Below, piece after piece: positions 1 through 64,000 of a stretch of DNA of 64,000 nt. The DNA comes from Phytophthora sp. 'mugwort' (Eukaryota; Oomycota; Peronosporomycetes; Peronosporales; Peronosporaceae), in NCBI GenBank assembly GCA_033558025.1, contig JAUCEF010000001.1, positions 2,976,001 through 3,040,000 on the forward strand, read 5' to 3'. Both the position numbers and the translations under genes were made by a program. Under the pieces are notes generated by a model that searched no databases, was not told the origin of the DNA, and was given only the letters and a program-made list of their open reading frames with translations. Numbering within the stretch: the stretch's first letter is position 1; each line of letters begins with the position of its first letter.

Positions 1-1
1 T

Positions 2-1390
2 CTCCTTCATATGCCACGGCTCCTTCTCCGTCAGGTACTTGTTAGTGTCCTTCAGAGCGTTAACAATCGCAAGACAAGCATTCTGCAGTGAAAAGTCCTT
101 GTACGAGTCTTCCGAGTACTTGAGCAGCTCGTAGACGTCGAACGGCTTATCAGCCTTGGCATCGGGCACAAGACCGTTCGAGTACTTCTTACAAATGTTG
201 ACTGTGCGGTGCACCAGGTTGCCCAGTGTGTCGGCGAGCTCCGAGTTGTGAATGTTGATGAGGTCGTCCTCAGAGAAAGGCATGTCCTGGCCGAACTTGG
301 CCGAACGCACAATGAAGTAGCGGAACGACTCCAGACCATATTTGCTAATCATCTCGTACGGGTCAATGACATTTCCAATGCTCTTGCTCATCTTGGACCC
401 GTCCTTGGCGTTCACGAAGCCATGAGCGAACACACGCTTTGGTAGCGGAATGCCCGTGCTCATCAGGATGCAGGGCCAGATGACGCAGTGGAACCACGTA
501 ATGTCCTTGCCGATAATGTGCACATTAGCGGGCCAGTAGTGGGCGTTTGGGCCGTCCGGGTAGCCGATGGCCGACAGGTAGTTGGATAGTGCGTCGAACC
601 ACACGTACAGCACATGCTTGGGGTCGTTGAGCAATGGAATGCCGTGCGTGAAGGTGTTTCGCGAGGCCGACAGGTCCTGCAGCGGTTCTTTAAGGCGACG
701 TAGCAATTCCTGGCGACGCACCTCGGGTTGCAGGAAGTCGGGATTCCCTTCGATGTGCTTGACCAGGCGGTCCTGGTACTTGGACATTTTGAAGAAGTAC
801 GACTGCTCCTGCATCTTCTTGAAGGGCGCGCCCGTGACGGGGTCCTTGTAGTCCGTGAGTTGTGCCTCCGTCTCGGTCACGAAGGTTTCCTCGCGCACGT
901 TGTACCATCCCTCGTAGTTGCCGAGGTACACATCGCCCCTGTCGAGCGCGCGCTGGAAGAGCCACTGGGCGAATTTTTTGTGCACGTCGCTGGTGGTGCG
1001 GATAAAGTTGTCATTGCTCATATTGAGGTCCTTGGTGAGCTGCTGGAAAACACCCGCATACTTGTCCACGAGCTGCTGGGGCGTGACACCAGCGACCTCG
1101 GCCGTCTGCGCAATCTTCTGGCCGTGCTCGTCCGTCCCCGTGAGGAAATACACGTCGCGACCGAAGACCCGGTGGTAGCGGCAGATGACGTCCGAGCACA
1201 CGTTCTCGTAGGCGTGTCCCATGTGCGGCAGCCCGTTCGTGTAGTGGATTGCCGTCGTCAGGTAAAAGGACTCGCGAGCGGGCTTGGCCGCCTCCACCTG
1301 CGTCTGCAACTGCTCCACTCTTGCATCCTGCCCTTGCTGCGCCACCTCCAACTTGTCCACGCGGGCGGAGAGGTCCGCGGTCGTCGACAT
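2..1390 (-). CDS. MARS: Methionyl-tRNA synthetase, N-terminal 463 residues (3' end outside window)
   Basis: Charges tRNA-Met with methionine for translation. One open frame runs from the ATG at 1390 to the window edge without a stop or intron. After a hydrophilic, coiled-coil-like extension (about residues 5-38) comes the class I Rossmann catalytic domain. The signature HMGH is at 56-59 and the second signature KMSKS at 333-337, preceded by DGS. Between them are other family blocks such as LTGTDEHGQK, EGWYNVREE and VWFDALSNYLSA. After KMSKS the conserved FRYF and NSELADTLGNL region begins the anticodon-binding part. The connective region lacks obvious CxxC zinc knuckles, so the architecture resembles the single-knuckle bacterial or organellar type more than the long metazoan cytosolic enzyme. 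Location (cytosol or organelle) cannot be decided, but no mitochondrial presequence is evident. It diverges from the coiled-coil gene at 1756. Confidence 0.95.
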   Translation of the reverse strand, partial: MSTTADLSARVDKLEVAQQGQDARVEQLQTQVEAAKPARESFYLTTAIHYTNGLPHMGHAYENVCSDVICRYHRVFGRDVYFLTGTDEHGQKIAQTAEVAGVTPQQLVDKYAGVFQQLTKDLNMSNDNFIRTTSDVHKKFAQWLFQRALDRGDVYLGNYEGWYNVREETFVTETEAQLTDYKDPVTGAPFKKMQEQSYFFKMSKYQDRLVKHIEGNPDFLQPEVRRQELLRRLKEPLQDLSASRNTFTHGIPLLNDPKHVLYVWFDALSNYLSAIGYPDGPNAHYWPANVHIIGKDITWFHCVIWPCILMSTGIPLPKRVFAHGFVNAKDGSKMSKSIGNVIDPYEMISKYGLESFRYFIVRSAKFGQDMPFSEDDLINIHNSELADTLGNLVHRTVNICKKYSNGLVPDAKADKPFDVYELLKYSEDSYKDFSLQNACLAIVNALKDTNKYLTEKEPWHMKE

Positions 1391-1755
1391 GTTCTCTTAC
1401 TTGCTTGGGGACTGGGTGATTCGCTTCTGCTTGGCTCGCTCAAATCCCCCTCGACTGGTTCCCACAAGCATATTCCGCGTAAGTGTGACGCGCAGTTGGA
1501 TCGCGTCGTCTCATTGGCTGAAAACGGGTTAATAAGCAGTCCACCCATTGGTCGAAACTCGTCCTGTGCCAATTTTAAATTTGCCCGCCAAGACATATGC
1601 GGTGTACAGCCTTCGCATCAAATCAATCTAAGACCCACTCTCCGCATATTGCATTTTATGCAGCAGACCTCGCCACTGATTTTCCAATTTGGCTAGTTCA
1701 AATTTCCCGCGCGAAGTAAAATATCCGCATTCGCGCCGCGTCGCCCATCCAGATC
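1391..1755. promoter_or_regulatory. Divergent intergenic region with two CCAAT-type boxes
   Basis: This 365-bp gap separates two divergently transcribed host genes and must hold both promoters. Two ATTGG words (CCAAT on the minus strand) lie at 1513-1517 and 1547-1551, about 125-160 bp upstream of the synthetase start. They are plausible CCAAT boxes for that gene. AT-rich stretches lie at about 1567-1580 and 1645-1700. I found no exact match to the oomycete initiator plus flanking-promoter consensus, so start sites remain unplaced. Confidence 0.4.
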
Positions 1756-4700
1756 ATGGTGGTGCACGGCAGCAGCTCTGGCTCGCTCTCGAGTGTCACG
1801 ACGGACAAGCGCAGCATGATGCATAGCAGCAGTAACAACAACAATAGCGCCACCTTCCAGAAGTTTACCGATGACCCGAGCTCTTTTGGCTCCATGCTGG
1901 ACCAGCTGCACGCCGAGCAGAAGGGCACCATCGAGGCACTGACCTGCCAGGTCGAGTTCTACCGCCAGCGCGAGGAGCGGGCACGCCAGGAACTTGTGAC
2001 GCTGCGTCGTTGTCTTCCGCTGTCCAAGGGAGGTGATGCCTCTGCCTCCGTCGCCAAGCTTGCGAGCGAGAATCGCGCATTGGGCGACGAGCTGGACGCG
2101 CTGCGCGCCAAGAAGAGCGGCTGGGACAGGGACCGCGCGCGCCTCGAGCGCCAGAAGAAGGAGCTGGAGCGTCAGCTCAAAGACGCCAAACACACACTCA
2201 CGGGCTTCTCGCAGGCCATCGAACAGCTGGAGATTAAGATGCAGCGCAAGGAGGCTGAGGTGCAGACGCGCTGCCTCGAGCTGGAGCACCAACTCAGCGA
2301 CAAGACGCAGGAGTACGATCAGCTGCAGCAGGACAATGTGGCCATGCAGCAGCAGCTGGAGAATCTCCAGACAGCAAGCGACGAGAATGCACGACTGCGC
2401 TCCGAGCTGCAGACTCTGCTGCACAGCACGGGACGCAGCTTCAGTGAACACGCGAGCAACTCCCGCTTCTCGTCAGAGATCAATAGTATCAGCGAAAGGT
2501 TCAAGAGCTTGGAAGGTGAGAAGCGCATACAGGAAGCAGAGATCCAGGAGCTGCAGCAGAAGTTGTCGGCCGCTACTGCTGAGATATCGGCGACTCAGCT
2601 TGAAGTTGAGCGCAAGAACAGCGAGATCAAGGAGATGCAGCTGAAGCTAGACAACGCGACCAATATGCTGATGCTTCGAGAGCAGTTGCTGGCGTCGGAT
2701 GGTAGCTCCAAGAAAGAGATTGAGTCACAGCGACAGGAACTAGTGACATTGGTGTCAACTCTTCAGCGCGAGAAGGGTGATCTACAGAGCGAAATTGCCA
2801 GTTTGAACAGTGAACTAGAGGCCAACAAGGCTGCGTTGCAGACCGCGAAATCTCGTCTGTCGGCGAAAGATCACACGGTGCTGGTCTCAACATTGCGCAG
2901 TGAAGTGGTGTCTCTGAAGGAACGCCTTCGCACTGAGTTTATGCAAGAGAAAGACAGCTTAAAAACAGAGACGCAGTCTTTGAAGCACGAGATCACGTTG
3001 CTGCGAGGACGCTTATCTGAGAAAGAGCTCGCTATTCACAATCTCGAAAACGAGCTTTTTCGCAGCGATGAGAAGCAAAAGCAGACAGAATACGACACCC
3101 GACAGTTGAAAGAGCAGATTTACCGATTGGAAACTGAGCTTGATCAGTCCCGAGCCAAGTACCAGCAGCTTCAGCAGTGCAGGACGTCGTTGGCAGAACA
3201 GCTTGATTTTGGATTCAAGGAGCTGCTAAATGACGAAGAGAGTGCAGCATCGGCACACGAGGAGCTGGAGAAGCTGCGCAACGAACTCAGTCGTATCAGA
3301 AAGGTAAATTCTGCACTTGAAACTGAACAACAGACATTGAGGGAGGAGCTGGAACGTGTTAATCGTATTAACTGTGAGGCATCCACGCGCCAAAACACGA
3401 AGATCGACGAGCTTTACCGCCAACTTCTGGAGAAGGAGGAGACCATCACATCGCTGAAGAGCGCGGAGCGCCAAGTGGCTTTGCTGCAGCAAGAGAAGGA
3501 GTCGTGGGAGGGCAATGTCACTGACGTACGCTTGCGCTGTGAAAGCCGAGTGGAAACGGAAGTGCGCAAGGCTGATGCTCTTCGCTCTCGGATCGAACAG
3601 CTGGAGCAGGACAAACTATCACTGAAGCAGCAGATCGAGGCCCTCGAAGAAGAAAGCGCAGGTTGGAACGAGAAGATGCATACGACCGAGCGTTCACTGC
3701 GTCAGAAAAATCAACAGCTAGAGGAGCTCCAGCGCGATCTCGCTCGCATGGAAGAGGAGTTGGCCGAGGCAACCCAGCGCATTGACAGCGGTCGACAAGA
3801 GATTACGACCCGGGAGCAGAAGTTGTTGAAGGAGCGAAAGAAGATGGAGCGCGAGATGATTCAGCTTGTGCACCGCATTGAGAGTGCTGGACAACGTAAC
3901 TTTGAGTTGGGCGAAAAGGTGATTGCACTTGCGAAACAGTCTAAGGTCGATCAAACGGACCTGGTGGCGTTGAGCTCTCAAGTGAAGAGCTACAAAGAAC
4001 AAGTGAAGACATTGGAAAGCCAACTTGGACAGATTCATCTTCGCAACGGACAGGATTCGGGCACCGTTCGTGACCTTCAGCGGAAGCTAGGTGATGTTAC
4101 GTGCCTGAAGGAAAGCTACCAAGTCGAGATCAACAAGCTACGACAGATGCTGGAACATGTGCAGAGCGACTGCAACGTGACCAAACAGCAGCGCGATGAA
4201 GCCGTGAAGCGTGTCCGTCTTCTCGTACAGTGCCGAGACGACATGAAGACGACAGCCGAGGACCACACGGTGGAGCTGGTTGAGGAGATTGAGGCGCTAC
4301 AGCACCAGATGGACAGCGAGCGCAAACGGTGTGCAGTGCTGCTGGCCAACGAAAAGACACTGCTGCGCGACCTTCAAGAGCGGAACGCTGCAGTCACGAA
4401 GCTGCAGCGAACCGTCTCGGTGCTTCAGCACCAGTCCCATGGCAAACCCGATAGCAGCGACCGATCTAGCAGCTCAACTTCCGGTCACAGACGTCGATCT
4501 CGTGGCAGCACTAACGCTGGCTCACCGGTGAGCAGCAGCAACCAGTCTACGGTCCCTACGACGAGTTCGCTGTCCCCACACCGCCACCAACGTCGACATT
4601 CCCAATCGCAGCAGCAGCCACAGCAACAACAGCTCCGATGTAGCTCAGTGTCAAGCAACAGGTCGAATATGACACCGGCAAAGGAGATGGAACATCTATT

Positions 4701-4758
4701 GAGCAACCTGGAGCGCATCTCGGACTTCTCGGCGCACGTGCAGCAGCTCCACCCTTAA
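1756..4758 (+). CDS. 1000-residue coiled-coil protein of unknown function
   Basis: One uninterrupted frame from the ATG at 1756 to the TAA ending at 4758; no intron signals. The first 35 residues are Ser/Asn-rich and unlikely to be structured. A short block (FGSMLDQLHAEQKGTIEAL, about residues 44-62) opens the structured part. Residues about 65-900 are almost continuous heptad-like sequence rich in Glu, Gln, Lys, Arg and Leu, as in long rod-like centrosomal, ciliary or Golgi tethering proteins. Residues about 895-965 are Ser/Gln-rich with a polyglutamine-like run, and the chain ends in a short helical motif (LLSNLERISDF). No motor, kinase or membrane segment is visible. A cytoskeletal or centrosomal role is only an inference from shape. 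It is divergent from the synthetase gene. Confidence 0.85.
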   Translation: MVVHGSSSGSLSSVTTDKRSMMHSSSNNNNSATFQKFTDDPSSFGSMLDQLHAEQKGTIEALTCQVEFYRQREERARQELVTLRRCLPLSKGGDASASVAKLASENRALGDELDALRAKKSGWDRDRARLERQKKELERQLKDAKHTLTGFSQAIEQLEIKMQRKEAEVQTRCLELEHQLSDKTQEYDQLQQDNVAMQQQLENLQTASDENARLRSELQTLLHSTGRSFSEHASNSRFSSEINSISERFKSLEGEKRIQEAEIQELQQKLSAATAEISATQLEVERKNSEIKEMQLKLDNATNMLMLREQLLASDGSSKKEIESQRQELVTLVSTLQREKGDLQSEIASLNSELEANKAALQTAKSRLSAKDHTVLVSTLRSEVVSLKERLRTEFMQEKDSLKTETQSLKHEITLLRGRLSEKELAIHNLENELFRSDEKQKQTEYDTRQLKEQIYRLETELDQSRAKYQQLQQCRTSLAEQLDFGFKELLNDEESAASAHEELEKLRNELSRIRKVNSALETEQQTLREELERVNRINCEASTRQNTKIDELYRQLLEKEETITSLKSAERQVALLQQEKESWEGNVTDVRLRCESRVETEVRKADALRSRIEQLEQDKLSLKQQIEALEEESAGWNEKMHTTERSLRQKNQQLEELQRDLARMEEELAEATQRIDSGRQEITTREQKLLKERKKMEREMIQLVHRIESAGQRNFELGEKVIALAKQSKVDQTDLVALSSQVKSYKEQVKTLESQLGQIHLRNGQDSGTVRDLQRKLGDVTCLKESYQVEINKLRQMLEHVQSDCNVTKQQRDEAVKRVRLLVQCRDDMKTTAEDHTVELVEEIEALQHQMDSERKRCAVLLANEKTLLRDLQERNAAVTKLQRTVSVLQHQSHGKPDSSDRSSSSTSGHRRRSRGSTNAGSPVSSSNQSTVPTTSSLSPHRHQRRHSQSQQQPQQQQLRCSSVSSNRSNMTPAKEMEHLLSNLERISDFSAHVQQLHP

Positions 4759-4882
4759 TTTATTGCTAATTGGTTGGGAGTACTATAAAAACTGGTATAC
4801 ATAGGTAGTATATATGCACGTGCAGTAACCTGCAACAGCATCAACAACAGCGAATCCCCGATCAAAATGAATCGGGGCATCG

Positions 4883-5320
4883 TCATGTTGTCCAGTTGTG
4901 TTGATCGCATTGTTGCAGTCGTTCGTCGCCTAATGATCCGCCAGCAAAATCGTGTTGCTCGAATGGAGCACTCGACGACGAGAAATCGCGGCTGTCTTGC
5001 TGCTTGAGCAGCGTCTTCAGCCGAGAAAAAAAGGTTCGAGAACTTCGAGAACTAAGCAAAGCGAATATCAAATTGGCATTGCCAAGTCGCGGTCCCAATC
5101 GCTTTTGCACGCCTTCCGCTGGCCTCGCCAGCTCGGAATTGCGCTCGATGTCGCACATGACGCGTGCGCACGTGGTATAGAGCTGGAAATTGATCCCCTC
5201 CCCCGTACGAATCAAGAGGCTCTCGAAAGTATGCGAGCCGCCACTAGCTGAGGAATGGCGCTGCCACAACGTATTCCGAGCTTTCAGCTGAGCCAGTGGC
5301 GTCTTTGGGTCGCGGATCAA
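4883..5320 (-). CDS. Possible small gene, 145 residues, unrecognised
   Basis: A minus-strand frame starting at ATG 5320 fills most of the 795-bp gap between two host genes. The translation is protein-like rather than low-complexity. It has a polar N-terminal helix (PLAQLKARNTLWQR), a middle with two cysteines (YTTCARVMCDIERN), and a basic/hydrophobic helical stretch (FFSRLKTLLKQQ) before a Ser-rich tail. I do not recognise a family. A plus-strand frame at 4952-5251 overlaps it and looks less natural. If real, the gene is convergent with the coiled-coil gene and divergent from the FYVE gene, leaving about 230 bp for a shared promoter. It could also be a chance open frame. Confidence 0.35.
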   Translation of the reverse strand: MIRDPKTPLAQLKARNTLWQRHSSASGGSHTFESLLIRTGEGINFQLYTTCARVMCDIERNSELARPAEGVQKRLGPRLGNANLIFALLSSRSSRTFFSRLKTLLKQQDSRDFSSSSAPFEQHDFAGGSLGDERLQQCDQHNWTT

Positions 5321-5553
5321 ACATTTTTCTGGGTGGAGGACTGGGCGGATTCATGTATTGTGTACATATCACTTGGACGACCACGTCACTCTGAAAATTC
5401 GTTGCCTCGCGCGAGCGTGAGTAACGGACGCGGCATACAAATCGCAAGTACAGTTTGTGTACGTTTAGTGTATCCAGTGCCTCCTCCGCCCCTTCCCTAG
5501 AGCTCCGTCACAAGTAGATCTGCGTCGTCAAGCCCACAAAGTAGCGGACGAGT

Positions 5554-7908
5554 ATGAGCGACGAGCACGCGGGCGACGCGCCCGACTGGATGCAGGAGCA
5601 GGCGGCTGAGTACCAGGACCTGGTAGGCAGCTTCGTGGAGTCCGTGGTGGACTCGGACACGGACGAAATCCTTGAATATCAGCTCATCTGGGAAGGTGGC
5701 GACCTGGGCGTGGCGCTCACGACGATCGAGGGCGGCGATGGCGGTGTGGCCGTCAGCCGCGTCACTGGCAAGGGATTTCCATTCGGCATTAAGAACGTCG
5801 GATCGGGCGACCGCCTGCTGTCTATTAACATGAAAGACACCACCAAGATGACGCTAGACGACGTCGTCGCTTACCTGCAAGTGTGCGACCTGCCGGCCAC
5901 ACTGCGCTTCAAGAAACTTTCTCCCGTCACGGACCAGACACCTGCTCCCCTGCCCCGCAAGAGCACCTACGTCATCACTAGCGCTAGTGCGATGGGCCCT
6001 ACGAGTCCCATGGGCTCCCAGGCGCCACCATCGTTGCCCCGCGGCTCGACCAAGTATGCGCCGCCTCCTCCGGTGCCGTCGCATCCGGATCGTGCCTCGA
6101 TGCCCGTGCACAAGACCCCGTCGGAATTCCCAGCTCATCCGGCATCGCCTGAGCGCCAGAGCGCCAAGGTGCCGTCCTCCAAGAAACTGATAGAGTCTCC
6201 CCCGAAGCCAGCGCCAAAGTTAGTGTCTAAGCCGATAAAGCCAGCACCGACGCCGGCCCCTGAGCCCGTTATGTTTACGGATGAGCCTGCGTACGAAGAA
6301 CATCCAGACATTGAGGCAGCGCCTGCAGCGCAGAGCTCTCCTAAGGCACAGAAGCCCGCTTCGCCGCACAAGTCTGTTGCACCGGAGGAGAAGCTCCGCG
6401 AGCTGGACGGTCTGGTACTCACATCGGGTGTGAATGACTTGGGTTTTGAGGACTCAGAAGATGAATCTGTGCGGGCATCGCATGAGTCGCGTGATTCCTG
6501 GCGCGATGATGAGAGCTTCGATATCGATGCGAATCATGGCGATTGGAAAATCGAGGAAGAGGAGAAGGAAGAGGTGGAGCCTGTAGAAAAGAAGGGAAAC
6601 AAAGAGCACACCAAGAAGCGATTCCAGCGCGACAAGAGCGGCTCGACAGTTGCGATGCTCGGCCATTTCTCCGTTGAAACGAAGGCGGATGCCGTGCCAA
6701 TTCTTCCTGATGCAGAGGAAGCAACGGGTATTGCTGCGATCGACAATGTGAGCGATTTCTCGTCGGAGGACCACCATGCATCCCCTTCCCGTGCTAGCGG
6801 CCAAGTGCGTCCGTCGGACATGTCGACTGGTTCAATGGTGTCTTCAATGAATTCGTCGATGAACAACACGATGAACAACACAATGAACACCGATGCGCCT
6901 CGGCCGTCGGTGCGCGTCACGATGGATAGCACCGCTCCGATTATGAAGAGCCATCCGATTGGCACGTTGCACGAGATGTGTGCGAAGGGCAACCTCCGTG
7001 GTGTGGTGCAGCACTTGCGTGTGGATGGCCCCGACGCCCTGTTAAACCGCGAACCAAACCATGGTCAGACGGGCTTGCACCTTGCAGTCAAGAGTGGCAA
7101 AGTGCCACTTGTGAAGGTGATTCTAGAGCAGTACAAACCGCTTGAGGATATTATTAACGTTGAGGACGATAAGGGCAACACTGCGCTGCACTTTGCTGCA
7201 ACCAAGACGCCGGCAATGGTACACTTGTTGCTAGAGAGCGGCGCTAGCGCCAACGTGAAGAACAGCCGCAAGTTTACACCGCTCATCATCTCGGTGATTA
7301 CGTCAAAGGACGATAGCGTCATCATTCCGCGCATGCTCCTCAAGTTCGGTGCCAACCCGAACGACATGCATGACAGTCAGACCGTAATCCACACTGCTAT
7401 CAGCACTGGCCGCTTGCATATCGCTGGCGCGCTTGTGCGTGCAGGGGCCAAGATGGACGTTGAGGATGCCGAGGGCAAGAGTGTCTTTGAGAAGCTGCCC
7501 CGCAAGGACCTACGTTACCTCATCTCTCACATTTACTTCCCTCCTACATACATTACAAAGAAGGAGCGCTCCGAGTGCATGCTGTGTCGCCAGAAGTTCA
7601 AGTTTGGTCATCGTGAGCACAACTGCACGCATTGCGGTCGCCTGTGCTGCGCCGAGTGTTCTGCTCTGCACGTCGAGATGGTCAAGTTCCCGATGGGCTT
7701 CCCCGGCCGCACACGTCGCGGGGCAGCAAACCACGAGCAGAAGCGCGTATGCAAGACGTGCTACAACGTGTTCAAGGAGCGTAATGACGAACCGGAGAAG
7801 AGCGACGTGTCCAGGTTCATTAACCGCGTGATTAATATCGAGTGGGACGAGGTGAACCCCGAGAAGCTCCAGAAAGAGCAGGAGGCAGGTCGTCGCGGCG
7901 AGAAGTAG
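5554..7908 (+). CDS. PDZ - ankyrin repeat - FYVE-like zinc finger protein (784 residues)
   Basis: Single-exon gene. A PDZ-like domain is at about residues 40-122, with its ligand-binding loop as GDLGVAL and the typical GSGDRLLSIN block. A Pro/Ala/Ser-rich disordered linker follows (about 125-300), then an acidic stretch including EEEEKEEVEPVEKK. About four ankyrin repeats lie at 469-649 (for example DDKGNTALHFAA and GQTGLHLAV). A FYVE-type double zinc finger is at about 672-740: CMLC, CTHCG, CCAEC and CKTC supply eight cysteines. The basic signature normally read as R(R/K)HHCRxCG is here HREHNCTHCG, and the N-terminal WxxD motif is missing. Binding to phosphatidylinositol 3-phosphate is therefore uncertain. 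The likely role is an endosomal or membrane-associated scaffold. Domain calls are by eye from motifs. Confidence 0.9.
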   Translation: MSDEHAGDAPDWMQEQAAEYQDLVGSFVESVVDSDTDEILEYQLIWEGGDLGVALTTIEGGDGGVAVSRVTGKGFPFGIKNVGSGDRLLSINMKDTTKMTLDDVVAYLQVCDLPATLRFKKLSPVTDQTPAPLPRKSTYVITSASAMGPTSPMGSQAPPSLPRGSTKYAPPPPVPSHPDRASMPVHKTPSEFPAHPASPERQSAKVPSSKKLIESPPKPAPKLVSKPIKPAPTPAPEPVMFTDEPAYEEHPDIEAAPAAQSSPKAQKPASPHKSVAPEEKLRELDGLVLTSGVNDLGFEDSEDESVRASHESRDSWRDDESFDIDANHGDWKIEEEEKEEVEPVEKKGNKEHTKKRFQRDKSGSTVAMLGHFSVETKADAVPILPDAEEATGIAAIDNVSDFSSEDHHASPSRASGQVRPSDMSTGSMVSSMNSSMNNTMNNTMNTDAPRPSVRVTMDSTAPIMKSHPIGTLHEMCAKGNLRGVVQHLRVDGPDALLNREPNHGQTGLHLAVKSGKVPLVKVILEQYKPLEDIINVEDDKGNTALHFAATKTPAMVHLLLESGASANVKNSRKFTPLIISVITSKDDSVIIPRMLLKFGANPNDMHDSQTVIHTAISTGRLHIAGALVRAGAKMDVEDAEGKSVFEKLPRKDLRYLISHIYFPPTYITKKERSECMLCRQKFKFGHREHNCTHCGRLCCAECSALHVEMVKFPMGFPGRTRRGAANHEQKRVCKTCYNVFKERNDEPEKSDVSRFINRVINIEWDEVNPEKLQKEQEAGRRGEK

Positions 7909-8533
7909 GCAGGTCTAGAGAGTGGAGAGCGGGAGAAGTCTCGCTCCACGGAGGAAACTGGTCGATAGACAACGAAGCCCTACCGTACCAAATCAATTCA
8001 TTCTTTGCTGCCATTAGCACTAGGAAATGACAATAGGCGTAATCAGGCAGGACCGGGCCTAACCGACGTGTGGCAGAAGGCGTGGGAGGTCGGACTCTTC
8101 CACGCTGCTGGATCTGTTGGTCGGGTGAGAACGGGTACTTCCGCACGCGGCAGGTCTCGAGCGTGAGCAGCGCGCGTCTGAGATTCCGCTCGCTCTTGGC
8201 GGCGATGTCCTTGCGCAGTAGTCGAGTCCCTCCTTCGTGCAGACGCCATGCAGGATGTTGCAGATCTCATCGGTCGTTCAATGCGTAATCCTCGGCTGCT
8301 ACTATATAGACGTAGTAGACGAAGCTAAAGACCTATTGCACGCACAAACAGAGCAGTATCAGTGCCGCTGGAGCCGCTGACACATGCTCTCATACCAATC
8401 CGGTGGCAAATAGACAGCTAGTAAATCGAGCACGACGTTGGCCAGTTGATGCATGTATCCCTTTTTTCATGTAACTGAACATTTCCTTACTATTTTTTTT
8501 GCCGCTGTCTAGGTTCCATCCAAGCATCATAAC
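7909..8533. other. Intergenic stretch between host gene and Harbinger element
   Basis: Apart from the replication factor C relic described separately (8106-8275), no gene is seen. The 3' untranslated region of the FYVE gene must lie at its left end. T-runs occur at about 8460-8505. A minus-strand frame around 8300-8410 is too short and unconserved-looking to call. Confidence 0.4.
8106..8275 (-). pseudogene. Fragment of a replication factor C small subunit (RFC3/RFC5-like) gene
   Basis: Read on the minus strand, two adjacent frames match the C-terminal AAA+ lid and collar region of clamp-loader small subunits. One reads EICNILHGVCTKEG. The other reads KDIAAKSERNLRRALLTLE followed by CRVRKYPFSPDQ. 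In intact proteins these blocks are contiguous (KEGL...IA.KS.RNLRRA...LE...V..YPF). Here they are in different frames, and the ATPase core, with its Walker motifs, is absent. It is therefore a dead fragment, probably left by duplication or rearrangement next to the transposon. Confidence 0.6.
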
Positions 8534-8562
8534 AGTGGCAGTCAATTGTGCAGCAACAAGAA
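8534..8562 (+). repeat. Left terminal inverted repeat of the Harbinger element
   Basis: The outer bases read AGTGGCAGTCAATTG and continue to GCAACAAGAA. The complement of 11721-11749 matches with one C/T difference at position 6. Confidence 0.8.
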
Positions 8563-8732
8563 AATTGTTTATTTTTTAGCCAGCTCACCAGCAAGGTTTG
8601 AAGCACCCAATCACGGCGGAGATAATTGACTACCCCAAATTGAAGTTGCAGCAATTTTTTTTATCAACAGGTAGTTTCCACAGCGCAAGTTTCCCTACAG
8701 CTCTTCCCTCCGCCACCCCGTAGTGGCGTCAC

Positions 8733-9871
8733 TATGAACAGGTACAAGATGCCGCGATTATCCGCTCGTAAACGAGAGCTCCGTGACTTGTGTCGCATCA
8801 CGGAGAAGCGCAGTATTGCAGCAGTAACACGGGACCTCTGGAGCGACCACGATCTCTGAAGATGAAGTGCGACCACGATCTCTGAAGATGAAGTGGATGA
8901 CTATTGGCAGCTGGATTATGAGCGCGTGCAAACATCCCGTTATGCCGATCGCCCAACACGATACCGACGTTGAAATGACCGCTGGATGAAGCTAATCAAC
9001 GACCGGGAATACATGAACGATACTGAGTTTCACGAGCATTTCCGACTCGACCGTGACGTGTTTCGTCGCCTAGTAGTTTTGCCAAACGGTTCCGTGGTGG
9101 CGTGCCGCTTCATCTATTAGTACTGCTGAAGTTTCTCGGGACCTACGGGAACGACAACTTTGGCAGTAAGATTGGCCTGTTTCTTGGTATTGCAAGCGAA
9201 TCTGTTCACAATGACCTCTTTCGAGCTTCATCGGCAGTGATCAGGCTGGAGGCAGCCACTATGGTTTTGCCAGATGCCGTGGAACGTCGAATGATTGCTC
9301 AGCGTATGCAACGCAAGTACCGCTTTGCGAACTGTGTTGGAATCACTGATGGAACCTTGTTTCCACTGGCGGCAAAGCCTCGCCATCATGGTGGAGACTA
9401 CTACAGCAGGAAAGCTTCATATTCGGTGAACGGGCTGGTGACCTGTGACAAAATATGGCCCGAATTCGTAATCTAGTTGTCGGGTGGCCTGGTTCCACGC
9501 ACGACAATCTTGTCTGGATGAACAGCCCGATGATGCTTCAGCCCCGCGACCACTTCAAGCACAACGAATATATTTTAGGGGACTCCGCTTTCCAAGTATC
9601 GGTCATCATGATTCCAGCCTTTAAAAACCCACCTAAAGTACAGATGAACCCGCGCCAGAAGTATTTCAACTCAAAGCTCGCGAAAGCTAGAATCAAAAGT
9701 GAGCACTGCATTGGGCTGCTAAAGATGCGATTTCCATACTTGCACGAGCTTCGTGTCAAATTGAGCAAAAAACGAAAGCACATGAGCCGGCTCATCCGAT
9801 ACGTAACTTGTGCCAGCATCGTACACAGCCTACTCATTGCTGAGCCCGATACCGCAGGACTGGCAAGCTGA
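8733..9871 (+). pseudogene. Harbinger-type DDE transposase, broken
   Basis: Catalyses cut-and-paste transposition in intact members. The reading starts near the ATG at 8733, is thrown out of frame by a 26-bp tandem duplication (8843-8894), resumes at about 8990 and meets further stops near 9120. It is then open at 9102-9476 and, after a single-base shift near 9455-9470, at 9455-9871. The DDE triad can be placed: Asp in GITDGTLFPL, Asp in PGSTHDNLVW with the following LGDSAF block, and Glu in KSEHCIGLLKMRFPYL. These are the conserved blocks of the DDE_Tnp_4 (HARBI1) family. At least four lesions make the enzyme inactive. Confidence 0.85.
8843..8894 (+). repeat. Perfect 26-bp tandem duplication inside the transposase gene
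   Basis: The unit beginning GCGACCACGATCTCTGAAG occurs twice in immediate succession (8843-8868 and 8869-8894) with no mismatch. As 26 is not a multiple of three it shifts the frame. Confidence 0.95.
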
Positions 9872-9968
9872 GCTGGACCAACAAATTAAAGGAAAGCTCG
9901 ATGATGATGATGAACTAAACGCCCCCCTTCCTGGTGATGCGAGAGGAGACGAACGCAGGAACCAGCTC

Positions 9969-11328
9969 CTAGCATATCTGCTCGAAGTTCGTGAGTAGTG
10001 GTAAGAGGAGATAAATCTCCTCCTTTGAAATTCCATCGTCGAGAAGCTTCTTTCGCGCGCGTAGAAGATCGATTTTGCACTGCTGCCGCCAGTGCTCTGC
10101 CTCTTCCTTCAACTTCATCGTTTGTGCGTTTGCTTCTTCAATTCGTGTTGACCAGACGTTCGTCAACATCAGTTGTTTCCCGCGAGCAATAAATTCTTTT
10201 TCACGGATAAAAATTCAATTTCAGAAATTAATAATAATCCTGTTGAATTAGTAAAAACTAATCCCGAGTTCTTGTTTGCGGACATCCAGCTCTGCCAACA
10301 CTTGCTCGTGCTTCTTTTAGTGTCAGCAGAGCTAGCTGCGACGATAAGTCGACTTGTCGTGTCCGTTTAGTTTACGGTTGGGCAATTGAAATCGGGATTG
10401 ACGCGGATCGTTTACCTTTGGGTTGGGTAGCAGTTCTCTGCTTTGGTGCTGAAGCACTTTCATCATTGAAGCTGTCACTGGAACCATCATCGCCACTTTC
10501 TGTGTCCTCCTTATCATACCCCACGTCCGTGTTAAGGAGTTGGGCACGTGTACTGATGCGGCTATTCATCGTTTTGTAGAGTAGGTAGTGCTCTGGGCAC
10601 CTATCAAGAATGCATTGGCGTAGTGTTGATTTGTCTTTGACACCTTGACCTGTAGCTGCAAGCCAATTCACCGCAGCTCGATAAGATGACTCGAGCGATG
10701 AGATCTTGCTCGTGATGTCTTTGCGGTGCGAACCGTCTTAGTTCCGTTGAGGGAAATTATGCGCGAGACTTGCTCTGCAAACGCAACCTTTGTCTCTCCA
10801 TTCTGCTCTTCACCGCCTCGATAGCGGTCGTAATTATCACCATCCGTGATCCAGTCAATCAAAACACTCCGCGAGCTGGCATCGTCCGAAGGCCCATCGT
10901 TGTGCCACATAACGCGCTTCTTCACGATTGTTGTTGGTGCTGACGCCTTTTCCGCTAGCTTTACAAGCGCGTTGTAGCATCGTTTACCACAGGCTGCTTT
11001 GTTGAAGCCTCATCAGCACCAAACAAATCTAATATTGCAGCGACACATGCTACATGTACTTCACGTTCACATCCAGCCCTGCTACACATCTGAAATCCAC
11101 CATTTCCGTTTCTTTTAGTGACTTTTTTTGCAGTCCTTCCACCAGAATTTTGCTGCGTTCGAAGGTTTGCTGTGTTCTGCCGCTTTGGTGCTGATAAATT
11201 TGCGGATTTACCGTTGCTAGAGCTGGTAGAAGCTGATCTGTTGCCTCGCAGGAAGCTGGCACTTCGATGGCGGAACCGGAGTTAAAACGTTCGTTGTCGC
11301 TCTCGATCATGTCGTGAAGGCTGTTCAT
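9969..11328 (-). pseudogene. Harbinger partner protein (Myb/SANT-like DNA-binding), broken
   Basis: The minus strand carries separated pieces of one protein. The piece at 10668-10925 contains SVLIDWITDGDNYDRYRGG, the tryptophan-containing start of the Myb/SANT-like domain of Harbinger partner proteins. A one-base deletion near 10725 moves the reading to 10372-10671, which starts in WLAATGQGVKD and has an acidic/Ser linker. The last piece (9969-10169) is a basic coiled coil (IEEANAQTMKLKEEAEHW). An N-terminal piece may be at 11050-11328. In this superfamily the partner protein carries the transposase to the nucleus and binds the element ends. The gene is convergent with the transposase. Confidence 0.65.
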
Positions 11329-11720
11329 GCACTCTTAATCACCGCACGTGGTCTTCTCGCGAACGATAGCACCAGGATCCACGCACTGGAGATTCACGTC
11401 GCTGTAATCAATCTCCGCTGTATGCGGCGTCACTCTGAGAGCAGCGGCAGCTATGATGAGGCACAGTGCTCTCTCGACGTTCGGCTTGAGACGCGGGTGA
11501 GTGTCCTGGCGCGGTCGCTTGGTACTGGGGAGCGTGGCCTTGATTCCCCCCCCCCATGATGCCTGCGAGTCGGTGCTGCAACTTGCAATCTGCACGCACA
11601 AAAGAATTCTTATTGTTGCTGCAAGCCTAACTGCACGTGTTTTGATGCACTTAGCAGATATTTCTTCTGGCCAATCAGAGTGCTTGAAAATATTTTCTTC
11701 TTGCTGCATGAAAAAAAATC

Positions 11721-11749
11721 TTCTTGTTGCTGCACAATTGACTACCACT
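11721..11749 (-). repeat. Right terminal inverted repeat of the Harbinger element
   Basis: Inverse complement of 8534-8562 with one mismatch. A diverged copy of the inner part (TTCTTCTTGCTGCA) precedes it at about 11695. Confidence 0.8.
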
Positions 11750-12006
11750 ACTACTACGATAATAAAATATCCGGCCTTTCCAGGATCACACGGCCTTAGT
11801 TGGTATTTATCCATTATCGATCGAGAAGGGCTCGATAAGCGCACATGCCTTGTCCATAGGATAGTATTGTCAATTCCGGCCAAAATTGCCGAACGTGGCC
11901 TATCACCGCCAAACCAATAGAGCCGTTTGATTGGTTATAGTGTAGCCAATCACAGTGTAGTTGAAGTGAGAATGCCCGCATTAAAGCTGGAGGAAGCGGC
12001 ACCACA

Positions 12007-12881
12007 TTAGTTGACTGAGCCAGGTGCGATAGGTGGTCCCTCCAAGCGAGACTCGGAGGCCTGGAGCAGATTGGCGACGTATTCAAGCGATGGAATTTCT
12101 ATCATTTCCTCCCGCGTCGAGCGGTCGAGGCTACACGTGACGTGATTTTCCCACATACGCCAAATGAAAGCCTCCGCCCGGAAAGTTAATCCCCGTTTTT
12201 GAAGACGAACAATAGGACAATCTCCGCAGCAGCGCCAGCTCGATCGGTCTGCTCGGGGCGAATGCATGCCTCCTTGACTTCGTCCAGATCTTGGGCCCTG
12301 GTGATGCCAATAGCGTACTCGTAGATCAAGAGAGACACAGTTTCACCTCGGGTCTTCGCAATCCACAGGTTCCACGCCTGGTTGGACTTGCTACTATCAA
12401 CAATGTGTCTCCTGACCTTGAATTGCATTACCTTTAGCACTGCGCAACATCAGAAGGTTGCTTGGACTACTCACCATCGGTCTTCACGGCTCGACACTTC
12501 ACCCGGGGGCTGAAACGGCCCCAGAGTTGCATGATAATCTCGTTGAATGAGCCCCCGTTCGCAATTGCATCCTCAAGCGTGTCCGCCGACGTGTGTCGTT
12601 GCCCATCGTCAAGTCTAGTCGGAGCCGGCGTCAACGGGAGCCGCGACTATGTGAGGGAAGAACTAACTCTAAGTAGCGGGCGATGGCGAACCGGATATTG
12701 CGCGAAACGTGTGCTGCACCGTTCTCGCGACGTGCGTCCATGCGTAGACGGTTCTGACATAATGTTGACGGCGTCGGAGCCAGCGGCGACGGAGCTCGTA
12801 CGCTCTTGTCAGGGCAATCGTCGGCACTGGACATTGCACGTAGCAATACGGAAACTGAGAGTGCGGGCTTGGCGCACCCAT
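12007..12881 (-). pseudogene. Decayed unrecognised gene, possibly transposon-derived
   Basis: Protein-like reading on the minus strand in several shifted pieces. One at 12186-12440 contains SKSNQAWNLWIAKTRGE and IYEYAIGITRAQDLDEVKEA. The next, at 12007-12267, contains FRAEAFIWRMWENHV and SLEYVANLLQASESRLEG. Upstream pieces at 12462-12881 include NEIIMQLWGRFSPRV. A 35-nt stretch (12441-12475) has GTGAGT and GCGCAG ends and would join two frames, but is very short for an intron. I cannot name the family. The 5' end is cut off by the LTR starting at 13013. Confidence 0.4.
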
Positions 12882-13012
12882 ATATTGGACCTCCTATTGA
12901 CGTATTGTATTCGTTTTAGTAGCTGTGGTGGTTCGCTGGCGGTTTCCCCTCGGTCGATTGAACCAGTCGCCCCCGGAAACTTCGATTGGAACTCACAATA
13001 TATACTGGCACA

Positions 13013-13881
13013 TGTGGTATTGCAGATCCAGATAAGATGGAAGCTGCCGGCAGCTGGAGGATCCACGTCGCCCGCGGCAGCCATATCAGCGTCAAGGTGA
13101 TGGATCCGGACCATCCGACACGCCTGGTCTGTATATGGTACGGATCCTGGACCCGTCCCGTGGGATCAGATCCTAAGTATTGGATCCGATCAGTTTAGTG
13201 CACACTGGTAAACGATCTGTAGCTAAATCGAGGTAGAGTGGAGACGGTTGGCCAGGAGAGGGTCAGAGATGGGATCTTGGGCTATAATTAGTCCGTATGA
13301 TATGTTTTGGGATGGATCCGAAGGTAGATAGGCGAAGGCATAAATCAGAACCGATTTTTCACTGGAAGACAGACTCGCCTATTGTATAGGGGATTTCTAT
13401 TGACCACACTCATAGATCAAGTCTAGCTTTGGCGATCTTCCTGCACACGTGGCAGCCCTAGGATAGCTTGGCCAGGTCGCGCTCGCCCTTTGGTTTCTCA
13501 GCCCCCCCCCCCCCCCCCCTCAAGATCCCGCTATTGGAGGCGGCAAGCACCGTAGAGGAGCAAGGACAACTCCGATAAGGAGCAAGGACACCCTCAAGAA
13601 GGAACAACTCCGGATCCCGTATTTATATTACGGATCCACAAGGTCTACGCAAGAGCTCAAGACCAAACAGACACCGGATCCCATGCGCAGGAATACCCGC
13701 ACGGATCCACTCCCTCCCAAGTCCCCACAAGGACGTCCAAGGCCCACCAAGTGCGCATCTCGTGTCAACGAGAGAGCAGTACCAGCTCGCGACGGGTACA
13801 CAAGGTGAACCACTCAGCAACAACATAGCCGTTGGAGTACCCCCTCCGTTAGTCGGTGTCTAGGCGCAGTGCGTGTGAGTT
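13013..13881 (+). repeat. LTR of family B (copy A)
   Basis: Starts TGTGGTATTGC and runs to the TGTGAGT just before TGGGACCCCAC, a candidate primer-binding site because it begins with TGG. Near-identical LTRs lie at 28351-29212 (minus), 37823-38687 and 50266-51125. The first 430 bp are more diverged than in the other three. It contains a run of 18 C at 13502-13519, against 8-12 in the other copies. Confidence 0.85.
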
Positions 13882-13906
13882 GGGACCCCACTGAATTTCA
13901 GCGGAT

Positions 13907-16010
13907 TTGTCCACCACAACGGTGCACGTGCCCGGATCTGTTGGCGACGCGGGATTTCACCGTGAGTCCCAAGATGATGCGCAAGTGAGCAATGGATCGG
14001 GAGATGAAACGCCGACGGCGTCGTTGAAAGAGAGATCCACGGATCGGCCGAGCCCTGAGAGGAGCTCTGCCGACGAAAAAGAGGATGTTCTGGCAACGGA
14101 TCAGGAAGCGAAACCTAGCTTTCCTCCCCAGGTCCCTTCGGGGACCCCCGCAGGTCTTGACGCGAGTCAGGACCTGCCGGACGAAGGATCGTTCGCGAGA
14201 GCGAATGATCTTCCACCACCACCCCAGCGGCCTCAAGTGCCACGTCAAAGAAGAAGACGAAGGCCGCACGAAAGAAACTCAAGGCACCAGGCTCGGATGA
14301 CGAAGATCATGCTGTATTAATAAAATGAAGTCTACCTGGTCACGATCTAAGCTGGAGTCGGCGTACGTGCGTATAGAGCTGAACGACTTCCTGCGCAAGG
14401 ACCCAGTGATGCGGATCCTGCAGCTGAAGCAGCTCGGATACCTCATCGGACCTGTGTCGCCCCCGTCGTCAACCACAAACAAGCTGGACGCCGCGATGGA
14501 CCTGCTAAGGATGCTGGAAGAGGCCGGCCTTACGGCAGGAGCGTTCGACGCTGACGACCTGTCCAATTGGACGCCGATACGATCCGAATCTCGGCCGCGT
14601 CGCTCTTCAACTTGCTGAATCCCCTCGTGGGCGAGCGATCGGCGGCTGCAGCCCGAGACCAAGACCGAGCACAGCTCGACAATCGAGGCCAAGGCGGGAT
14701 ACGTCTCGTCGTCCGAGACCAAGGCGGCGTACACCAGGTCGCCGGAGTATACCACACACGATCATTGCAGCACGCGTCGGCTACGTCAGATGTCGGATCC
14801 AGCAGTTGATCGGAAAAACGACTGATGTCGCTTGGGCCAGCCCGGTGCCGCGATGCTGCAGTCACGTTCTGCGAGCACTCTGGAAGATAAGATCCCGGCT
14901 CCGCGTCCGGAGAGACCGTCACAAGCCCGGGTCCGGTCAGCGATCCAGCCCAGGAGCCGACGAGTGGTATGGATCGCAAGACGTCGACACGGAATCGGTG
15001 GATCCCAAGATCACCACCCCGAGCACTGGGAGTATGATCCTGATGATCTCGACATGGATCCACGAGACGCACGGCTACTACAGCGGCAGCAGTCGTTCCG
15101 GCTAGATCGTCGACGGTTCAACGCGTCAAGATATTGGCCATCTCGGATCTGAAGGAATTCGCAGGCAAGGACCATGACAAAACCGTGCACGAGGGTGGAT
15201 CAGCAAAGTCAAGTCCGCATTCACGAGGGATCAAGCTACAGACGAAGAGAAATGCCTTACCTTCGCGGATCTGCTTACCGGCCCCGCGAGGAACTGGTAC
15301 AGGCGGCTGGGCGATCCACGCGGACGAAGTGGAGTGACTTGCTCAGGGGCATCCAGACGCAGTACTGCGGATTAGGAATCTCGGTAGCATGGCAATACTA
15401 CAACGCGCGAAAGCGCGCAGAGGAGACGCCGCTGGAGTATTTGCACCGCCTCAACGTCGCAGGCATGCGTGGCTGAAGATCAAGGACGGCGACGCGAAGG
15501 CCCGTCACAAGCAAGTGGAACACTTCATCGAGACTCTGGAAGACTCGGATCTTGTGGGTCAGCTCCCACTGCTACGCTTGTCCGACGCGGATCTGCTGGA
15601 GGACGCTCGCGCGCGCGCGAAGTAGCGGCCCGGATCCGGCAAGTACCGATCCAAGCCGAGCCCTGTGCCACCGATGGCGCCAGCCTGCGCTGTACGCGCC
15701 ATCAAGATCCCCGAGTCCGGATTCGAGTTCGGATCGGAGTCCGAGGAGCCAGGATCCGAAGGCGAACTGCGCCGAGCGTACGTGACAGCGGCGAGTGACC
15801 AGTCTCAAGCAGCTGCAGCAGCGGATCCTGGGCGCTCGAGCGATGCGCCAAAGGATCCTTGACAGCAGGATCGCCGCCCGCGTTTCGGCAGAGATGGCCA
15901 GATGCGATGCCCGCACTGCGGATCGCGTAAGCACTCGGATCTTGGGTGTTGGAAGCGTCTGATCTGTCATAAGTGCGGTAAGAGAGGACATCCGTCAGAT
16001 CGATGCTTCT
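13907..16010 (+). pseudogene. Gag polyprotein of family B copy A, frameshifted
   Basis: Structural protein that packages retrotransposon RNA. Pieces in different frames: an acidic/Ser N-terminus from 13907, a helical piece from 14325 (FLRKDPVMRILQLKQLG), and a capsid-like retrotransposon gag core at about 15170-15480 (GISVAWQYYNARKRAEETP, then LEYLHRLNVAGM). It ends with two CCHC zinc knuckles at about 15900-16010 (CPHCGSRKHSDLGC and CHKCGKRGHPSDRC), both intact in spacing. Stops and single-base shifts occur between pieces. Confidence 0.8.
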
Positions 16011-16065
16011 TCGTGTGTTGTGGCTGTGGTGAATCCACGATCACGGCAAGCGCCAGATGAGAGAG

Positions 16066-16212
16066 TTATACAACCTCATCCGTCAGTGATTCGACCCCAG
16101 CAAGCATCTGGGACTACTTACTACCTGAGGCTGCTGAGAATATGTTAAACTAGGACACTCGCCGGTTTTGAACCCTGTACGAGACGAACGTTCTAGCTCA
16201 TTCATCTATGTT
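16066..16212 (-). mobile_element. Probable tRNA-derived SINE insertion
   Basis: Compared with element B, copy A has about 147 extra bases here, placed inside the short GA-rich stretch at 40900-40920 of B. On the minus strand the insert holds GGTTCAAAACC, a good match to the internal B box of tRNA promoters. It also has tRNA-like GAGCTAGAACGTTCGTC upstream of it. The A-to-B box spacing is shorter than in a full tRNA, so a degenerate SINE is more likely than a gene. Confidence 0.4.
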
Positions 16213-16440
16213 CGTGGAGAAAAAGCCGAAGGATCAGGTTAGCGGATCGCGAACTGATTATTTGGTAATACATATGAACTTCATAAGAAACGTACGGCTA
16301 TGGTTGCAAGCCGTCGACTTGTTGACGACTACCAACCATCCGAGGTCACGATGACTTTGGATTTGCGGCCAGGCGAGTCGCGTGGATACAGGAAGTACCA
16401 TGTCCCCGGCAAATACTGCAAGCAGGCGAAAGCGAACAGC

Positions 16441-17004
16441 TAGACCAACAACGTCAAAGCTGTGGCGTTTCTTGACCCAGGATTCGAGGTGCCGATCATC
16501 GACGCCACCTTGCTCGTAAGGTAGGATGCCATATCGACACAAGTCAGAGTCAAGAATGCGTCGGAATTGGGAAAAAGCTGTACGTCGCGGTAGGACACAC
16601 ATGGATCAAGCTTACCTTGGCGAGATCCTTGGTGTACTTCAACCACCCAGATCTGGATGGGAGACGATCTGCCGCCGGACTACCAAGCTATCCTTGGCAT
16701 GGACTTCATGTTTCCGGCTGGGATCCGGCTGGATCTAGGCGACGGATCCATGTGCCTGCCGGACGAGGTGCGAGTCATGTTGCAGGGGAGCCGCCAGATC
16801 TTCAACGACAGAGCTCGCCCGGTGTTTGTGGGCGAGCATCTGACGGTGGGGGTCGCAGAGTCCATGGAGCTCCCGCTGCGGATCCGTGTGTCTGAAAATG
16901 AAAAGCTGTGGCTAGTCCGCGGTGAGCGCTGGGAGCCCACCCTGTTAAAGGCCCAGATAGGATTCGCTACTTGCATCTCACGAACCTGGGCGACACCAAG
17001 CTGA
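16441..17004 (+). pseudogene. Retropepsin-like protease region of family B copy A
   Basis: Would process the Gag-Pol polyprotein. Contains VAFLDPGFEV, where the catalytic D(S/T)G is replaced by DPG, and later ILGMDFMFPAGIRLDL, the conserved second half of Ty3/gypsy proteases. Stops interrupt it near 16520. Element B shows the same DPG form, so it is a family trait or an old lesion rather than a private change. Confidence 0.7.
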
Positions 17005-17769
17005 TCTTGAAAAACAGGGACGTACAGATCGAACTATGGCTGGCCGGGGATCATATTTCTCGCCAGCCAGGCTTCGTCTCTGTAGGATCCCGGCGCTACG
17101 CCGAGTGACAAACCCTGGCGCGGGAAGCCACTATGGATGCGGCATCCGCCATAGCGGCGGCGCCGCCAGCGCCAGATCTGGAGCCCGCAGTTGACCAGGT
17201 GGAGTACGACCCGCTGACCAGGATCCTGCCGCGACCGAAGGCATCTGAATCCGCAGGAAGTGAGGACAAGCGCCAAGAGGAGTACCAGGTGGCGGTGACT
17301 CGCCCTCTGAATGCCAGTCAGGGACGGAACGGTGCGACATCTGATTTGAGACATAAGCGTAATCACGCACCGTCTCGTGCACCCGGTATCGGTGACGTTC
17401 ATGCAGGGTGGACAATCGGCGCGAAGGTCGCGATATCTGACGAGGCCCAAAAAGGCGCCGGTGGCGCAAGAGGGTGCGGCAGACGCGCCCGACGACGGCA
17501 GCCAAGGACGTCAGGGTCGCGACGCTTGCCGCTGATTTTTCGGTGGGAAAGGTGAGGCGATCAAGCGACCAGTCACCAGGCCCTGCACAAGGACGAGGCC
17601 ACGGTCTCAAATTTGGCCAGGAACGCCCGATGGCCGCAATGTGCGCCGAGAGGGTCGCGCGAAGGGCGTCTCGCCTAGCGAAGGCCCCAAAGGGAGTTGC
17701 GCGCTCGGGCCAGGTGGGAAAGCTGCACCCGGGGAAGACGAAGCGAATGGTGCCGTTGCAGCGGGGCTG

Positions 17770-18155
17770 CGTAGCTAGTGCATCAGAGGAAGACGTATGA
17801 CTCCCCGAGTCTTAGCTGTGGTTATCCTAACCCCTAAAGTCTCCGCAGAGGCTTAGATCACCCCAGTTATACCACTAGAGACTCAAATAGTCAGTGTTCC
17901 TAAACCTAAGTCAATACTCTCTTTGATGCTAAAACTGAACTGTTCTTTGTTTGCTATATCTGCGGCAAAGCCGCCTGTGGTGTAAATGTATGACTCTAAC
18001 TATCTACGATAGTTTAACCTAGTCAAATGCATATCGGGTGGCCCTGTGGCCACGTACTGAAATCCCGTTAATCCAAGTGGTACCAAGTACCACTTATTAC
18101 TAGGTGACACGTAGCACGGCTACACTCGTGTTACCCTTCGTGTAACCCCGTTACA
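17770..18155 (-). repeat. 3' LTR of element D
   Basis: On the minus strand it begins TGTAACGGGGTTACACGA directly after a G-rich polypurine tract, exactly as in element C' at 58402. The outer end is not sharply defined; similarity to copy A ends near 17766. Confidence 0.7.
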
Positions 18156-18598
18156 CTCTCCCCCACCAAACCGTGGACACATCGTATCCACGAGGGTCTG
18201 GTTGTATCAATCGAAAAGGCCCGGAGCCTTCCGCTCCAAGAGCGCTTCACTGTTTGTTCCGCATCGAGTGTTCACACTCAGATGTCAACAGCCATTGGTC
18301 TTTTGACCTCCCTCGTTCGCCTCGCGATAACAGCCCTCGCCGCGGGTTAAGCCCTTCTGTGTCTCCGACATCTTCGTTATCCTCGTCATCCCGTTGGGAG
18401 AGGTCCCTGGCCGTGCGTCACCCGCACCCTCGCGGCGCTCGGTGCGAGAGTATCACTCAGCGCACAAGCGCTGATACGGTCAAAATACCATGAGTGGAGG
18501 CGGTGAAGCCGCTGGAGGCAGTGTCCCCGAACGCTTTGCGCGAGACCCCTCTTTGACGACCTTGAGGAAGTGAAGAGGAGGTCGACTACACTGAGTCC

Positions 18599-20022
18599 AT
18601 GACCGGTAGTAGCCCTGTCAGCTCGCCGAGCCCGCGCCGCCAACTGTGCGCTCCGAATCCGTTCGAGGTCTTGACTCCACGAATCCTGCGCAATGCGCCT
18701 CCGGTACCCTCGCGGGGAACAACAGATGACCCCAGGGGATCTGGTGTCGTCACCAATCCTTTGGACGAAGTTTAGGAGCAACAGCGCGCGGCTGATCCGC
18801 ACCTCCCACGTTCGAGGCGACCTATGACTCGGCCATTGATTACCTTGCCATGCCATGACTATGGATTTGAACCTCGCGATCCCAGCGAAGTGGCTCACCG
18901 TGCAGCATCGGAGATGCTTAACACATATGTGATTGGGCCGGCGGCCGCAACACCCGACGAGCTCGCCGCGCGAGAATCTCTCAGAGAGAGATACTTGACC
19001 CCTCAAGTGACTACTCAGCGCGAGTACCGTGAGCGCCTGCAAGTGCAAGCTCGGCACGGCTCAGTTCCACCGATGCGGACTTATCCAGTCGTGCTCTTGT
19101 CAGGAAAGACGTCTTGGGACGACGATGGACAGTTCCAAAGTTGGGTGGAAGGAGCTCGCAAGCTCTCTTTAATTGATGCCCTTCGAGCTAGTTTCAGTGA
19201 AACTGATGTTCGAGTCCAACGTCGACTCCGTTTCGACTCGCGAAACTCAAGGCGAAACGCCAATTACCCCCTGCCTACCGGCCTCGCCCCCAGTGCTCTC
19301 TCGCACTCGGTGCTTCTGCTATCACAGCTAGCGGCTCTCACGCTAGTGAGGCCGCTCCTCTTCAAGACCAGAGGGACAGCTCTACTGCTGGCCTTGGGCC
19401 TCCAGCAGCTATTGCCCGGAAGAGCCAGGCGAGCGACGCCTCGGTCGCTGGCCCTTGGGGCTCTGCTGATCGCGTCGATCGAAATCCTCCACGAAGTCAG
19501 GGCAATCTTGCTGGACGGGAACCTCGTACCCCCAAGAGTTCTGTGAGTGAGGATAACACCTCCACTTCACAAGATGCTGGGTACGGTCCTGGCGACGACG
19601 CCGCGCCACTAAGCGCTCCACATGATAGTGGGAAGTTTTCTGCTTATCGAGCAACGGCGGCGGAGGTCGATGACCGGCTGGATCCTCGCGCTGAGAGTCG
19701 CAGTGATCTACTCGTGGTCGACGGGCGGGTGCAGACCCTGTTCGACTCGCTGGAGTGGGCGACGAGTCACCGTGACCGTCTTGCTGACGAGAACGATGCT
19801 GTGCATCATCGGAGCGACTGATTTCAGTCTCCTGTCTCAGTTGCCAACCGCCTAGAGCTCCTGGAGCAGTCCTCTTCTCGTCGCTTCGGAGCGCCGGACC
19901 GTTCGCTCGCTGAGCTACGTGGTCAGTTGGACCTCCTCGTGCTTCTCCAGCGCTTTGGCCAGCCACCGGCTGTGGCACCAAACCCTCCGCGCTCACCAGA
20001 GCCGGGTCTCGATATGGCTTAA
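18599..20022 (+). pseudogene. Antisense reading frame of element D, unknown protein, two stops and one shift
   Basis: Lies on the strand opposite to gag-pol of D. From ATG 18599 the frame runs to about 19270 with one TAG at 18773. It reads Ser/Pro-rich sequence, then a helical domain (AAATPDELAARESLRERYL, then TTQREYRERLQVQARHG). A shift near 19270-19290 leads to a Ser/Ala-rich linker and a coiled-coil region (LLVVDGRVQTLFDSLEW, then TSHRDRLADEND). After TGA 19819 it continues with NRLELLEQSSSRRFG and LAELRGQLDLLVLLQRFG to the TAA at 20020-20022. About 590 bp overlap the integrase-end and chromodomain coding of the minus strand. No family recognised. The last two stops would need only one C-to-T change each. 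Confidence 0.6.
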
Positions 20023-21370
20023 GGAAGCTTACGTACAACACGGGTGTGTACGCATCTTCTTCGGAAGATTGAGGTGTACGCAAGACCCTTCCTGGCCACG
20101 ACCTTAAAAAGTCCAATGAAGCGCGGGCGCAACTTGGTCTTAAAGACCGCAGACACTGCATGTGTAGGCAGTTTTTTTTGCGTTTAATAAAATTTTCTCA
20201 TCCACATTAAACACTTCAACGTTGCTTCTGCCCTTTGCATCAGCCTGTCCCTTCTGAACATCTTGGGTTTGAGCCATTGCATCGCGTAGTTGACGTAAGA
20301 CACTTAAACGCGTAGACACGAACGTGTCAACTTGCCTGCGAACTGCAGCTTGGCTGATATCAGCTAGCCCATCGGCTATTCCTCCCCCACTAAGTCCAGG
20401 GACGCGAGGGTGTGTGAGACCGTTCAAATAGAACGGGGTGAAGCCTATCGAGGCATGCACCGCATTGAGCACTCAACGAGTGGGAGCATGGCGCTCCATT
20501 GCTTGGGTCTGTCCGCACATACACTCCGAAGCATGTCTTCGACAACGCGATTCACGCGTTCCGTCTGACCATCGGTCTGCGGATGGTCCGCTGTGGACAT
20601 ATCGAGTCGAGTGCCGAGCACCTTAAAGACCGACGTCCAAAACTTAACCGTAAAAAAAAAAAACGGGGATCTCGATCCGAGATAATGGCCTCTGGCAGAC
20701 CATGCTGTCGAAAGACACGATCCATGAACAGCGTGGCTGTTAATTTTCCATCGATGGCGTCTGGCACCGCCGTTAAATGAGCCATCTTGCTCAATCGGTC
20801 GATAAGACCACGATGTCCGTGTTGCCCGCCGCATCCCGTGGCAGGCCGAACACAAAGTCCATACTCATGGATTGCCAACACTCCGTGGGTACAGACAAGC
20901 TGGCCAACGGCGCAGTCGAGTGTGGCGAGGGTTTAACCCTTTGACACAGTCTCACACGTGTGTGCATACGTACTAACCCACTTGTAAGCTTCGGCCACCA
21001 GTAGTGGGAGCTCACCGAGCTGTAGGTCTTTTCTCGGCCGAGATGACTATCAAGTGGGGTATCATGTGCCTCATGGAGGATAGATACTTGAATCCTCTTC
21101 GTGAGGAACCACGACACATGGGGTGTCTTCTAGACCAGCACCGTAGTACAACAGGCTATCATCGAGAGTGTATCGATGTAGGCTCGCTCGCAACCGCGCT
21201 GACAGCTTAATATCTGAGTTAACAAACACCGCGCTTCCTAGCGTATGTAGCAGAGCTACGCAGGATTCGTCACGTGCGTACGCAGCGCGGATCGAGTCTG
21301 TCACAGACGAAGTCATCGTCGTGACGTGAGTGGTCTCATAGTCGGGCCTGCGTGATAACGCATCGGCCAA
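19409..21370 (-). pseudogene. Integrase with C-terminal chromodomain of element D
   Basis: Inserts the element cDNA. On the minus strand: the linker start MADALSRRPDYE (21370), a zinc-finger region with HLGREKTYSSVSSHYWWP (about 21050), the core with the DRLSKMAHLTAV block, ISDRDPRF (second catalytic Asp) and DHPQTDGQTERVNRVV (catalytic Glu). Then come the C-terminal FLKPYRDP block and, after a low-complexity linker, a chromodomain (HYHVERLVARRRRQDRTQ, then LVKWRCYPHSQNSW) at about 19480-19630. Frames change several times. The chromodomain normally steers integration to methylated histone H3 chromatin. Confidence 0.8.
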
Positions 21371-21373
21371 GAC

Positions 21374-21987
21374 TGTCCCGAGTGGGAACGGTGGACGCCG
21401 GCTTGGACACGGTCCTAACCGTTCCTCGGGAAGTTCAACGTGCGAGCTACTGTTGGAGGCGCAACTGTATGAAGACGAGGTTGGCGCCCGGTCCCAAGTT
21501 GCACTTTACCGATCCGATTTGCAAGGTTTTCTGGGACGCGACGTTGGATTGTATGGGCGACCGAGGGGTTGTTGTCATTACTGGATCTTGGCGGAGCGGC
21601 GCCCAGGGAAATGCGGCGGGAGCAAGGGACCACTACAGGATGGACGGCATGGAAGGGCGAATTGGTCGACGCCTAGGTACGGATATGACTGAGTCTGAAG
21701 GGGTGTCGCGTGAAGGTCTGGTTTGTACCGTGGTAGTATGCGCGTGCGTGCGTGACTGGTTGGGAGTGCGAGGATGGCGCAAGAAGGAAGAGCGGCGGCA
21801 GGATCGCTCTTGCCGTTCAGGTTTGATTATTAGTCGTGCATTTGCCCGGATTACAACAAGCTGAATCATTGATTTGCATTTAGCTTGGTTGGGAAGTGTT
21901 ATTATATCCTTCGTACACTCGCTTTTGTACTCAGACCGTTCCCATACAGCGCTGGCCGTCCCTTTAATCCGGGGGTGACTCGCGACA
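21374..21987 (+). mobile_element. Solo LTR (614 bp) inserted in element D
   Basis: Starts TGTCCCGAGTGGG and ends GACTCGCGACA, so TG...CA with a 10-bp near-perfect inverted end (TGTCCCGAGT against TGTCGCGAGT). It is flanked by AGAC at 21370-21373 and 21988-21991. The shared flank can also be read as CAAGAC. Removing it restores the conserved QNVLADALSRR linker of the host element. No coding capacity is visible, and the parent family is not otherwise present in the window. Orientation is arbitrary. Confidence 0.75.
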
Positions 21988-22790
21988 AGACGTTCTGCCT
22001 GCCAGGCTTGTACTTCACCTCGAAGTTGTACTCCGCAAAAAAGGAGAGCCAACGGGCCATTCTCTGAGAGAGATGAGCCGACTGCCTCGCAGTGCGTAGA
22101 GACGCATGATCACTGTAGATCACAAAAACGACTTGGAGAAGAGCAGGTGTACCCTGAATTTGACGAGTGCATACTTCATCGCAAGTAGCTCTTTGTCATG
22201 AATTTGATAGTCCTTCCAGGCACCCTTACGCTGGCGAGATTCAAACGCGATCACGCGTTCCCGCCCTTCAGCGTATGCTTGCAACAAAGCACTGTCGATG
22301 GCAAAGTCCGACGCGTCGCAGACGACACTGAAAGGACGATGGGGGTCTGGCAGGGCCAGGATCGGGGCCTGAAGGAGATTCTCATTAATGGCATCAAAAG
22401 CCGTTTGATGTCCGGTATTACAACACCAGTCCACATCCTGCTATAGGAGATTGGACAGTGGCCTTGCCACCTCAGCATAGTTCTTGTTGTACTTCCGCAA
22501 GTAATTGGCCAGGCCAAGCCACTTCCGTAAGTCTTTCTGGTTCTTTGGAACCTGCCAGTCTACAATGGCCTTGACCTTAGCGGGATCCGCTCGAAGGCCT
22601 CTCTTCCCAATGAAGCATCCCAGAAAGGGGATCTCCTCAGCGCCGAAGACACACGTGTCAATGTTGGCATACAACGTGTGTGTGTGCATGCACTCGAGCA
22701 CCGCTCGCAGGTTCTCAATATGGTTCTCCACAAGTCTTTCCATGCTCCGCACGACTATGGACGAATATATCGTCGACGTATGTCTCGCAT
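21988..22790 (-). pseudogene. Reverse transcriptase C-terminal part and RNase H of element D
   Basis: Minus strand. YVDDIFVHSRAEHG (about 22745-22780) is the catalytic YxDD box of reverse transcriptase. LGCFIGKRGLRADPAKVKAI and RKWLGLANYLRKYNKNYAEV form the thumb and connection. RNase H follows with SVVCDASDFAIDSALLQA and the Glu in HDKELLAMKYAL, ending in the AEYNFEVKYKPGRQN linker. The fingers and palm upstream of YVDD are missing. Confidence 0.8.
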
Positions 22791-22799
22791 ACGCCCTGT

Positions 22800-23095
22800 G
22801 GGACTCGCGTGAACGCACACGTTACGATCGTAGGGATCGCCGAGATTACTCGCGCGAACGCCCTCGCTACGGACCATGCGCTGCGTGTCGAGGCGATGGC
22901 CACTCGGCATATTTCTGCCGTCGACGCTGCAAGTTCTGCAAACAGGTACATGAAATCGGGCGCTGTGGGTTGTTCCAGCGTCTGGCAACGCTCACCAAAT
23001 TTGTCCGAACGTTAGTCGACAAGTCAGCTGTTCCAGCCGAGGTCCACGACAGTTACGAGCCGAAGGATTTAAACTCGGCGGCCCGCCAATACTGA
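22800..23095 (+). pseudogene. Gag C-terminus of element E with CCHC zinc knuckle
   Basis: Arg-rich run (RDRRDYSRERPRYG) followed by CAACRGDGHSAYFC, a C-x2-C-x4-H-x4-C nucleocapsid knuckle. A second Cys/His cluster is CKFCKQVHEIGRC. It ends at TGA near 23095. The N-terminal capsid part is missing. Confidence 0.7.
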
Positions 23096-23280
23096 CTGGG
23101 TTGGAGAATAACGGGCTGCCACAGTCAGCTGATCCAGTGGTGGAAGCGAACTACGTGTTTGCTTTTGTAGGCGAAACACAATAGTCCGATAAATGGAGTG
23201 AAGACAACGACGAGCTTGAATGTGAAGTTGACGGGAACGTTGAACTCAGCGATCTAGAGGAAGATTGCCGAGTTGTTGTT

Positions 23281-23766
23281 ATGAGTGCGAGAGTAGAGAC
23301 CCGGCGACAAAGAAAAGCCGGTGGCAGTGTGGTGACGGTGAAACTGCGCCCCGGAGAGCGCACGGGCTGGTGGTCGGCACAAAAGTTCGATCGCCGAGTT
23401 TGTATGCGAGCTGTAGTGATGGGGGCGGTAAATGACGGGCGGACGAAGATTCTACTCGATACTGGGGCAAATGTCGCAGATATTAGTGAATCTTTTGCGC
23501 GGCGGCTGCTATTGAAGCGGTATGCAAGCACTGATTTACAGATCAATGTGCAAGGGATCGATAATGGCAAGGTGCCTACGACGATGAGAGCAGTGGTTAG
23601 AGTTACACTCGGCTAGAATATCGTCTACGAGTTTGAAGTCTGGGTTATGTCGCATCATGCAGGTGTTGACCTGATACTGGGTACCGATTTAATGATACCT
23701 GCAGGAATAAGACTGGACCTTTATAACTCAACAGCGAAATTGCCAGACGAAGTAGTAGTACCACTC
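23281..23766 (+). pseudogene. Retropepsin of element E
   Basis: KILLDTGANVADISESFA holds the canonical DTGA active site, in contrast to DPG in family B. After a TAG near 23614 the second half reads on as LILGTDLMIPAGIRLDLY, the conserved flap-to-C-terminal block. The in-frame TAG makes the copy defective, though the fold is otherwise complete. Confidence 0.75.
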
Positions 23767-24034
23767 CTCAAGTCATCATAACGCTGAGTCAGAAGAAACG
23801 GAGTATGGCAACCAAACAACTGATGGTCCTACTGAATCGTTGAATGTGCCGAGTCGGCTGACAGTTGAGTTCAGCCTACGGCACCGTCAGCCGAGTCGTG
23901 ATACTTATGAGATGTGGATTCGGCGCACTAATGATTGGATTCCGATGGTTGCGCATAATCCCAAGGGCGAGGCCATACGGGTAATGATTACGAACGTCAG
24001 CAGTAAATAGGTATGGTGTCGCGCTCACTTCCCG

Positions 24035-24930
24035 GTGGTGATTTGGGCACCACATGGTAATCTTCCACCAGATAATGGCTATGTGAGGCTCAACTCAGCG
24101 AAATACCGTGATTGGCAAGTTCTAGCTCTCGAGTCGGCTATCGATAAAGATCTGTTAAGAAAAGAACAACGACTGTACGACGAGTATATCACACGGCAAC
24201 CACCAGCAGTGAAAAAACGGCAGTATGAAATTCCGACTGGGGTGATACCGCGGGAGCAGCACAGTTCCAGCAGCCGAGAAACAGAACCCACTTGTTCACA
24301 ACGTTGGGAACGATTGGAACAGTCCAGGAGTAATATTATATTCCCTGAGGGTTAAACTCAGCCTGCTACTGAGTCTTCCAACTCCGAATGCTCATCCGCT
24401 GAGTTCGCTGACCCCATGGATAGTCTAAGGATGGAATCAGCTGAAGTCACATAGTCTTCAGCTGAGTTAGTAAACTCGGCAGACACATTCCGCACCTCGG
24501 CAGGGGTAATAGACTCCGTTATCCCAGTGCTTTGGGTAGCCGAGATCGGTTCGAGTGATTCACTTAGCACGAGGGATGATCCGCCTAGCACGATAATGAG
24601 AGTACCCGCTATCGCTGGAGAAGTCGGAGAGAAAACTAGAACAAACCCCGCAGAGACGTCCAGTAGAAGGCTGTGGAGTGGAGAAATCGATGTAGTGACA
24701 AATCACTCGCAGACGACCCTGAAGAATATTTGCGTCCTCGTCTCATGGCAGCGATGACGATAGTCGAGGACCTGGCTGTAACGACGATGCACGATGAAAG
24801 CATAAATATAGCTGAGTTCGAAAACTCAGCTAATGAGATTGATCTGGAGGGCTATGCTCGCGAGTTGGCTTTTCTGCCTGATTTGAATGATTTGATGCCT
24901 ACGGTTCTCGATTTACTCTGGAAATAATGT
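24035..24930 (+). pseudogene. Protease - reverse transcriptase spacer of element E
   Basis: Protein-like frame 24035-24355 with DNGYVRLNSAKYRDWQVL, then low-complexity Ser/Glu/Asn-rich sequence up to about 24930 in several frames. This corresponds in position to the spacer at about 41.6-42.9 kb of element B. No domain recognised. Confidence 0.45.
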
Positions 24931-24981
24931 GGTGTGCATTATGGGAGCAACAACAACAGCTGGTAATGATGCTTAAAAGTC

Positions 24982-26620
24982 ATGATAAGTATCATGACCG
25001 GTAGTGGTATTGCACTGCCACCACCTGCCTATGGTGCCATTTGTGATATCGACGTTCAAGGAGATCAGCCGATCAAACAACGAGCCCGGCGGACACATCT
25101 CAAGCATTTGAAGAAGTTGTACGAGCTCCTCAAGGTTATATTGGAAGCTGGGTTGATTGCCATCTCGCACAGTCCATGTGCATCCCCGATGATCATTGTA
25201 CTTAAGAAGAATGGGGTGAATATCTGTGTATCTACAAGATGGTCAACACAGTCACGGTACCCATGGAATATGACATGCCTTAGTCAATGGTCTGCTGACT
25301 TAGCTGGAAAGCTAGCTTTGGTTTGCTCCCCGGATGCGGCTAATGGATTTTGGGCTGTTATGATGACTCAACGGGCTAGGAAAATTTCAGCTTTTGTATG
25401 TGCGCTGGGACATTTGAGTGGCTTCGAATGCCTTTTGGCTTGAAGAACGCCCTATGAGTTACCAGCGGCTAATAGACGATGCCTTGTGGGGTTATGTACA
25501 ACCCCGTGGTGGATGGACTGCTTATACCGAACGTGCCCGCTTAGGAAGCAGCCGCAACTCAGCGTAGTTAACACAGTGTAGGAGGAACTCTGCTAACTCT
25601 TGAGCCGAGTTACCCGACCAATTTCGAAGCTGATCACCATGCCTTAGCTGAGTCCGATCTGCTCCACGAATTAGTGAATGGACCAGATGGTAAAATGTTC
25701 AGGAATGGAGAATCCGATGAATCCAAACACGTCCCGGTGTTCGAAAGCCGGTCATTTATGGATGATATCTGCTTGGTGGGAAGACGTTTGCTGAATGTTT
25801 AGCCATGCTAGATCAATTATTGACACAATTCGCCGAGTGCAGAATCAGCATCAGTTATACCAAGCGTATCTTTGTGCAGCAGACCGTTAATTTCCTCTCG
25901 TATGGTATTTCGCCGAGTGATATATTTGCCAACCCGAAGAAGTTGGCTGAGATAGCTGAGTTACCTTTCCCGAAATCGAAGAAGGGAATGCAAGCTTTCC
26001 TGGGCGCACTGACTTACTACAGTCAGTTCATTCAGAACCTGGCAGTATACGGAGCTGTCCTCTACCAGCTTAAGGATACCGATTTCACTTCGGAAGATGA
26101 CGTGACTTCAGCTAAGTCAGCTTTTGCAGCATTGAAAGAAAAGTCGTCCAAGCTCCAATACTCCGACGCTTTGATCCATCGAAGGATGTCTACATTATTC
26201 TTTTCGCCAACGACTGGGCTTTTGAGTTCTACTTTAATGCAGTTTCATGATGATAAATTGCACCCCATTCGGTTCTGTGGCCGAGGCCTCAAGGACAATG
26301 AAGTCAACTAGCATTCAGCTGAGAAGGAGCTATTGGCTTTACCCCATTTTGCTGAAAGTCTGCTATATACTGCTAGCCAGCAAAACACTCATTGTGTTTA
26401 CTCGCTTTTCTATTTTGGAGTGGGTTTACCAGTCTAAATCACTCTACGGTCAGGCTAGGAGCTTCGCAGTGTTATTGCCACCCTTTCACCTTAAGGTGAA
26501 ACCGGTACAAGAGCGGGATTTCGACTTCGCTCAGCTATTACAGGCGTCTATCACTCCACACAATGGACTCGACGAATCGCTCGTGCACGTTGCCCATTCC
26601 TCGAAGAACTCGGCGGTAGT
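24982..26620 (+). pseudogene. Reverse transcriptase and RNase H of element E
   Basis: SPCASPMIIVLKKNGVNI is the fingers block of Ty3/gypsy reverse transcriptase. It shifts out of frame before the RLxIDYR motif. SFMDDICLVG at about 25755 is the YxDD box. Connection and RNase H follow (QAFLGALTYYSQFIQNLA; LHPIRFCGRGLKDNE; a Glu in the SAEKELLALPHFAE block). A stretch at about 25500-25740 without pol similarity separates the palm pieces. Stops are frequent. Confidence 0.7.
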
Positions 26621-26649
26621 ACGATTAGACCCAGCACTATTGTATGCTC

Positions 26650-27011
26650 ACCTGCCTCGAGTCTTTGAAGATTATGTACTGTCCTTCGACGGGCCCGTTG
26701 AGACTGAGAAGAACGGTGGGTATGGAAGCTGCTCTTGTATTTTGTGGCGCTTACCGACATGGGACATTGAGATCGCTGCGAGTGCGTACCTTTAGTCTAT
26801 CACGGTTAACATAGCGGAGAACATTGACATGAATAACGGTGTAGACGCAGCTTTAGATCGTGGAGTAACCGATCTGGTAATCATCGGGGATTCGCGGCTT
26901 GTAATCCAGCAGTCCATGAGGGTAGTCGTGTGTAAGAAGGAGACGTTGCAAGTCGAGTTGGCACACCACAAAGCGATGACTGAGAGGTTAAAGTCAGTTC
27001 GCTATTTGCAT
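26650..27011 (+). pseudogene. Second (archaeal-type-like) RNase H of element E
   Basis: LSFDGPVETEKNGGYGSCSC carries the first catalytic Asp of a second RNase H fold, followed at about 26870 by DLVIIGDSRLVIQQSM with the conserved GDSxLVI box. One TAG lies between them. Element B has the matching domain at 44540-44830. Dual RNase H is known in plant Tat and oomycete Ty3/gypsy elements. Confidence 0.7.
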
Positions 27012-27079
27012 ATGCGGACTTGACTTTGCTGATCCACCCTCGTGCACGGTTTTGTCATGGTCCTTGCCTGCGAACTCCT

Positions 27080-28325
27080 TCAGATCCGAGATGGCCAACA
27101 TCTTGACGCGTTGAACCGTCGACGATCTAGCCGGAACGACTGCTGCCGCTGTAGTAGCCGTGCGTCTCGTGGATCCATGTCGAGATCATCAGGATCATAC
27201 TCACAGTGCTCGGGGTGGTGACCTTGGGATCCACCGATTCCGTGTCGACGTCCTGCGATCCATACCACTCGTCGGCTCCTGGGCTGGATCGCTGACCGGA
27301 CCCGGGCTTGTGACGGTCTCTCCGGACGCGGAGCCGGGATCTTATCTTCCAGAGTGCTCGCAGAACGTGACTGCAGCATCGCGGCACCGGGCTGGCCCAA
27401 GCGACATCAGTCGTTTTTCCGATCAACTGCTGGATCCGACATCTGACGTAGCCGACGCGTGCTGCAATGATCGTGTGTGGTATACTCCGGCGACCTGGTG
27501 TACGCCGCCTTGGTCTCGGGCGACGAGACGTATCCCGCCTTGGCCTCGATTGTCGAGCTGTGCTCGGTCTTGGTCTCGGGCTGCAGCCGCCGATCGCTCG
27601 CCCACGAGGGGATTCAGCAAGTTGAAGAGCGACGCGGCCGAGATTCGGATCGCATCGGCGTCCAATTGGACAGGTCGTCAGCTTCGAACGCTCCTGCCGT
27701 AAGGCCGGCCTCTTCCAGCATCCTCAGCAGGTCCATCGCGGCGTCCAGCTTGTTTGTGGTTGACGACGGGGGCGACACAGGTCCGATGAGGTATCCGAGC
27801 TGCTTCAGCTGCAGGATCCGCATCACTGGGTCCTTGCGCAGGAAGTCGTTCAGCTCTATACGCACGTACGCCGACTCCAGCTTAGATCGTGACCAGGTAG
27901 ACTTCATTTTATTAATACAGCATGATCTTCGTCATCCGAGCCTGGTGCCTTGAGTTTCTTTCGTGCGGCCTTCGTCTTCTTCTTTGACGTGGCACTTGAG
28001 GCCGCTGGGGTGGTGGTGGAAGATCATTCGCTCTCGCGAACGATCCTTCGTCCGGCAGGTCCTGACTCGCGTCAAGACCTGCGGGGGTCCCCGAAGGGAC
28101 CTGGGGAGGAAAGCTAGGTTTCGCTTCCTGATCCGTTGCCAGAACATCCTCTTTTTCGTCGGCAGAGCTCCTCTCAGGGCTCGGCCGATCCGTGGATCTC
28201 TCTTTCAACGACGCCGTCGGCGTTTCATCTCCCGATCCATTGCTCACTTGCGCATCATCTTGGGACTCACGGTGAAATCCCGCGTCGCCAACAGATCCGG
28301 GCACGTGCACCGTTGTGGTGGACAA
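27080..28325 (-). pseudogene. Gag N-terminal part of copy A'
   Basis: Same pieces and same frame breaks as copy A: an acidic/Ser-rich start from 28325, then a frame with FLRKDPVMRILQLKQLG (27614-27907), then shifted Arg/Ser-rich readings to 27080. Zinc knuckles are beyond the truncation point. Confidence 0.75.
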
Positions 28326-28350
28326 ATCCGCTGAAATTCAGTGGGGTCCC

Positions 28351-29212
28351 AACTCACACGCACTGCGCCTAGACACCGACTAACGGAGGGGGTACTCCAA
28401 CGGCTATGTTGTTGCTGAGTGGTTCACCTTGTGTACCCGTCGCGAGCTGGTACTGCTCTCTCGTTGACACGAGATGCGCACTTGGTGGGCCTTGGACGTC
28501 CTTGTGGGGACTTGGGAGGGAGTGGATCCGTGCGGGTATTCCTGCGCATGGGATCCGGTGTCTGTTTGGTCTTGAGCTCTTGCGTAGACCTTGTGGATCC
28601 GTAATATAAATACGGGATCCGGAGTTGTTCCTTCTTGAGGGTGTCCTTGCTCCTTATCGGAGTTGTCCTTGCTCCTCTACGGTGCTTGCCGCCTCCAATA
28701 GCGGGATCTTGAGGGGGGGGCTGAGAAACCAAAGGGCGAGCGCGACCTGGCCAAGCTATCCTAGGGCTGCCACGTGTGCAGGAAGATCGCCAAAGTTAGA
28801 CTTGATCTATGAGTGTGGTCAATAGAAATCCCCTATACAATAGGCGAGTCTGTCTTCCAGTGAAAATTCGGTTCTGATTTATGCCTTATCCTATCTACCT
28901 TCGGATCCCATCCCAAAACATATCCTAAGGACTAATCATAGCCCAAGATCCCATATATGACCCTCTCGTGGTCAACCGTCTCCACTCTACCTCGATTTAG
29001 CTACATATCGTTTACCAGATGTGCACTAAACTGATCGGATCCAATACTTAGGATCTGATCCCACGGGACGGGTCCAGGATCCGTACCATATACAGACCAG
29101 GCTTGTCGGATGGTCCGGATCCATCACCTTAACGCTGTTATGGCTGCCGCTGGCGACGTGGATTTTCCAGCTGCCTGTCAACCTCCATCTTATCCGGATC
29201 GGCAATACCACA
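28351..29212 (-). repeat. LTR of family B (copy A')
   Basis: Inverse of the LTRs at 13013, 37823 and 50266. On the minus strand it starts TGTGGTATTGCC. Its poly-C tract is 8 bases, seen as G at about 28713-28720. Confidence 0.85.
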
Positions 29213-30238
29213 ATGTCACCAACCTGCTTCATCACTGATCTTCTTCGTATGGGGTCTTTGCCGAATGGGACACAGACACGACTCGATACCCCTCCCGCCC
29301 ACCTCCACTTTCATTATTATCGCAGCGACAAACTACCACAGGACCCAAATTACGCCCACCCGCTCTACCAAGACAGCCGTTATTAAGCACGGCCCTTAGT
29401 GAGCACCCACCGCAACGATTAGTTTTTCATTGGATGAAATGTTCGTTTTCATAGCTTCCGATTGGAAGAATAAATACCAAAACCCAATATTTTGTTTATT
29501 ATTTCCGCGCTCACTGTAGCACTAACAGCTGTAGTACTGTCTGTACATGCAAACGTTGAGGTGTGATTTATAAATTATTGTATTTATTTGTGAGCGTCAC
29601 ATGATATGTCCCATTTTTTGCAAATCGACCGCTTTATAGGCTCTATGTATACGACGTAGCCTTTTTATCTTATATAAACAGAACGTCAGTCCGATTTATT
29701 GTATCCCAGCCCCTGTTCATATATCACATGTTGCCGTCGATTTAGCGTCAAATCGCTTCGAATGCCCATTTAACACTGGACATTCGAGGTCATCGCTATA
29801 TATATAAACGATGTCGATGTCGCTAGTATCATTTTAAACAATTGATATCTATTCGTATTGCGATTGCAAAAGCTTAAAATGAATACGTATGCATCTCTCA
29901 AGTCTGTTAGGAATGAAAATGTCTTCATTTGGGCCCAGTATTTTGCTCATTCGAGACTCGATGCGCGCAAGGCTATGTTAATAGCGGATCTATAAAAGCT
30001 CGTGGTGTCCTATGCCTTAGATTTGCACAATGGACGTTTTACATCCAGAGCACCGATTTAATTTTTCTCCTACCCTGTTTTAGTATATTTTTTACCCATC
30101 CAAAACAGCCTAACCGAGCTGGACATATTGGTCGGTTTCACAGTACCGTCTTTCGTTGAAGCCCGTCCACACTCTGGCAATGATCATCACTCTTCTGTCA
30201 ACTTGTTTTTGGATGTCGCAAACCAGAAGGAGCAAAGT
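29213..30238. other. AT-rich intergenic region before the hydrolase gene
   Basis: No gene or repeat recognised. Base composition turns markedly AT-rich from about 29400. TATA-like stretches occur at about 29796-29806. The promoter of the downstream hydrolase should lie near the right end. A short open frame upstream in frame with the hydrolase (from about 30128) lacks an ATG start. Confidence 0.5.
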
Positions 30239-31850
30239 ATGTCGGAGGTGCTGCAGCGCCTCAACCCGCGGCATGTGGCGCTGGTGCTCGCGCTACTCGC
30301 GTATGCTCGCAACACTGGGCGCAACCTCTGTGAACAGCACGCTCTGCTACAGCAGCATGACCCTCGTCTTCCCTGGCTCGAGCATGTTCTGGCAGCCCTG
30401 AAATACACGTCAACGGGGCAGCTTATCGCGAGCTCTGAGTACTTTTTGTGCCTCGTGAAGCCTCAGTTGGCGACGAGGATCGGCCGATTATTGGTATGGA
30501 CGCCTCGAGATTGTCGCGTCAACTTAAGCTACGGGCCTCACGAACGCAACACGCTCGACGTGTACGGAGCCCAGAAGCGGGGGGAGACAGAAGAAGAAGA
30601 TAAACCAGCCAAGCCAATACTGGTCTTCATGCACGGAGGTGCGTGGTCTTTTGGCCACAAGTGGCAGTACGCGCTCGTGGGGGAGTATCTGGCCACACAG
30701 GGCTTCTTGGTGGTAGTCATTAACTACAGGACATTCCCCCATGGCTCCGTGGTGGACATGGTTGAGGACGCTGAGAACGCTGTATGTGGATGGGGTTGTC
30801 TGATCGGCTGTACTAGTAATAGGCAATCAATGCTGCCGTTGTTTACACAAGCTAATACATTACATGGGTCGATCTGGTTCTGGCAGGTCTTCTGGGTCAA
30901 GGAGAACTGTCGCTCGCTTGGTGGAGATAGCAGCAAACTCTTTTTGAGTGGACACTCTTCAGGTGGACACGTGGGAGCCTTGACTCTTGTCAAATCGGCG
31001 ATTCGCCTTGCTGCCAATGAATCGAAGGTGAGTGTACTGCAAAATGCGGTAAATTATTCCGATGGGTGTGGATTTAATGGTCATTGTATCTCAAGGAAAA
31101 GGAGGTTGCGAACTATGTGCGAGGATTCATTGGACTTTCAGCGCCGTACGACATCTCGGATCATTATATATTCGAGAGCCAGCGCGTCGTGGGTCCGATT
31201 AGTGGTCTGGATTCGTGCATGGTACTTCGCTTCGAGGCGACAATACTGACCAAAGGATTGCAATCTTCATAGGAGTGCACGAGATTTCATCGATGAAACC
31301 TGCTATGCTGGGCATGGGCAACTTTAAGAAGTTGAGCCCGACAGCACTCGTCGCAGAGGCAAGAAATATCGGTAGGGACTTCTGTTGTGCTGGTTGTGAA
31401 CAAGTGAACTCCAAGATGACGAAATCTGTTGCCCGGCTATAGATTTCTTGCTTCCCCCATTTCACATTTTGCATGGAGAACATGATACGGTATGGTTGCA
31501 TTCGTCATGAGAATCTGAATGGTTTCGTGGGAATGTTTTTTTTAATTCATGTGTCGATGGAGGTTGTGCCGACGAGCTCGTCGAAGAAATTTTCACTCAA
31601 TCTGGTGCGAACAACTTGGCCATATTTTCGTGTAGGAATTCCGTGCTAACTGTTTTAATTCCAGAAACAAGCAGGTCAAGCTGCGACGTACTACGAATTG
31701 AGCAATTGCACCCACGAAGATATGGTGTTTGCGGTTATGGGGGACAAGGTAGACTGTCGCAGGGACGTGCTCAAGCTGCTGAAGCGGATCATGCTGGAGC
31801 CCAACGAGTCCTTGGCGCAGTCGCCACCATCACTGGCATCGAAACTATGA
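30239..31850 (+). CDS. Alpha/beta hydrolase (esterase/lipase-like), seven exons
   Basis: Probable serine hydrolase of 384 residues. I infer exons 30239-30781, 30887-31027, 31096-31192, 31273-31371, 31443-31489, 31563-31604 and 31665-31850. Joined phases are consistent throughout and introns are 60-105 nt, all GT-AG. Two acceptors (AAG, GAG) and one donor (GTCCGA) are unusual. The oxyanion-hole HGG is at 132-134, the nucleophile elbow GHSSGG with Ser205, the acid in HGEHDT (Asp308), and the base His340 in NCTHEDM. The fold resembles isoprenylcysteine methylesterase and arylformamidase relatives; the substrate is unknown. The start ATG 30239 is the first in frame after the upstream region. The N-terminus has a hydrophobic stretch (HVALVLALLAYA) that may be membrane-associated. 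This is the best-preserved gene in the island. Confidence 0.8.
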
Positions 31851-32025
31851 TTGATGCTGAGTGAATAATAAGTGAGGTAGCACAAACAAAAAACAAACAA
31901 ACAACAGGCTCATCCCATGAGCCAAGCGACTTGAACGGTAAAAAAAAGACCTGCAAAAAAGTTACTACTGCATGCTAGGTCGAGTGCACTCACACCGCCT
32001 TATCGCAGGAACTCCTCGTATCCTT

Positions 32026-32604
32026 TCAAACCTTCGAGTACAGTTCGTTACCAATAGCTCGATCTCGCCGTTGCTCCCTCTGCTTTTGCAGCTTCCGCCG
32101 TGCCTTTGAGGGTCCAACTGGCTGCTTCTGAGCCTGCTTCCGCTTGCGCGCGAGTCTATCCTGCATTCGTTATGCGTCGCCGCGTCCATCTGCTGCCATC
32201 CTAGCTTGCTGCTCGTCGTGTGGTGGAAAGTGTGTGACTCTCACCTGCTTGGCTGTGGACTGCACGCCAACTCCCCCTCTGTCCGTCTTGAAGGTCGTCG
32301 CTATGGGCGTCACTTTGCCGTCACCTGTAGGCCCCAACCCGCCGTTTTCCTGCCAGCCCATAGACTTGAGCATCTGATAGCCGCGATTCATCTCTGGCAG
32401 CCATAGTAGAGAGCTCAGAGACACGCATACACGCGTACACATCAGTCAGTTACGAGTCTCCTTGGCGCCATTTGCTCTACAGCTCGCCGCACCTTTTCGC
32501 ACCGAGACGCCTTTGGAGCTCGACAGCAGATGGACAGTGGTCTGGTCATGCTCAGTGACGCTCCAGTCCTCGATGTACACGTTGCAGGCAGCACAAAAGT
32601 ACAT
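32026..32604 (-). pseudogene. G-patch protein (GPANK1-like C-terminal region) with an in-frame stop
   Basis: Probably an RNA- or helicase-associated protein. Exon 1 (from the Met at 32604) carries a C2H2-type finger (FCAACNVYIEDW, then TEHDQTTVHLL). A 99-nt intron (32492-32394, GTGCGG donor, CCAG acceptor) joins in phase to exon 2. Exon 2 holds the G-patch domain (NRGYQMLKSMGWQENGGLG, then PIATTFKTDRGGVG) and the VRVTHFPPHDE block seen near the C-terminus of GPANK1 relatives. A TAA at 32170-32172 follows, in frame with a natural-looking basic tail (MQDRLARKRKQAQKQ) ending at 32026. The stop may be CAA to TAA. Without it the gene would be intact; truncation removes about 48 residues. The true start may be upstream. 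Confidence 0.65.
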
Positions 32605-32664
32605 GGCATCCAGAGTCTCAATGGGGTGATACAATTGGTGTGGTAATGATTGGCTAGAAATGGC

Positions 32665-34465
32665 TCAGCGCCGCAGGACTGCACATGCGCGATCTACACG
32701 ACCGAAGACCGTCTCCAGCCGCATCGGTGCCGAGAAGGCCACCACCAAGACGCCAAAGGGAAGTTTTTCCACCACGAGGCCGCGGGATTTGCCGCTCGCT
32801 ACGGCGCAAACGCTCGAGAAGGTGGCGGACACGACGTGGAACACACAGTCGCTCAGTCTCAGCGCCGGCGTCAAGCTCTGCCGTTGTTCGATTGCTGGCT
32901 GGTGGGCGTCTCTCTCTCCCTGAATGGCTTGACACGTGAGCTGGTGGAACATGGCCAGGAACTGCAGCGGATCCACGTCCAGCGAGACACCGGAGCAGGA
33001 GGACGACGCTCGGAAGCAGCCGTCGCAGTATTAGATGCGGCCCGAGAGCGTAAAGACGCACAGGCCATCGAACGAGGTTTCCGATTGGGGACGTCGGGAG
33101 GATGCAATAGATCGCGTAGGAAGCTGTGCCAATAGCGAGTGTTGCGTCTGTCTATGAGGGAGGGGGGGGGGCTAAGTATTGGGAGGTAGGTTGACTTGAA
33201 AGCAACAAATCTGAGAGTGAGGTGGGGCATGACTCTGTGATACTGTAGGTTGCTATTGCTACAATCCGAAAACTCGCATGATGTCGCCAAATGTCTGCGT
33301 GGAGATTGTCTGCTTGTAGCGCTTGTGCATTGCCGCAGCTTCGTGACGTCCACCTTGACGCATTTACCTGCCAGCAGCGCAACCATCCGCGGTGAGCTTA
33401 GGAACTACAGCGACACAAAGATCGTTAGTACGTTCCCAAGGTGAGCAGCTACACAAGTGGTGGACCCACCTGGCAGAGCTGCGTGACGTTCTTTGGCTTC
33501 CTAGTGGACGATCATGTTTCAAAGTCCACGAACGTGCATCGCCATCGCACAGGCTCCTGCATCGAGCGGTGCACGATATGTGGCGATGAGGGTGCGTCAT
33601 CTCTTCCTTGTTCACCCGCATGAGGTCCAAGGCAAAGCGCTGCCAAACGCATTTAAAAAGTAATTAGTAACCATAACAGACATGACAGTCCATCACGGTA
33701 GTAACCGCAATACCTGGCACAGCATCTCACGGACAACCCACATGGAATTGGCTGATGTGATAATCTCGTCGCCTTCTCTTAGGAACTCCACGACGTTCTT
33801 ACCCTCGAGTCGTTCTCACAGGAACCACCCGTTCCCAGCATCCATGAGTCTTGCGCCAATCCCCATGCGGTTCACCACGCGCAACCAACGCGCCTCCAAC
33901 GTCACCGACCCAGCGGAAGTCGCATCTGCTGCTAGTTTAGCCACCACTGGCTCGTCAGTCGAGCGCATTTCACCCGCATACAAGACGCCCCGCTTGCCGC
34001 GAGAAAAGAAGCGCAGTTAGCCACACTCACCTCCGGTCCCTTGAGCGCCTCGGCTGCTTCGGTGCCGATTGGCGACGTGAGTTCATCGATCTTGTCGCTC
34101 TCGAGCTGCCACTTCTTCCACCTGGGTAAGCATCAATTAAAACGGCAGTGAGTATAACGAGCAGACTAGCAGAGAGAGAGAGAGAGAGGTCGGTCTTCGT
34201 GTTTACCGCTCTAGATGCACCGAGCCGCCAGAAGCGAGTGTCTGCGTCTCGTCCTCCTCTTGGTCTTTAGCTTGCAAGTCTTAGCGTTAACTTGTGCCGT
34301 CCCACGCTGCTCGAACAGCGCCGCCTTGACGCTTTCGCGCTCTTCGCCCGACAGGAACGTCTGCAGTGCCTCGAAGCGCATCAACACGGCCACCTGCCAC
34401 AATGCGCATCTCTTTTTTCTTTAAGCGTCTGGGCCGAGTGACTGGCAAATCAGCGTCTCGAGCAT
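32665..34465 (-). pseudogene. Unrecognised multi-exon gene, decayed
   Basis: Minus-strand exon-like pieces. From a possible start at 34465: MRFEALQTFLSGEERES with a frame break near 34270, then GSVHLERWKKWQLESDK spanning an intron with acceptor ACCCAG (34123). Next is an exon with VTLEARWLRVVNRMGIGARL interrupted by TGA near 33829, and then NVVEFLREGDEIITSANS. Pieces around 33.3-33.65 kb include RFALDLMRVNKEEMTHP, and the last piece (32665-32976 and upstream) has GKSRGLVVEKLPFGVLVVAF. At least two stops and one shift are present. The stops fit C-to-T changes. I cannot name the protein, and it may be more than one gene. Confidence 0.4.
34168..34189 (+). repeat. (GA)n microsatellite
   Basis: About ten AG units inside the intron or spacer of the decayed minus-strand gene. 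A shorter GA run is at 34481-34494. Confidence 0.8.
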
Positions 34466-34550
34466 AACGGGGGGATCCGACTGGAGAGAGAGAGATATTT
34501 ATTGCTGTGGGGATACTAGTATTAATGCTCGCTCGCTGATAGGTCGCTCT

Positions 34551-34697
34551 CTACATGTACATGTCAAGTAGGAACTTCTTGTAGAGCGTCATAAACCTGG
34601 CTAGGAAGGCCTCGAAGTGGAAAAAAAAATGTCTTGTGAGCCGCGCTGCATGCGGTGTTCGTAGTACGAGGCCAACTGCACCAGTTCCAGGCGTGTG
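34551..34697 (-). pseudogene. 3' end of a host gene cut by the LTR of element C
   Basis: Minus-strand reading RLELVQLASYYEHRMQRGSQ followed, after a homopolymer of nine A (plus strand about 34622-34630) that shifts the frame, by FHFEAFLARFMTLYKKF and a TAG at 34551-34553. The residues are protein-like and run directly into the LTR boundary at 34698, so the upstream part of the gene was removed or separated by the insertion. Family not recognised. Confidence 0.45.
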
Positions 34698-35197
34698 TGT
34701 AACCCTGGTAAGTACCGAAGTACCCCTAGTGATAGGGCCAACATCACTATGACGTCACGGCGTCATGGATAGATACCACACATATGGTACAAAGACCTCA
34801 GAACCATCCAATAGGATAACATCTAGGGTACTTTATAGGTGACTAATAGTTAATACTAGCCGAGCGCCGCCCCCTACGCGGCGGTGGGTTTAGTTTTGGT
34901 ACCAGTATAGGGTTTAGTTTTGGCCAACGGCGGCCCGCCTTCGCTGCGCTCGGCAGCCAATGAGATTGCGGCTAGAAATAACGTTATAGCGTGACAGACG
35001 GACCGAGCGACATTAGCGTTGATTTTTAGGATGTAGACGAATTAAAAGGGGTCACCTATAAATATATTCAGCCTTGCATCTACCTAATTTTGGTAACAAT
35101 CCCACAGGCCAGGGACTAGTGAACTGCCGTTCACTGAAAGTTTGTATACTCTCCGGAAGTCACACTTCCTGTGCGCAAGGTGTTGTGTGCCCCGTCA
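34698..35197 (+). repeat. 5' LTR of element C (long form)
   Basis: Starts TGTAACCCTGG and ends CCCCGTCA. Compared with the C' LTR it carries about 174 extra bases (34857-35030) containing two copies of GGGTTTAGTTTTGG. A primer-binding site candidate (TTGGTAGCAC) follows. Confidence 0.75.
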
Positions 35198-35267
35198 CAC
35201 TTGGTAGCACTTATAGTCAATCCACGCCTACGCGGGTTACCACCTGAAACCTCTGGGTCCTAGCAAC

Positions 35268-36240
35268 ATGGACCGGAATGAGTTTCCTAATCCGAACGAC
35301 TGACAGTTTGAGTCCGTTCGCAAGACGACTGACATTTTTGGCATGGATGCCTTGCGCAGCTTGGCGTCGTCAACGCAAGCTGAGCAGGTCGAGCGCGTGA
35401 CCGCATTCGACATGTACGAGCGGGGGCTCATCGAACATATTCGGAGCAACCTGCAAGTTCCGGCCGCAGAGCCGAAACCGGTCTACCCCAAGCCATTGAG
35501 GCTGAAAGTAAACACGTACTAGAGGAAGGAAGGTAAAAACCTTCACTTCTGGGTGCGAGAGGTAGAGCTCGCAATGGATGCGACTCTCATCTCTTCGGAG
35601 CACCTCTGAGTGGTTTTCGCCCTCTCCAACCTTAGCGGGCGTTCTAAGAGTTGGGCGTATACGCGGGAAGCGACAACGCCTGGATGCTTCGCATCCTGGC
35701 CTCAGCTGCGTGAACAACTTAGTGCAGCGTTCCTCCCGGCGAACTATGAGTACCACCAGCGGTCACGCTTCCTGTCATGTAAGCAGGAAAGACGTGAGCT
35801 GCACGAATATATCCAGGAGATGCGGGAGCTCACCGCATCACTCGTGCGAAATCCACTCCATGAATACATTAAGGTGGAAGTGTTCATGGACGACCTAAGA
35901 GTAGGCCCGGCCGCACCCAGCTGTTTCGGGTGCAGACCAATATTATGGAAGAGGCGATCCAAGTCTCCAAGAGGAGTACAGTTACCGCCAGGCGCGCATG
36001 CCTGCGGCGATGTGGCCAGGGGCAGCGATACAAAGTCGCGGGGCTCCAAGCGGGCCAGTTTCCATGGAACTCGGGCTCGCCGAGCAGCATGATATTCGCT
36101 GCTATAGCTGTGGTACGCCAAGGCGCGTGGCACGTGCCTGTCCTGCGGGGAGACAACGAAAACGTTTCGCTACCAAGCCCATCGCGCTCGAGGGTCGCTG
36201 GCAAAGGCCGCAACCCCACGGGCAGGTGAACGCAGGACAC
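35268..36240 (+). pseudogene. Gag of element C
   Basis: ATG 35268 (MDRNEF). Retrotransposon gag core with SKSWAYTREATTPGC, FLPANYEYHQRSRFLSCKQ and LHEYIQEMRELTASLV. In-frame stops at about 35310, 35521 (TAC-TAG) and 35607 (CTC-TGA); the last two recur at identical sites in C'. The 3' part (35.9-36.2 kb) is shifted, and a candidate knuckle region has lost its spacing. Confidence 0.7.
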
Positions 36241-36289
36241 CAGTAGGGGCGGGGCGCCCTACTGGGGAAGATCTAAGTCTTCACGAACG

Positions 36290-36745
36290 GTGCTCAGGTG
36301 GCGCACACCACGGAGATTTATCCTCTGGGAGGCTTTGCACTCTCGAATCGAAGAAGGGCAGCGTTGGGCTGCTATAGTACACGAAAGGGTAGGGGGATAT
36401 ACCAATCCCTTCCGAGTCTTAATAGATTCCGGGGCGTTGAAGAACTTCGCAAGCCGCCAGACTGTTGCAGAGAACCACAACAAGTTGGCCGATTCTTTAC
36501 GAGAAAGCAAAGGCAACTGACAGTGTCGGTATGACTGGCCGACGGAACGGTGATTACCGTTCTCAAGCTCCATCTGTGAAGTTCGAGGACTTCGACAGCA
36601 TGGAGCAGCTTACCGTCCTAGAGATGGACAAGTATGACTTGATCCTCGGCATGCCCTGGCTCGAGAAACTCGAGTCATGGATCGATTGGCGAAACAAGCA
36701 ATCGGGGCCAGCCGGCCCGCAGTTACTCGCAGATAATTGCTGAGT
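36290..36745 (+). pseudogene. Retropepsin of element C
   Basis: FRVLIDSGALKNFASRQT gives the catalytic DSGA. The second half, in another frame, reads MDKYDLILGMPWLEKLESW, the conserved LGMPWL block. Frameshift near 36500. Confidence 0.75.
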
Positions 36746-36856
36746 CACGTTCCCACCTCTGCCAGTAACTGGGGCGTCCGAATGGGGCGCCGGGATGCAG
36801 GATCATCCAGTGCATTTTTGGAAGCCTTCGATGTATTGAGCGAATTTTGAGATGCG

Positions 36857-37590
36857 GTGGCAACAGAAGCTGCACCTGGTCGAGTGCGGCAGTCCGTACA
36901 GGACAGCCGTCAACCTCCGACGGAATTTAAACCGGCTGCTGAGGCTTTAATAGCGGTGCCAGGAGGCACCGACCAGATGGGTAACCAAGGTCTACACCAA
37001 GCCACCCAGACTGAAACGGACGAGGAAGGCGCAGAAGGCGCTTCCTGTGTGGGTAACTTTGCTCCACACCAGATCGTCTCGACTTTTACTGAAGGAGAAT
37101 TGGCGGAATGCGCTTCTTGTGTGGGTAACCATGTTCCATACGAAGCCCTAGAGGTTTTGTACGTCGTCAATGAGACATCCGCAAACATGGGTAACGAAGT
37201 ACCACGTCACCGTCGCCGTCAACGACATAATCGACACCGCAAGTCGAGTCTGAAGTCATTTCAGTCTGGGTCTCTTCAAGCTACTCGGAACCCAGGGCCC
37301 GGGTTCTTCCGACGCGGCCAGTCGAAGGATATTATCACAACCTCGACGGCGAGACCGACCATTGGGTCAAAGCAGGCGGCATCCAGCTAGAGCAGCTGCC
37401 AGAAGTGCCAGAGCTCCTGAACCTCGAAGAGTTGACGCCGACAAATTTCCTGGCCAACTTGAAGGCTGGGAAAATCGCGGATGTGGTACTATTGAAGCAA
37501 GAGTCCACTCCAGAGGAATTAAATGCCTCCTCGGTTATGGACGAAGACGTCCTGGAGGCATTCTCCTCCCAGCGTGCCTCGCGCTAGGAT
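36857..37590 (+). pseudogene. Post-protease spacer of element C
   Basis: Acidic and Thr/Gln-rich frames. A near-repeated phrase around ASCVGN...VPH recurs at about 37050 and 37120. After a shift come ELLNLEELTPTNFLANLKAG and VVLLKQESTPEELNAS, the conserved block just upstream of reverse transcriptase in this lineage. It is matched at 52.6-53.4 kb in C'. Confidence 0.5.
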
Positions 37591-37822
37591 TCTGATACTC
37601 TCAAGAACCCGAAGGATCCAGTGTATCCTTATTATTGTGAATGAAGCCGAGCAAGTGGGGCACCAAATTCTACAAGACGTATTGTACAGAGACGGCGTAC
37701 AGCTCTAGGGATCTTTTGCACAATCTACTCCGTTATGTATACGGGACGATCGTGATAACCATCTCGAGTTTTTCCGGATCTAACGTTATCTATTTTTTTC
37801 TTGTCATGGTTCAGGTCGGAGA

Positions 37823-38687
37823 TGTGGTACTGCATATCCGGATAAGATGGATGTTGACTGGCGGCTAGAAGATCCACGTCGCCAGCGGCAGCCATAACAG
37901 CGTTAAGGTGATGGATCCGGACCATCCGACACGCCTGGTCTGTATATGGTACGGATCCTGGACCCGTCCCGTGGGATCAGATCCTAAGTATTGGATCCGA
38001 TCAGTTTAGTGCACATCTGGTAAACGATATGTAGCTAAATCGAGGTAGAGTGGAGACGGTTGACCACGAGAGGTCTTATATGGGATCTGGGGCTATGATT
38101 AGTCCTTAGGATATGTTTTGGGATGGGATCCGAAGGTAGATAGGATAAGGCATAAATCAGAACCGAATTTTCACTGGAAGACAGACTCGCCTATTGTATA
38201 GGGGATTTCTATTGACCACACTCATAGATCAAGTCTAACTTTGGCGATCTTCCTGCACACGTGGCAGCCCTAGGATAGCTTGGCCAGGTCGCGCTCGCCC
38301 TTTGGTTTCTCAGCCCCCCCCCCCCTCAAGATCCCGCTATTGGAGGCGGCAAGCACCGTAGAGGAGCAAGGACAACTCCGATAAGGAGCAAGGACACCCT
38401 CAAGAAGGAACAACTCCGGATCCCGTATTTATATTACGGATCCACAAGGTCTACGCAAGAGCTCAAGACCAAACAGACACCGGATCCCATGCGCAGGAAT
38501 ACCCGCACGGATCCACTCCCTCCCAAGTCCCCACAAGGACGTCCAAGGCCCACCAAGTGCGCATCTCGTGTCAACGAGAGAGCAGTACCAGCTCGCGACG
38601 GGTACACAAGGTGAACCACTCAGCAACAACATAGCCGTTGGAGTACCCCCTCCGTTAGTCGGTGTCTAGGCGCAGTGCGTGTGAGTT
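37823..38687 (+). repeat. 5' LTR of element B
   Basis: Starts TGTGGTACTGC; ends TGTGAGT before TGGGACCCCAC. Differences from the 3' LTR are mostly in the first 60 bp and in the C-tract (12 against 8 C). Confidence 0.85.
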
Positions 38688-38712
38688 GGGACCCCACTGA
38701 ATTTCAGCGGAT

Positions 38713-40954
38713 TTGTCCACCACAACGGTGCACGTGCCCGGATCTGTTGGCGACGCGGGATTTCACCGTGAGTCCCAAGATGATGCGCAAGTGAGCAATG
38801 GATCGGGAGATGAAGCGCCGACGGCGTCGTTGAAAGAGAGATCCACGGATCGGCCGAGCCCTGAGAGGAGCTCTGCCGACGAAAAAGAGGATGTTCTGGC
38901 AACGGATCAGGAAGCGAAATCTAGCTTTCCTCCCCAGGTCCCTTCGGGGACCCCCGCAGGTCTTGACGCGAGTCAGGACCTGCCGGACGAAGGATCGTTC
39001 GCGAGAGCGAATGATCTTCCACCACCACCCCAGCGGCCTCAAGTGCCACGTCAAAGAAGAAGACGAAGGCCGCACGAAAGAAACTCAAGGCACCAGGCTC
39101 GGATGACGAAGATCATGCTGTATTAATAAAATGAAGTCTACCTGGTCACGATCTAAGCTGGAGTCGGCGTACGTGCGTATAGAGCTGAACGACTTCCTGC
39201 GCAAGGACCCAGTGATGCGGATCCTGCAGCTGAAGCAGCTCGGATACCTCATCGGACCTGTGTCGCCCCCGTCGTCAACCACAACCAAGCTGGACGCCGC
39301 GATGGACCTGCTGAGGATGCTGGAAGAGGCCGGCCTTACGGCAGGAGCGTTCGACGCTGACGACCTGTCCAATTGGACGCCGATACGATCCGAATCTCGG
39401 CCGCGTCGCTCTTCAACTTGCTGAATCCCCTCGTGGGCGAGCGATCGGCGGCTGCAGCCCGAGACCAAGACCGAGCACAGCTCGACAATCGAGGCCAAGG
39501 CGGGATACGTCTCGTCGCCCGAGACCAAGGCGGCGTACACCAGGTCGCCGGAGTACCACACACGATCATTGCAGCACGCGTCGGCTACGTCAGATGTCGG
39601 ATCCAGCAGTTGATCGGAAAAACGACTGATGTCGCTTGGGCCAGCCCGGTGCCGCGATGCTGCAGTCACGTTCTGCGAGCACTCTGGAAGATAAGATCCC
39701 GGCTCCGCGTCCGGAGAGACCGTCACAAGCCCGGGTCCGGTCAGCGATCCAGCCCAGGAGCCGACGAGTGGTATGGATCGCAGGACGTCGACACGGAATC
39801 GGTGGATCCCAAGATCACCACCCCGAGCACTGGGAGTATGATCCTGATGATCTCGACATGGATCCACGAGACGCACGGCTACTACAGCGGCAGCAGTCGT
39901 TCCGGCTAGATCGTCGACGGTTCAACGCGTCAAGATATTGGCCATCTCGGATCTGAAGGAATTCGCAGGCAAGGACCATGACAAAACCGTGCACGAGGGT
40001 GGATCAGCAAAGTCAAGTCCGCATTCACGAGGGATCAAGCTACAGACGAAGAGAAATGCCTTACCTTCGCGGATCTGCTTACCGGCGCCGCGAGGAACTG
40101 GTACAGGCGGCTGGGCGATCCACGCGGACGAAGTGGAGTGACTTGCTCAGGGGCATCCAGACGCAGTACTGCGGATTGGGAATCTCGGTAGCATGGCAAT
40201 ACTACAACGCGCGAAAGCGCGCAGAGGAGACGCCGCTGGAGTATTTGCACCGCCTCAACGTCGCAGGCATGCGTGGCTGAAGATCAAGGACGGCGACGCG
40301 AAGGCCCGTCACAAGCACGTGGAACACTTCATCAAAAGTCTGGGAGACCAGGATCTTGCCTATCAGCTCACACTGCTGCGCTTGGCTGACGGGGATCTGT
40401 TGGAGGACGTGCTGCGCGCGCTCGCGAAGCGCGGCAGAAGAAGTCGACAGGTTCCGGCAAGTACCGATCCAAGCCGAGTCCTGTTCCACCAATGGCGCCA
40501 GCCCGTGCTGTACGCTCTATCAAGATCCCAGATTCCGGATCCGAGTTCGGATCGGACTCTGAGGGGTCAAGATCTGAATGCGAACTGCGCCGAGCGTACG
40601 TGGCTGCGGCGAATGACCAGTCTCAGGCAGCTGCAGCAGCGGATCCGCCAAGAACACCGGATCCTGGGCGCTCGAATGATGCGCCAGAGGATCCCTCGAC
40701 AACAGGATCACCGCCCGCGTTTCGGCAGAGATGGCCAGATGCGCTGCGCGCACTGCGGATCGCGTAAGCACTCGGATCTTGGGTGTTGGAAGCGTCCGAC
40801 CTGTCAGAAGTACGGTAAGAGAGGACACCCGTCAGATCGGTGCTACTTCGTGTGTCGTGGCGGTGGTGAACTACACGATCACGGCAAGTTCCAGATGGAG
40901 AGGGAGAGAGAGAGAGAGATCGTGGAGAAGAAGCCGAAGGATCAGAATCGCTGA
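38713..40954 (+). pseudogene. Gag of element B
   Basis: An N-terminal Ser/acidic frame from 38713 shifts near 39020 and restarts at 39131 (MKSTWSRSKLESAYVRIEL). The capsid-like core is split between 39978-40280 (LGISVAWQYYNARKRAEETP) and 40193-40954. The latter frame carries HVEHFIKSLGDQDLAYQL and the zinc knuckles at about 40741-40860. The first knuckle CAHCGSRKHSDLGC is intact; the second, CQKYGKRGHPSDRC, has Tyr in place of the second Cys. A GA microsatellite follows at about 40899-40920. Confidence 0.8.
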
Positions 40955-41170
40955 TCGCGAGCTGATCTAATTGTTAATACATATGAACTTCATAAAAAAC
41001 GTACGGCTATGGTTGCAAGTTTTCGACCTGTTGACGACTACGAACGATCCGAGGTCACGATGACTTTGGATCTGTGGCCAGGCGAGTCGCGTGGATACTG
41101 GAAGAAACCATGTCCCCGGCAAGCACTTCAGCAGGCGAAAGCGAACAACTAGACCAACAACGTCAAAGCT

Positions 41171-41602
41171 GTGGCGTTTCTTGATCCAGGATCCGAGGTG
41201 TCGACCATCGACGCCACCTTTGCTCGTAAGGTAGGATGCCATATCGACACAAGTCAGAGTCAAGAATGCGTCGGAATTGGGAAAAAGCTGTACGTCGCGA
41301 TAGGATGCACACGGATCAATCTTACCTTGGTGGGATTCTTGGTGTACTTCTACGACGTCTGGGCGGGAGACAATCTGCCGCCGGACTATCAAGCCATCCT
41401 CGGCATGGACTTCATGGTCCCGGCTGGGATCCGGCTGGATCTCGGCGACGGATCCATGTGCCTGCCGGACGAGGTGCGAGTCATGTTTCAAGGGCGCCGC
41501 CAGATCTTCAACGACAGAGCCCGCCCGGTGTTCGTGGGCGACCATCTGATGCTGGGGGGTCGCAGAATCCATGGGGCTCCCTCTGCGGATCCGTGTGTCT
41601 GA
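41171..41602 (+). pseudogene. Retropepsin-like protease of element B
   Basis: 143-residue open frame. AFLDPGSEVSTIDATFARKV replaces the DSG/DTG active site by DPG. The rest of the fold is well kept (AILGMDFMVPAGIRLDLGDG). Whether DPG is active is unknown. The frame ends early relative to the family through a shift near 41560; the next frame (41571-42002) continues LRIRVSDNEKLWLARGERW. Confidence 0.75.
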
Positions 41603-41619
41603 CAATGAAAAGCTGTGGT

Positions 41620-42960
41620 TAGCCCGCGGTGAGCGCTGGGTACCCACCCTGGTTAAAGGCGCAGGCAGGATACGCTACTTGCATCTCACGAACCTGGGCG
41701 ACACGAAGCTGATCTTGAACAGGGAAGTACAAATCGGACTATGGCTGACAGGGTTCATATTCCTCGCCAGCCAAGCTTCGTCTCTGTATGACCCCGGCGC
41801 TACGTCGAGTGGCATACCATGGCGTGGGAAGCCACTACGGATGCGGCATCCGCCGTTGCAGCGACGCCGCCAGCGCCGAATCTGGAGATCGCTGTTGACT
41901 GAATGGAGTACGACCCGCCGACCAGGATGCTGCCGCGATCGAAGGCCCCTGAATCCACAGGAAGTAAGGACGAGCGCCAAGAGGCTTACAGTGTGGCGGT
42001 AACTCGGCCTCTGAATGCAAGTCAGGGCACAGAACAGTGCGACACATGATTTGAGACATGAGCATAATCACGCCCCGTCTCGTGCACCCGGTATCGGCGA
42101 CGTGCATGCAAGATGGATAATCGACGCGAAGGTCGCGATATCAGACGGAGGTCCAAGAGAAGCCTTTGTGGCGCAAGAGGATGCGGCAGACGCGCCCGAT
42201 GATACCGGTCAAAATGAGACCTCGCATGACCCGCCCGAGGTAGGGATCCCGAGATCGGCCCGCCGACGGACGTCACTGTCGCGACGCGTGTCAGTGATTT
42301 TTCGGTGGGGAAGATAAGGCGATCAGGCGACCAGTCACAAGGCCCTGTACAAGAACGGCCACGGTCTCATATCGCCAGGAACGCCCGTTGGCCGCAGTGC
42401 GTGCCGCGAGGGCTGCGCGAAGGGCGCCTCGCCTAGCGAAGGCCCCAAAGGGAGTTGCGCGCTCGGGCCTGGTGGGGAAGACGCGCCATGGGAAGACGAA
42501 GCGGCGAACAGTGCCGTTCACGAGGCCAACGGAAGATTGAGGGCTGGCCAATCGTCGCTGATCGACGTGCTGGAGTCAAGGTGACCTTCTGGAGGTTGAT
42601 CTCCCGTCGGAGACGTCGAGTCAAGCCCCACGGTTTCCGATCAAGGATCGCGCAAACAACCGCGAGGCCCAAGTCAAGGACCTCCCGGAGGATTGCCCGA
42701 CGAAAGCGGCAAGGACGGATCTGGACGTTGGGACCAAGATACATGACGACTGGAAGGAAGATCCAGTGCAGGATTCCGAGGTCGCCTACCACGGCGGCGG
42801 GACGCTGCGCGCCGAAGAAGTGCAAAGCGAGCTGGCTGTGCCGCCGGAGGTAGCACCCATCACGGTCAACGTGCGGATCGAGGATAGGCAAGTGGGGGAT
42901 CCTGAGGTGAACACAGAGGAGGAGGTCCGTCCGCTGCGGGGCATTATCTGGTCCTACCAG
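41620..42960 (+). other. Protease - reverse transcriptase spacer of element B
   Basis: No catalytic domain seen. Short frames include 42015-42317 and the end at 42766-43017 (EEVRPLRGIIWSYQHLLIGK), which leads into the DIDVG block at the start of the reverse transcriptase domain after a TGA near 43015. Arg/Asp-rich, low-complexity. Confidence 0.5.
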
Positions 42961-43021
42961 CACTTACTGATCGGCAAGGGCAACGCGCTGCCTTCTGCGG
43001 CTGTAGGCGTGGTGTGAGACA

Positions 43022-44420
43022 TTGACGTTGGAAAGGCCACCCCAATCGCACAACGTGTGCGAAAGATCGCCCCAGTTCCCCGAGAAGGTATCGGATCTAC
43101 TCAAGGGACTGCTGTCGGCCAAGATCATACGACACTCAACGTCTCCTTGGGCATCACCAATCGTGGTGATCATCAAGAAGAATGGTGTGGACATAAGGTT
43201 GTATATTGATTACCGCCTGGTCAACGGTCTCACCAAGCTGATGGTCTACCCGATGCCCCTGATCAACTGTCTGCTTGAGGATCTGGACAAGGTGCTGTGG
43301 TGTTGCTCGCTGGATATGGCGAGTGGCTTCTGGGTTGTGTCTATGACGGATCGCGCTCGTGCTATCTCGGCATTCATCACGCCGTTTGGCCTGTTTGAGT
43401 GGAACCGCATGCCATTTGGGTTGAAGAACGCCCCACTGATCTATCAGAGGCTGATCGACAACGTACCGTATGGCTTCTTGCTGATCCCACAGCAGCGGAT
43501 CGAAGATCCTCAACGGACATCTTCGAAGGAGAAGATCCGGAAAAAGTAGGTGAACCTTCCGTACTGGGTCGTCGATCCTACATCGATGACATCCTTGTTA
43601 CGGCCGGATCCTGGGATCTTTGTGCGAACAGTGAAGCTCCTGCTTTGCCGCCTGTGACAAGTGTAATGTCTCGATCAGTCTCGCAAAGAGCTTCTGGGGA
43701 CTGAAGAAGGTAGATTACCTCGGACATCGTGTATCCATCGAAGGCTTGGAGGCTCATCCGAAGGATCACAGTGTGGATCTGCCATTCCCGAGATCTCTAC
43801 GGTCTATGCAGTCGTTCTTGGGTAGACTTAACAACGAAGGACGCTTCATCGAATTCATAGCCGTGTACGCGTTGGTGTTGTACGAGCTGCAACAGGTTGA
43901 TTTCGCCGCGATGCGCGCGGAGAGCGGGATCGCTGTCAACGAAGGGAAGATTGGCCGAGAGATCCTCGAATGCGGAGATCCCCAGCCCAATCAGGATCCG
44001 GAGGCATCGGAGTCGAAGTGGATCCGAGCTAGGCAGCATTCGCCACACTGAAGAACAAGATCGCGACGACCCCGATCTTCCGACACTTCGACCCGGAGAA
44101 ACAGCCTGTACTGATCGTCTATGCCAGCGAGTGGGCGGCAGTGTCCGCCTCCATGGTGCAGGATCACGACGGCACATACTTGCCTGTGATGTTCACGAGC
44201 CGCACGTTGAAGTCGAACGAGTTGATCTACGGCGTCGTGGAGAAGGAAGTGCTAGCGCTGCTGCGTATGCTGGATCTGGGTCATTCGATGCTGGTCGGCA
44301 GATCAATCAAGATCCTGATGCGGCACTCGACTTTGGCTTGGCACTGCAGGGTTCCAAGGGCGGCTCGGACAATGGGCCGCGTTGCTATCACTCCCTTGGG
44401 CGATGGAGATCACTAAATGC
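43022..44420 (+). pseudogene. Reverse transcriptase and first RNase H of element B
   Basis: Copies the RNA into cDNA. 43022-43549 holds fingers and palm: SPWASPIVVIIKKNGVDIRL, YIDYRLVNGLTKLMVYPMPL, LDMASGFWVVSMT and FGLFEWNRMPFGLKNAP. After a shift, YIDDILVTAG (about 43580) is the YxDD box. VDYLGHRVSIEGLEAHPKD and FLGRLNNEGRFIEFIA form thumb and connection. RNase H is at about 44060-44420 (VLIVYASEWAAVSASMVQD, MFTSRTLKSNELIYG, VEKEVLALLRML). In the first motif Asp is replaced (VYASEW), and shifts occur at about 43550, 43700 and 44050. Confidence 0.85.
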
Positions 44421-44501
44421 ACGAAAGGCGAGGATGAGTTTTGGGATCGCTGGCTGCATGTGTGACACCACGATCGATAGTGGATCAAGCACGGGTGGAA
44501 A

Positions 44502-44850
44502 TTGCACCGCGGAAGAGCCCCGCAGAGCAACCAGACCCCGATCCCTACAGTGAAGCCCGGCGAGGAATTCCTGGTCGTTAGTTTCGACGGATCCGCCCGA
44601 GTCAAACGCGGCGGAGGCGCCTTCAGCGCTATCGTGTGGAGGTTGCCCGAGTGGACGGTGGTCAAGGTAAAGTCAGTATGGGCCGAAGATATGACGGTCA
44701 ATGAGGCAGAATACGGTGGACTGTTGTTATGATTTGATCTGCTAGAAGGACTGGGTCGCGGACGTTTGGTGATTTGTGGGGATTCCAACTTGGTGATACG
44801 ACAGCTGAAGGGCGAGATCGACTGCAAGGCTCCCGCGTTGACGTTGTTGC
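44502..44850 (+). pseudogene. Second RNase H (archaeal-type-like) of element B
   Basis: Starts with EEFLVVSFDGSARVKRGGGA (first catalytic Asp). It continues FSAIVWRLPEWTVVKVKS and MTVNEAEYGGLLL (the Glu in NEAEY is the second catalytic residue) and, after a TGA near 44732, RLVICGDSNLVIRQLKGEID (GDSNLVI, third acidic residue). Such an extra domain between RNase H and integrase is the hallmark of dual-RNase H Ty3/gypsy elements. Confidence 0.8.
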
Positions 44851-45273
44851 GGTAGAGGGCTTTACACAGTCTGAGAGCCTGGCCGGATCACGACCTGCTT
44901 CATGTCAAGCGAGCATGGAAGGCCACCGCAGATAGTTTGGCGAGTGCGGCGTTACAGCGGGAAGCAGGTACAAAGGTGACCGACGACCAGGCGCGAAAGG
45001 ATCCGGTGACACTGAATCGACTACCCGAGATCCTGACCACAGCTGCCAAGGATACTACGCTTCGCATCGCAGCCGTGGCGACTAGATCCCGCCGGAAGGT
45101 CACCAGGCTAGTGTGATGCAAGAAGAGGCGGTCTGCCAGATGAGAGTGGATCGGATCCGATCAAGCTTAGAAAGAAGAAAAGCGGATCATGAACCTCAAG
45201 AAGTACTTTCAAGGGGATGTGAAGGATCTGGAAAAAGACGAAGCTAGGGTGTGCTGCAACGTGGCTGCTGACT

Positions 45274-46139
45274 ATGAGGTGGACGAACAGGATATACTTT
45301 ACTAGTGCCCGCCGTCTGTGGAGGTGGAGGAAGAGAGAGAGGGTTGCTTCGTCTGGTTGTGCTCGAGACGCTGCACGAGGATCTGTTGCATCATACCACG
45401 TCAGTCTGGAGGGCTGTCGTCAGGGGATCAGCCGAAAATATCAGCGGATCCGGGATCACTACTATTGGCGTGGACTCTTCAAGAGCGTACAACGGTGGTG
45501 GGTGAGTGCGTGGATTGCGAGACTGGCAAGGGGCGACCGACCATACGCGGTGAGGCACCCGGCAATATCCAGGCCACCTATCCTTTCCAGGTCATAGCGA
45601 TGGATCACATCCCCTCGCTGACCAAGTCGTACAAAGGGCCACACGGAACTCCTAATCTGGGTAGACCTATCACCGGTTACGTCATCGCCAAGGCGAGTGC
45701 GTCCCGGACAGCCCAAACGATCGCGGAATCCTACGAGGAATGTGTGTTCCGACGTTTCGGTGCGAGCGAGGTGATCCGCCATGACAGGGAGCCTGGCTTC
45801 ATGTCTGACTTTTTCAAGGCGTTCAATCGGATCCTGGGTCAGAGACAGCGAGCCACCATGGCTTATAAGCCTCAGGCGAACGGGACTGTGGAACGCATGG
45901 TGCAGACGGTGACGAGATCCATCAAGATGTATGTCAAGGACGAGAACCAACGCGACTGGGACGAGCAGGAAGAGCGCCTAACGCTCGCTGTCAATACGGC
46001 ACATGATCGGATGGTTGGGATCCACGCACGACGCTGGAGGCAACTCTCCCGCTGGCCAGCACGGGACGCCGAGATCGGGATCCACGCTGATGGCGGTACC
46101 GGATCCAACGCTATTACCGGCAAGCGAGATCGGACGTGA
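45274..46139 (+). pseudogene. Integrase of element B
   Basis: The zinc-finger part is split over two frames (LHEDLLHH and ISGSG/YQRIRDHYYW), with CVDCETGKG completing the HHCC. The core is at about 45590-45930: Asp in AMDHIPSLTKSYKG, Asp in IRHDREPGFMSDFFKAFN, and Glu in ANGTVERMVQTVTRSIKM. The second Asp and the Glu are 35 residues apart (DDx35E), so the catalytic triad is intact. The frame shifts near 46020 inside the C-terminal domain. Confidence 0.85.
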
Positions 46140-46367
46140 ACGAGAGGCTGAAGAAGGCTATTACGGATTGGGCCGAACGCTACAATGACAGCGCGGATCC
46201 GCATGGGATCGAGGTGGGCCCTCGAGTGTGGCTATATCTGGATCGAGTCAAGGAAGGATACGCGGGGAAGCTAGCGCATATGGCATGGTACCTTCCGAGC
46301 GTTGGAGATGGTGCAACCTCTCGCTGCTTGACTGGAGACAGCCGGGACAGATTACCACCTTTTTCCG

Positions 46368-46762
46368 GTGGTGCATGCGTCTAAGTTGAAGCCTGTGAGG
46401 GCCAACTGTGTTGTTGGTCGATCAGGGAATGTTTTCTCATTTCCCGATCGACCAACAACACATTTGGCCGTCGATGAGGCGGATCGTCTCGACTTCGACG
46501 AAGCGCTGTTACCTGAAGACAGCTGGGATCGAGAGCTAGAAGAAGGGGAGTACGAAGTCGGGAAGATCAGCGACATGAGGTCGGGTCGTCGAACACGTTA
46601 TGGACGATCACTGCGCGAGTTTAAGGTACACTGGCGAGGCTAGGGCAAACCCATCTGTGTTGATGAGGCGGATCTGAACTGTTGGGTGCTATTACGTGAG
46701 TTCCTGCAGGATCGGGCCAAGAAGAGTCGTTTCCAGGCGATGCAGTCGTACGAGGAAGCTTA
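46368..46762 (+). pseudogene. Chromodomain-like tail of the element B integrase
   Basis: Frame 46368-46643 reads EEGEYEVGKISDMRSGRR and YGRSLREFKVHWRG. After a TAG it continues VDEADLNCWVLLREFLQDR to a TAA at 46760. The YEVxKI..., LxxFKVHWRGY...WVDEADL pattern resembles a chromo-type barrel-helix. It follows a perfect-looking hairpin sequence at 46400-46469. Confidence 0.6.
46400..46469. repeat. Long hairpin-forming inverted repeat in element B
   Basis: Arms 46400-46429 and 46441-46469 are inverse complements with one mismatch and one bulged base, around an 11-base loop. The core of the left arm is TGTGTTGTTGGTCGATC. It lies in coding sequence just before the chromodomain-like tail. Confidence 0.9.
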
Positions 46763-47228
46763 AGTGGTGGAAGCCGCGGCAGCAAACTGGCTGCTGCAGG
46801 CGGTACTGAGGTTGAAGGCTTGCAGAAAGGCGGCAAGTGTGAAGGAGGAGGATCCGCGTTCACTATTTGATGGTGGACGTGACGAAGTTGGTAGAAGATC
46901 CGCGGGAAGGCCGTGAGAGAAGATGAGGGAGGCTTCCCGCCTGGCGAGTTGGTCGCCACGGCAGATGAAGCGAGAAAGAGGATGCAGGGAGGCTGCATAC
47001 CTAAAGATGGAGAGGAGAATGAGTGTACATGTAAGGAGGAGGCTCGGGTCTGGTAAAAATGCTAAGCTCGCTACAAGGATCGCGGATCCGACGATGAACG
47101 GAGGATCTAAAAACGTTCAAGATACGACATACTCAAGCCATATTAGCCGAAGCAAGATGGATATTGAATGGATTACTACATGCAAGACGGATCGCTACCG
47201 CTACCAAGTTAGTGCCGTACGACGTAGA

Positions 47229-50163
47229 CTACTCATGATCCGGAGCAGGCGGAGAAAACTTCATGCGAAGCCGGCTGATCTGGCGAGACGGATGAGAAGT
47301 CGGATCCGTGCGGAAGTGATTGCGCCACGAGGCGCTCCTATCGCAGTCCGCGAGAGTCGCGGTCAGATCTTGGGGCGGATCCCGTCCCTCTGCAACCGTC
47401 TCGCACCCGGGGAACCACGTCGTGTCTTCGGATGGCAGATGGAAGTCCATGAACACCAGATCTAACAGCAGATCCAGGTCGCAATAGCCCGTCCGGTGAG
47501 CTTTTTCAGAGATCTGATCTTGCAGATTCCGCAACTTGGCGCGAGCGTGCGAGCTCCGATTCTTGCGTCCATGGTAGAAGGACGCGAACCACGCGCGTGC
47601 GTCGCGCTCGGATTTGGGGATCGGGAAGGAGTGCGTAGCTTCCCAGTAGGCCTGACGGTGATCATCCTCGTAGGCCCGGTACTCGTGGCGAGTGCTGCAA
47701 CCTCGGCGGATCTGGCTGGATCGACGGTCAGCGGCTCCAGGGCTGGTACGTCGAGGGCCTTCCACGGCTCCTCCCTGTACAGAGCCATGATGTCCTCCGT
47801 TGTGTGCAGGCTCAGAGCGTAGCGCAAAGGACCAGCTGCCCCCGCGACCGGCCCGCTCAGGGAACATCCACCTTGCCAAGAGCACCCGGTGGTCAATCAG
47901 GATCCGGGGCGTGAGGGTATCGAGAGTGAGCACACGAATGTGGGAAGGATCCCAAGGTGCTACCTCTTCCGTGATCACGATCCGCGCCTGATGCAAGCCG
48001 AGGAGAACGCTATCCGCCGGACCGAACGGTTGGGAAGCGGGATCCGTGGTGGGTGCAACAGCCGGACTGGGTGTGCTGGCCGCTTGGGTCGCGCCTTCTA
48101 CCTCTTCCTCCGCTTCGGCAGAGATCAGATTTTGGCCGGCCACGATGGCGTAGCTTGAGATCCCTCGCTACCGGAGTCCCCCGCGGAAAAGGTGCGTCGA
48201 TGGGCGTCGGATCGGGATCGCGCCAGAGCCACTTGGAGCTCGTCGTCGTCAGAGGCGTCGAAGATCGCATCCGAGTCGACAGGCTCGGCGTCGGATCCAC
48301 TGCAGCTAGAGCTGGAGCCGGGGTCGGAGCTAGATTCGGATCCTGTGCCTGGGAACTCATAGTCTCCATTGCCGACCTCAGCCGCGGCGTCGACCACGAG
48401 ATCCAAGGAGGATCCTGGTTGTTTTTGAGCATTGGAGGATGACGGTATAGAAGGCACCTTCGAGACCGATCCTGAGGCAGTTGCGCCGTTTACCGCAGGG
48501 GATGAGGAACGAGGCACTTTCGTCGGCGGACTCAGATCCTCGTGACGCGGAGAATCGGGTGGACTCAAGGGCAGCTTGGAAGGGGCCTGGTCACTGCGAG
48601 CCACAGAAGTAGACCGAACGCTACGTGGAACCGACGAGCTCCGCATGGCGCCGAGGCGATCGACGCTAAGTTATCAAGATCACTGTCTCGCTCCATGACG
48701 GCCGAGTCGTGCTTGCCGAGCAGGCCTTGGCGATCTCGCGACAAAAGTTCATGCTGACCGCGGAGTCGATCAAGAGCTTGGCGGACCACCTGGTACGCTT
48801 GCTACATGTCGGAGATCTGCTCAAGGAAATCTCTCTGCGCCTTGAAATATCGCTGCCCTTTCGTATTACCTCGTCGAGATCCAGGCGCGCCTGATCGCAT
48901 TCGCTGGTGAGCTGTGTCGCTTGGGGCGTCGCCGATTCCAGATCTCGCCAAACTTGAGCGCTGGCGTAGACCTTGATATTAGCGCGGGTCACCTGACACT
49001 GGTCTTCTTGAGCTCCTGAGCGATCGTGTCGCGAGCAGCCTCGAGTGTCTTATTATCCACGCGAAGATTACGGAGCTGGTCCTGCGGCAGGTGCAGCGAA
49101 TCTTCGTCACGCGCGTGATCCCGATAGGCTGCTCCCAGCGAGCGCTTTAGGCGCTCGAGCTAGATGCTCGGGCAGCATCTAGCTTGCCCACGGTATGATT
49201 GCGAACACGGTGAAGATCCGCGTGGCGACGCTAAGCCTTGTCAAGGAAACCCTCCAGCTAGAGGATCCGCTCACCTCGAACGTGCAGCTCGATCCGTGCA
49301 GCATGCAGATCTGCCGCAGGAACCTATCCGTCGAGCCGTTGGTGCACTTGGTGCAGCTCTTCCCGCAGTCCCTGAGCTTCACACCCCAGATCACGGACAT
49401 GCTGCTTCCGCTGTTCATGGCTGCGTTGGAGATCCGCAAGGTCCTTCTGGAGGCAAAAGAGACCCATGAACGCCGTGTCGCGCTCGGATCGAGCTGACAC
49501 TGCTGCTCGAGGTTGGTGGATTGTGTCGCTTCAACCCGGTCACTTTATCTCGCAGATCCTGCAGACCCTGGGCGAGGGAAGGAGCAGCCCTGGGCGGATC
49601 GGCTGGCCCGGCACTGCCATGGTCGGATAGACGACGATCCAGACCGAGGGTGTAGTCTTGCAGGCGGGCGTATGCCTCCGCGCTGGCTCCTTTACCAAAG
49701 CGTAGCGCGCTCGCAGACCACCGAAGCCCTGGACATCCACGCGGAGATTGTCAGTTTCCTGGCGCGCTTCAGCTTCTAGCAGTGTAACTTGGCGCAGTCG
49801 AGCTTGAATGACGTCGTAGCGGTGCTGGATGAAGTCCACGAACGCGCGAGCAGTCGTCCAGTTGGGCTCGGCCAGCGCGTGGAGTTCCTCGTTGTGTCGA
49901 CGCGCGGCAACCAGATCCCGCATGGCTTGCTGATGCTTGGCCAGCAGCTCGTCGTAGGCACCAACGAAGGTGTGGATCGACGTTGCCGCGGCTCGCAGTG
50001 GATCCAGATCCAGCGCCAACGGTGTTGCAGCCGCCGAAGGATCCGACGGTATGTGGTCACAGTGCGCGCATGGAAGAGGGACGTCCGGAGAAAGGCCTTG
50101 TCCGGCGAACACGGCAGCCCAAGGCGTGGCGTCAGAGTCATGGGCGTGGTGCGCAGACGACAT
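47229..50163 (-). pseudogene. Antisense gene of element B, about 970 residues, unknown, frameshifted
   Basis: Reads from ATG 50163 toward the integrase, opposite to gag-pol. The first 600 bp encode a Cys/His-poor N-terminus and coiled coil (YDELLAKHQQAMRDLVAARR; VDFIQHRYDVIQARLRQVT). After a shift near 49690 the coil continues (EAYARLQDYTLGLDRRLSD; LADLQRSHEQRKQHVRDLG; ALDRLRGQHELLSRDRQGLL). A Ser/Pro-rich, acidic middle follows (48125-48646). The C-terminal region has a distinct fold-like block at about 47.25-47.85 kb (LHTTEDIMALYREEPWKAL; AYEDDHRQAYWEATHSFPI; ARAWFASFYHGRKNRSS; YCDLDLLLDLVFMDF). At least five frame changes. No known domain recognised. The consistent protein-like character over nearly 3 kb argues against chance. 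Confidence 0.65.
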
Positions 50164-50265
50164 GGTACAGAGGCTTGATCAGGTTGGATGGCGGTGGGTG
50201 GAATTGTGGATCACGTGACACAGTGTGCTACCGTTGCGCGGTGGTCACAACGTGTCAGAGGCGGT

Positions 50266-51125
50266 TGTGGTATTGTATATCCGGATAAGATGGAAGTTGA
50301 CCGGCAGGTGGAAGATCCACGTCGCCAGCGGCAGCCATAACAGCGTTAAGGTGATGGATCCGGACCATCCGACACGCCTGGTCTGTATATGGTACGGATC
50401 CTGGACGCGTCCCGTGGGATCAGATCCTAAGTATTGGATCCGATCAGTTTAGTGCACATCTGGTAAACGATATGTAGCTAAATCGAGGTAGAGTGGAGAC
50501 GGTTGACCACGAGAGGTCTTATATGGGATCTGGGGCTATGATTAGTCCTTAGGATATGTTTTGGGATGGGATCCGAAGGTAGATAGGATAAGGCATAAAT
50601 CAGAACCGAATTTTCACTGGAAGACAGACTCGCCTATTGTATAGGGGATTTCTATTGACCACACTCATAGATCAAGTCTAACTTTGGCGATCTTCCTGCA
50701 CACGTGGCAGCCCTAGGATAGCTTGGCCAGGTCGCGCTCGCCCTTTGGTTTCTCAGCCCCCCCCTCAAGATCCCGCTATTGGAGGCGGCAAGCACCGTAG
50801 AGGAGCAAGGACAACTCCGATAAGGAGCAAGGACACCCTCAAGAAGGAACAACTCCGGATCCCGTATTTATATTACGGATCCACAAGGTCTACGCAAGAG
50901 CTCAAGACCAAACAGACACCGGATCCCATGCGCAGGAATACCCGCACGGATCCACTCCCTCCCAAGTCCCCACAAGGACGTCCAAGGCCCACCAAGTGCG
51001 CATCTCGTGTCAACGAGAGAGCAGTACCAGCCCGCGACGGGTACACAAGGTGAACCACTCAGCAACAACATAGCCGTTGGAGTACCCCTCCGTTAGTCGG
51101 TGTCTGGGCGTAGGGCGTGTGAGTT
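50266..51125 (+). repeat. 3' LTR of element B
   Basis: Starts TGTGGTATTGT after a weak purine tract (AGAGGCGGT). It joins, at the shared GTGAGTTGAGTC, directly to the inner part of the C' LTR. Confidence 0.85.
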
Positions 51126-51460
51126 GAGTCACTCTTCAGAATGATGTACCTAAGTACCCTAAGTGATGTGGCCAACATCACTATGGCGTCACGGCAACGA
51201 CATCACGGATATGTACCACAGTGATGGTACAAAGACCTCAGAGCCACCCAATAGGATAACATCTAGGATAATTTATAGGTGTCCAATAATTAGTATGTAG
51301 ACGCATTAAAAGGGGCCACCTATAAATATATTCAGTCTTGCATCTACCTAATTTTGGTAACAGTCCCACAGGCCAGGAACTACTGAACTGCAGTTCACGG
51401 GAGTTTGTATACTCTCCGGAAGTCACACTTCCTGTGCGCAAGGTGTTGTGTGCCCCGTCG
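51126..51460 (+). repeat. 5' LTR of element C', left part missing
   Basis: Co-linear with 58402-58686 and 34698-35197 from the word AGTCACT onward; the TGTAACGGGG start is absent. It contains a CRE-like TGACG/CGTCA region and CTATAAATATATTC, a TATA-like element shared with the LTR of C. Ends CCCCGTCG. Confidence 0.75.
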
Positions 51461-51530
51461 CACTTGGTAACACTTGTAGTCAATCTACGCCTACTCGGGT
51501 TACCACCTAAAAAATCTGGGTTCTAGCAGC

Positions 51531-52290
51531 ATGGACCGGAATGAGTTTCCTCATCTGAATGACTCACAGTTTGAGTCCGTTCGTGAGATGGCTGGCATCT
51601 TTGGCATGGATGCCTTGCACAGCTTGGCGTCGTCGACGCAAGCTGAGCAGGTCAAGCGCGTGACCGCATTCGACATGTACGAGCGGGGGCTCATCGAACA
51701 TATTCGGAGCAACCTGCAAGTTCCGGCCGCAGAGCCGAAACCGGTCTACCCCAAGCCATTGAGGCTGAAAGTAAACACGTACTAGAGAAAGGAAGGTAAA
51801 AACCTTCACTTCTGGGTGCGAGAGGTAGAGCTCGCAATGGATGCGACTCTCATCTCTTCGGAGCACCTCTGAGTGGTTTTCGCCCTCTCCAACCTTAGCG
51901 GGCGTTCTAAGAGTTGGGCGTATATTAGGGAAGCGACAACACCTGGATGCTTCGTATCCTGGGCTCAGCTCTGTGAACGGCTTAGAGCCGCGTTCCTCCC
52001 GGCGAAGTATGAGTACCACCAGCGGTCACGCTTTCTGTCATGTAAACAGGGAAGACGTGAGCTGCACGAGTACATCCAGGAGATGCGGAAGCTCACCGCA
52101 TCCCTCGTCGGATACCCACTCCATGAACACATCAAAGTGACGTGTTCATGGACGGCCTAAGAGTAGGTCCTGCCGCACCCAGCTGTTTCAGGTGCAGACC
52201 AATACTCTGGAAGACGCGATCCAAGTCGCCCTCCAAGAGGAGTACAGTTACCGCCAGGCGCGCACGCCGGCGGCGAGAATGCAAAGGCAA
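51531..52290 (+). pseudogene. Gag of element C'
   Basis: ATG 51531 (MDRNEFPHLNDSQFES). First frame to TAG at 51783-51785, then EGKNLHFWVREVELAMDA up to TGA near 51868, then SKSWAYIREATTPGC and FLPAKYEYHQRSRFLSCKQG. Shift near 52140; TNTLEDAIQVALQEEYSYRQ then ends at the deletion point near 52290. Confidence 0.7.
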
Positions 52291-52570
52291 CGGGACAGTT
52301 TCAGTACAACTGGCCGATGGAACGGTGATTATCGTTCCCAAGATCCAATTGGATCTAGCTGTGAAGTTCCAGGACTTCAACAGCATGGAGCAGTTTACTG
52401 TCCTAGGGATGGACAAGTATGCCTTGATCCTGGGTATGCCCTGGCTCGAGAAACATGAGCCATGGATAGATTGGCGAAACAAAGTCATCGATGCCAGCCG
52501 GCCCGCAGTTACTGACAGGGCATTGGTGAGTCTTGTCCCCACCTCTACCAGGAACTGGGGCATCCGATAG
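52290..52570 (+). pseudogene. Protease remnant of element C', active-site half deleted
   Basis: Only the second half is present (TVIIVPKIQLDLAVKFQDF, then LGMDKYALILGMPWLEKHE). The DSGA half found in element C at 36420-36440 is missing. C sequence from about 35995 to 36500 has no counterpart here, and the two sides meet at an AAAGCAAAGGCAAC-like word. Confidence 0.75.
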
Positions 52571-52603
52571 GGGCGCCGGGATGCAGAAGCATCCAGTGAA
52601 GTT

Positions 52604-53470
52604 TTGGGACCCGCCGACGTATTGAGCGACTCCCTAGAAGCTGGGGCAGCAGAAGCGGGGGCAGCAGAAGCTGCACCTGGTCGAGTGCGGCAGTCCGTAC
52701 AGGATAGCCCTCGACCCTCGCCAGAATCTGGACCGGTGGCTGAGACTTCAAGAGTGGCGGTGCTCGGAGGCACCGACCAGGTGGGTAGCCTAGGTCCACA
52801 CCACGTCACCCAGACAGAAACTGGCGAGGAAGACGTGCGTAACCATGTTCTACACCGAGTCACCCAGACAGAAACTGGCGAGGAAGGCGCAGAATGCGTT
52901 TCCTGTGTGGGTAACTGGGTAACCTTGTTCCACACCAGGTCGCCAGACCATAACTGAAGAAGAAGTGGCGGAGTGTACTTCTTGTGTGGGTAACCATGTT
53001 CCACACGAAGCCCTAGAGGCTTTGGACGTCGTCAATGAGACGTCTACAGACGTGGGTAACGAAGAACCACGTCACGGTCGTCGTCGACGACATAATCGAC
53101 ACCGCAAGTCGAGTCTGAAGTCATTTCAGACTGGAGTCGTTTCAAGCGACTCGGAACCCAGGACCCTGGTTCTTTCGACGCGGCCAGTCGAAGAGTGTTA
53201 TCACATCTTCGACGGCGAGACCGGTCAGCGGGTCAAGGCAGGCGGCATCCAGCTAGAGCCGTTGCCAGAGATGTCAGAGCTCCTGAACCTCGAAGAGCTC
53301 ATACCAACAGATTTCCTGGCCGACCTGAAGGCAGAAGAAATCGCGGAGGTGGTACTCTTGAAGCAAGAGTCCACTCGCAGAGGAATTGAACTCCTCCTCG
53401 GTTATGGACGAGAACGTCCTGAAGGCATTCTCCTCCCAGCGTGACTCACGCTTAGATTCTGAGATTCCCA
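52604..53470 (+). pseudogene. Post-protease spacer of element C'
   Basis: Two or three diverged repeats of a phrase containing THVTQTETGEE/VTQTETGEEG at about 52800-52880, then VGN-VPHEALEALDVVNE. The last part, ELLNLEELIPTDFLADLKAE, matches element C. No enzyme domain. Confidence 0.5.
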
Positions 53471-53518
53471 AGAACCCGAAAGGATCCAGTATATCCTTTA
53501 ATAAAGGAGTTCGAGGAA

Positions 53519-54360
53519 GTGGTGCCCAAGGATCCCCCGTCTCAACTCCCACCGGATCGTGGGATCAGGCATGAGATTGATCTCGTGCCGGACACAAAGT
53601 ACGGTGTCACCAGACAATGGCCATTGCCTCGAGAGCAGTGCGAGGTCATTGATGCCTTCTTCGCTGCAAAGGCCAAGGCAGGCATGGTGCGGGAATCGAA
53701 ATACCCGCACTCGACGCCAACCTTCTGCGTTCGGAAGAGGAATGGGAAGTGGCGTCGGGTTCATGCTTTTAATAAACTGAACAGCGCAACGGTGCCGGCC
53801 CAGACACCCATCCCGCGAAAGGATGTGTTGTTAAACAACATGGCCGGGTGCGAGTTATACAGCGCCCTGGATCTGGTGGATGGATACTAACAGATCGTGA
53901 TGTGCGAGAGCGACACCCGCTCACCGCAGTGAGCACCCTGAGCGTTATGCTCTGGTAGTGGCTGTTGATGCCACAGGGCCTGTCTAATGCCCCGGCGACG
54001 TTCAATCACCTGGTCACGCAGTTGTTTAGACCACTGCGTGCGTACGCACAGTCGTACTTCGACGACATCGTTGTCCATAGCCGTGCCGAGGGAAGCAAGA
54101 CGGATATGGAGGTGCATTTGGAGTACGCCGTCGAGTGTAGGGAGTCATGAGAGCGAACAAGCTCTATGCCAACATCGACAAGTGCGTCTTCGCGGCGTAA
54201 GAGATCAAAGTTCTCGGTACCTTCGTTAGCAACGTCGGCGTTCGAGCCGACCCGGAGAAGGTCAAGGCCATTTCGGCTTGGCCAACACCAAGTTCCCAGA
54301 AGGACCTAAGGAAGTGGTTGGGCTTGGCTAACTACCTCCATAAGTAACAGCGAAGGGTAC
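53519..54360 (+). pseudogene. Reverse transcriptase of element C'
   Basis: KYPHSTPTFCVRKRNGKWRR and VHAFNKLNSATVPAQTPIPR are fingers motifs. ELYSALDLVDGY is followed by a TAA at the point where family members continue YQI. MPQGLSNAPATFNHLVTQLF (53965) and SYFDDIVVHSRA (about 54053) hold the palm with YFDD. Thumb: FVSNVGVRADPEKVKAI and RKWLGLANYL. Stops at 53888, 54150 and 54345. Confidence 0.85.
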
Positions 54361-54378
54361 GCGGGTCTGGCTAGACCC

Positions 54379-54900
54379 TTGTCGGATCTTCTAAACAAAT
54401 ATACTGACTGGCACTGGGGGCGTGAGCACCAGGAAGCCTTTGACAATCTCAAGGCAAGCCTTCAGAAGGCGCCTGTCCTGGCACTGCCGGACGAGACGAA
54501 GCCATTCAGCGTCGTTTATGATGCATCCGATTATGCAATTGGGTGTGCATTGCTACAGCACGATGCAGCAGGACGTGAATGAGTGATCTCGTTCAGTCCA
54601 GGCCGCTCAAGGCTGCCGAACGGAACTACCCCGGAGCTGCTTGCCGTGAAGTACGCCCGTGTCAAGTTCCAGGCACCTCCTGGGCTCACTGCCCTTTGTG
54701 ATCTACACAGATCACGCATCCTTACGGACGGCGACAAATTCGCCCCATCTGTCCTAAAGATGGCAAGGTGGCTGTCCCTCTTCGCGGAATATAACTTCCG
54801 CGTCGAGTACAAGCCTGGTAACTCAACGTGCTTGCTGATGGGTTGTCACGCAGGCCGGACTATGAGCTGGCGCACACAAGCCGTGCCACGACCGATCTGT
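54379..54900 (+). pseudogene. RNase H of element C'
   Basis: HQEAFDNLKASLQKAPVLAL, FSVVYDASDYAIGCALLQHD (first Asp), then after a TGA near 54580 the ELLAVKYARVKFQ block (Glu) and MARWLSLFAEYNFRVEYKPG, the end of the domain. The expected Asp in the LVYTDHASL motif is out of frame near 54710. Confidence 0.75.
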
Positions 54901-54959
54901 ACGATAAGATACGCATGGCGTATCGGGGCGATGAATCCCTGGCACCTCTGGTGCGTTTC

Positions 54960-56035
54960 CTGGCCGCTGACAAGGAAGCCAAGGTCAAGTGATTCACGCC
55001 ACGCCAGAGAGCCCGGCTTCGTCGATACGAGTGGGTTGATGGCCTGCCCTACTATCGAGTAGAACCTATGAACACCCACGGGTAGTCGTACCAAACGACG
55101 AGGATGGCAAGTTGGCATCCTTCAGGAGGTGCACGATGCGCCGTCCAGCGGTCACTTGGGCCGCGAGAAGACCTTCCAATCGGTTCTCAGTACTTTTGGT
55201 GGACCCACATAAACAGGTGGGTCGCACTGTACATGAAGACATGTGAAAACATGTCAGAGGGTGAAACCTGCCGGGCACGTCTCGACTCCCTTGTAGAGCC
55301 TGCCCGTTCCAGCGGACTGCTAGAAGTCGATGAGTCTGGATTTCATCTTCGGACTTCAATACGACGGCCTCGGAAACACAGGCATCTTGGTGTTCGTGTG
55401 CCATCTGAGCAAGATGGTCGTCTTGATCCGGTCAAAGACCCACTGACCGGGGAACAGGCTGCGAAGCTGTTCCTGGACGATGATGACGTTTTCCGCTATC
55501 ATGGCCTGCCGGAGACAATTGTCTCCGATGTGACCCGCGATTTACCGCTGCGTTCTGGCGAACGCTGTTCCAATTACATGGAACGAGGCTGCACATGTCC
55601 ATTGCCGATCATCCTCAGACGAATAGACAGACGGAGCGTGTCAACCGAGTGCTTGAGGACACTCTACGCAGTGTCTGTGCTGAGGCTCCTCGCACTTGGT
55701 CAGAACGCCTGTCCGTAGTTGAGTTTGCACTCAAAAATGCTGTTCACGCATCGACTGCGTATATCCCATTCTATCTGAATGGCTAACGCCATCCACGGGT
55801 GCCGCTCACGTTGCGAGGCAGCACCCCGTCTTCAGTTCTAAGTGGGGGAGAGGCTCGGGCAGCACTTTCCTCTCAGGTTTCGGACATGAGACCGGTTTCC
55901 TTGCGGAAACAAGTGGAGTCTTTTATAGACACCAGGCTAAACGTAATCAGCCGTGTCCGTGATGTCATGGCAGCGGCACAGGACAAACAAAAGAGTAGTA
56001 TGACAAGAATGGAAGGGGAAATTTGAATGTGTTTA
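54960..56035 (+). pseudogene. Integrase of element C'
   Basis: Zinc-finger region in shifted pieces (SGHLGREKT block seen across frames near 55150), core first Asp near 55340 out of frame, IVSDVTRD second Asp (about 55525), and DHPQTNRQTERVNRVLEDTL with the catalytic Glu (55595-55786). The C-terminal part VSLRKQVESFIDTRLNVISR is at 55799-56026. Four or more shifts. Confidence 0.75.
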
Positions 56036-56759
56036 ATTTGGGTGAGTTAATCCTACTAGACACTAAGAACTTGCTACTCGCCATGGTAAGCTCCGTTGGG
56101 AGCAACAAGCTGAAGCACCTCTTCATTGGCCCTTCGCGGACCTAGCCAGGCATGGTGCGGCATATACCATTGACCTGCCTAAGTCGATGACGACCCACCC
56201 GACGTTCTACGTGGGCCATCTGCCATGATCCGCAGGGCTCACAGGTCCCAGCTCTTCAAAACGAGGCTGCGACCCTTCTCTCTAAGCCCAGGTCTCTTGT
56301 GGGGCTGCGGAAGGGGCTCCATACGAAGGAACCCAGGTTCAATACGCCGAGTATGAGTCATAGTGATACGGCTGGGAGTACGCAGGAGTCGCTCCCCCTG
56401 GGCCACAGGTCGCCGGAGGTCCCGAAGGAGGTACACCTCCCGCTGGACTCGGTCCATGGACACCCAAAGGGCATCCAGACGTTGGAAGACCTCATTCACG
56501 TCATTTGTACGGCAGTCGACCCGACCTTCAAGGGCCAACAAGTCGTCGGCCAGACGATTCACGTCGTCACGAATCGGCCCAAGGATCCCAGCGCTCCCGG
56601 CCTGGGCGGCGGCAGTTCCGCCCTCACCAAGTCCAAGCGCAATCTCAAGGACTCGACGACGAAGAACTGCGTCTTCAACGACCGAGATGGAGCCGAAAGC
56701 GGCACACCAGGTCCTGAGCCGGACCGGAGGGCGGCGCCTCATACTCGTACTCGTTCGAG

Positions 56760-56925
56760 GGCACCACTCCCTCTCCTCGATCGTAATGAGGAGACCCACT
56801 ACCACGTGGAGCATGTGCTCCGGAAGCGGTGTGTTCACGGGAAGCGCCAGCTCCGCGTGAAGTGGAGGGGGTACTCGGAAGCTGAGTGTTCCTGGGAGCC
56901 GTACGAACGGCGCAGGCTGACTGCT
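56760..56925 (+). pseudogene. Chromodomain of the element C' integrase
   Basis: ETHYHVEHVLRKRCVHGKRQ followed by LRVKWRGYSEAECSWEPYER is a clear chromodomain (three-strand sheet and helix, aromatic cage positions Y, W, W). It is in an open frame from 56299 to 57126 in which only this part looks like Ty3/gypsy sequence. The opposite strand is open across it too. Confidence 0.8.
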
Positions 56926-57761
56926 CGAAGGCTGTCGCGATCTGGGAGCAGAATTGGCGGCGGCTTCGTAAGTAGTTCGGGCTTTCTTGCCCGAACGGGG
57001 TGTGGCCGTAGAACCAAGACCATATCCGCGCTCATCATGAGCGCTAGAAGCGGAATGCTTCTGCAGTTCTTGAGAGAGCTGCCGTTTGCCTACCACATGG
57101 GCAAACTTAATACGCAAATCTCGTAGGTCAAGGATGGCCTCCAGGTGAGATCCTGCCGGTGAACCTCGAGTTGTCCTTGTGAGCAGCGCGTAGCTGCCAC
57201 TTCCAAAAGACGATCTCGGCCTTTATGGAAAGAGTCATAGTGTGGGGCATCACGGTTGGATAGCCCCAGCACAGGTCGCAGTCCGGACCGGAGCTCTTGC
57301 CTACTTCGTCGGCTCGTGAACTCCTTGAGGGAGATGTTGTGCGGTGTCGGGAGCATGCATCGAGCAATGCTCATGTTCTGAAACAGGGGCTGATTAGCCA
57401 CCAGATGGCGCTCTGAGCGCCCCGAAAAGAGCGGCCGCCAAGAAGCACACGAGGCGGCTGAGGCTGACCCATGTAGGCGTCGGCTCCGTGGGACTCCTCA
57501 GGAGGGAAGTACCCGGGAGCGTAAGGCGGTCCCCGACGAACAGGTGAAGAGTACTTCACAGGCGACCGAGTCGCAGGGCCCGCAATTCCTTATGAAGAGC
57601 AGCCTGGTACTCCGACTGCTGCCCGTCGAGATCGTTGGAGATCTCTCGGCCGCTTTGGCCGTCTTCCTCCTCATCGGAAGAACTGAAGAGGCCCTTGTTC
57701 GTGAACGTGATGGTCCCATACCTTTCACGGATTGGAGACCGGGAAGCAGCCTACCGCTTTC

Positions 57762-57830
57762 GGCTGACTTCCGAGGCTGCTGCAGCCTTCGCAGCCTTGA
57801 CGTGGGCTGCAGCAACCTCGGAAGTCAGCC
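57762..57830. repeat. Hairpin-forming inverted repeat in element C'
   Basis: Arms 57762-57787 and 57805-57830 match at about 24-25 of 26 positions around a 17-base loop (left arm starts GGCTGACTTCCGAGGCTGC). On the minus strand the hairpin encodes an Ala-rich helix. Confidence 0.85.
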
Positions 57831-58401
57831 CCAGTGAGCGTCAAGTTCTTGACCAGAGAACGAGGTTTATTTTCGTCCTCCTTGGGTGAGCCCGGGCTCT
57901 CTGGTGCTCGGGCATCTTCGGCGCGTCGCCATCGTCGCCGTGATGGCTAGACAGCGGGGTACGGGACCCAAGCGAGTCTGACTGACTCGGGTCGCCGTCA
58001 GACCCTTGACGAGCGGATTTTGTATCGCCCCAGGACATGGAAGGCTTGTCCGAGTTCTCCTCAGGCGTTTAAGTGCCTTAGGGGTCACCTTGGATGCCAC
58101 CTTGGTGGGTCCCTTAGCGGTCAAGCCTTCGCCAGATGGCTTAGAGCTCTTAGCGTGCTGCTTGGAAGCAACAGGCTTGGCAGGCACTTTCGCACCGCTG
58201 CCAGACCGAGTCTTGGCCATGTTTGAGATGGACGTGGAGAAGAAGAAGAGCACGAGAAAGTGCTCGGGCTCAAACGGAAATGAGCCGGCTGCGGAAACTA
58301 ACTGCAGCGAAGTCGATGTAATTCGATTTGGAGAGTGAAATGGGGCGACTTCCTTTCACTCGCCCTGAATGGCCGGTAAACCGAACCTACGTGGGGGAGT
58401 A

Positions 58402-58686
58402 TGTAACGGGGTTACATGATGAGTGCCAAGTCACTATTCAAAATGGTGTACCTAAGCTAAGTGATAGCTACATAATATATGTAGCCAACATCACTGTGAC
58501 GTCACGGTAATGACGTCACGGATAGGTGCAACACATATGGTACAAAGACCTCAGAGCCACCCATAAATCTACCTAATTTTGGTAACCGTTCCCCAGACCA
58601 GGAACTTGTGAACTGTCGCTCGCTGAGAGTTTTTATACTCTCCGGATGCTACACTTCCTGTGCGCAAGGTGTTGTGTGCCCCGTCA
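58402..58686 (+). repeat. 3' LTR of element C'
   Basis: TGTAACGGGG...CCCCGTCA, 285 bp, directly after the polypurine tract. Shorter than the 5' copies because a segment around the TATA-like box is deleted near 58565. Confidence 0.8.
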
Positions 58687-59745
58687 TATCCCCTCTCCGT
58701 CGATTGCCGTACGTCATTCACTCCGCGGTCGTTTGTGAACTCGCAAGTCCGTCTGTTGAGTGGCTTCTCGTGATCTCGGTGTTCGTAGGACCTCGCTCGT
58801 TCGTGTGGGGATGTCATGGGCCTGCCTCCTAGTTTTGGTTAGTATTTTGCGTCTCGAGCGCAGATTCGCAAATGAGGGTGACTTCTTTCTGACCGGCTCC
58901 CTGCGCATTTCGTCCGTCGGACTTCGATAGCGCTCCAAAAACCACGCCAGCCGCACATTCGCAGTCAATGTGACTCTTCAGCGGAATTTTCCTTCGTTCG
59001 GAGTCCCGGTCGTCTTCATCGCGGCCGTGGTCTTCGCGTGCACGAGTGTTCGGAGCTGATCCCCATCGCCGCTGCCTGTTTGTCCTGGACGCAGCTGTCC
59101 CTCCGTTCATCGTCGGTTGCGCGTTGGTCCGTCGCGCAGATGGCCTGTTACAGTATGTATTGGCTCGGTAGAACCCATCAATTTAATAACCGATATCGGG
59201 CCATTTCAATATTCTACATTTTATTACGGATTTAGCAAATACATTATGTGTAACAACGGTTTTATAACTCTTTTGTATTTACGCTTTAAGTGCAATTGTA
59301 AAAGAAAGTTAAAACTAGTTGTTTCAAACGCTATTATTGTGCGTGATCAAAGTACAAAATTGTGTTCTACAGCTGAAACAGAATTAGAATGTTAATTACA
59401 TATATTTGACTTTTGATTAAACCTCAATAATGTAAAAAAAGAAGTTTTCCTCTGAATTTGAATTGAGTTTGAGTTTGAGGTTGCTATTTCTAAGCTTAGA
59501 ACGCATAACAGAAAATAGTCCTTCTCCATTTAATTAGTTGTAAACATGTTGATCTTTCGAAGTGTCTATTGCCTTAATCTGAGAGTACCCACTGTCTGAA
59601 CTGAAAGCGAACAGAACCAGGCGTAACGGTACACACTGGTACACTTGACAATCACTCTCCAATGGTCTCCGTGTTTTCACAATTTCGGAAATTTGGAAAG
59701 GGTGGATCCCCCCCCCTTCCATTCGACAGTATCCACTCATCGTCC
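58687..59745. other. Spacer between element C' and the MULE
   Basis: GC-rich until about 59150, then strongly AT-rich. A minus-strand frame at 58829-59110 includes KIPLKSHIDCECAAGVVF, which is protein-like but not placeable. No other coding or repeat signal is recognised. A TTTGAG-rich stretch lies at about 59455-59480. Confidence 0.4.
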
Positions 59746-61399
59746 ATGGCGGCGCACAGTAAGCTAAAGCGCGCCGCGTCAGTGCGCTCGCGCCTGTTAT
59801 CCAGCGGTCGCGGATTTCGGTCGAGACAGAGGACGAGAGCGCCGACGACGAAGACTCTGTCGGAGGAGGTGGAGGACGAGGAGGAGGGGGAGGGGGAGAC
59901 GAGGAGCTGGCGGCGCGTACGAAGAAGCCGAGGGCACGGAGGTGGACAGTAACGGCGATGAAGTGGAAGCCGAGGAGATATCATGCGAGGCACCTCCTAT
60001 CGGACGCAGTTATTTCCCCAACTGGGGCGAATTTCACGAGACTGTGCTCGAGTACAGCGCAAGAACTTTCCAGATACGTAAGATACCACCGCCGACCTTG
60101 TAATTATTACTCACGCTATACCTACTGCTCAGATCTACACATCCGGCGGCATGACCCTAACGACAACGCGTAACAACCCCATCCTGAAGCAATGCGCACA
60201 TCGACTTCGATACCCTCTACGTTCATGTACTACAACAAGCTCATGCGGTGCACTCATGGCGGTAAAAAGCGGACTCGAGCTAAAAGTAACCGGCCGCGGC
60301 AAACTATACGGTGGACTGGATGCCACGCGCAGGTAAGACTTAACATGTTTTTGGGCAGACTAGATAAACTTCGCATGTTTAGCAGTTTGTGCGGATTTAC
60401 CTGACGCTGAAATACTGTGATCAGATCAATGCTTGCGTTCCGCTCCGCACCGACGGGCGGGCTGTCGTTGTTACGAACCACTACAAGGTTCACAACTACC
60501 CGCTCACCAAACGTCACTACAGTCAGTACTCAAATATCCCCCTCACGCGCCTACCAGCCGCGGTGACAGTGTCCGCCAGATGCGTTGCAACCAAGGTGAC
60601 CGCCGGACAATCTGGCACTACATCCGAGACAACGGCAACGAGAACAACAAGATGAAGGATTTGCACAACCTGCTTGCTCGCATGAAGACCGATGAATAGT
60701 CCGCCCCAACGCAGGAGGGTCGACTTACAAGATATTTGACCGACTTTCGGGAGGTCAACGGAAACACTGCACGAACGTTCGCAACAGCAGGTGTACGTCT
60801 GACTTTGGCTTGTGAATATCGTATCCAAACTTATCTTTCTTGTCGTAGGGTCTCCTTAATGCGCTTGTGTGGTCGACAAACCACATGCGCCAGATGTACG
60901 CTGCTGATCAGGAGGATCTCTTCATCGATGCAACCCACGGGACAAATTGCGAAAATTTCAAGTTGTTCAGTTTCATGGTTCATGGCGCCTTCGGCCACGG
61001 GCAGTTCGTTCAGGTAAGAATTGTCTGCGTGTTCGATAATGCGTCTGACTGACTAGTCTGAGGTCAAAATCGGTAATGTCTAACCCATCGGTTTACCTTT
61101 GTAGCACGCGTTCGTCGAGAACGAAAGGAAGGAAACGCTACGTCAAGTGTGCGAAGCCTAAAAAAAAACGAATCCGACGTGGGCGGAGTGCTTACAGTGC
61201 ATTATGATCGACAAGGACCTGACCGAGGTTGGTGTTCTGCGGATCGCGTTTCATGGTGTACGAATACGAATTTTGCTCTGCGAGTTTCACGTGAAGAAGT
61301 ACATGAAAGGCAAAATTCTGACGCGACCAAATACGGATTCACTCAGTTCCAGGCTAGACGTAGATCTACTCGAACTAGTACCAGTAGCTAGGACTGAAT

Positions 61400-62073
61400 G
61401 AATCGATCTTACTCTTCAAAATTCCAACAAGTCAACAGTATGGTATTGCTACTAGTGACCGTAGTACTGCCATACTCAACGAGCGTCTTTATGTTTGTAA
61501 ACCTATTAAAGGTGTTGATTACCAGCGGTAGGACGTCCTGCACGATCCGTGCGGGTCTCACCCGACGACTCCACGCACACAACGAGCGTGGATGATTCCT
61601 CTAGGTGCAGGCTAGGTTCTAGTAGCAGAACCGGCGCCGTGGACAGAGGTCATCTAAAATTAATTATCATGGTGGATGTCAAAGACAGTATTATTTATCA
61701 AGAATGCGAGTTTATCCATTCAAGAGAGTTGAGAGAGTGCTTGTCATCTGGCCCCAACAAGCGGTCGGACGACGATGCTAACGAAACCACGATGCTGTCC
61801 AAGGGCAATCTCACCGAGGCGGAGAAATGCCAGCTGTACGCGAAGCATGAGCGCGAGGCCAAGATGACCCAGAAAGAACTCGCCGAATGGTACCGCGTGA
61901 GGTTCGATTTGGCTAAGCCTCCTGCACAAGCCACGATATCCAACATACTGCGCATCTACAAAGACTGCCCTGTGGTGGCTGTTGATGACAAGGTCTACCA
62001 TAGCTGTAGCCCAAGGAATAAAAATCAGTCTGCACCGCTATCTATGTTTAGATAGCGAGGATCGAGTTCTGCA
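61400..62073 (+). mobile_element. Pogo-type transposon fragment with CENP-B N-terminal domain, inside the MULE
   Basis: Frame 61549-62055 contains NLTEAEKCQLYAKHEREAKM and TQKELAEWYRVRFDLAKPP, then QATISNILRIYKDC. This is the CENP-B-type helix-turn-helix of pogo/Tigger transposases. No DDE domain follows, so it is a fragment. MULE coding is recognisable on both sides (about 61390 and from 62074). A partly palindromic CAGTATGG...CCATACT stretch at about 61437-61480 may be a terminal repeat. Exact ends and a TA duplication are not resolved. Confidence 0.6.
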
Positions 62074-63316
62074 ATGGGGTTAGATAAGATATTGTCGCAG
62101 CTTGTAGCCGCCACACGGGATGACTATGAGTTCTCACGCTTGGTTAAAAAAACTCTGTCGAGCGCGCTCAGCGCGGCGGAGAAGGACGAGCTGCTCAGCT
62201 GCATTACGATGCTTGTCGGCGCCCATTCGGAGACCGCGTACGACGATGTTCTTAAGTACATGTTCTCCATTTTGACGACGATGCCCGACTCGCCAAGTGG
62301 AAGAAACATTTTATGGAGAACTGGCACTCGTGCCGCGATATGTGGGCATTACATCTTCGTGGGAACGTCGCTCATTTGGGAAATCATACGAACAACCGGT
62401 ACGTGCGCTGTGCCTGACGTCTGTCGACCATCCGTCCACTAACGCTTTACTGCTCCTGCACGTAGACTTGAATCCGGCTGGGGAAAGCTGAAACCCCACC
62501 TTAATAGAGGCGTGAAGCTGAACGAATCGTTACTCGGTGTCATGACGTACCAAGAGCGGTTTGAGGAGTCGTGGGAACGACCGGCTCGCCACCATTGGGG
62601 CAGTTCCCATTTCGGATGTTTCCGATGAGCTCCAGCGTCTTGCAAACCTGATTTCTGAGCATGCGTTTCAGCTCGTTCGAGAGCAGTGGAATCTTGCTCA
62701 TTTCATCCAGTACGAATTTCACAGCAAAGCTCGCCCAATCGAGTTGGTTCGCTACGTGCGAGCCCGTCGAAGAAGAGGACGAAGATCTCGACCGTGCCGA
62801 CGACATCACGGACGAATACAAGATAAACGTGATCAGGTGGCGGTGCGCTTGTTTGTTCTCGACGACGAGGCTGTTGCCATGTCGTCACGTCATTTTCGTG
62901 CGCAAAGCTAAAAAAGAATCCTTCCAGTGAATCCATTCAAGTTGAACTCGCGGTGGAAACTATCCTCGCACAAGGCATGGACTTCCGTGCCCATCGAATA
63001 TGACGACGATGAAGCAGGCATATGCGTTCAGGCCGAGTCTCCTATCCAGTCTGCGATGTCGCAGCCCGAAAAATTCAGACTCGCGCGCGACATCACCAAC
63101 GATATCTGCAGTCTCGCCAGCGAATTCGGGACGTCCAGATTTCATCGCATTGTACACTTCCTGAATAAGACCAAACATTTTTTTGAAACAAGGCACATTA
63201 CCCTAGTTGAAGACAGGGCCAGAGCCGCTACAATTTCTACACACCCAGTCGCAGGCCCAGCGACCTTCATCACAGTTCGAGTTCGACAACATACTTAACC
63301 ATGCGTGTGAGCTGTT

Positions 63317-63453
63317 AACCAGTCTACTGAGTCCGTCAACCAGTCTACTGAGTCTGTCGTCCAGTCTACGTAATCTGTCAACCAGTCTACTGAGTCTGTC
63401 GTCCAGTCTACGTAATCTGTCGACCAGTCTACTGATGCTAACCAGTGTACTGA
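63317..63453 (+). repeat. 21-bp minisatellite near the MULE 3' end
   Basis: About six units of AACCAGTCTACTGAGTCTGTC, with a variant GTCCAGTCTACGTAATCTGTC alternating to make a 42-bp higher-order unit. In one frame each unit reads NQSTESV; the variant unit contains a TAA. Confidence 0.85.
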
Positions 63454-64000
63454 GGTCGACTACCCGCCTGCTGAGTACGGTCAGTATCTGGACCAGATTG
63501 CTGGGTTGGATCAGTCTCAAAATTTGCAGTGTACACAGATTCATGTGCAGTCTCCAGTGCGGTCTGATGGGTCTCGTGTCCAAGCTTGTGAGTCCCGTGC
63601 CAAGTCGCGCTCGTCTCAATGTGAGTCCACAATGTTTGAGGACGAATCTGTCGAGTTGGGCGATGCGGTAGACGCGTCCGTCGGGCAGACTCCATCCAAG
63701 TGCCAGTCGCACCAGCCGGCGTTACCCAACAATTCGGAAGTTGTAACTCTCAGCGATTCGGAGGAGGAAAACCAGGTAGCTACTCATGACAGCGCGAGTG
63801 GGGTGCTGAACACGGGAGATCCGCCGTTCAGGATCGTGTCGCGAACGCGTGCAGTGGGCATCCAAAGATTACGAGGACGCAGCGTCAGGCCAAAGTCCAC
63901 AAGCGTATCGAAAACACAAAGCGCCGGATTGCGGAGCATATAACGGGCAGCGAGAACAACCTCAAGAATCTGCAGGTCCTTTTTCAAACCAAGGACCTCG

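Follow-up and report, generated by a model that had tools for sequence, protein, structure and literature searches.

Three Ty3/gypsy retrotransposons (B, D, and C') in a 64,000-nucleotide stretch of Phytophthora DNA (the window) carry antisense frames at their 3' ends. In B, D, and the chromovirus type represented by locus L069, these frames are true accessory genes; the frame of C' is probably one as well. Antisense accessory genes are already known in plants, fungi, and retroviruses, and none of the papers listed by our literature search reported an antisense retroelement gene in an oomycete. The genes that we describe extend this class to oomycetes, with protein families that fall below the Pfam cut-off, and provide direct evidence for protein-level selection on antisense retroelement genes.

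Layout of the elements and their antisense genes

The orientation of D was set by its sense pol matches and by its chromodomain match:

51146..51460, + strand: 5' LTR (approximate bounds; matches to the 3' LTR at 51166-51250 and 51342-51459, 86-87%)
53483..55933, + strand: pol, reverse transcriptase (RT) to integrase, in several broken frames (tblastn with L007 pol, E 2.3e-147)
56800..56907, + strand: chromodomain (PF00385, E 1.8e-8, in ORF 56191-57123)
56242..57222, - strand: antisense gene, C-terminal piece, facing the chromodomain (open frame)
57870..58355, - strand: antisense gene, Lys-rich N-terminal piece (ATG at 58220)
58470..58686, + strand: 3' LTR (approximate bounds)

C' lies on the other strand, as its sense pol, RNase H, and chromodomain matches show; its LTRs were looked for and not found, whereas those of B, D, and L069 were. 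The second open frame in its list is likely the continuation of the antisense gene past a frameshift:

18776..19543, + strand: antisense gene piece (open frame)
19207..19818, + strand: antisense frame in another phase (open frame)
19472..19627, - strand: chromodomain (PF00385, E 2.3e-10, in ORF 19412-20197)
20392..22783, - strand: pol, RT to integrase, in broken frames (tblastn with L007 pol)
22135..22413, - strand: RNase H domain (RT_RNaseH_2, E 8.2e-26)

For B, the sense pol matches and the RNase H match set the orientation:

37822..38688, + strand: 5' LTR (direct repeat with 50266-51126, 98.0% identity over 866 columns)
43172..43468, + strand: RT piece (RVT_1, E 1.8e-14)
44036..44380, + strand: RNase H domain (RT_RNaseH_2, E 5.5e-15)
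44481..44729, + strand: possible second RNase H (motif by eye only)
45573..46022, + strand: integrase region (tblastn with L007 pol, E 1.8e-9)
47232..48167, - strand: antisense gene, 3' piece (in the window copy, 312 codons between stops)
48128..48670, - strand: antisense gene, Ser-rich/acidic piece (open frame)
49543..50178, - strand: antisense gene, N-terminal piece (first ATG at 50163, 102 nt from the 3' LTR)
50266..51126, + strand: 3' LTR (direct-repeat partner of 37822-38688)

A profile scan also placed rve_3 within 45306-46136 of B (E 0.042), and a chromodomain-like stretch was seen by eye near 46600, where 46332-46640 gave no Pfam match.

D, C', and the L069 type are chromoviruses, that is, their pol carries a chromodomain (PF00385) at its C end; the RT/RNase H regions of D and C' are 42-70% identical to that of the L069 element. 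B is distant from this group (29% identity over one RT stretch).

Each antisense ORF of the window has 136-157 matching pieces genome-wide. When antisense matches were paired with RNase H matches within 4.5 kb, the antisense frame was on the opposite strand and 1.8-3.2 kb 3' of RNase H in 40 of 43 pairs; the pairing used 150 of 150 scored RNase H matches (from 1179 candidates) and 117 of 153, 99 of 157, and 34 of 67 antisense matches; the copy in the window itself was excluded for D and C', as were, as far as could be judged, additional pieces of loci already counted. This fixed place rules out a nested reverse element. Gag read backwards is likewise ruled out, by the separate Gag of L071.

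The preliminary description had proposed that B, a dual RNase H element, and the chromoviruses D and C' represent different lineages, each with a coiled-coil-rich gene opposite gag-pol at the 3' end. The layout is real, although the window copies of all three are degenerate, with antisense genes broken by stops and frameshifts, and the lineages number two (chromovirus D/C'/L069 and the distant B) rather than three. The antisense gene overlaps the chromodomain end of pol in D, C', and the L069 type; in B, however, the antisense frames are 3' of the placeable pol domains and do not face them. One RNase H domain of B is clear and a second is plausible but unconfirmed: a Pfam scan of 44481-44729 gave no match, and the sole solved-structure match (E 0.11) is an RNase H domain. 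Coiled-coil character holds for B, where, for each of four antisense sequences, only 0-3 of 200 shuffles equaled the heptad periodicity, and for the L069 type, with 12 of 200 shuffles and a predicted helix at 330-390; the D and C' pieces failed the same test (64 and 161 of 200 shuffles, respectively).

Intact genes do occur. None was found among the copies of B (29), D (29), and C' (one) read besides the window, but the antisense ORF is uninterrupted in L069 and L072. L069 has a gag with one stop, a pol open over 1791 codons, and an antisense gene of 432 uninterrupted codons that starts 126 nt inside the 3' LTR. The gene is not a general need of such elements, because L070, a chromodomain gypsy family, has no antisense ORF of at least 120 aa wholly 3' of pol in the next 1.4 kb; there is only a 143-aa ORF spanning the pol end, and the stretch examined yielded no LTRs for this family.

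Codon-level constraint on the antisense frames

The L069-type antisense frame has a dN/dS of 0.22 outside the pol overlap (95% bootstrap 0.12-0.37). This estimate uses six of the twelve divergent copies (L073-L084); against each of eleven (without L081), the antisense frame is the lowest of the six frames (0.17-0.30), although L084 contributes only 12 codons to the linker region and carries no information there. Stop codons occur in this frame at 0.19 per 100, versus 2.7-6.2 in the other five.

In B, the antisense dN/dS is 0.30-0.53 in all nine segments (144-237 pairs per segment) and is the lowest of six frames in eight; the ninth is a tie with the mirror frame. The values for D are 0.41-0.80, lowest of six in 8 of 10 segments. 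In one exception (L025:420-840) another frame is lower, in a locus that seems frameshifted, and the comparable stretch of L016 gives 0.55; in the other (L017:339-678) a sense frame has 0.72 versus 0.80 for the antisense frame. A scan of D in windows finds an antisense-strand frame lowest in 11 of 14, with several near ties; two of the three exceptions cover the chromodomain, and the third (57480-57181) does not. For C', a single pair of copies gives 0.59 (0.40-0.98) and the mirror frame gives 0.61; the evidence for coding constraint is only suggestive here. Throughout, the bootstrap intervals resample codons only, the pairs are non-independent since they have sequences in common, and neutral decay after insertion dilutes the ratios. 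Constraint is also seen outside the segments used as search queries (ORFs of L016, L025, L054, and L058) and is therefore not an artefact of picking loci by protein similarity.

These data, together with the number of matching pieces and the fixed orientation, bear out the proposal that selection, not chance, accounts for the repeated layout. Both outcomes that had been named as refuting it are contradicted for the group as a whole: the frames also occur outside degenerate copies (uninterrupted in L069 and L072, and with predicted homologues of the L069-type, B, and D proteins in other Phytophthora species), and they do not evolve neutrally.

In the L069 type, two stretches of pol lack amino-acid constraint, the linker between the SH3 domain and the chromodomain (143 residues) and the tail after the chromodomain (116); these sit opposite the antisense domains, and the RS-rich linker of the antisense protein sits opposite the chromodomain, where the antisense dN/dS is 2.79, a value that speaks against antisense constraint there. 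An AF2 model of the antisense protein predicts a helical domain (residues 31-180, pLDDT 79-94 by tens), a disordered linker (187-325), and a helix (330-390, pLDDT 91-97). The arrangement is a clear example of overlapping genes that share DNA via alternating constrained and unconstrained segments. Tentatively, we suggest that the antisense gene and pol of oomycete chromoviruses are interdigitated, with the unconstrained pol stretches serving to carry its coiled coil and helical domain and the chromodomain opposite the RS linker, and that, with the unrelated gene of B (probably a dual RNase H element), they repeat what is seen in plant Tat/Retand elements, where an extra RNase H and an antisense gene occur together. 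If so, a trans-acting antisense helper would be a recurrent solution in large Ty3/gypsy elements.

Proposed function and alternatives

The explanation that we favor, with moderate confidence, is that these are element-encoded, protein-coding accessory genes of two Ty3/gypsy groups, whose product, made from a transcript initiated on the 3' LTR side, would be an oligomeric, probably nuclear helper acting in trans. In B, D, and L069 the gene starts 0.1-0.25 kb inside the 3' LTR and is read antisense. Its protein has a folded or charged N-terminal part and a basic, RS-, or Ser-rich flexible part, with a coiled coil in B and the L069 type. The protein is probably associated with nucleic acid or chromatin; its nuclear location is a guess from composition. 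It could influence how the element that encodes it is expressed, or how that element's RNA or integration complex is handled, by analogy with the retroviral antisense proteins HBZ/APH and the plant aORF-3R products. We infer that the C' gene is of the same kind.

The coiled coils of B and the L069 type, the basic segments, and the way the gene overlaps pol at its chromodomain end would also suit a component of the particle or pre-integration complex, that is, a coiled-coil scaffold or nuclear-import factor working with Gag or integrase; we regard this as unlikely, since Gag with capsid matches is already encoded separately, in sense, in L071, and it would be unusual for part of a particle to come from an antisense transcript of its own. 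Somewhat less probable still is a counter-silencing factor directed against host small-RNA or chromatin silencing. Silencing exists to be countered, because abundant small RNAs in P. infestans, some of them Dicer-dependent, match LTR retrotransposons (PMC3522703), and the antisense proteins contain basic stretches and change more quickly than RT; however, homology to a known suppressor was not found, and constraint indicates some function without saying which.

That the antisense RNA alone regulates and the open frame is incidental seems very improbable: antisense transcripts are known for LTR elements (PMC7264820) and small RNAs in both orientations have been mapped to gypsy elements of P. 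infestans (PMC3522703), but this reading does not account for the codon-level constraint, for homologues over at least 90% of the protein length in other species, or for the domain-like predicted structure. Chance or shadow ORFs, arising from pol codon usage in GC-rich DNA, do occur, e.g., 344 aa opposite RT in L069 (dN/dS 1.39, 1.59, and 1.14, where pol has 0.11-0.22) and 299 aa in the 5' region of D (52135-53031, dN/dS 0.97). Because such long frames lack constraint, an open frame alone proves nothing; the 3' antisense frames, in contrast, are constrained even where pol is absent or unconstrained. An origin by chance is hardly credible overall, being refuted by dN/dS for the L069 type, B, and D, with weaker evidence for C'.

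Relation to known systems and protein families

The genes resemble aORF-3R, the antisense ORFs between pol and the 3' LTR in Grande (gene23), RIRE2, Retand, PvRetro13, and the fungal Boty (PMC7264820, PMC11963269): they are antisense, near the 3' LTR, present in many copies, and conserved as protein (suggestively for C'). The Grande product is nuclear, and that of PvRetro13 has an SMC domain (PMC7264820, PMC11963269). Unlike the cases described there, the host is an oomycete and TRP28 (PF04195) is not matched: PF04195 (Transposase_28) is absent at E<=0.1 from 31 L069-type and 27 D-type members and from the B and C' pieces of the window, and at E<=0.01 from B pieces. As in the retroviral HBZ/APH (PMC10186651), an accessory protein is encoded from the 3' LTR side on the antisense strand, but the elements are unrelated, and the oomycete proteins gave no match to the bZIP domain (a coiled coil) that HBZ carries. 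B recalls the Chronos elements of Peronosporales, which have a dual RNase H (a gypsy RNase H and, after it, one of archaeal type) and a chromodomain behind integrase; the main text of the paper describing them does not contain the word "antisense" (PMC5348765). B fits the host order and, judged by motif, would have the dual RNase H as well, although its second RNase H and chromodomain are without profile support. What antisense retroelement proteins do is a long-standing question that can now be tested in another kingdom.

Pfam scans of the antisense families did not reach the cut-off, and Pfam and fold searches gave no match indicating a biochemical role. A single antisense family for all elements was rejected by profile comparison (L069 type versus D, B, and C': 0.4%, 0.1%, and 0.2% probability; D versus B: 0.3%; the B profile is its N-terminal piece only); D versus C' (12% probability, P 0.0024) is only suggestive as one of five comparisons. 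Among the ~8000 candidates scored in each search, at least 31 homologues of the L069-type protein, 8 of the B piece, and 46 of the D piece were found at E<=0.001, each set including proteins from other Phytophthora species; these families explain a number of "hypothetical" or misnamed Phytophthora proteins in annotations.

Antisense frames in the window and their genomic matches

Three degenerate Ty3/gypsy elements, B and the chromoviruses D and C', were delimited in the window by self-comparison and protein matches; each carries antisense frames at the 3' end of the element.

Elements and antisense frames in the window
37822-51126, +, element B (LTRs 98% identical)
50178-47232, -, interval with three antisense frames of B (102 nt separate the first ATG from the 3' LTR)
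about 51146-58686, +, element D (short LTR pieces, 86-87% identical)
58355-56242, -, interval with two antisense frames of D (ATG at 58220)
22783-20392, -, pol of element C'
18776-19543 and 19207-19818, +, two antisense frames of C'

D and C' contain chromodomains, and B and C' contain RNase H domains; homology between C' and another copy (L085) starts at 17757. The antisense frames of B, D, and C' are all interrupted. In the genome (86 Mb in 154 contigs), four of the window antisense ORFs have 136 to 157 matches apiece, which are pieces, not copies (34-100% identity among the matches listed). We examined the orientation of antisense matches located ≤4.5 kb from any of 150 scored RNase H matches: the antisense match is on the opposite strand and 3' of RNase H in 13 of 14 cases for the D type, 19 of 20 for the C' type, and 8 of 9 for the type represented by L069, a related chromovirus elsewhere in the genome. 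The distance from RNase H is 1.8-3.2 kb; the exceptions are two matches on the same strand and one on the opposite strand yet 5'.

The 5' LTR of D has ~80-90 additional bases relative to its 3' LTR (51250-51342). Two more incomplete copies of the 5' part of B also lie in the window (13010-17745, +; 27012-29216, -) and are 95-99% identical to B near the LTR; the former stops ~12 nt from the start of the C' homology. Outside the studied retrotransposons, long open frames at 1756-4758 (1000 aa) and 5554-7908 (784 aa), both on the + strand, are perhaps host genes.

Codon constraint on overlapping frames

The antisense frames are not restricted to degenerate copies: the ORF is uninterrupted in both L069 and L072. 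L069 is a complete chromovirus (LTR identity 97.9%) with a single stop in gag and pol open over 1791 codons; its antisense ORF spans 447 codons between stops (432 counted from the ATG) and starts 126 nt inside the 3' LTR. In its sister L071, the gag frame is open over 357 codons, with retrotransposon gag and Ty3 capsid matches, and the antisense ORF is broken by TGA. The L069 antisense stop codon (3234-3236) falls barely short of the pol SH3 domain.

Pfam domains of L069 pol
L069:3244-3438, SH3 (residues 1396-1460)
L069:2599-2814, chromodomain (residues 1604-1675)

For each of the six frames, dN/dS between copies was calculated at the codon level (Nei-Gojobori, codon bootstrap). Comparing L069 with six divergent copies, the antisense ratio is 0.22 (0.12-0.37) where pol is absent, 0.55 (0.35-0.84) opposite the pol tail (pol, 1.03; 0.70-1.63), and 0.46 (0.23-0.73) opposite the pol linker (pol, 1.15; 0.73-1.79); opposite the chromodomain, however, pol is constrained (0.16; 0.09-0.35) and the antisense frame is not (2.79; 1.80-4.30). 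In separate comparisons with each of 11 copies, the antisense ratio in the non-overlap region is below those of the five other frames every time (0.17-0.30), and in the linker region it is 0.36-0.53 in ten (the eleventh has 12 codons).

The B antisense ratio is 0.30-0.53 in all nine segments, some of which overlap one another; it is the lowest in eight and ties in one with the mirror frame, that is, the frame on the other strand that shares third positions and shadows the true one, usually with more stops. For D, the ratio is 0.41-0.80 and the lowest in 8 of 10 segments; in a sliding scan of 14 windows, the minimum falls in an antisense-strand frame in 11 and in a sense frame in three, two of them over the chromodomain; several windows are near ties. 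Control long antisense ORFs gave 1.39, 1.59, 1.14, and 0.97. The proposal in the preliminary description that selection, not chance, is at work is supported for B, D, and the L069 type, and neutral evolution does not describe them; for C', a single pair (0.59, 0.40-0.98, vs. 0.61 for the mirror frame) is only suggestive of codon constraint.

Long antisense ORFs also face L069 pol at 5368-6399 (344 aa) and 5894-7078 (395 aa), both on the + strand; the former is without codon constraint, a caution against annotation by open frames.

L070, from a separate gypsy family, has an SH3 domain and a chromodomain. Its pol linker, which separates these two domains, and its pol tail, which follows the chromodomain, are 30 and 10 residues vs. 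143 and 116 in L069, which has the antisense gene, a single comparison of two families. In the 1.4 kb after L070 pol, no antisense ORF of at least 120 aa lies wholly 3' of pol; a 143-aa antisense ORF straddles the pol end, and no L070 LTRs were located in the sequence covered.

Accessory genes, their predicted products and homologues

Position, copies, constraint, and homologues together show that the antisense frames of B, D, and the L069 type are protein-coding accessory genes, and the data suggest the same for C'. In the structure predicted for the L069-type protein, residues 31-180 form a confident helical domain, which faces either no pol or the unconstrained tail of pol; residues 187-325 form an RS-rich disordered linker, which faces the pol chromodomain; and residues 330-390 form a long helix, which faces the unconstrained pol linker. 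This predicted structure matches the constraint map. There was no notable fold match, and no Pfam family reached its cut-off in the antisense proteins scanned; one B homologue (P0037) has a precomputed PF15294 assignment. Profile comparisons gave no connection between the L069 type and D, no detectable relationship of the B N-terminal piece to either, and only suggestive similarity between D and C'.

Judging from composition and from the analogues HBZ/APH (PMC10186651) and Grande gene23 (PMC7264820), the antisense gene may be transcribed from the 3' LTR side, and its product would be nuclear, oligomeric, and trans-acting. Antisense additional ORFs are on record for plants and fungi (PMC7264820), including plant Retand elements, in which they have TRP28 domains (PMC11963269). 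The main text of the oomycete Chronos/Archon paper (PMC5348765) lacks the word 'antisense', and no title or abstract opening among the open-licence papers listed (20 of 709, 20 of 108, and 12 of 45 for the broadest topics) reports an oomycete example.

Each cross-species protein search scored ~8000 candidates. For the L069-type protein, 31 matches were obtained; the top-scoring ones are from Phytophthora fragariae (66% identity over 93% of the query for the first) and P. rubi, which suggests that the window comes from Phytophthora or a near relative, and others are from P. fragariaefolia, P. nicotianae, P. sojae, P. infestans, P. capsici, P. megakarya, and P. idaei. Eight were obtained for the B N-terminal piece (P. 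pseudosyringae, P. fragariae, and two metagenome records). The D piece has 46, of which 23 are from P. cactorum and the remainder include P. idaei, P. infestans, P. nicotianae, P. ramorum, P. palmivora, and P. fragariaefolia. Its top match (P0040; 53% over 72% of the query) is on a 6.9-kb contig of Aphanomyces stellatus, from a distant oomycete order, and may reflect either contamination or interspecies transfer. Several D-type homologues (P0041, P0043, P0049, P0055, and more among the 46) are publicly named 'ATP-binding cassette (ABC) Superfamily'; these four have no Pfam match to an ABC domain, and their name is probably a propagated naming error.
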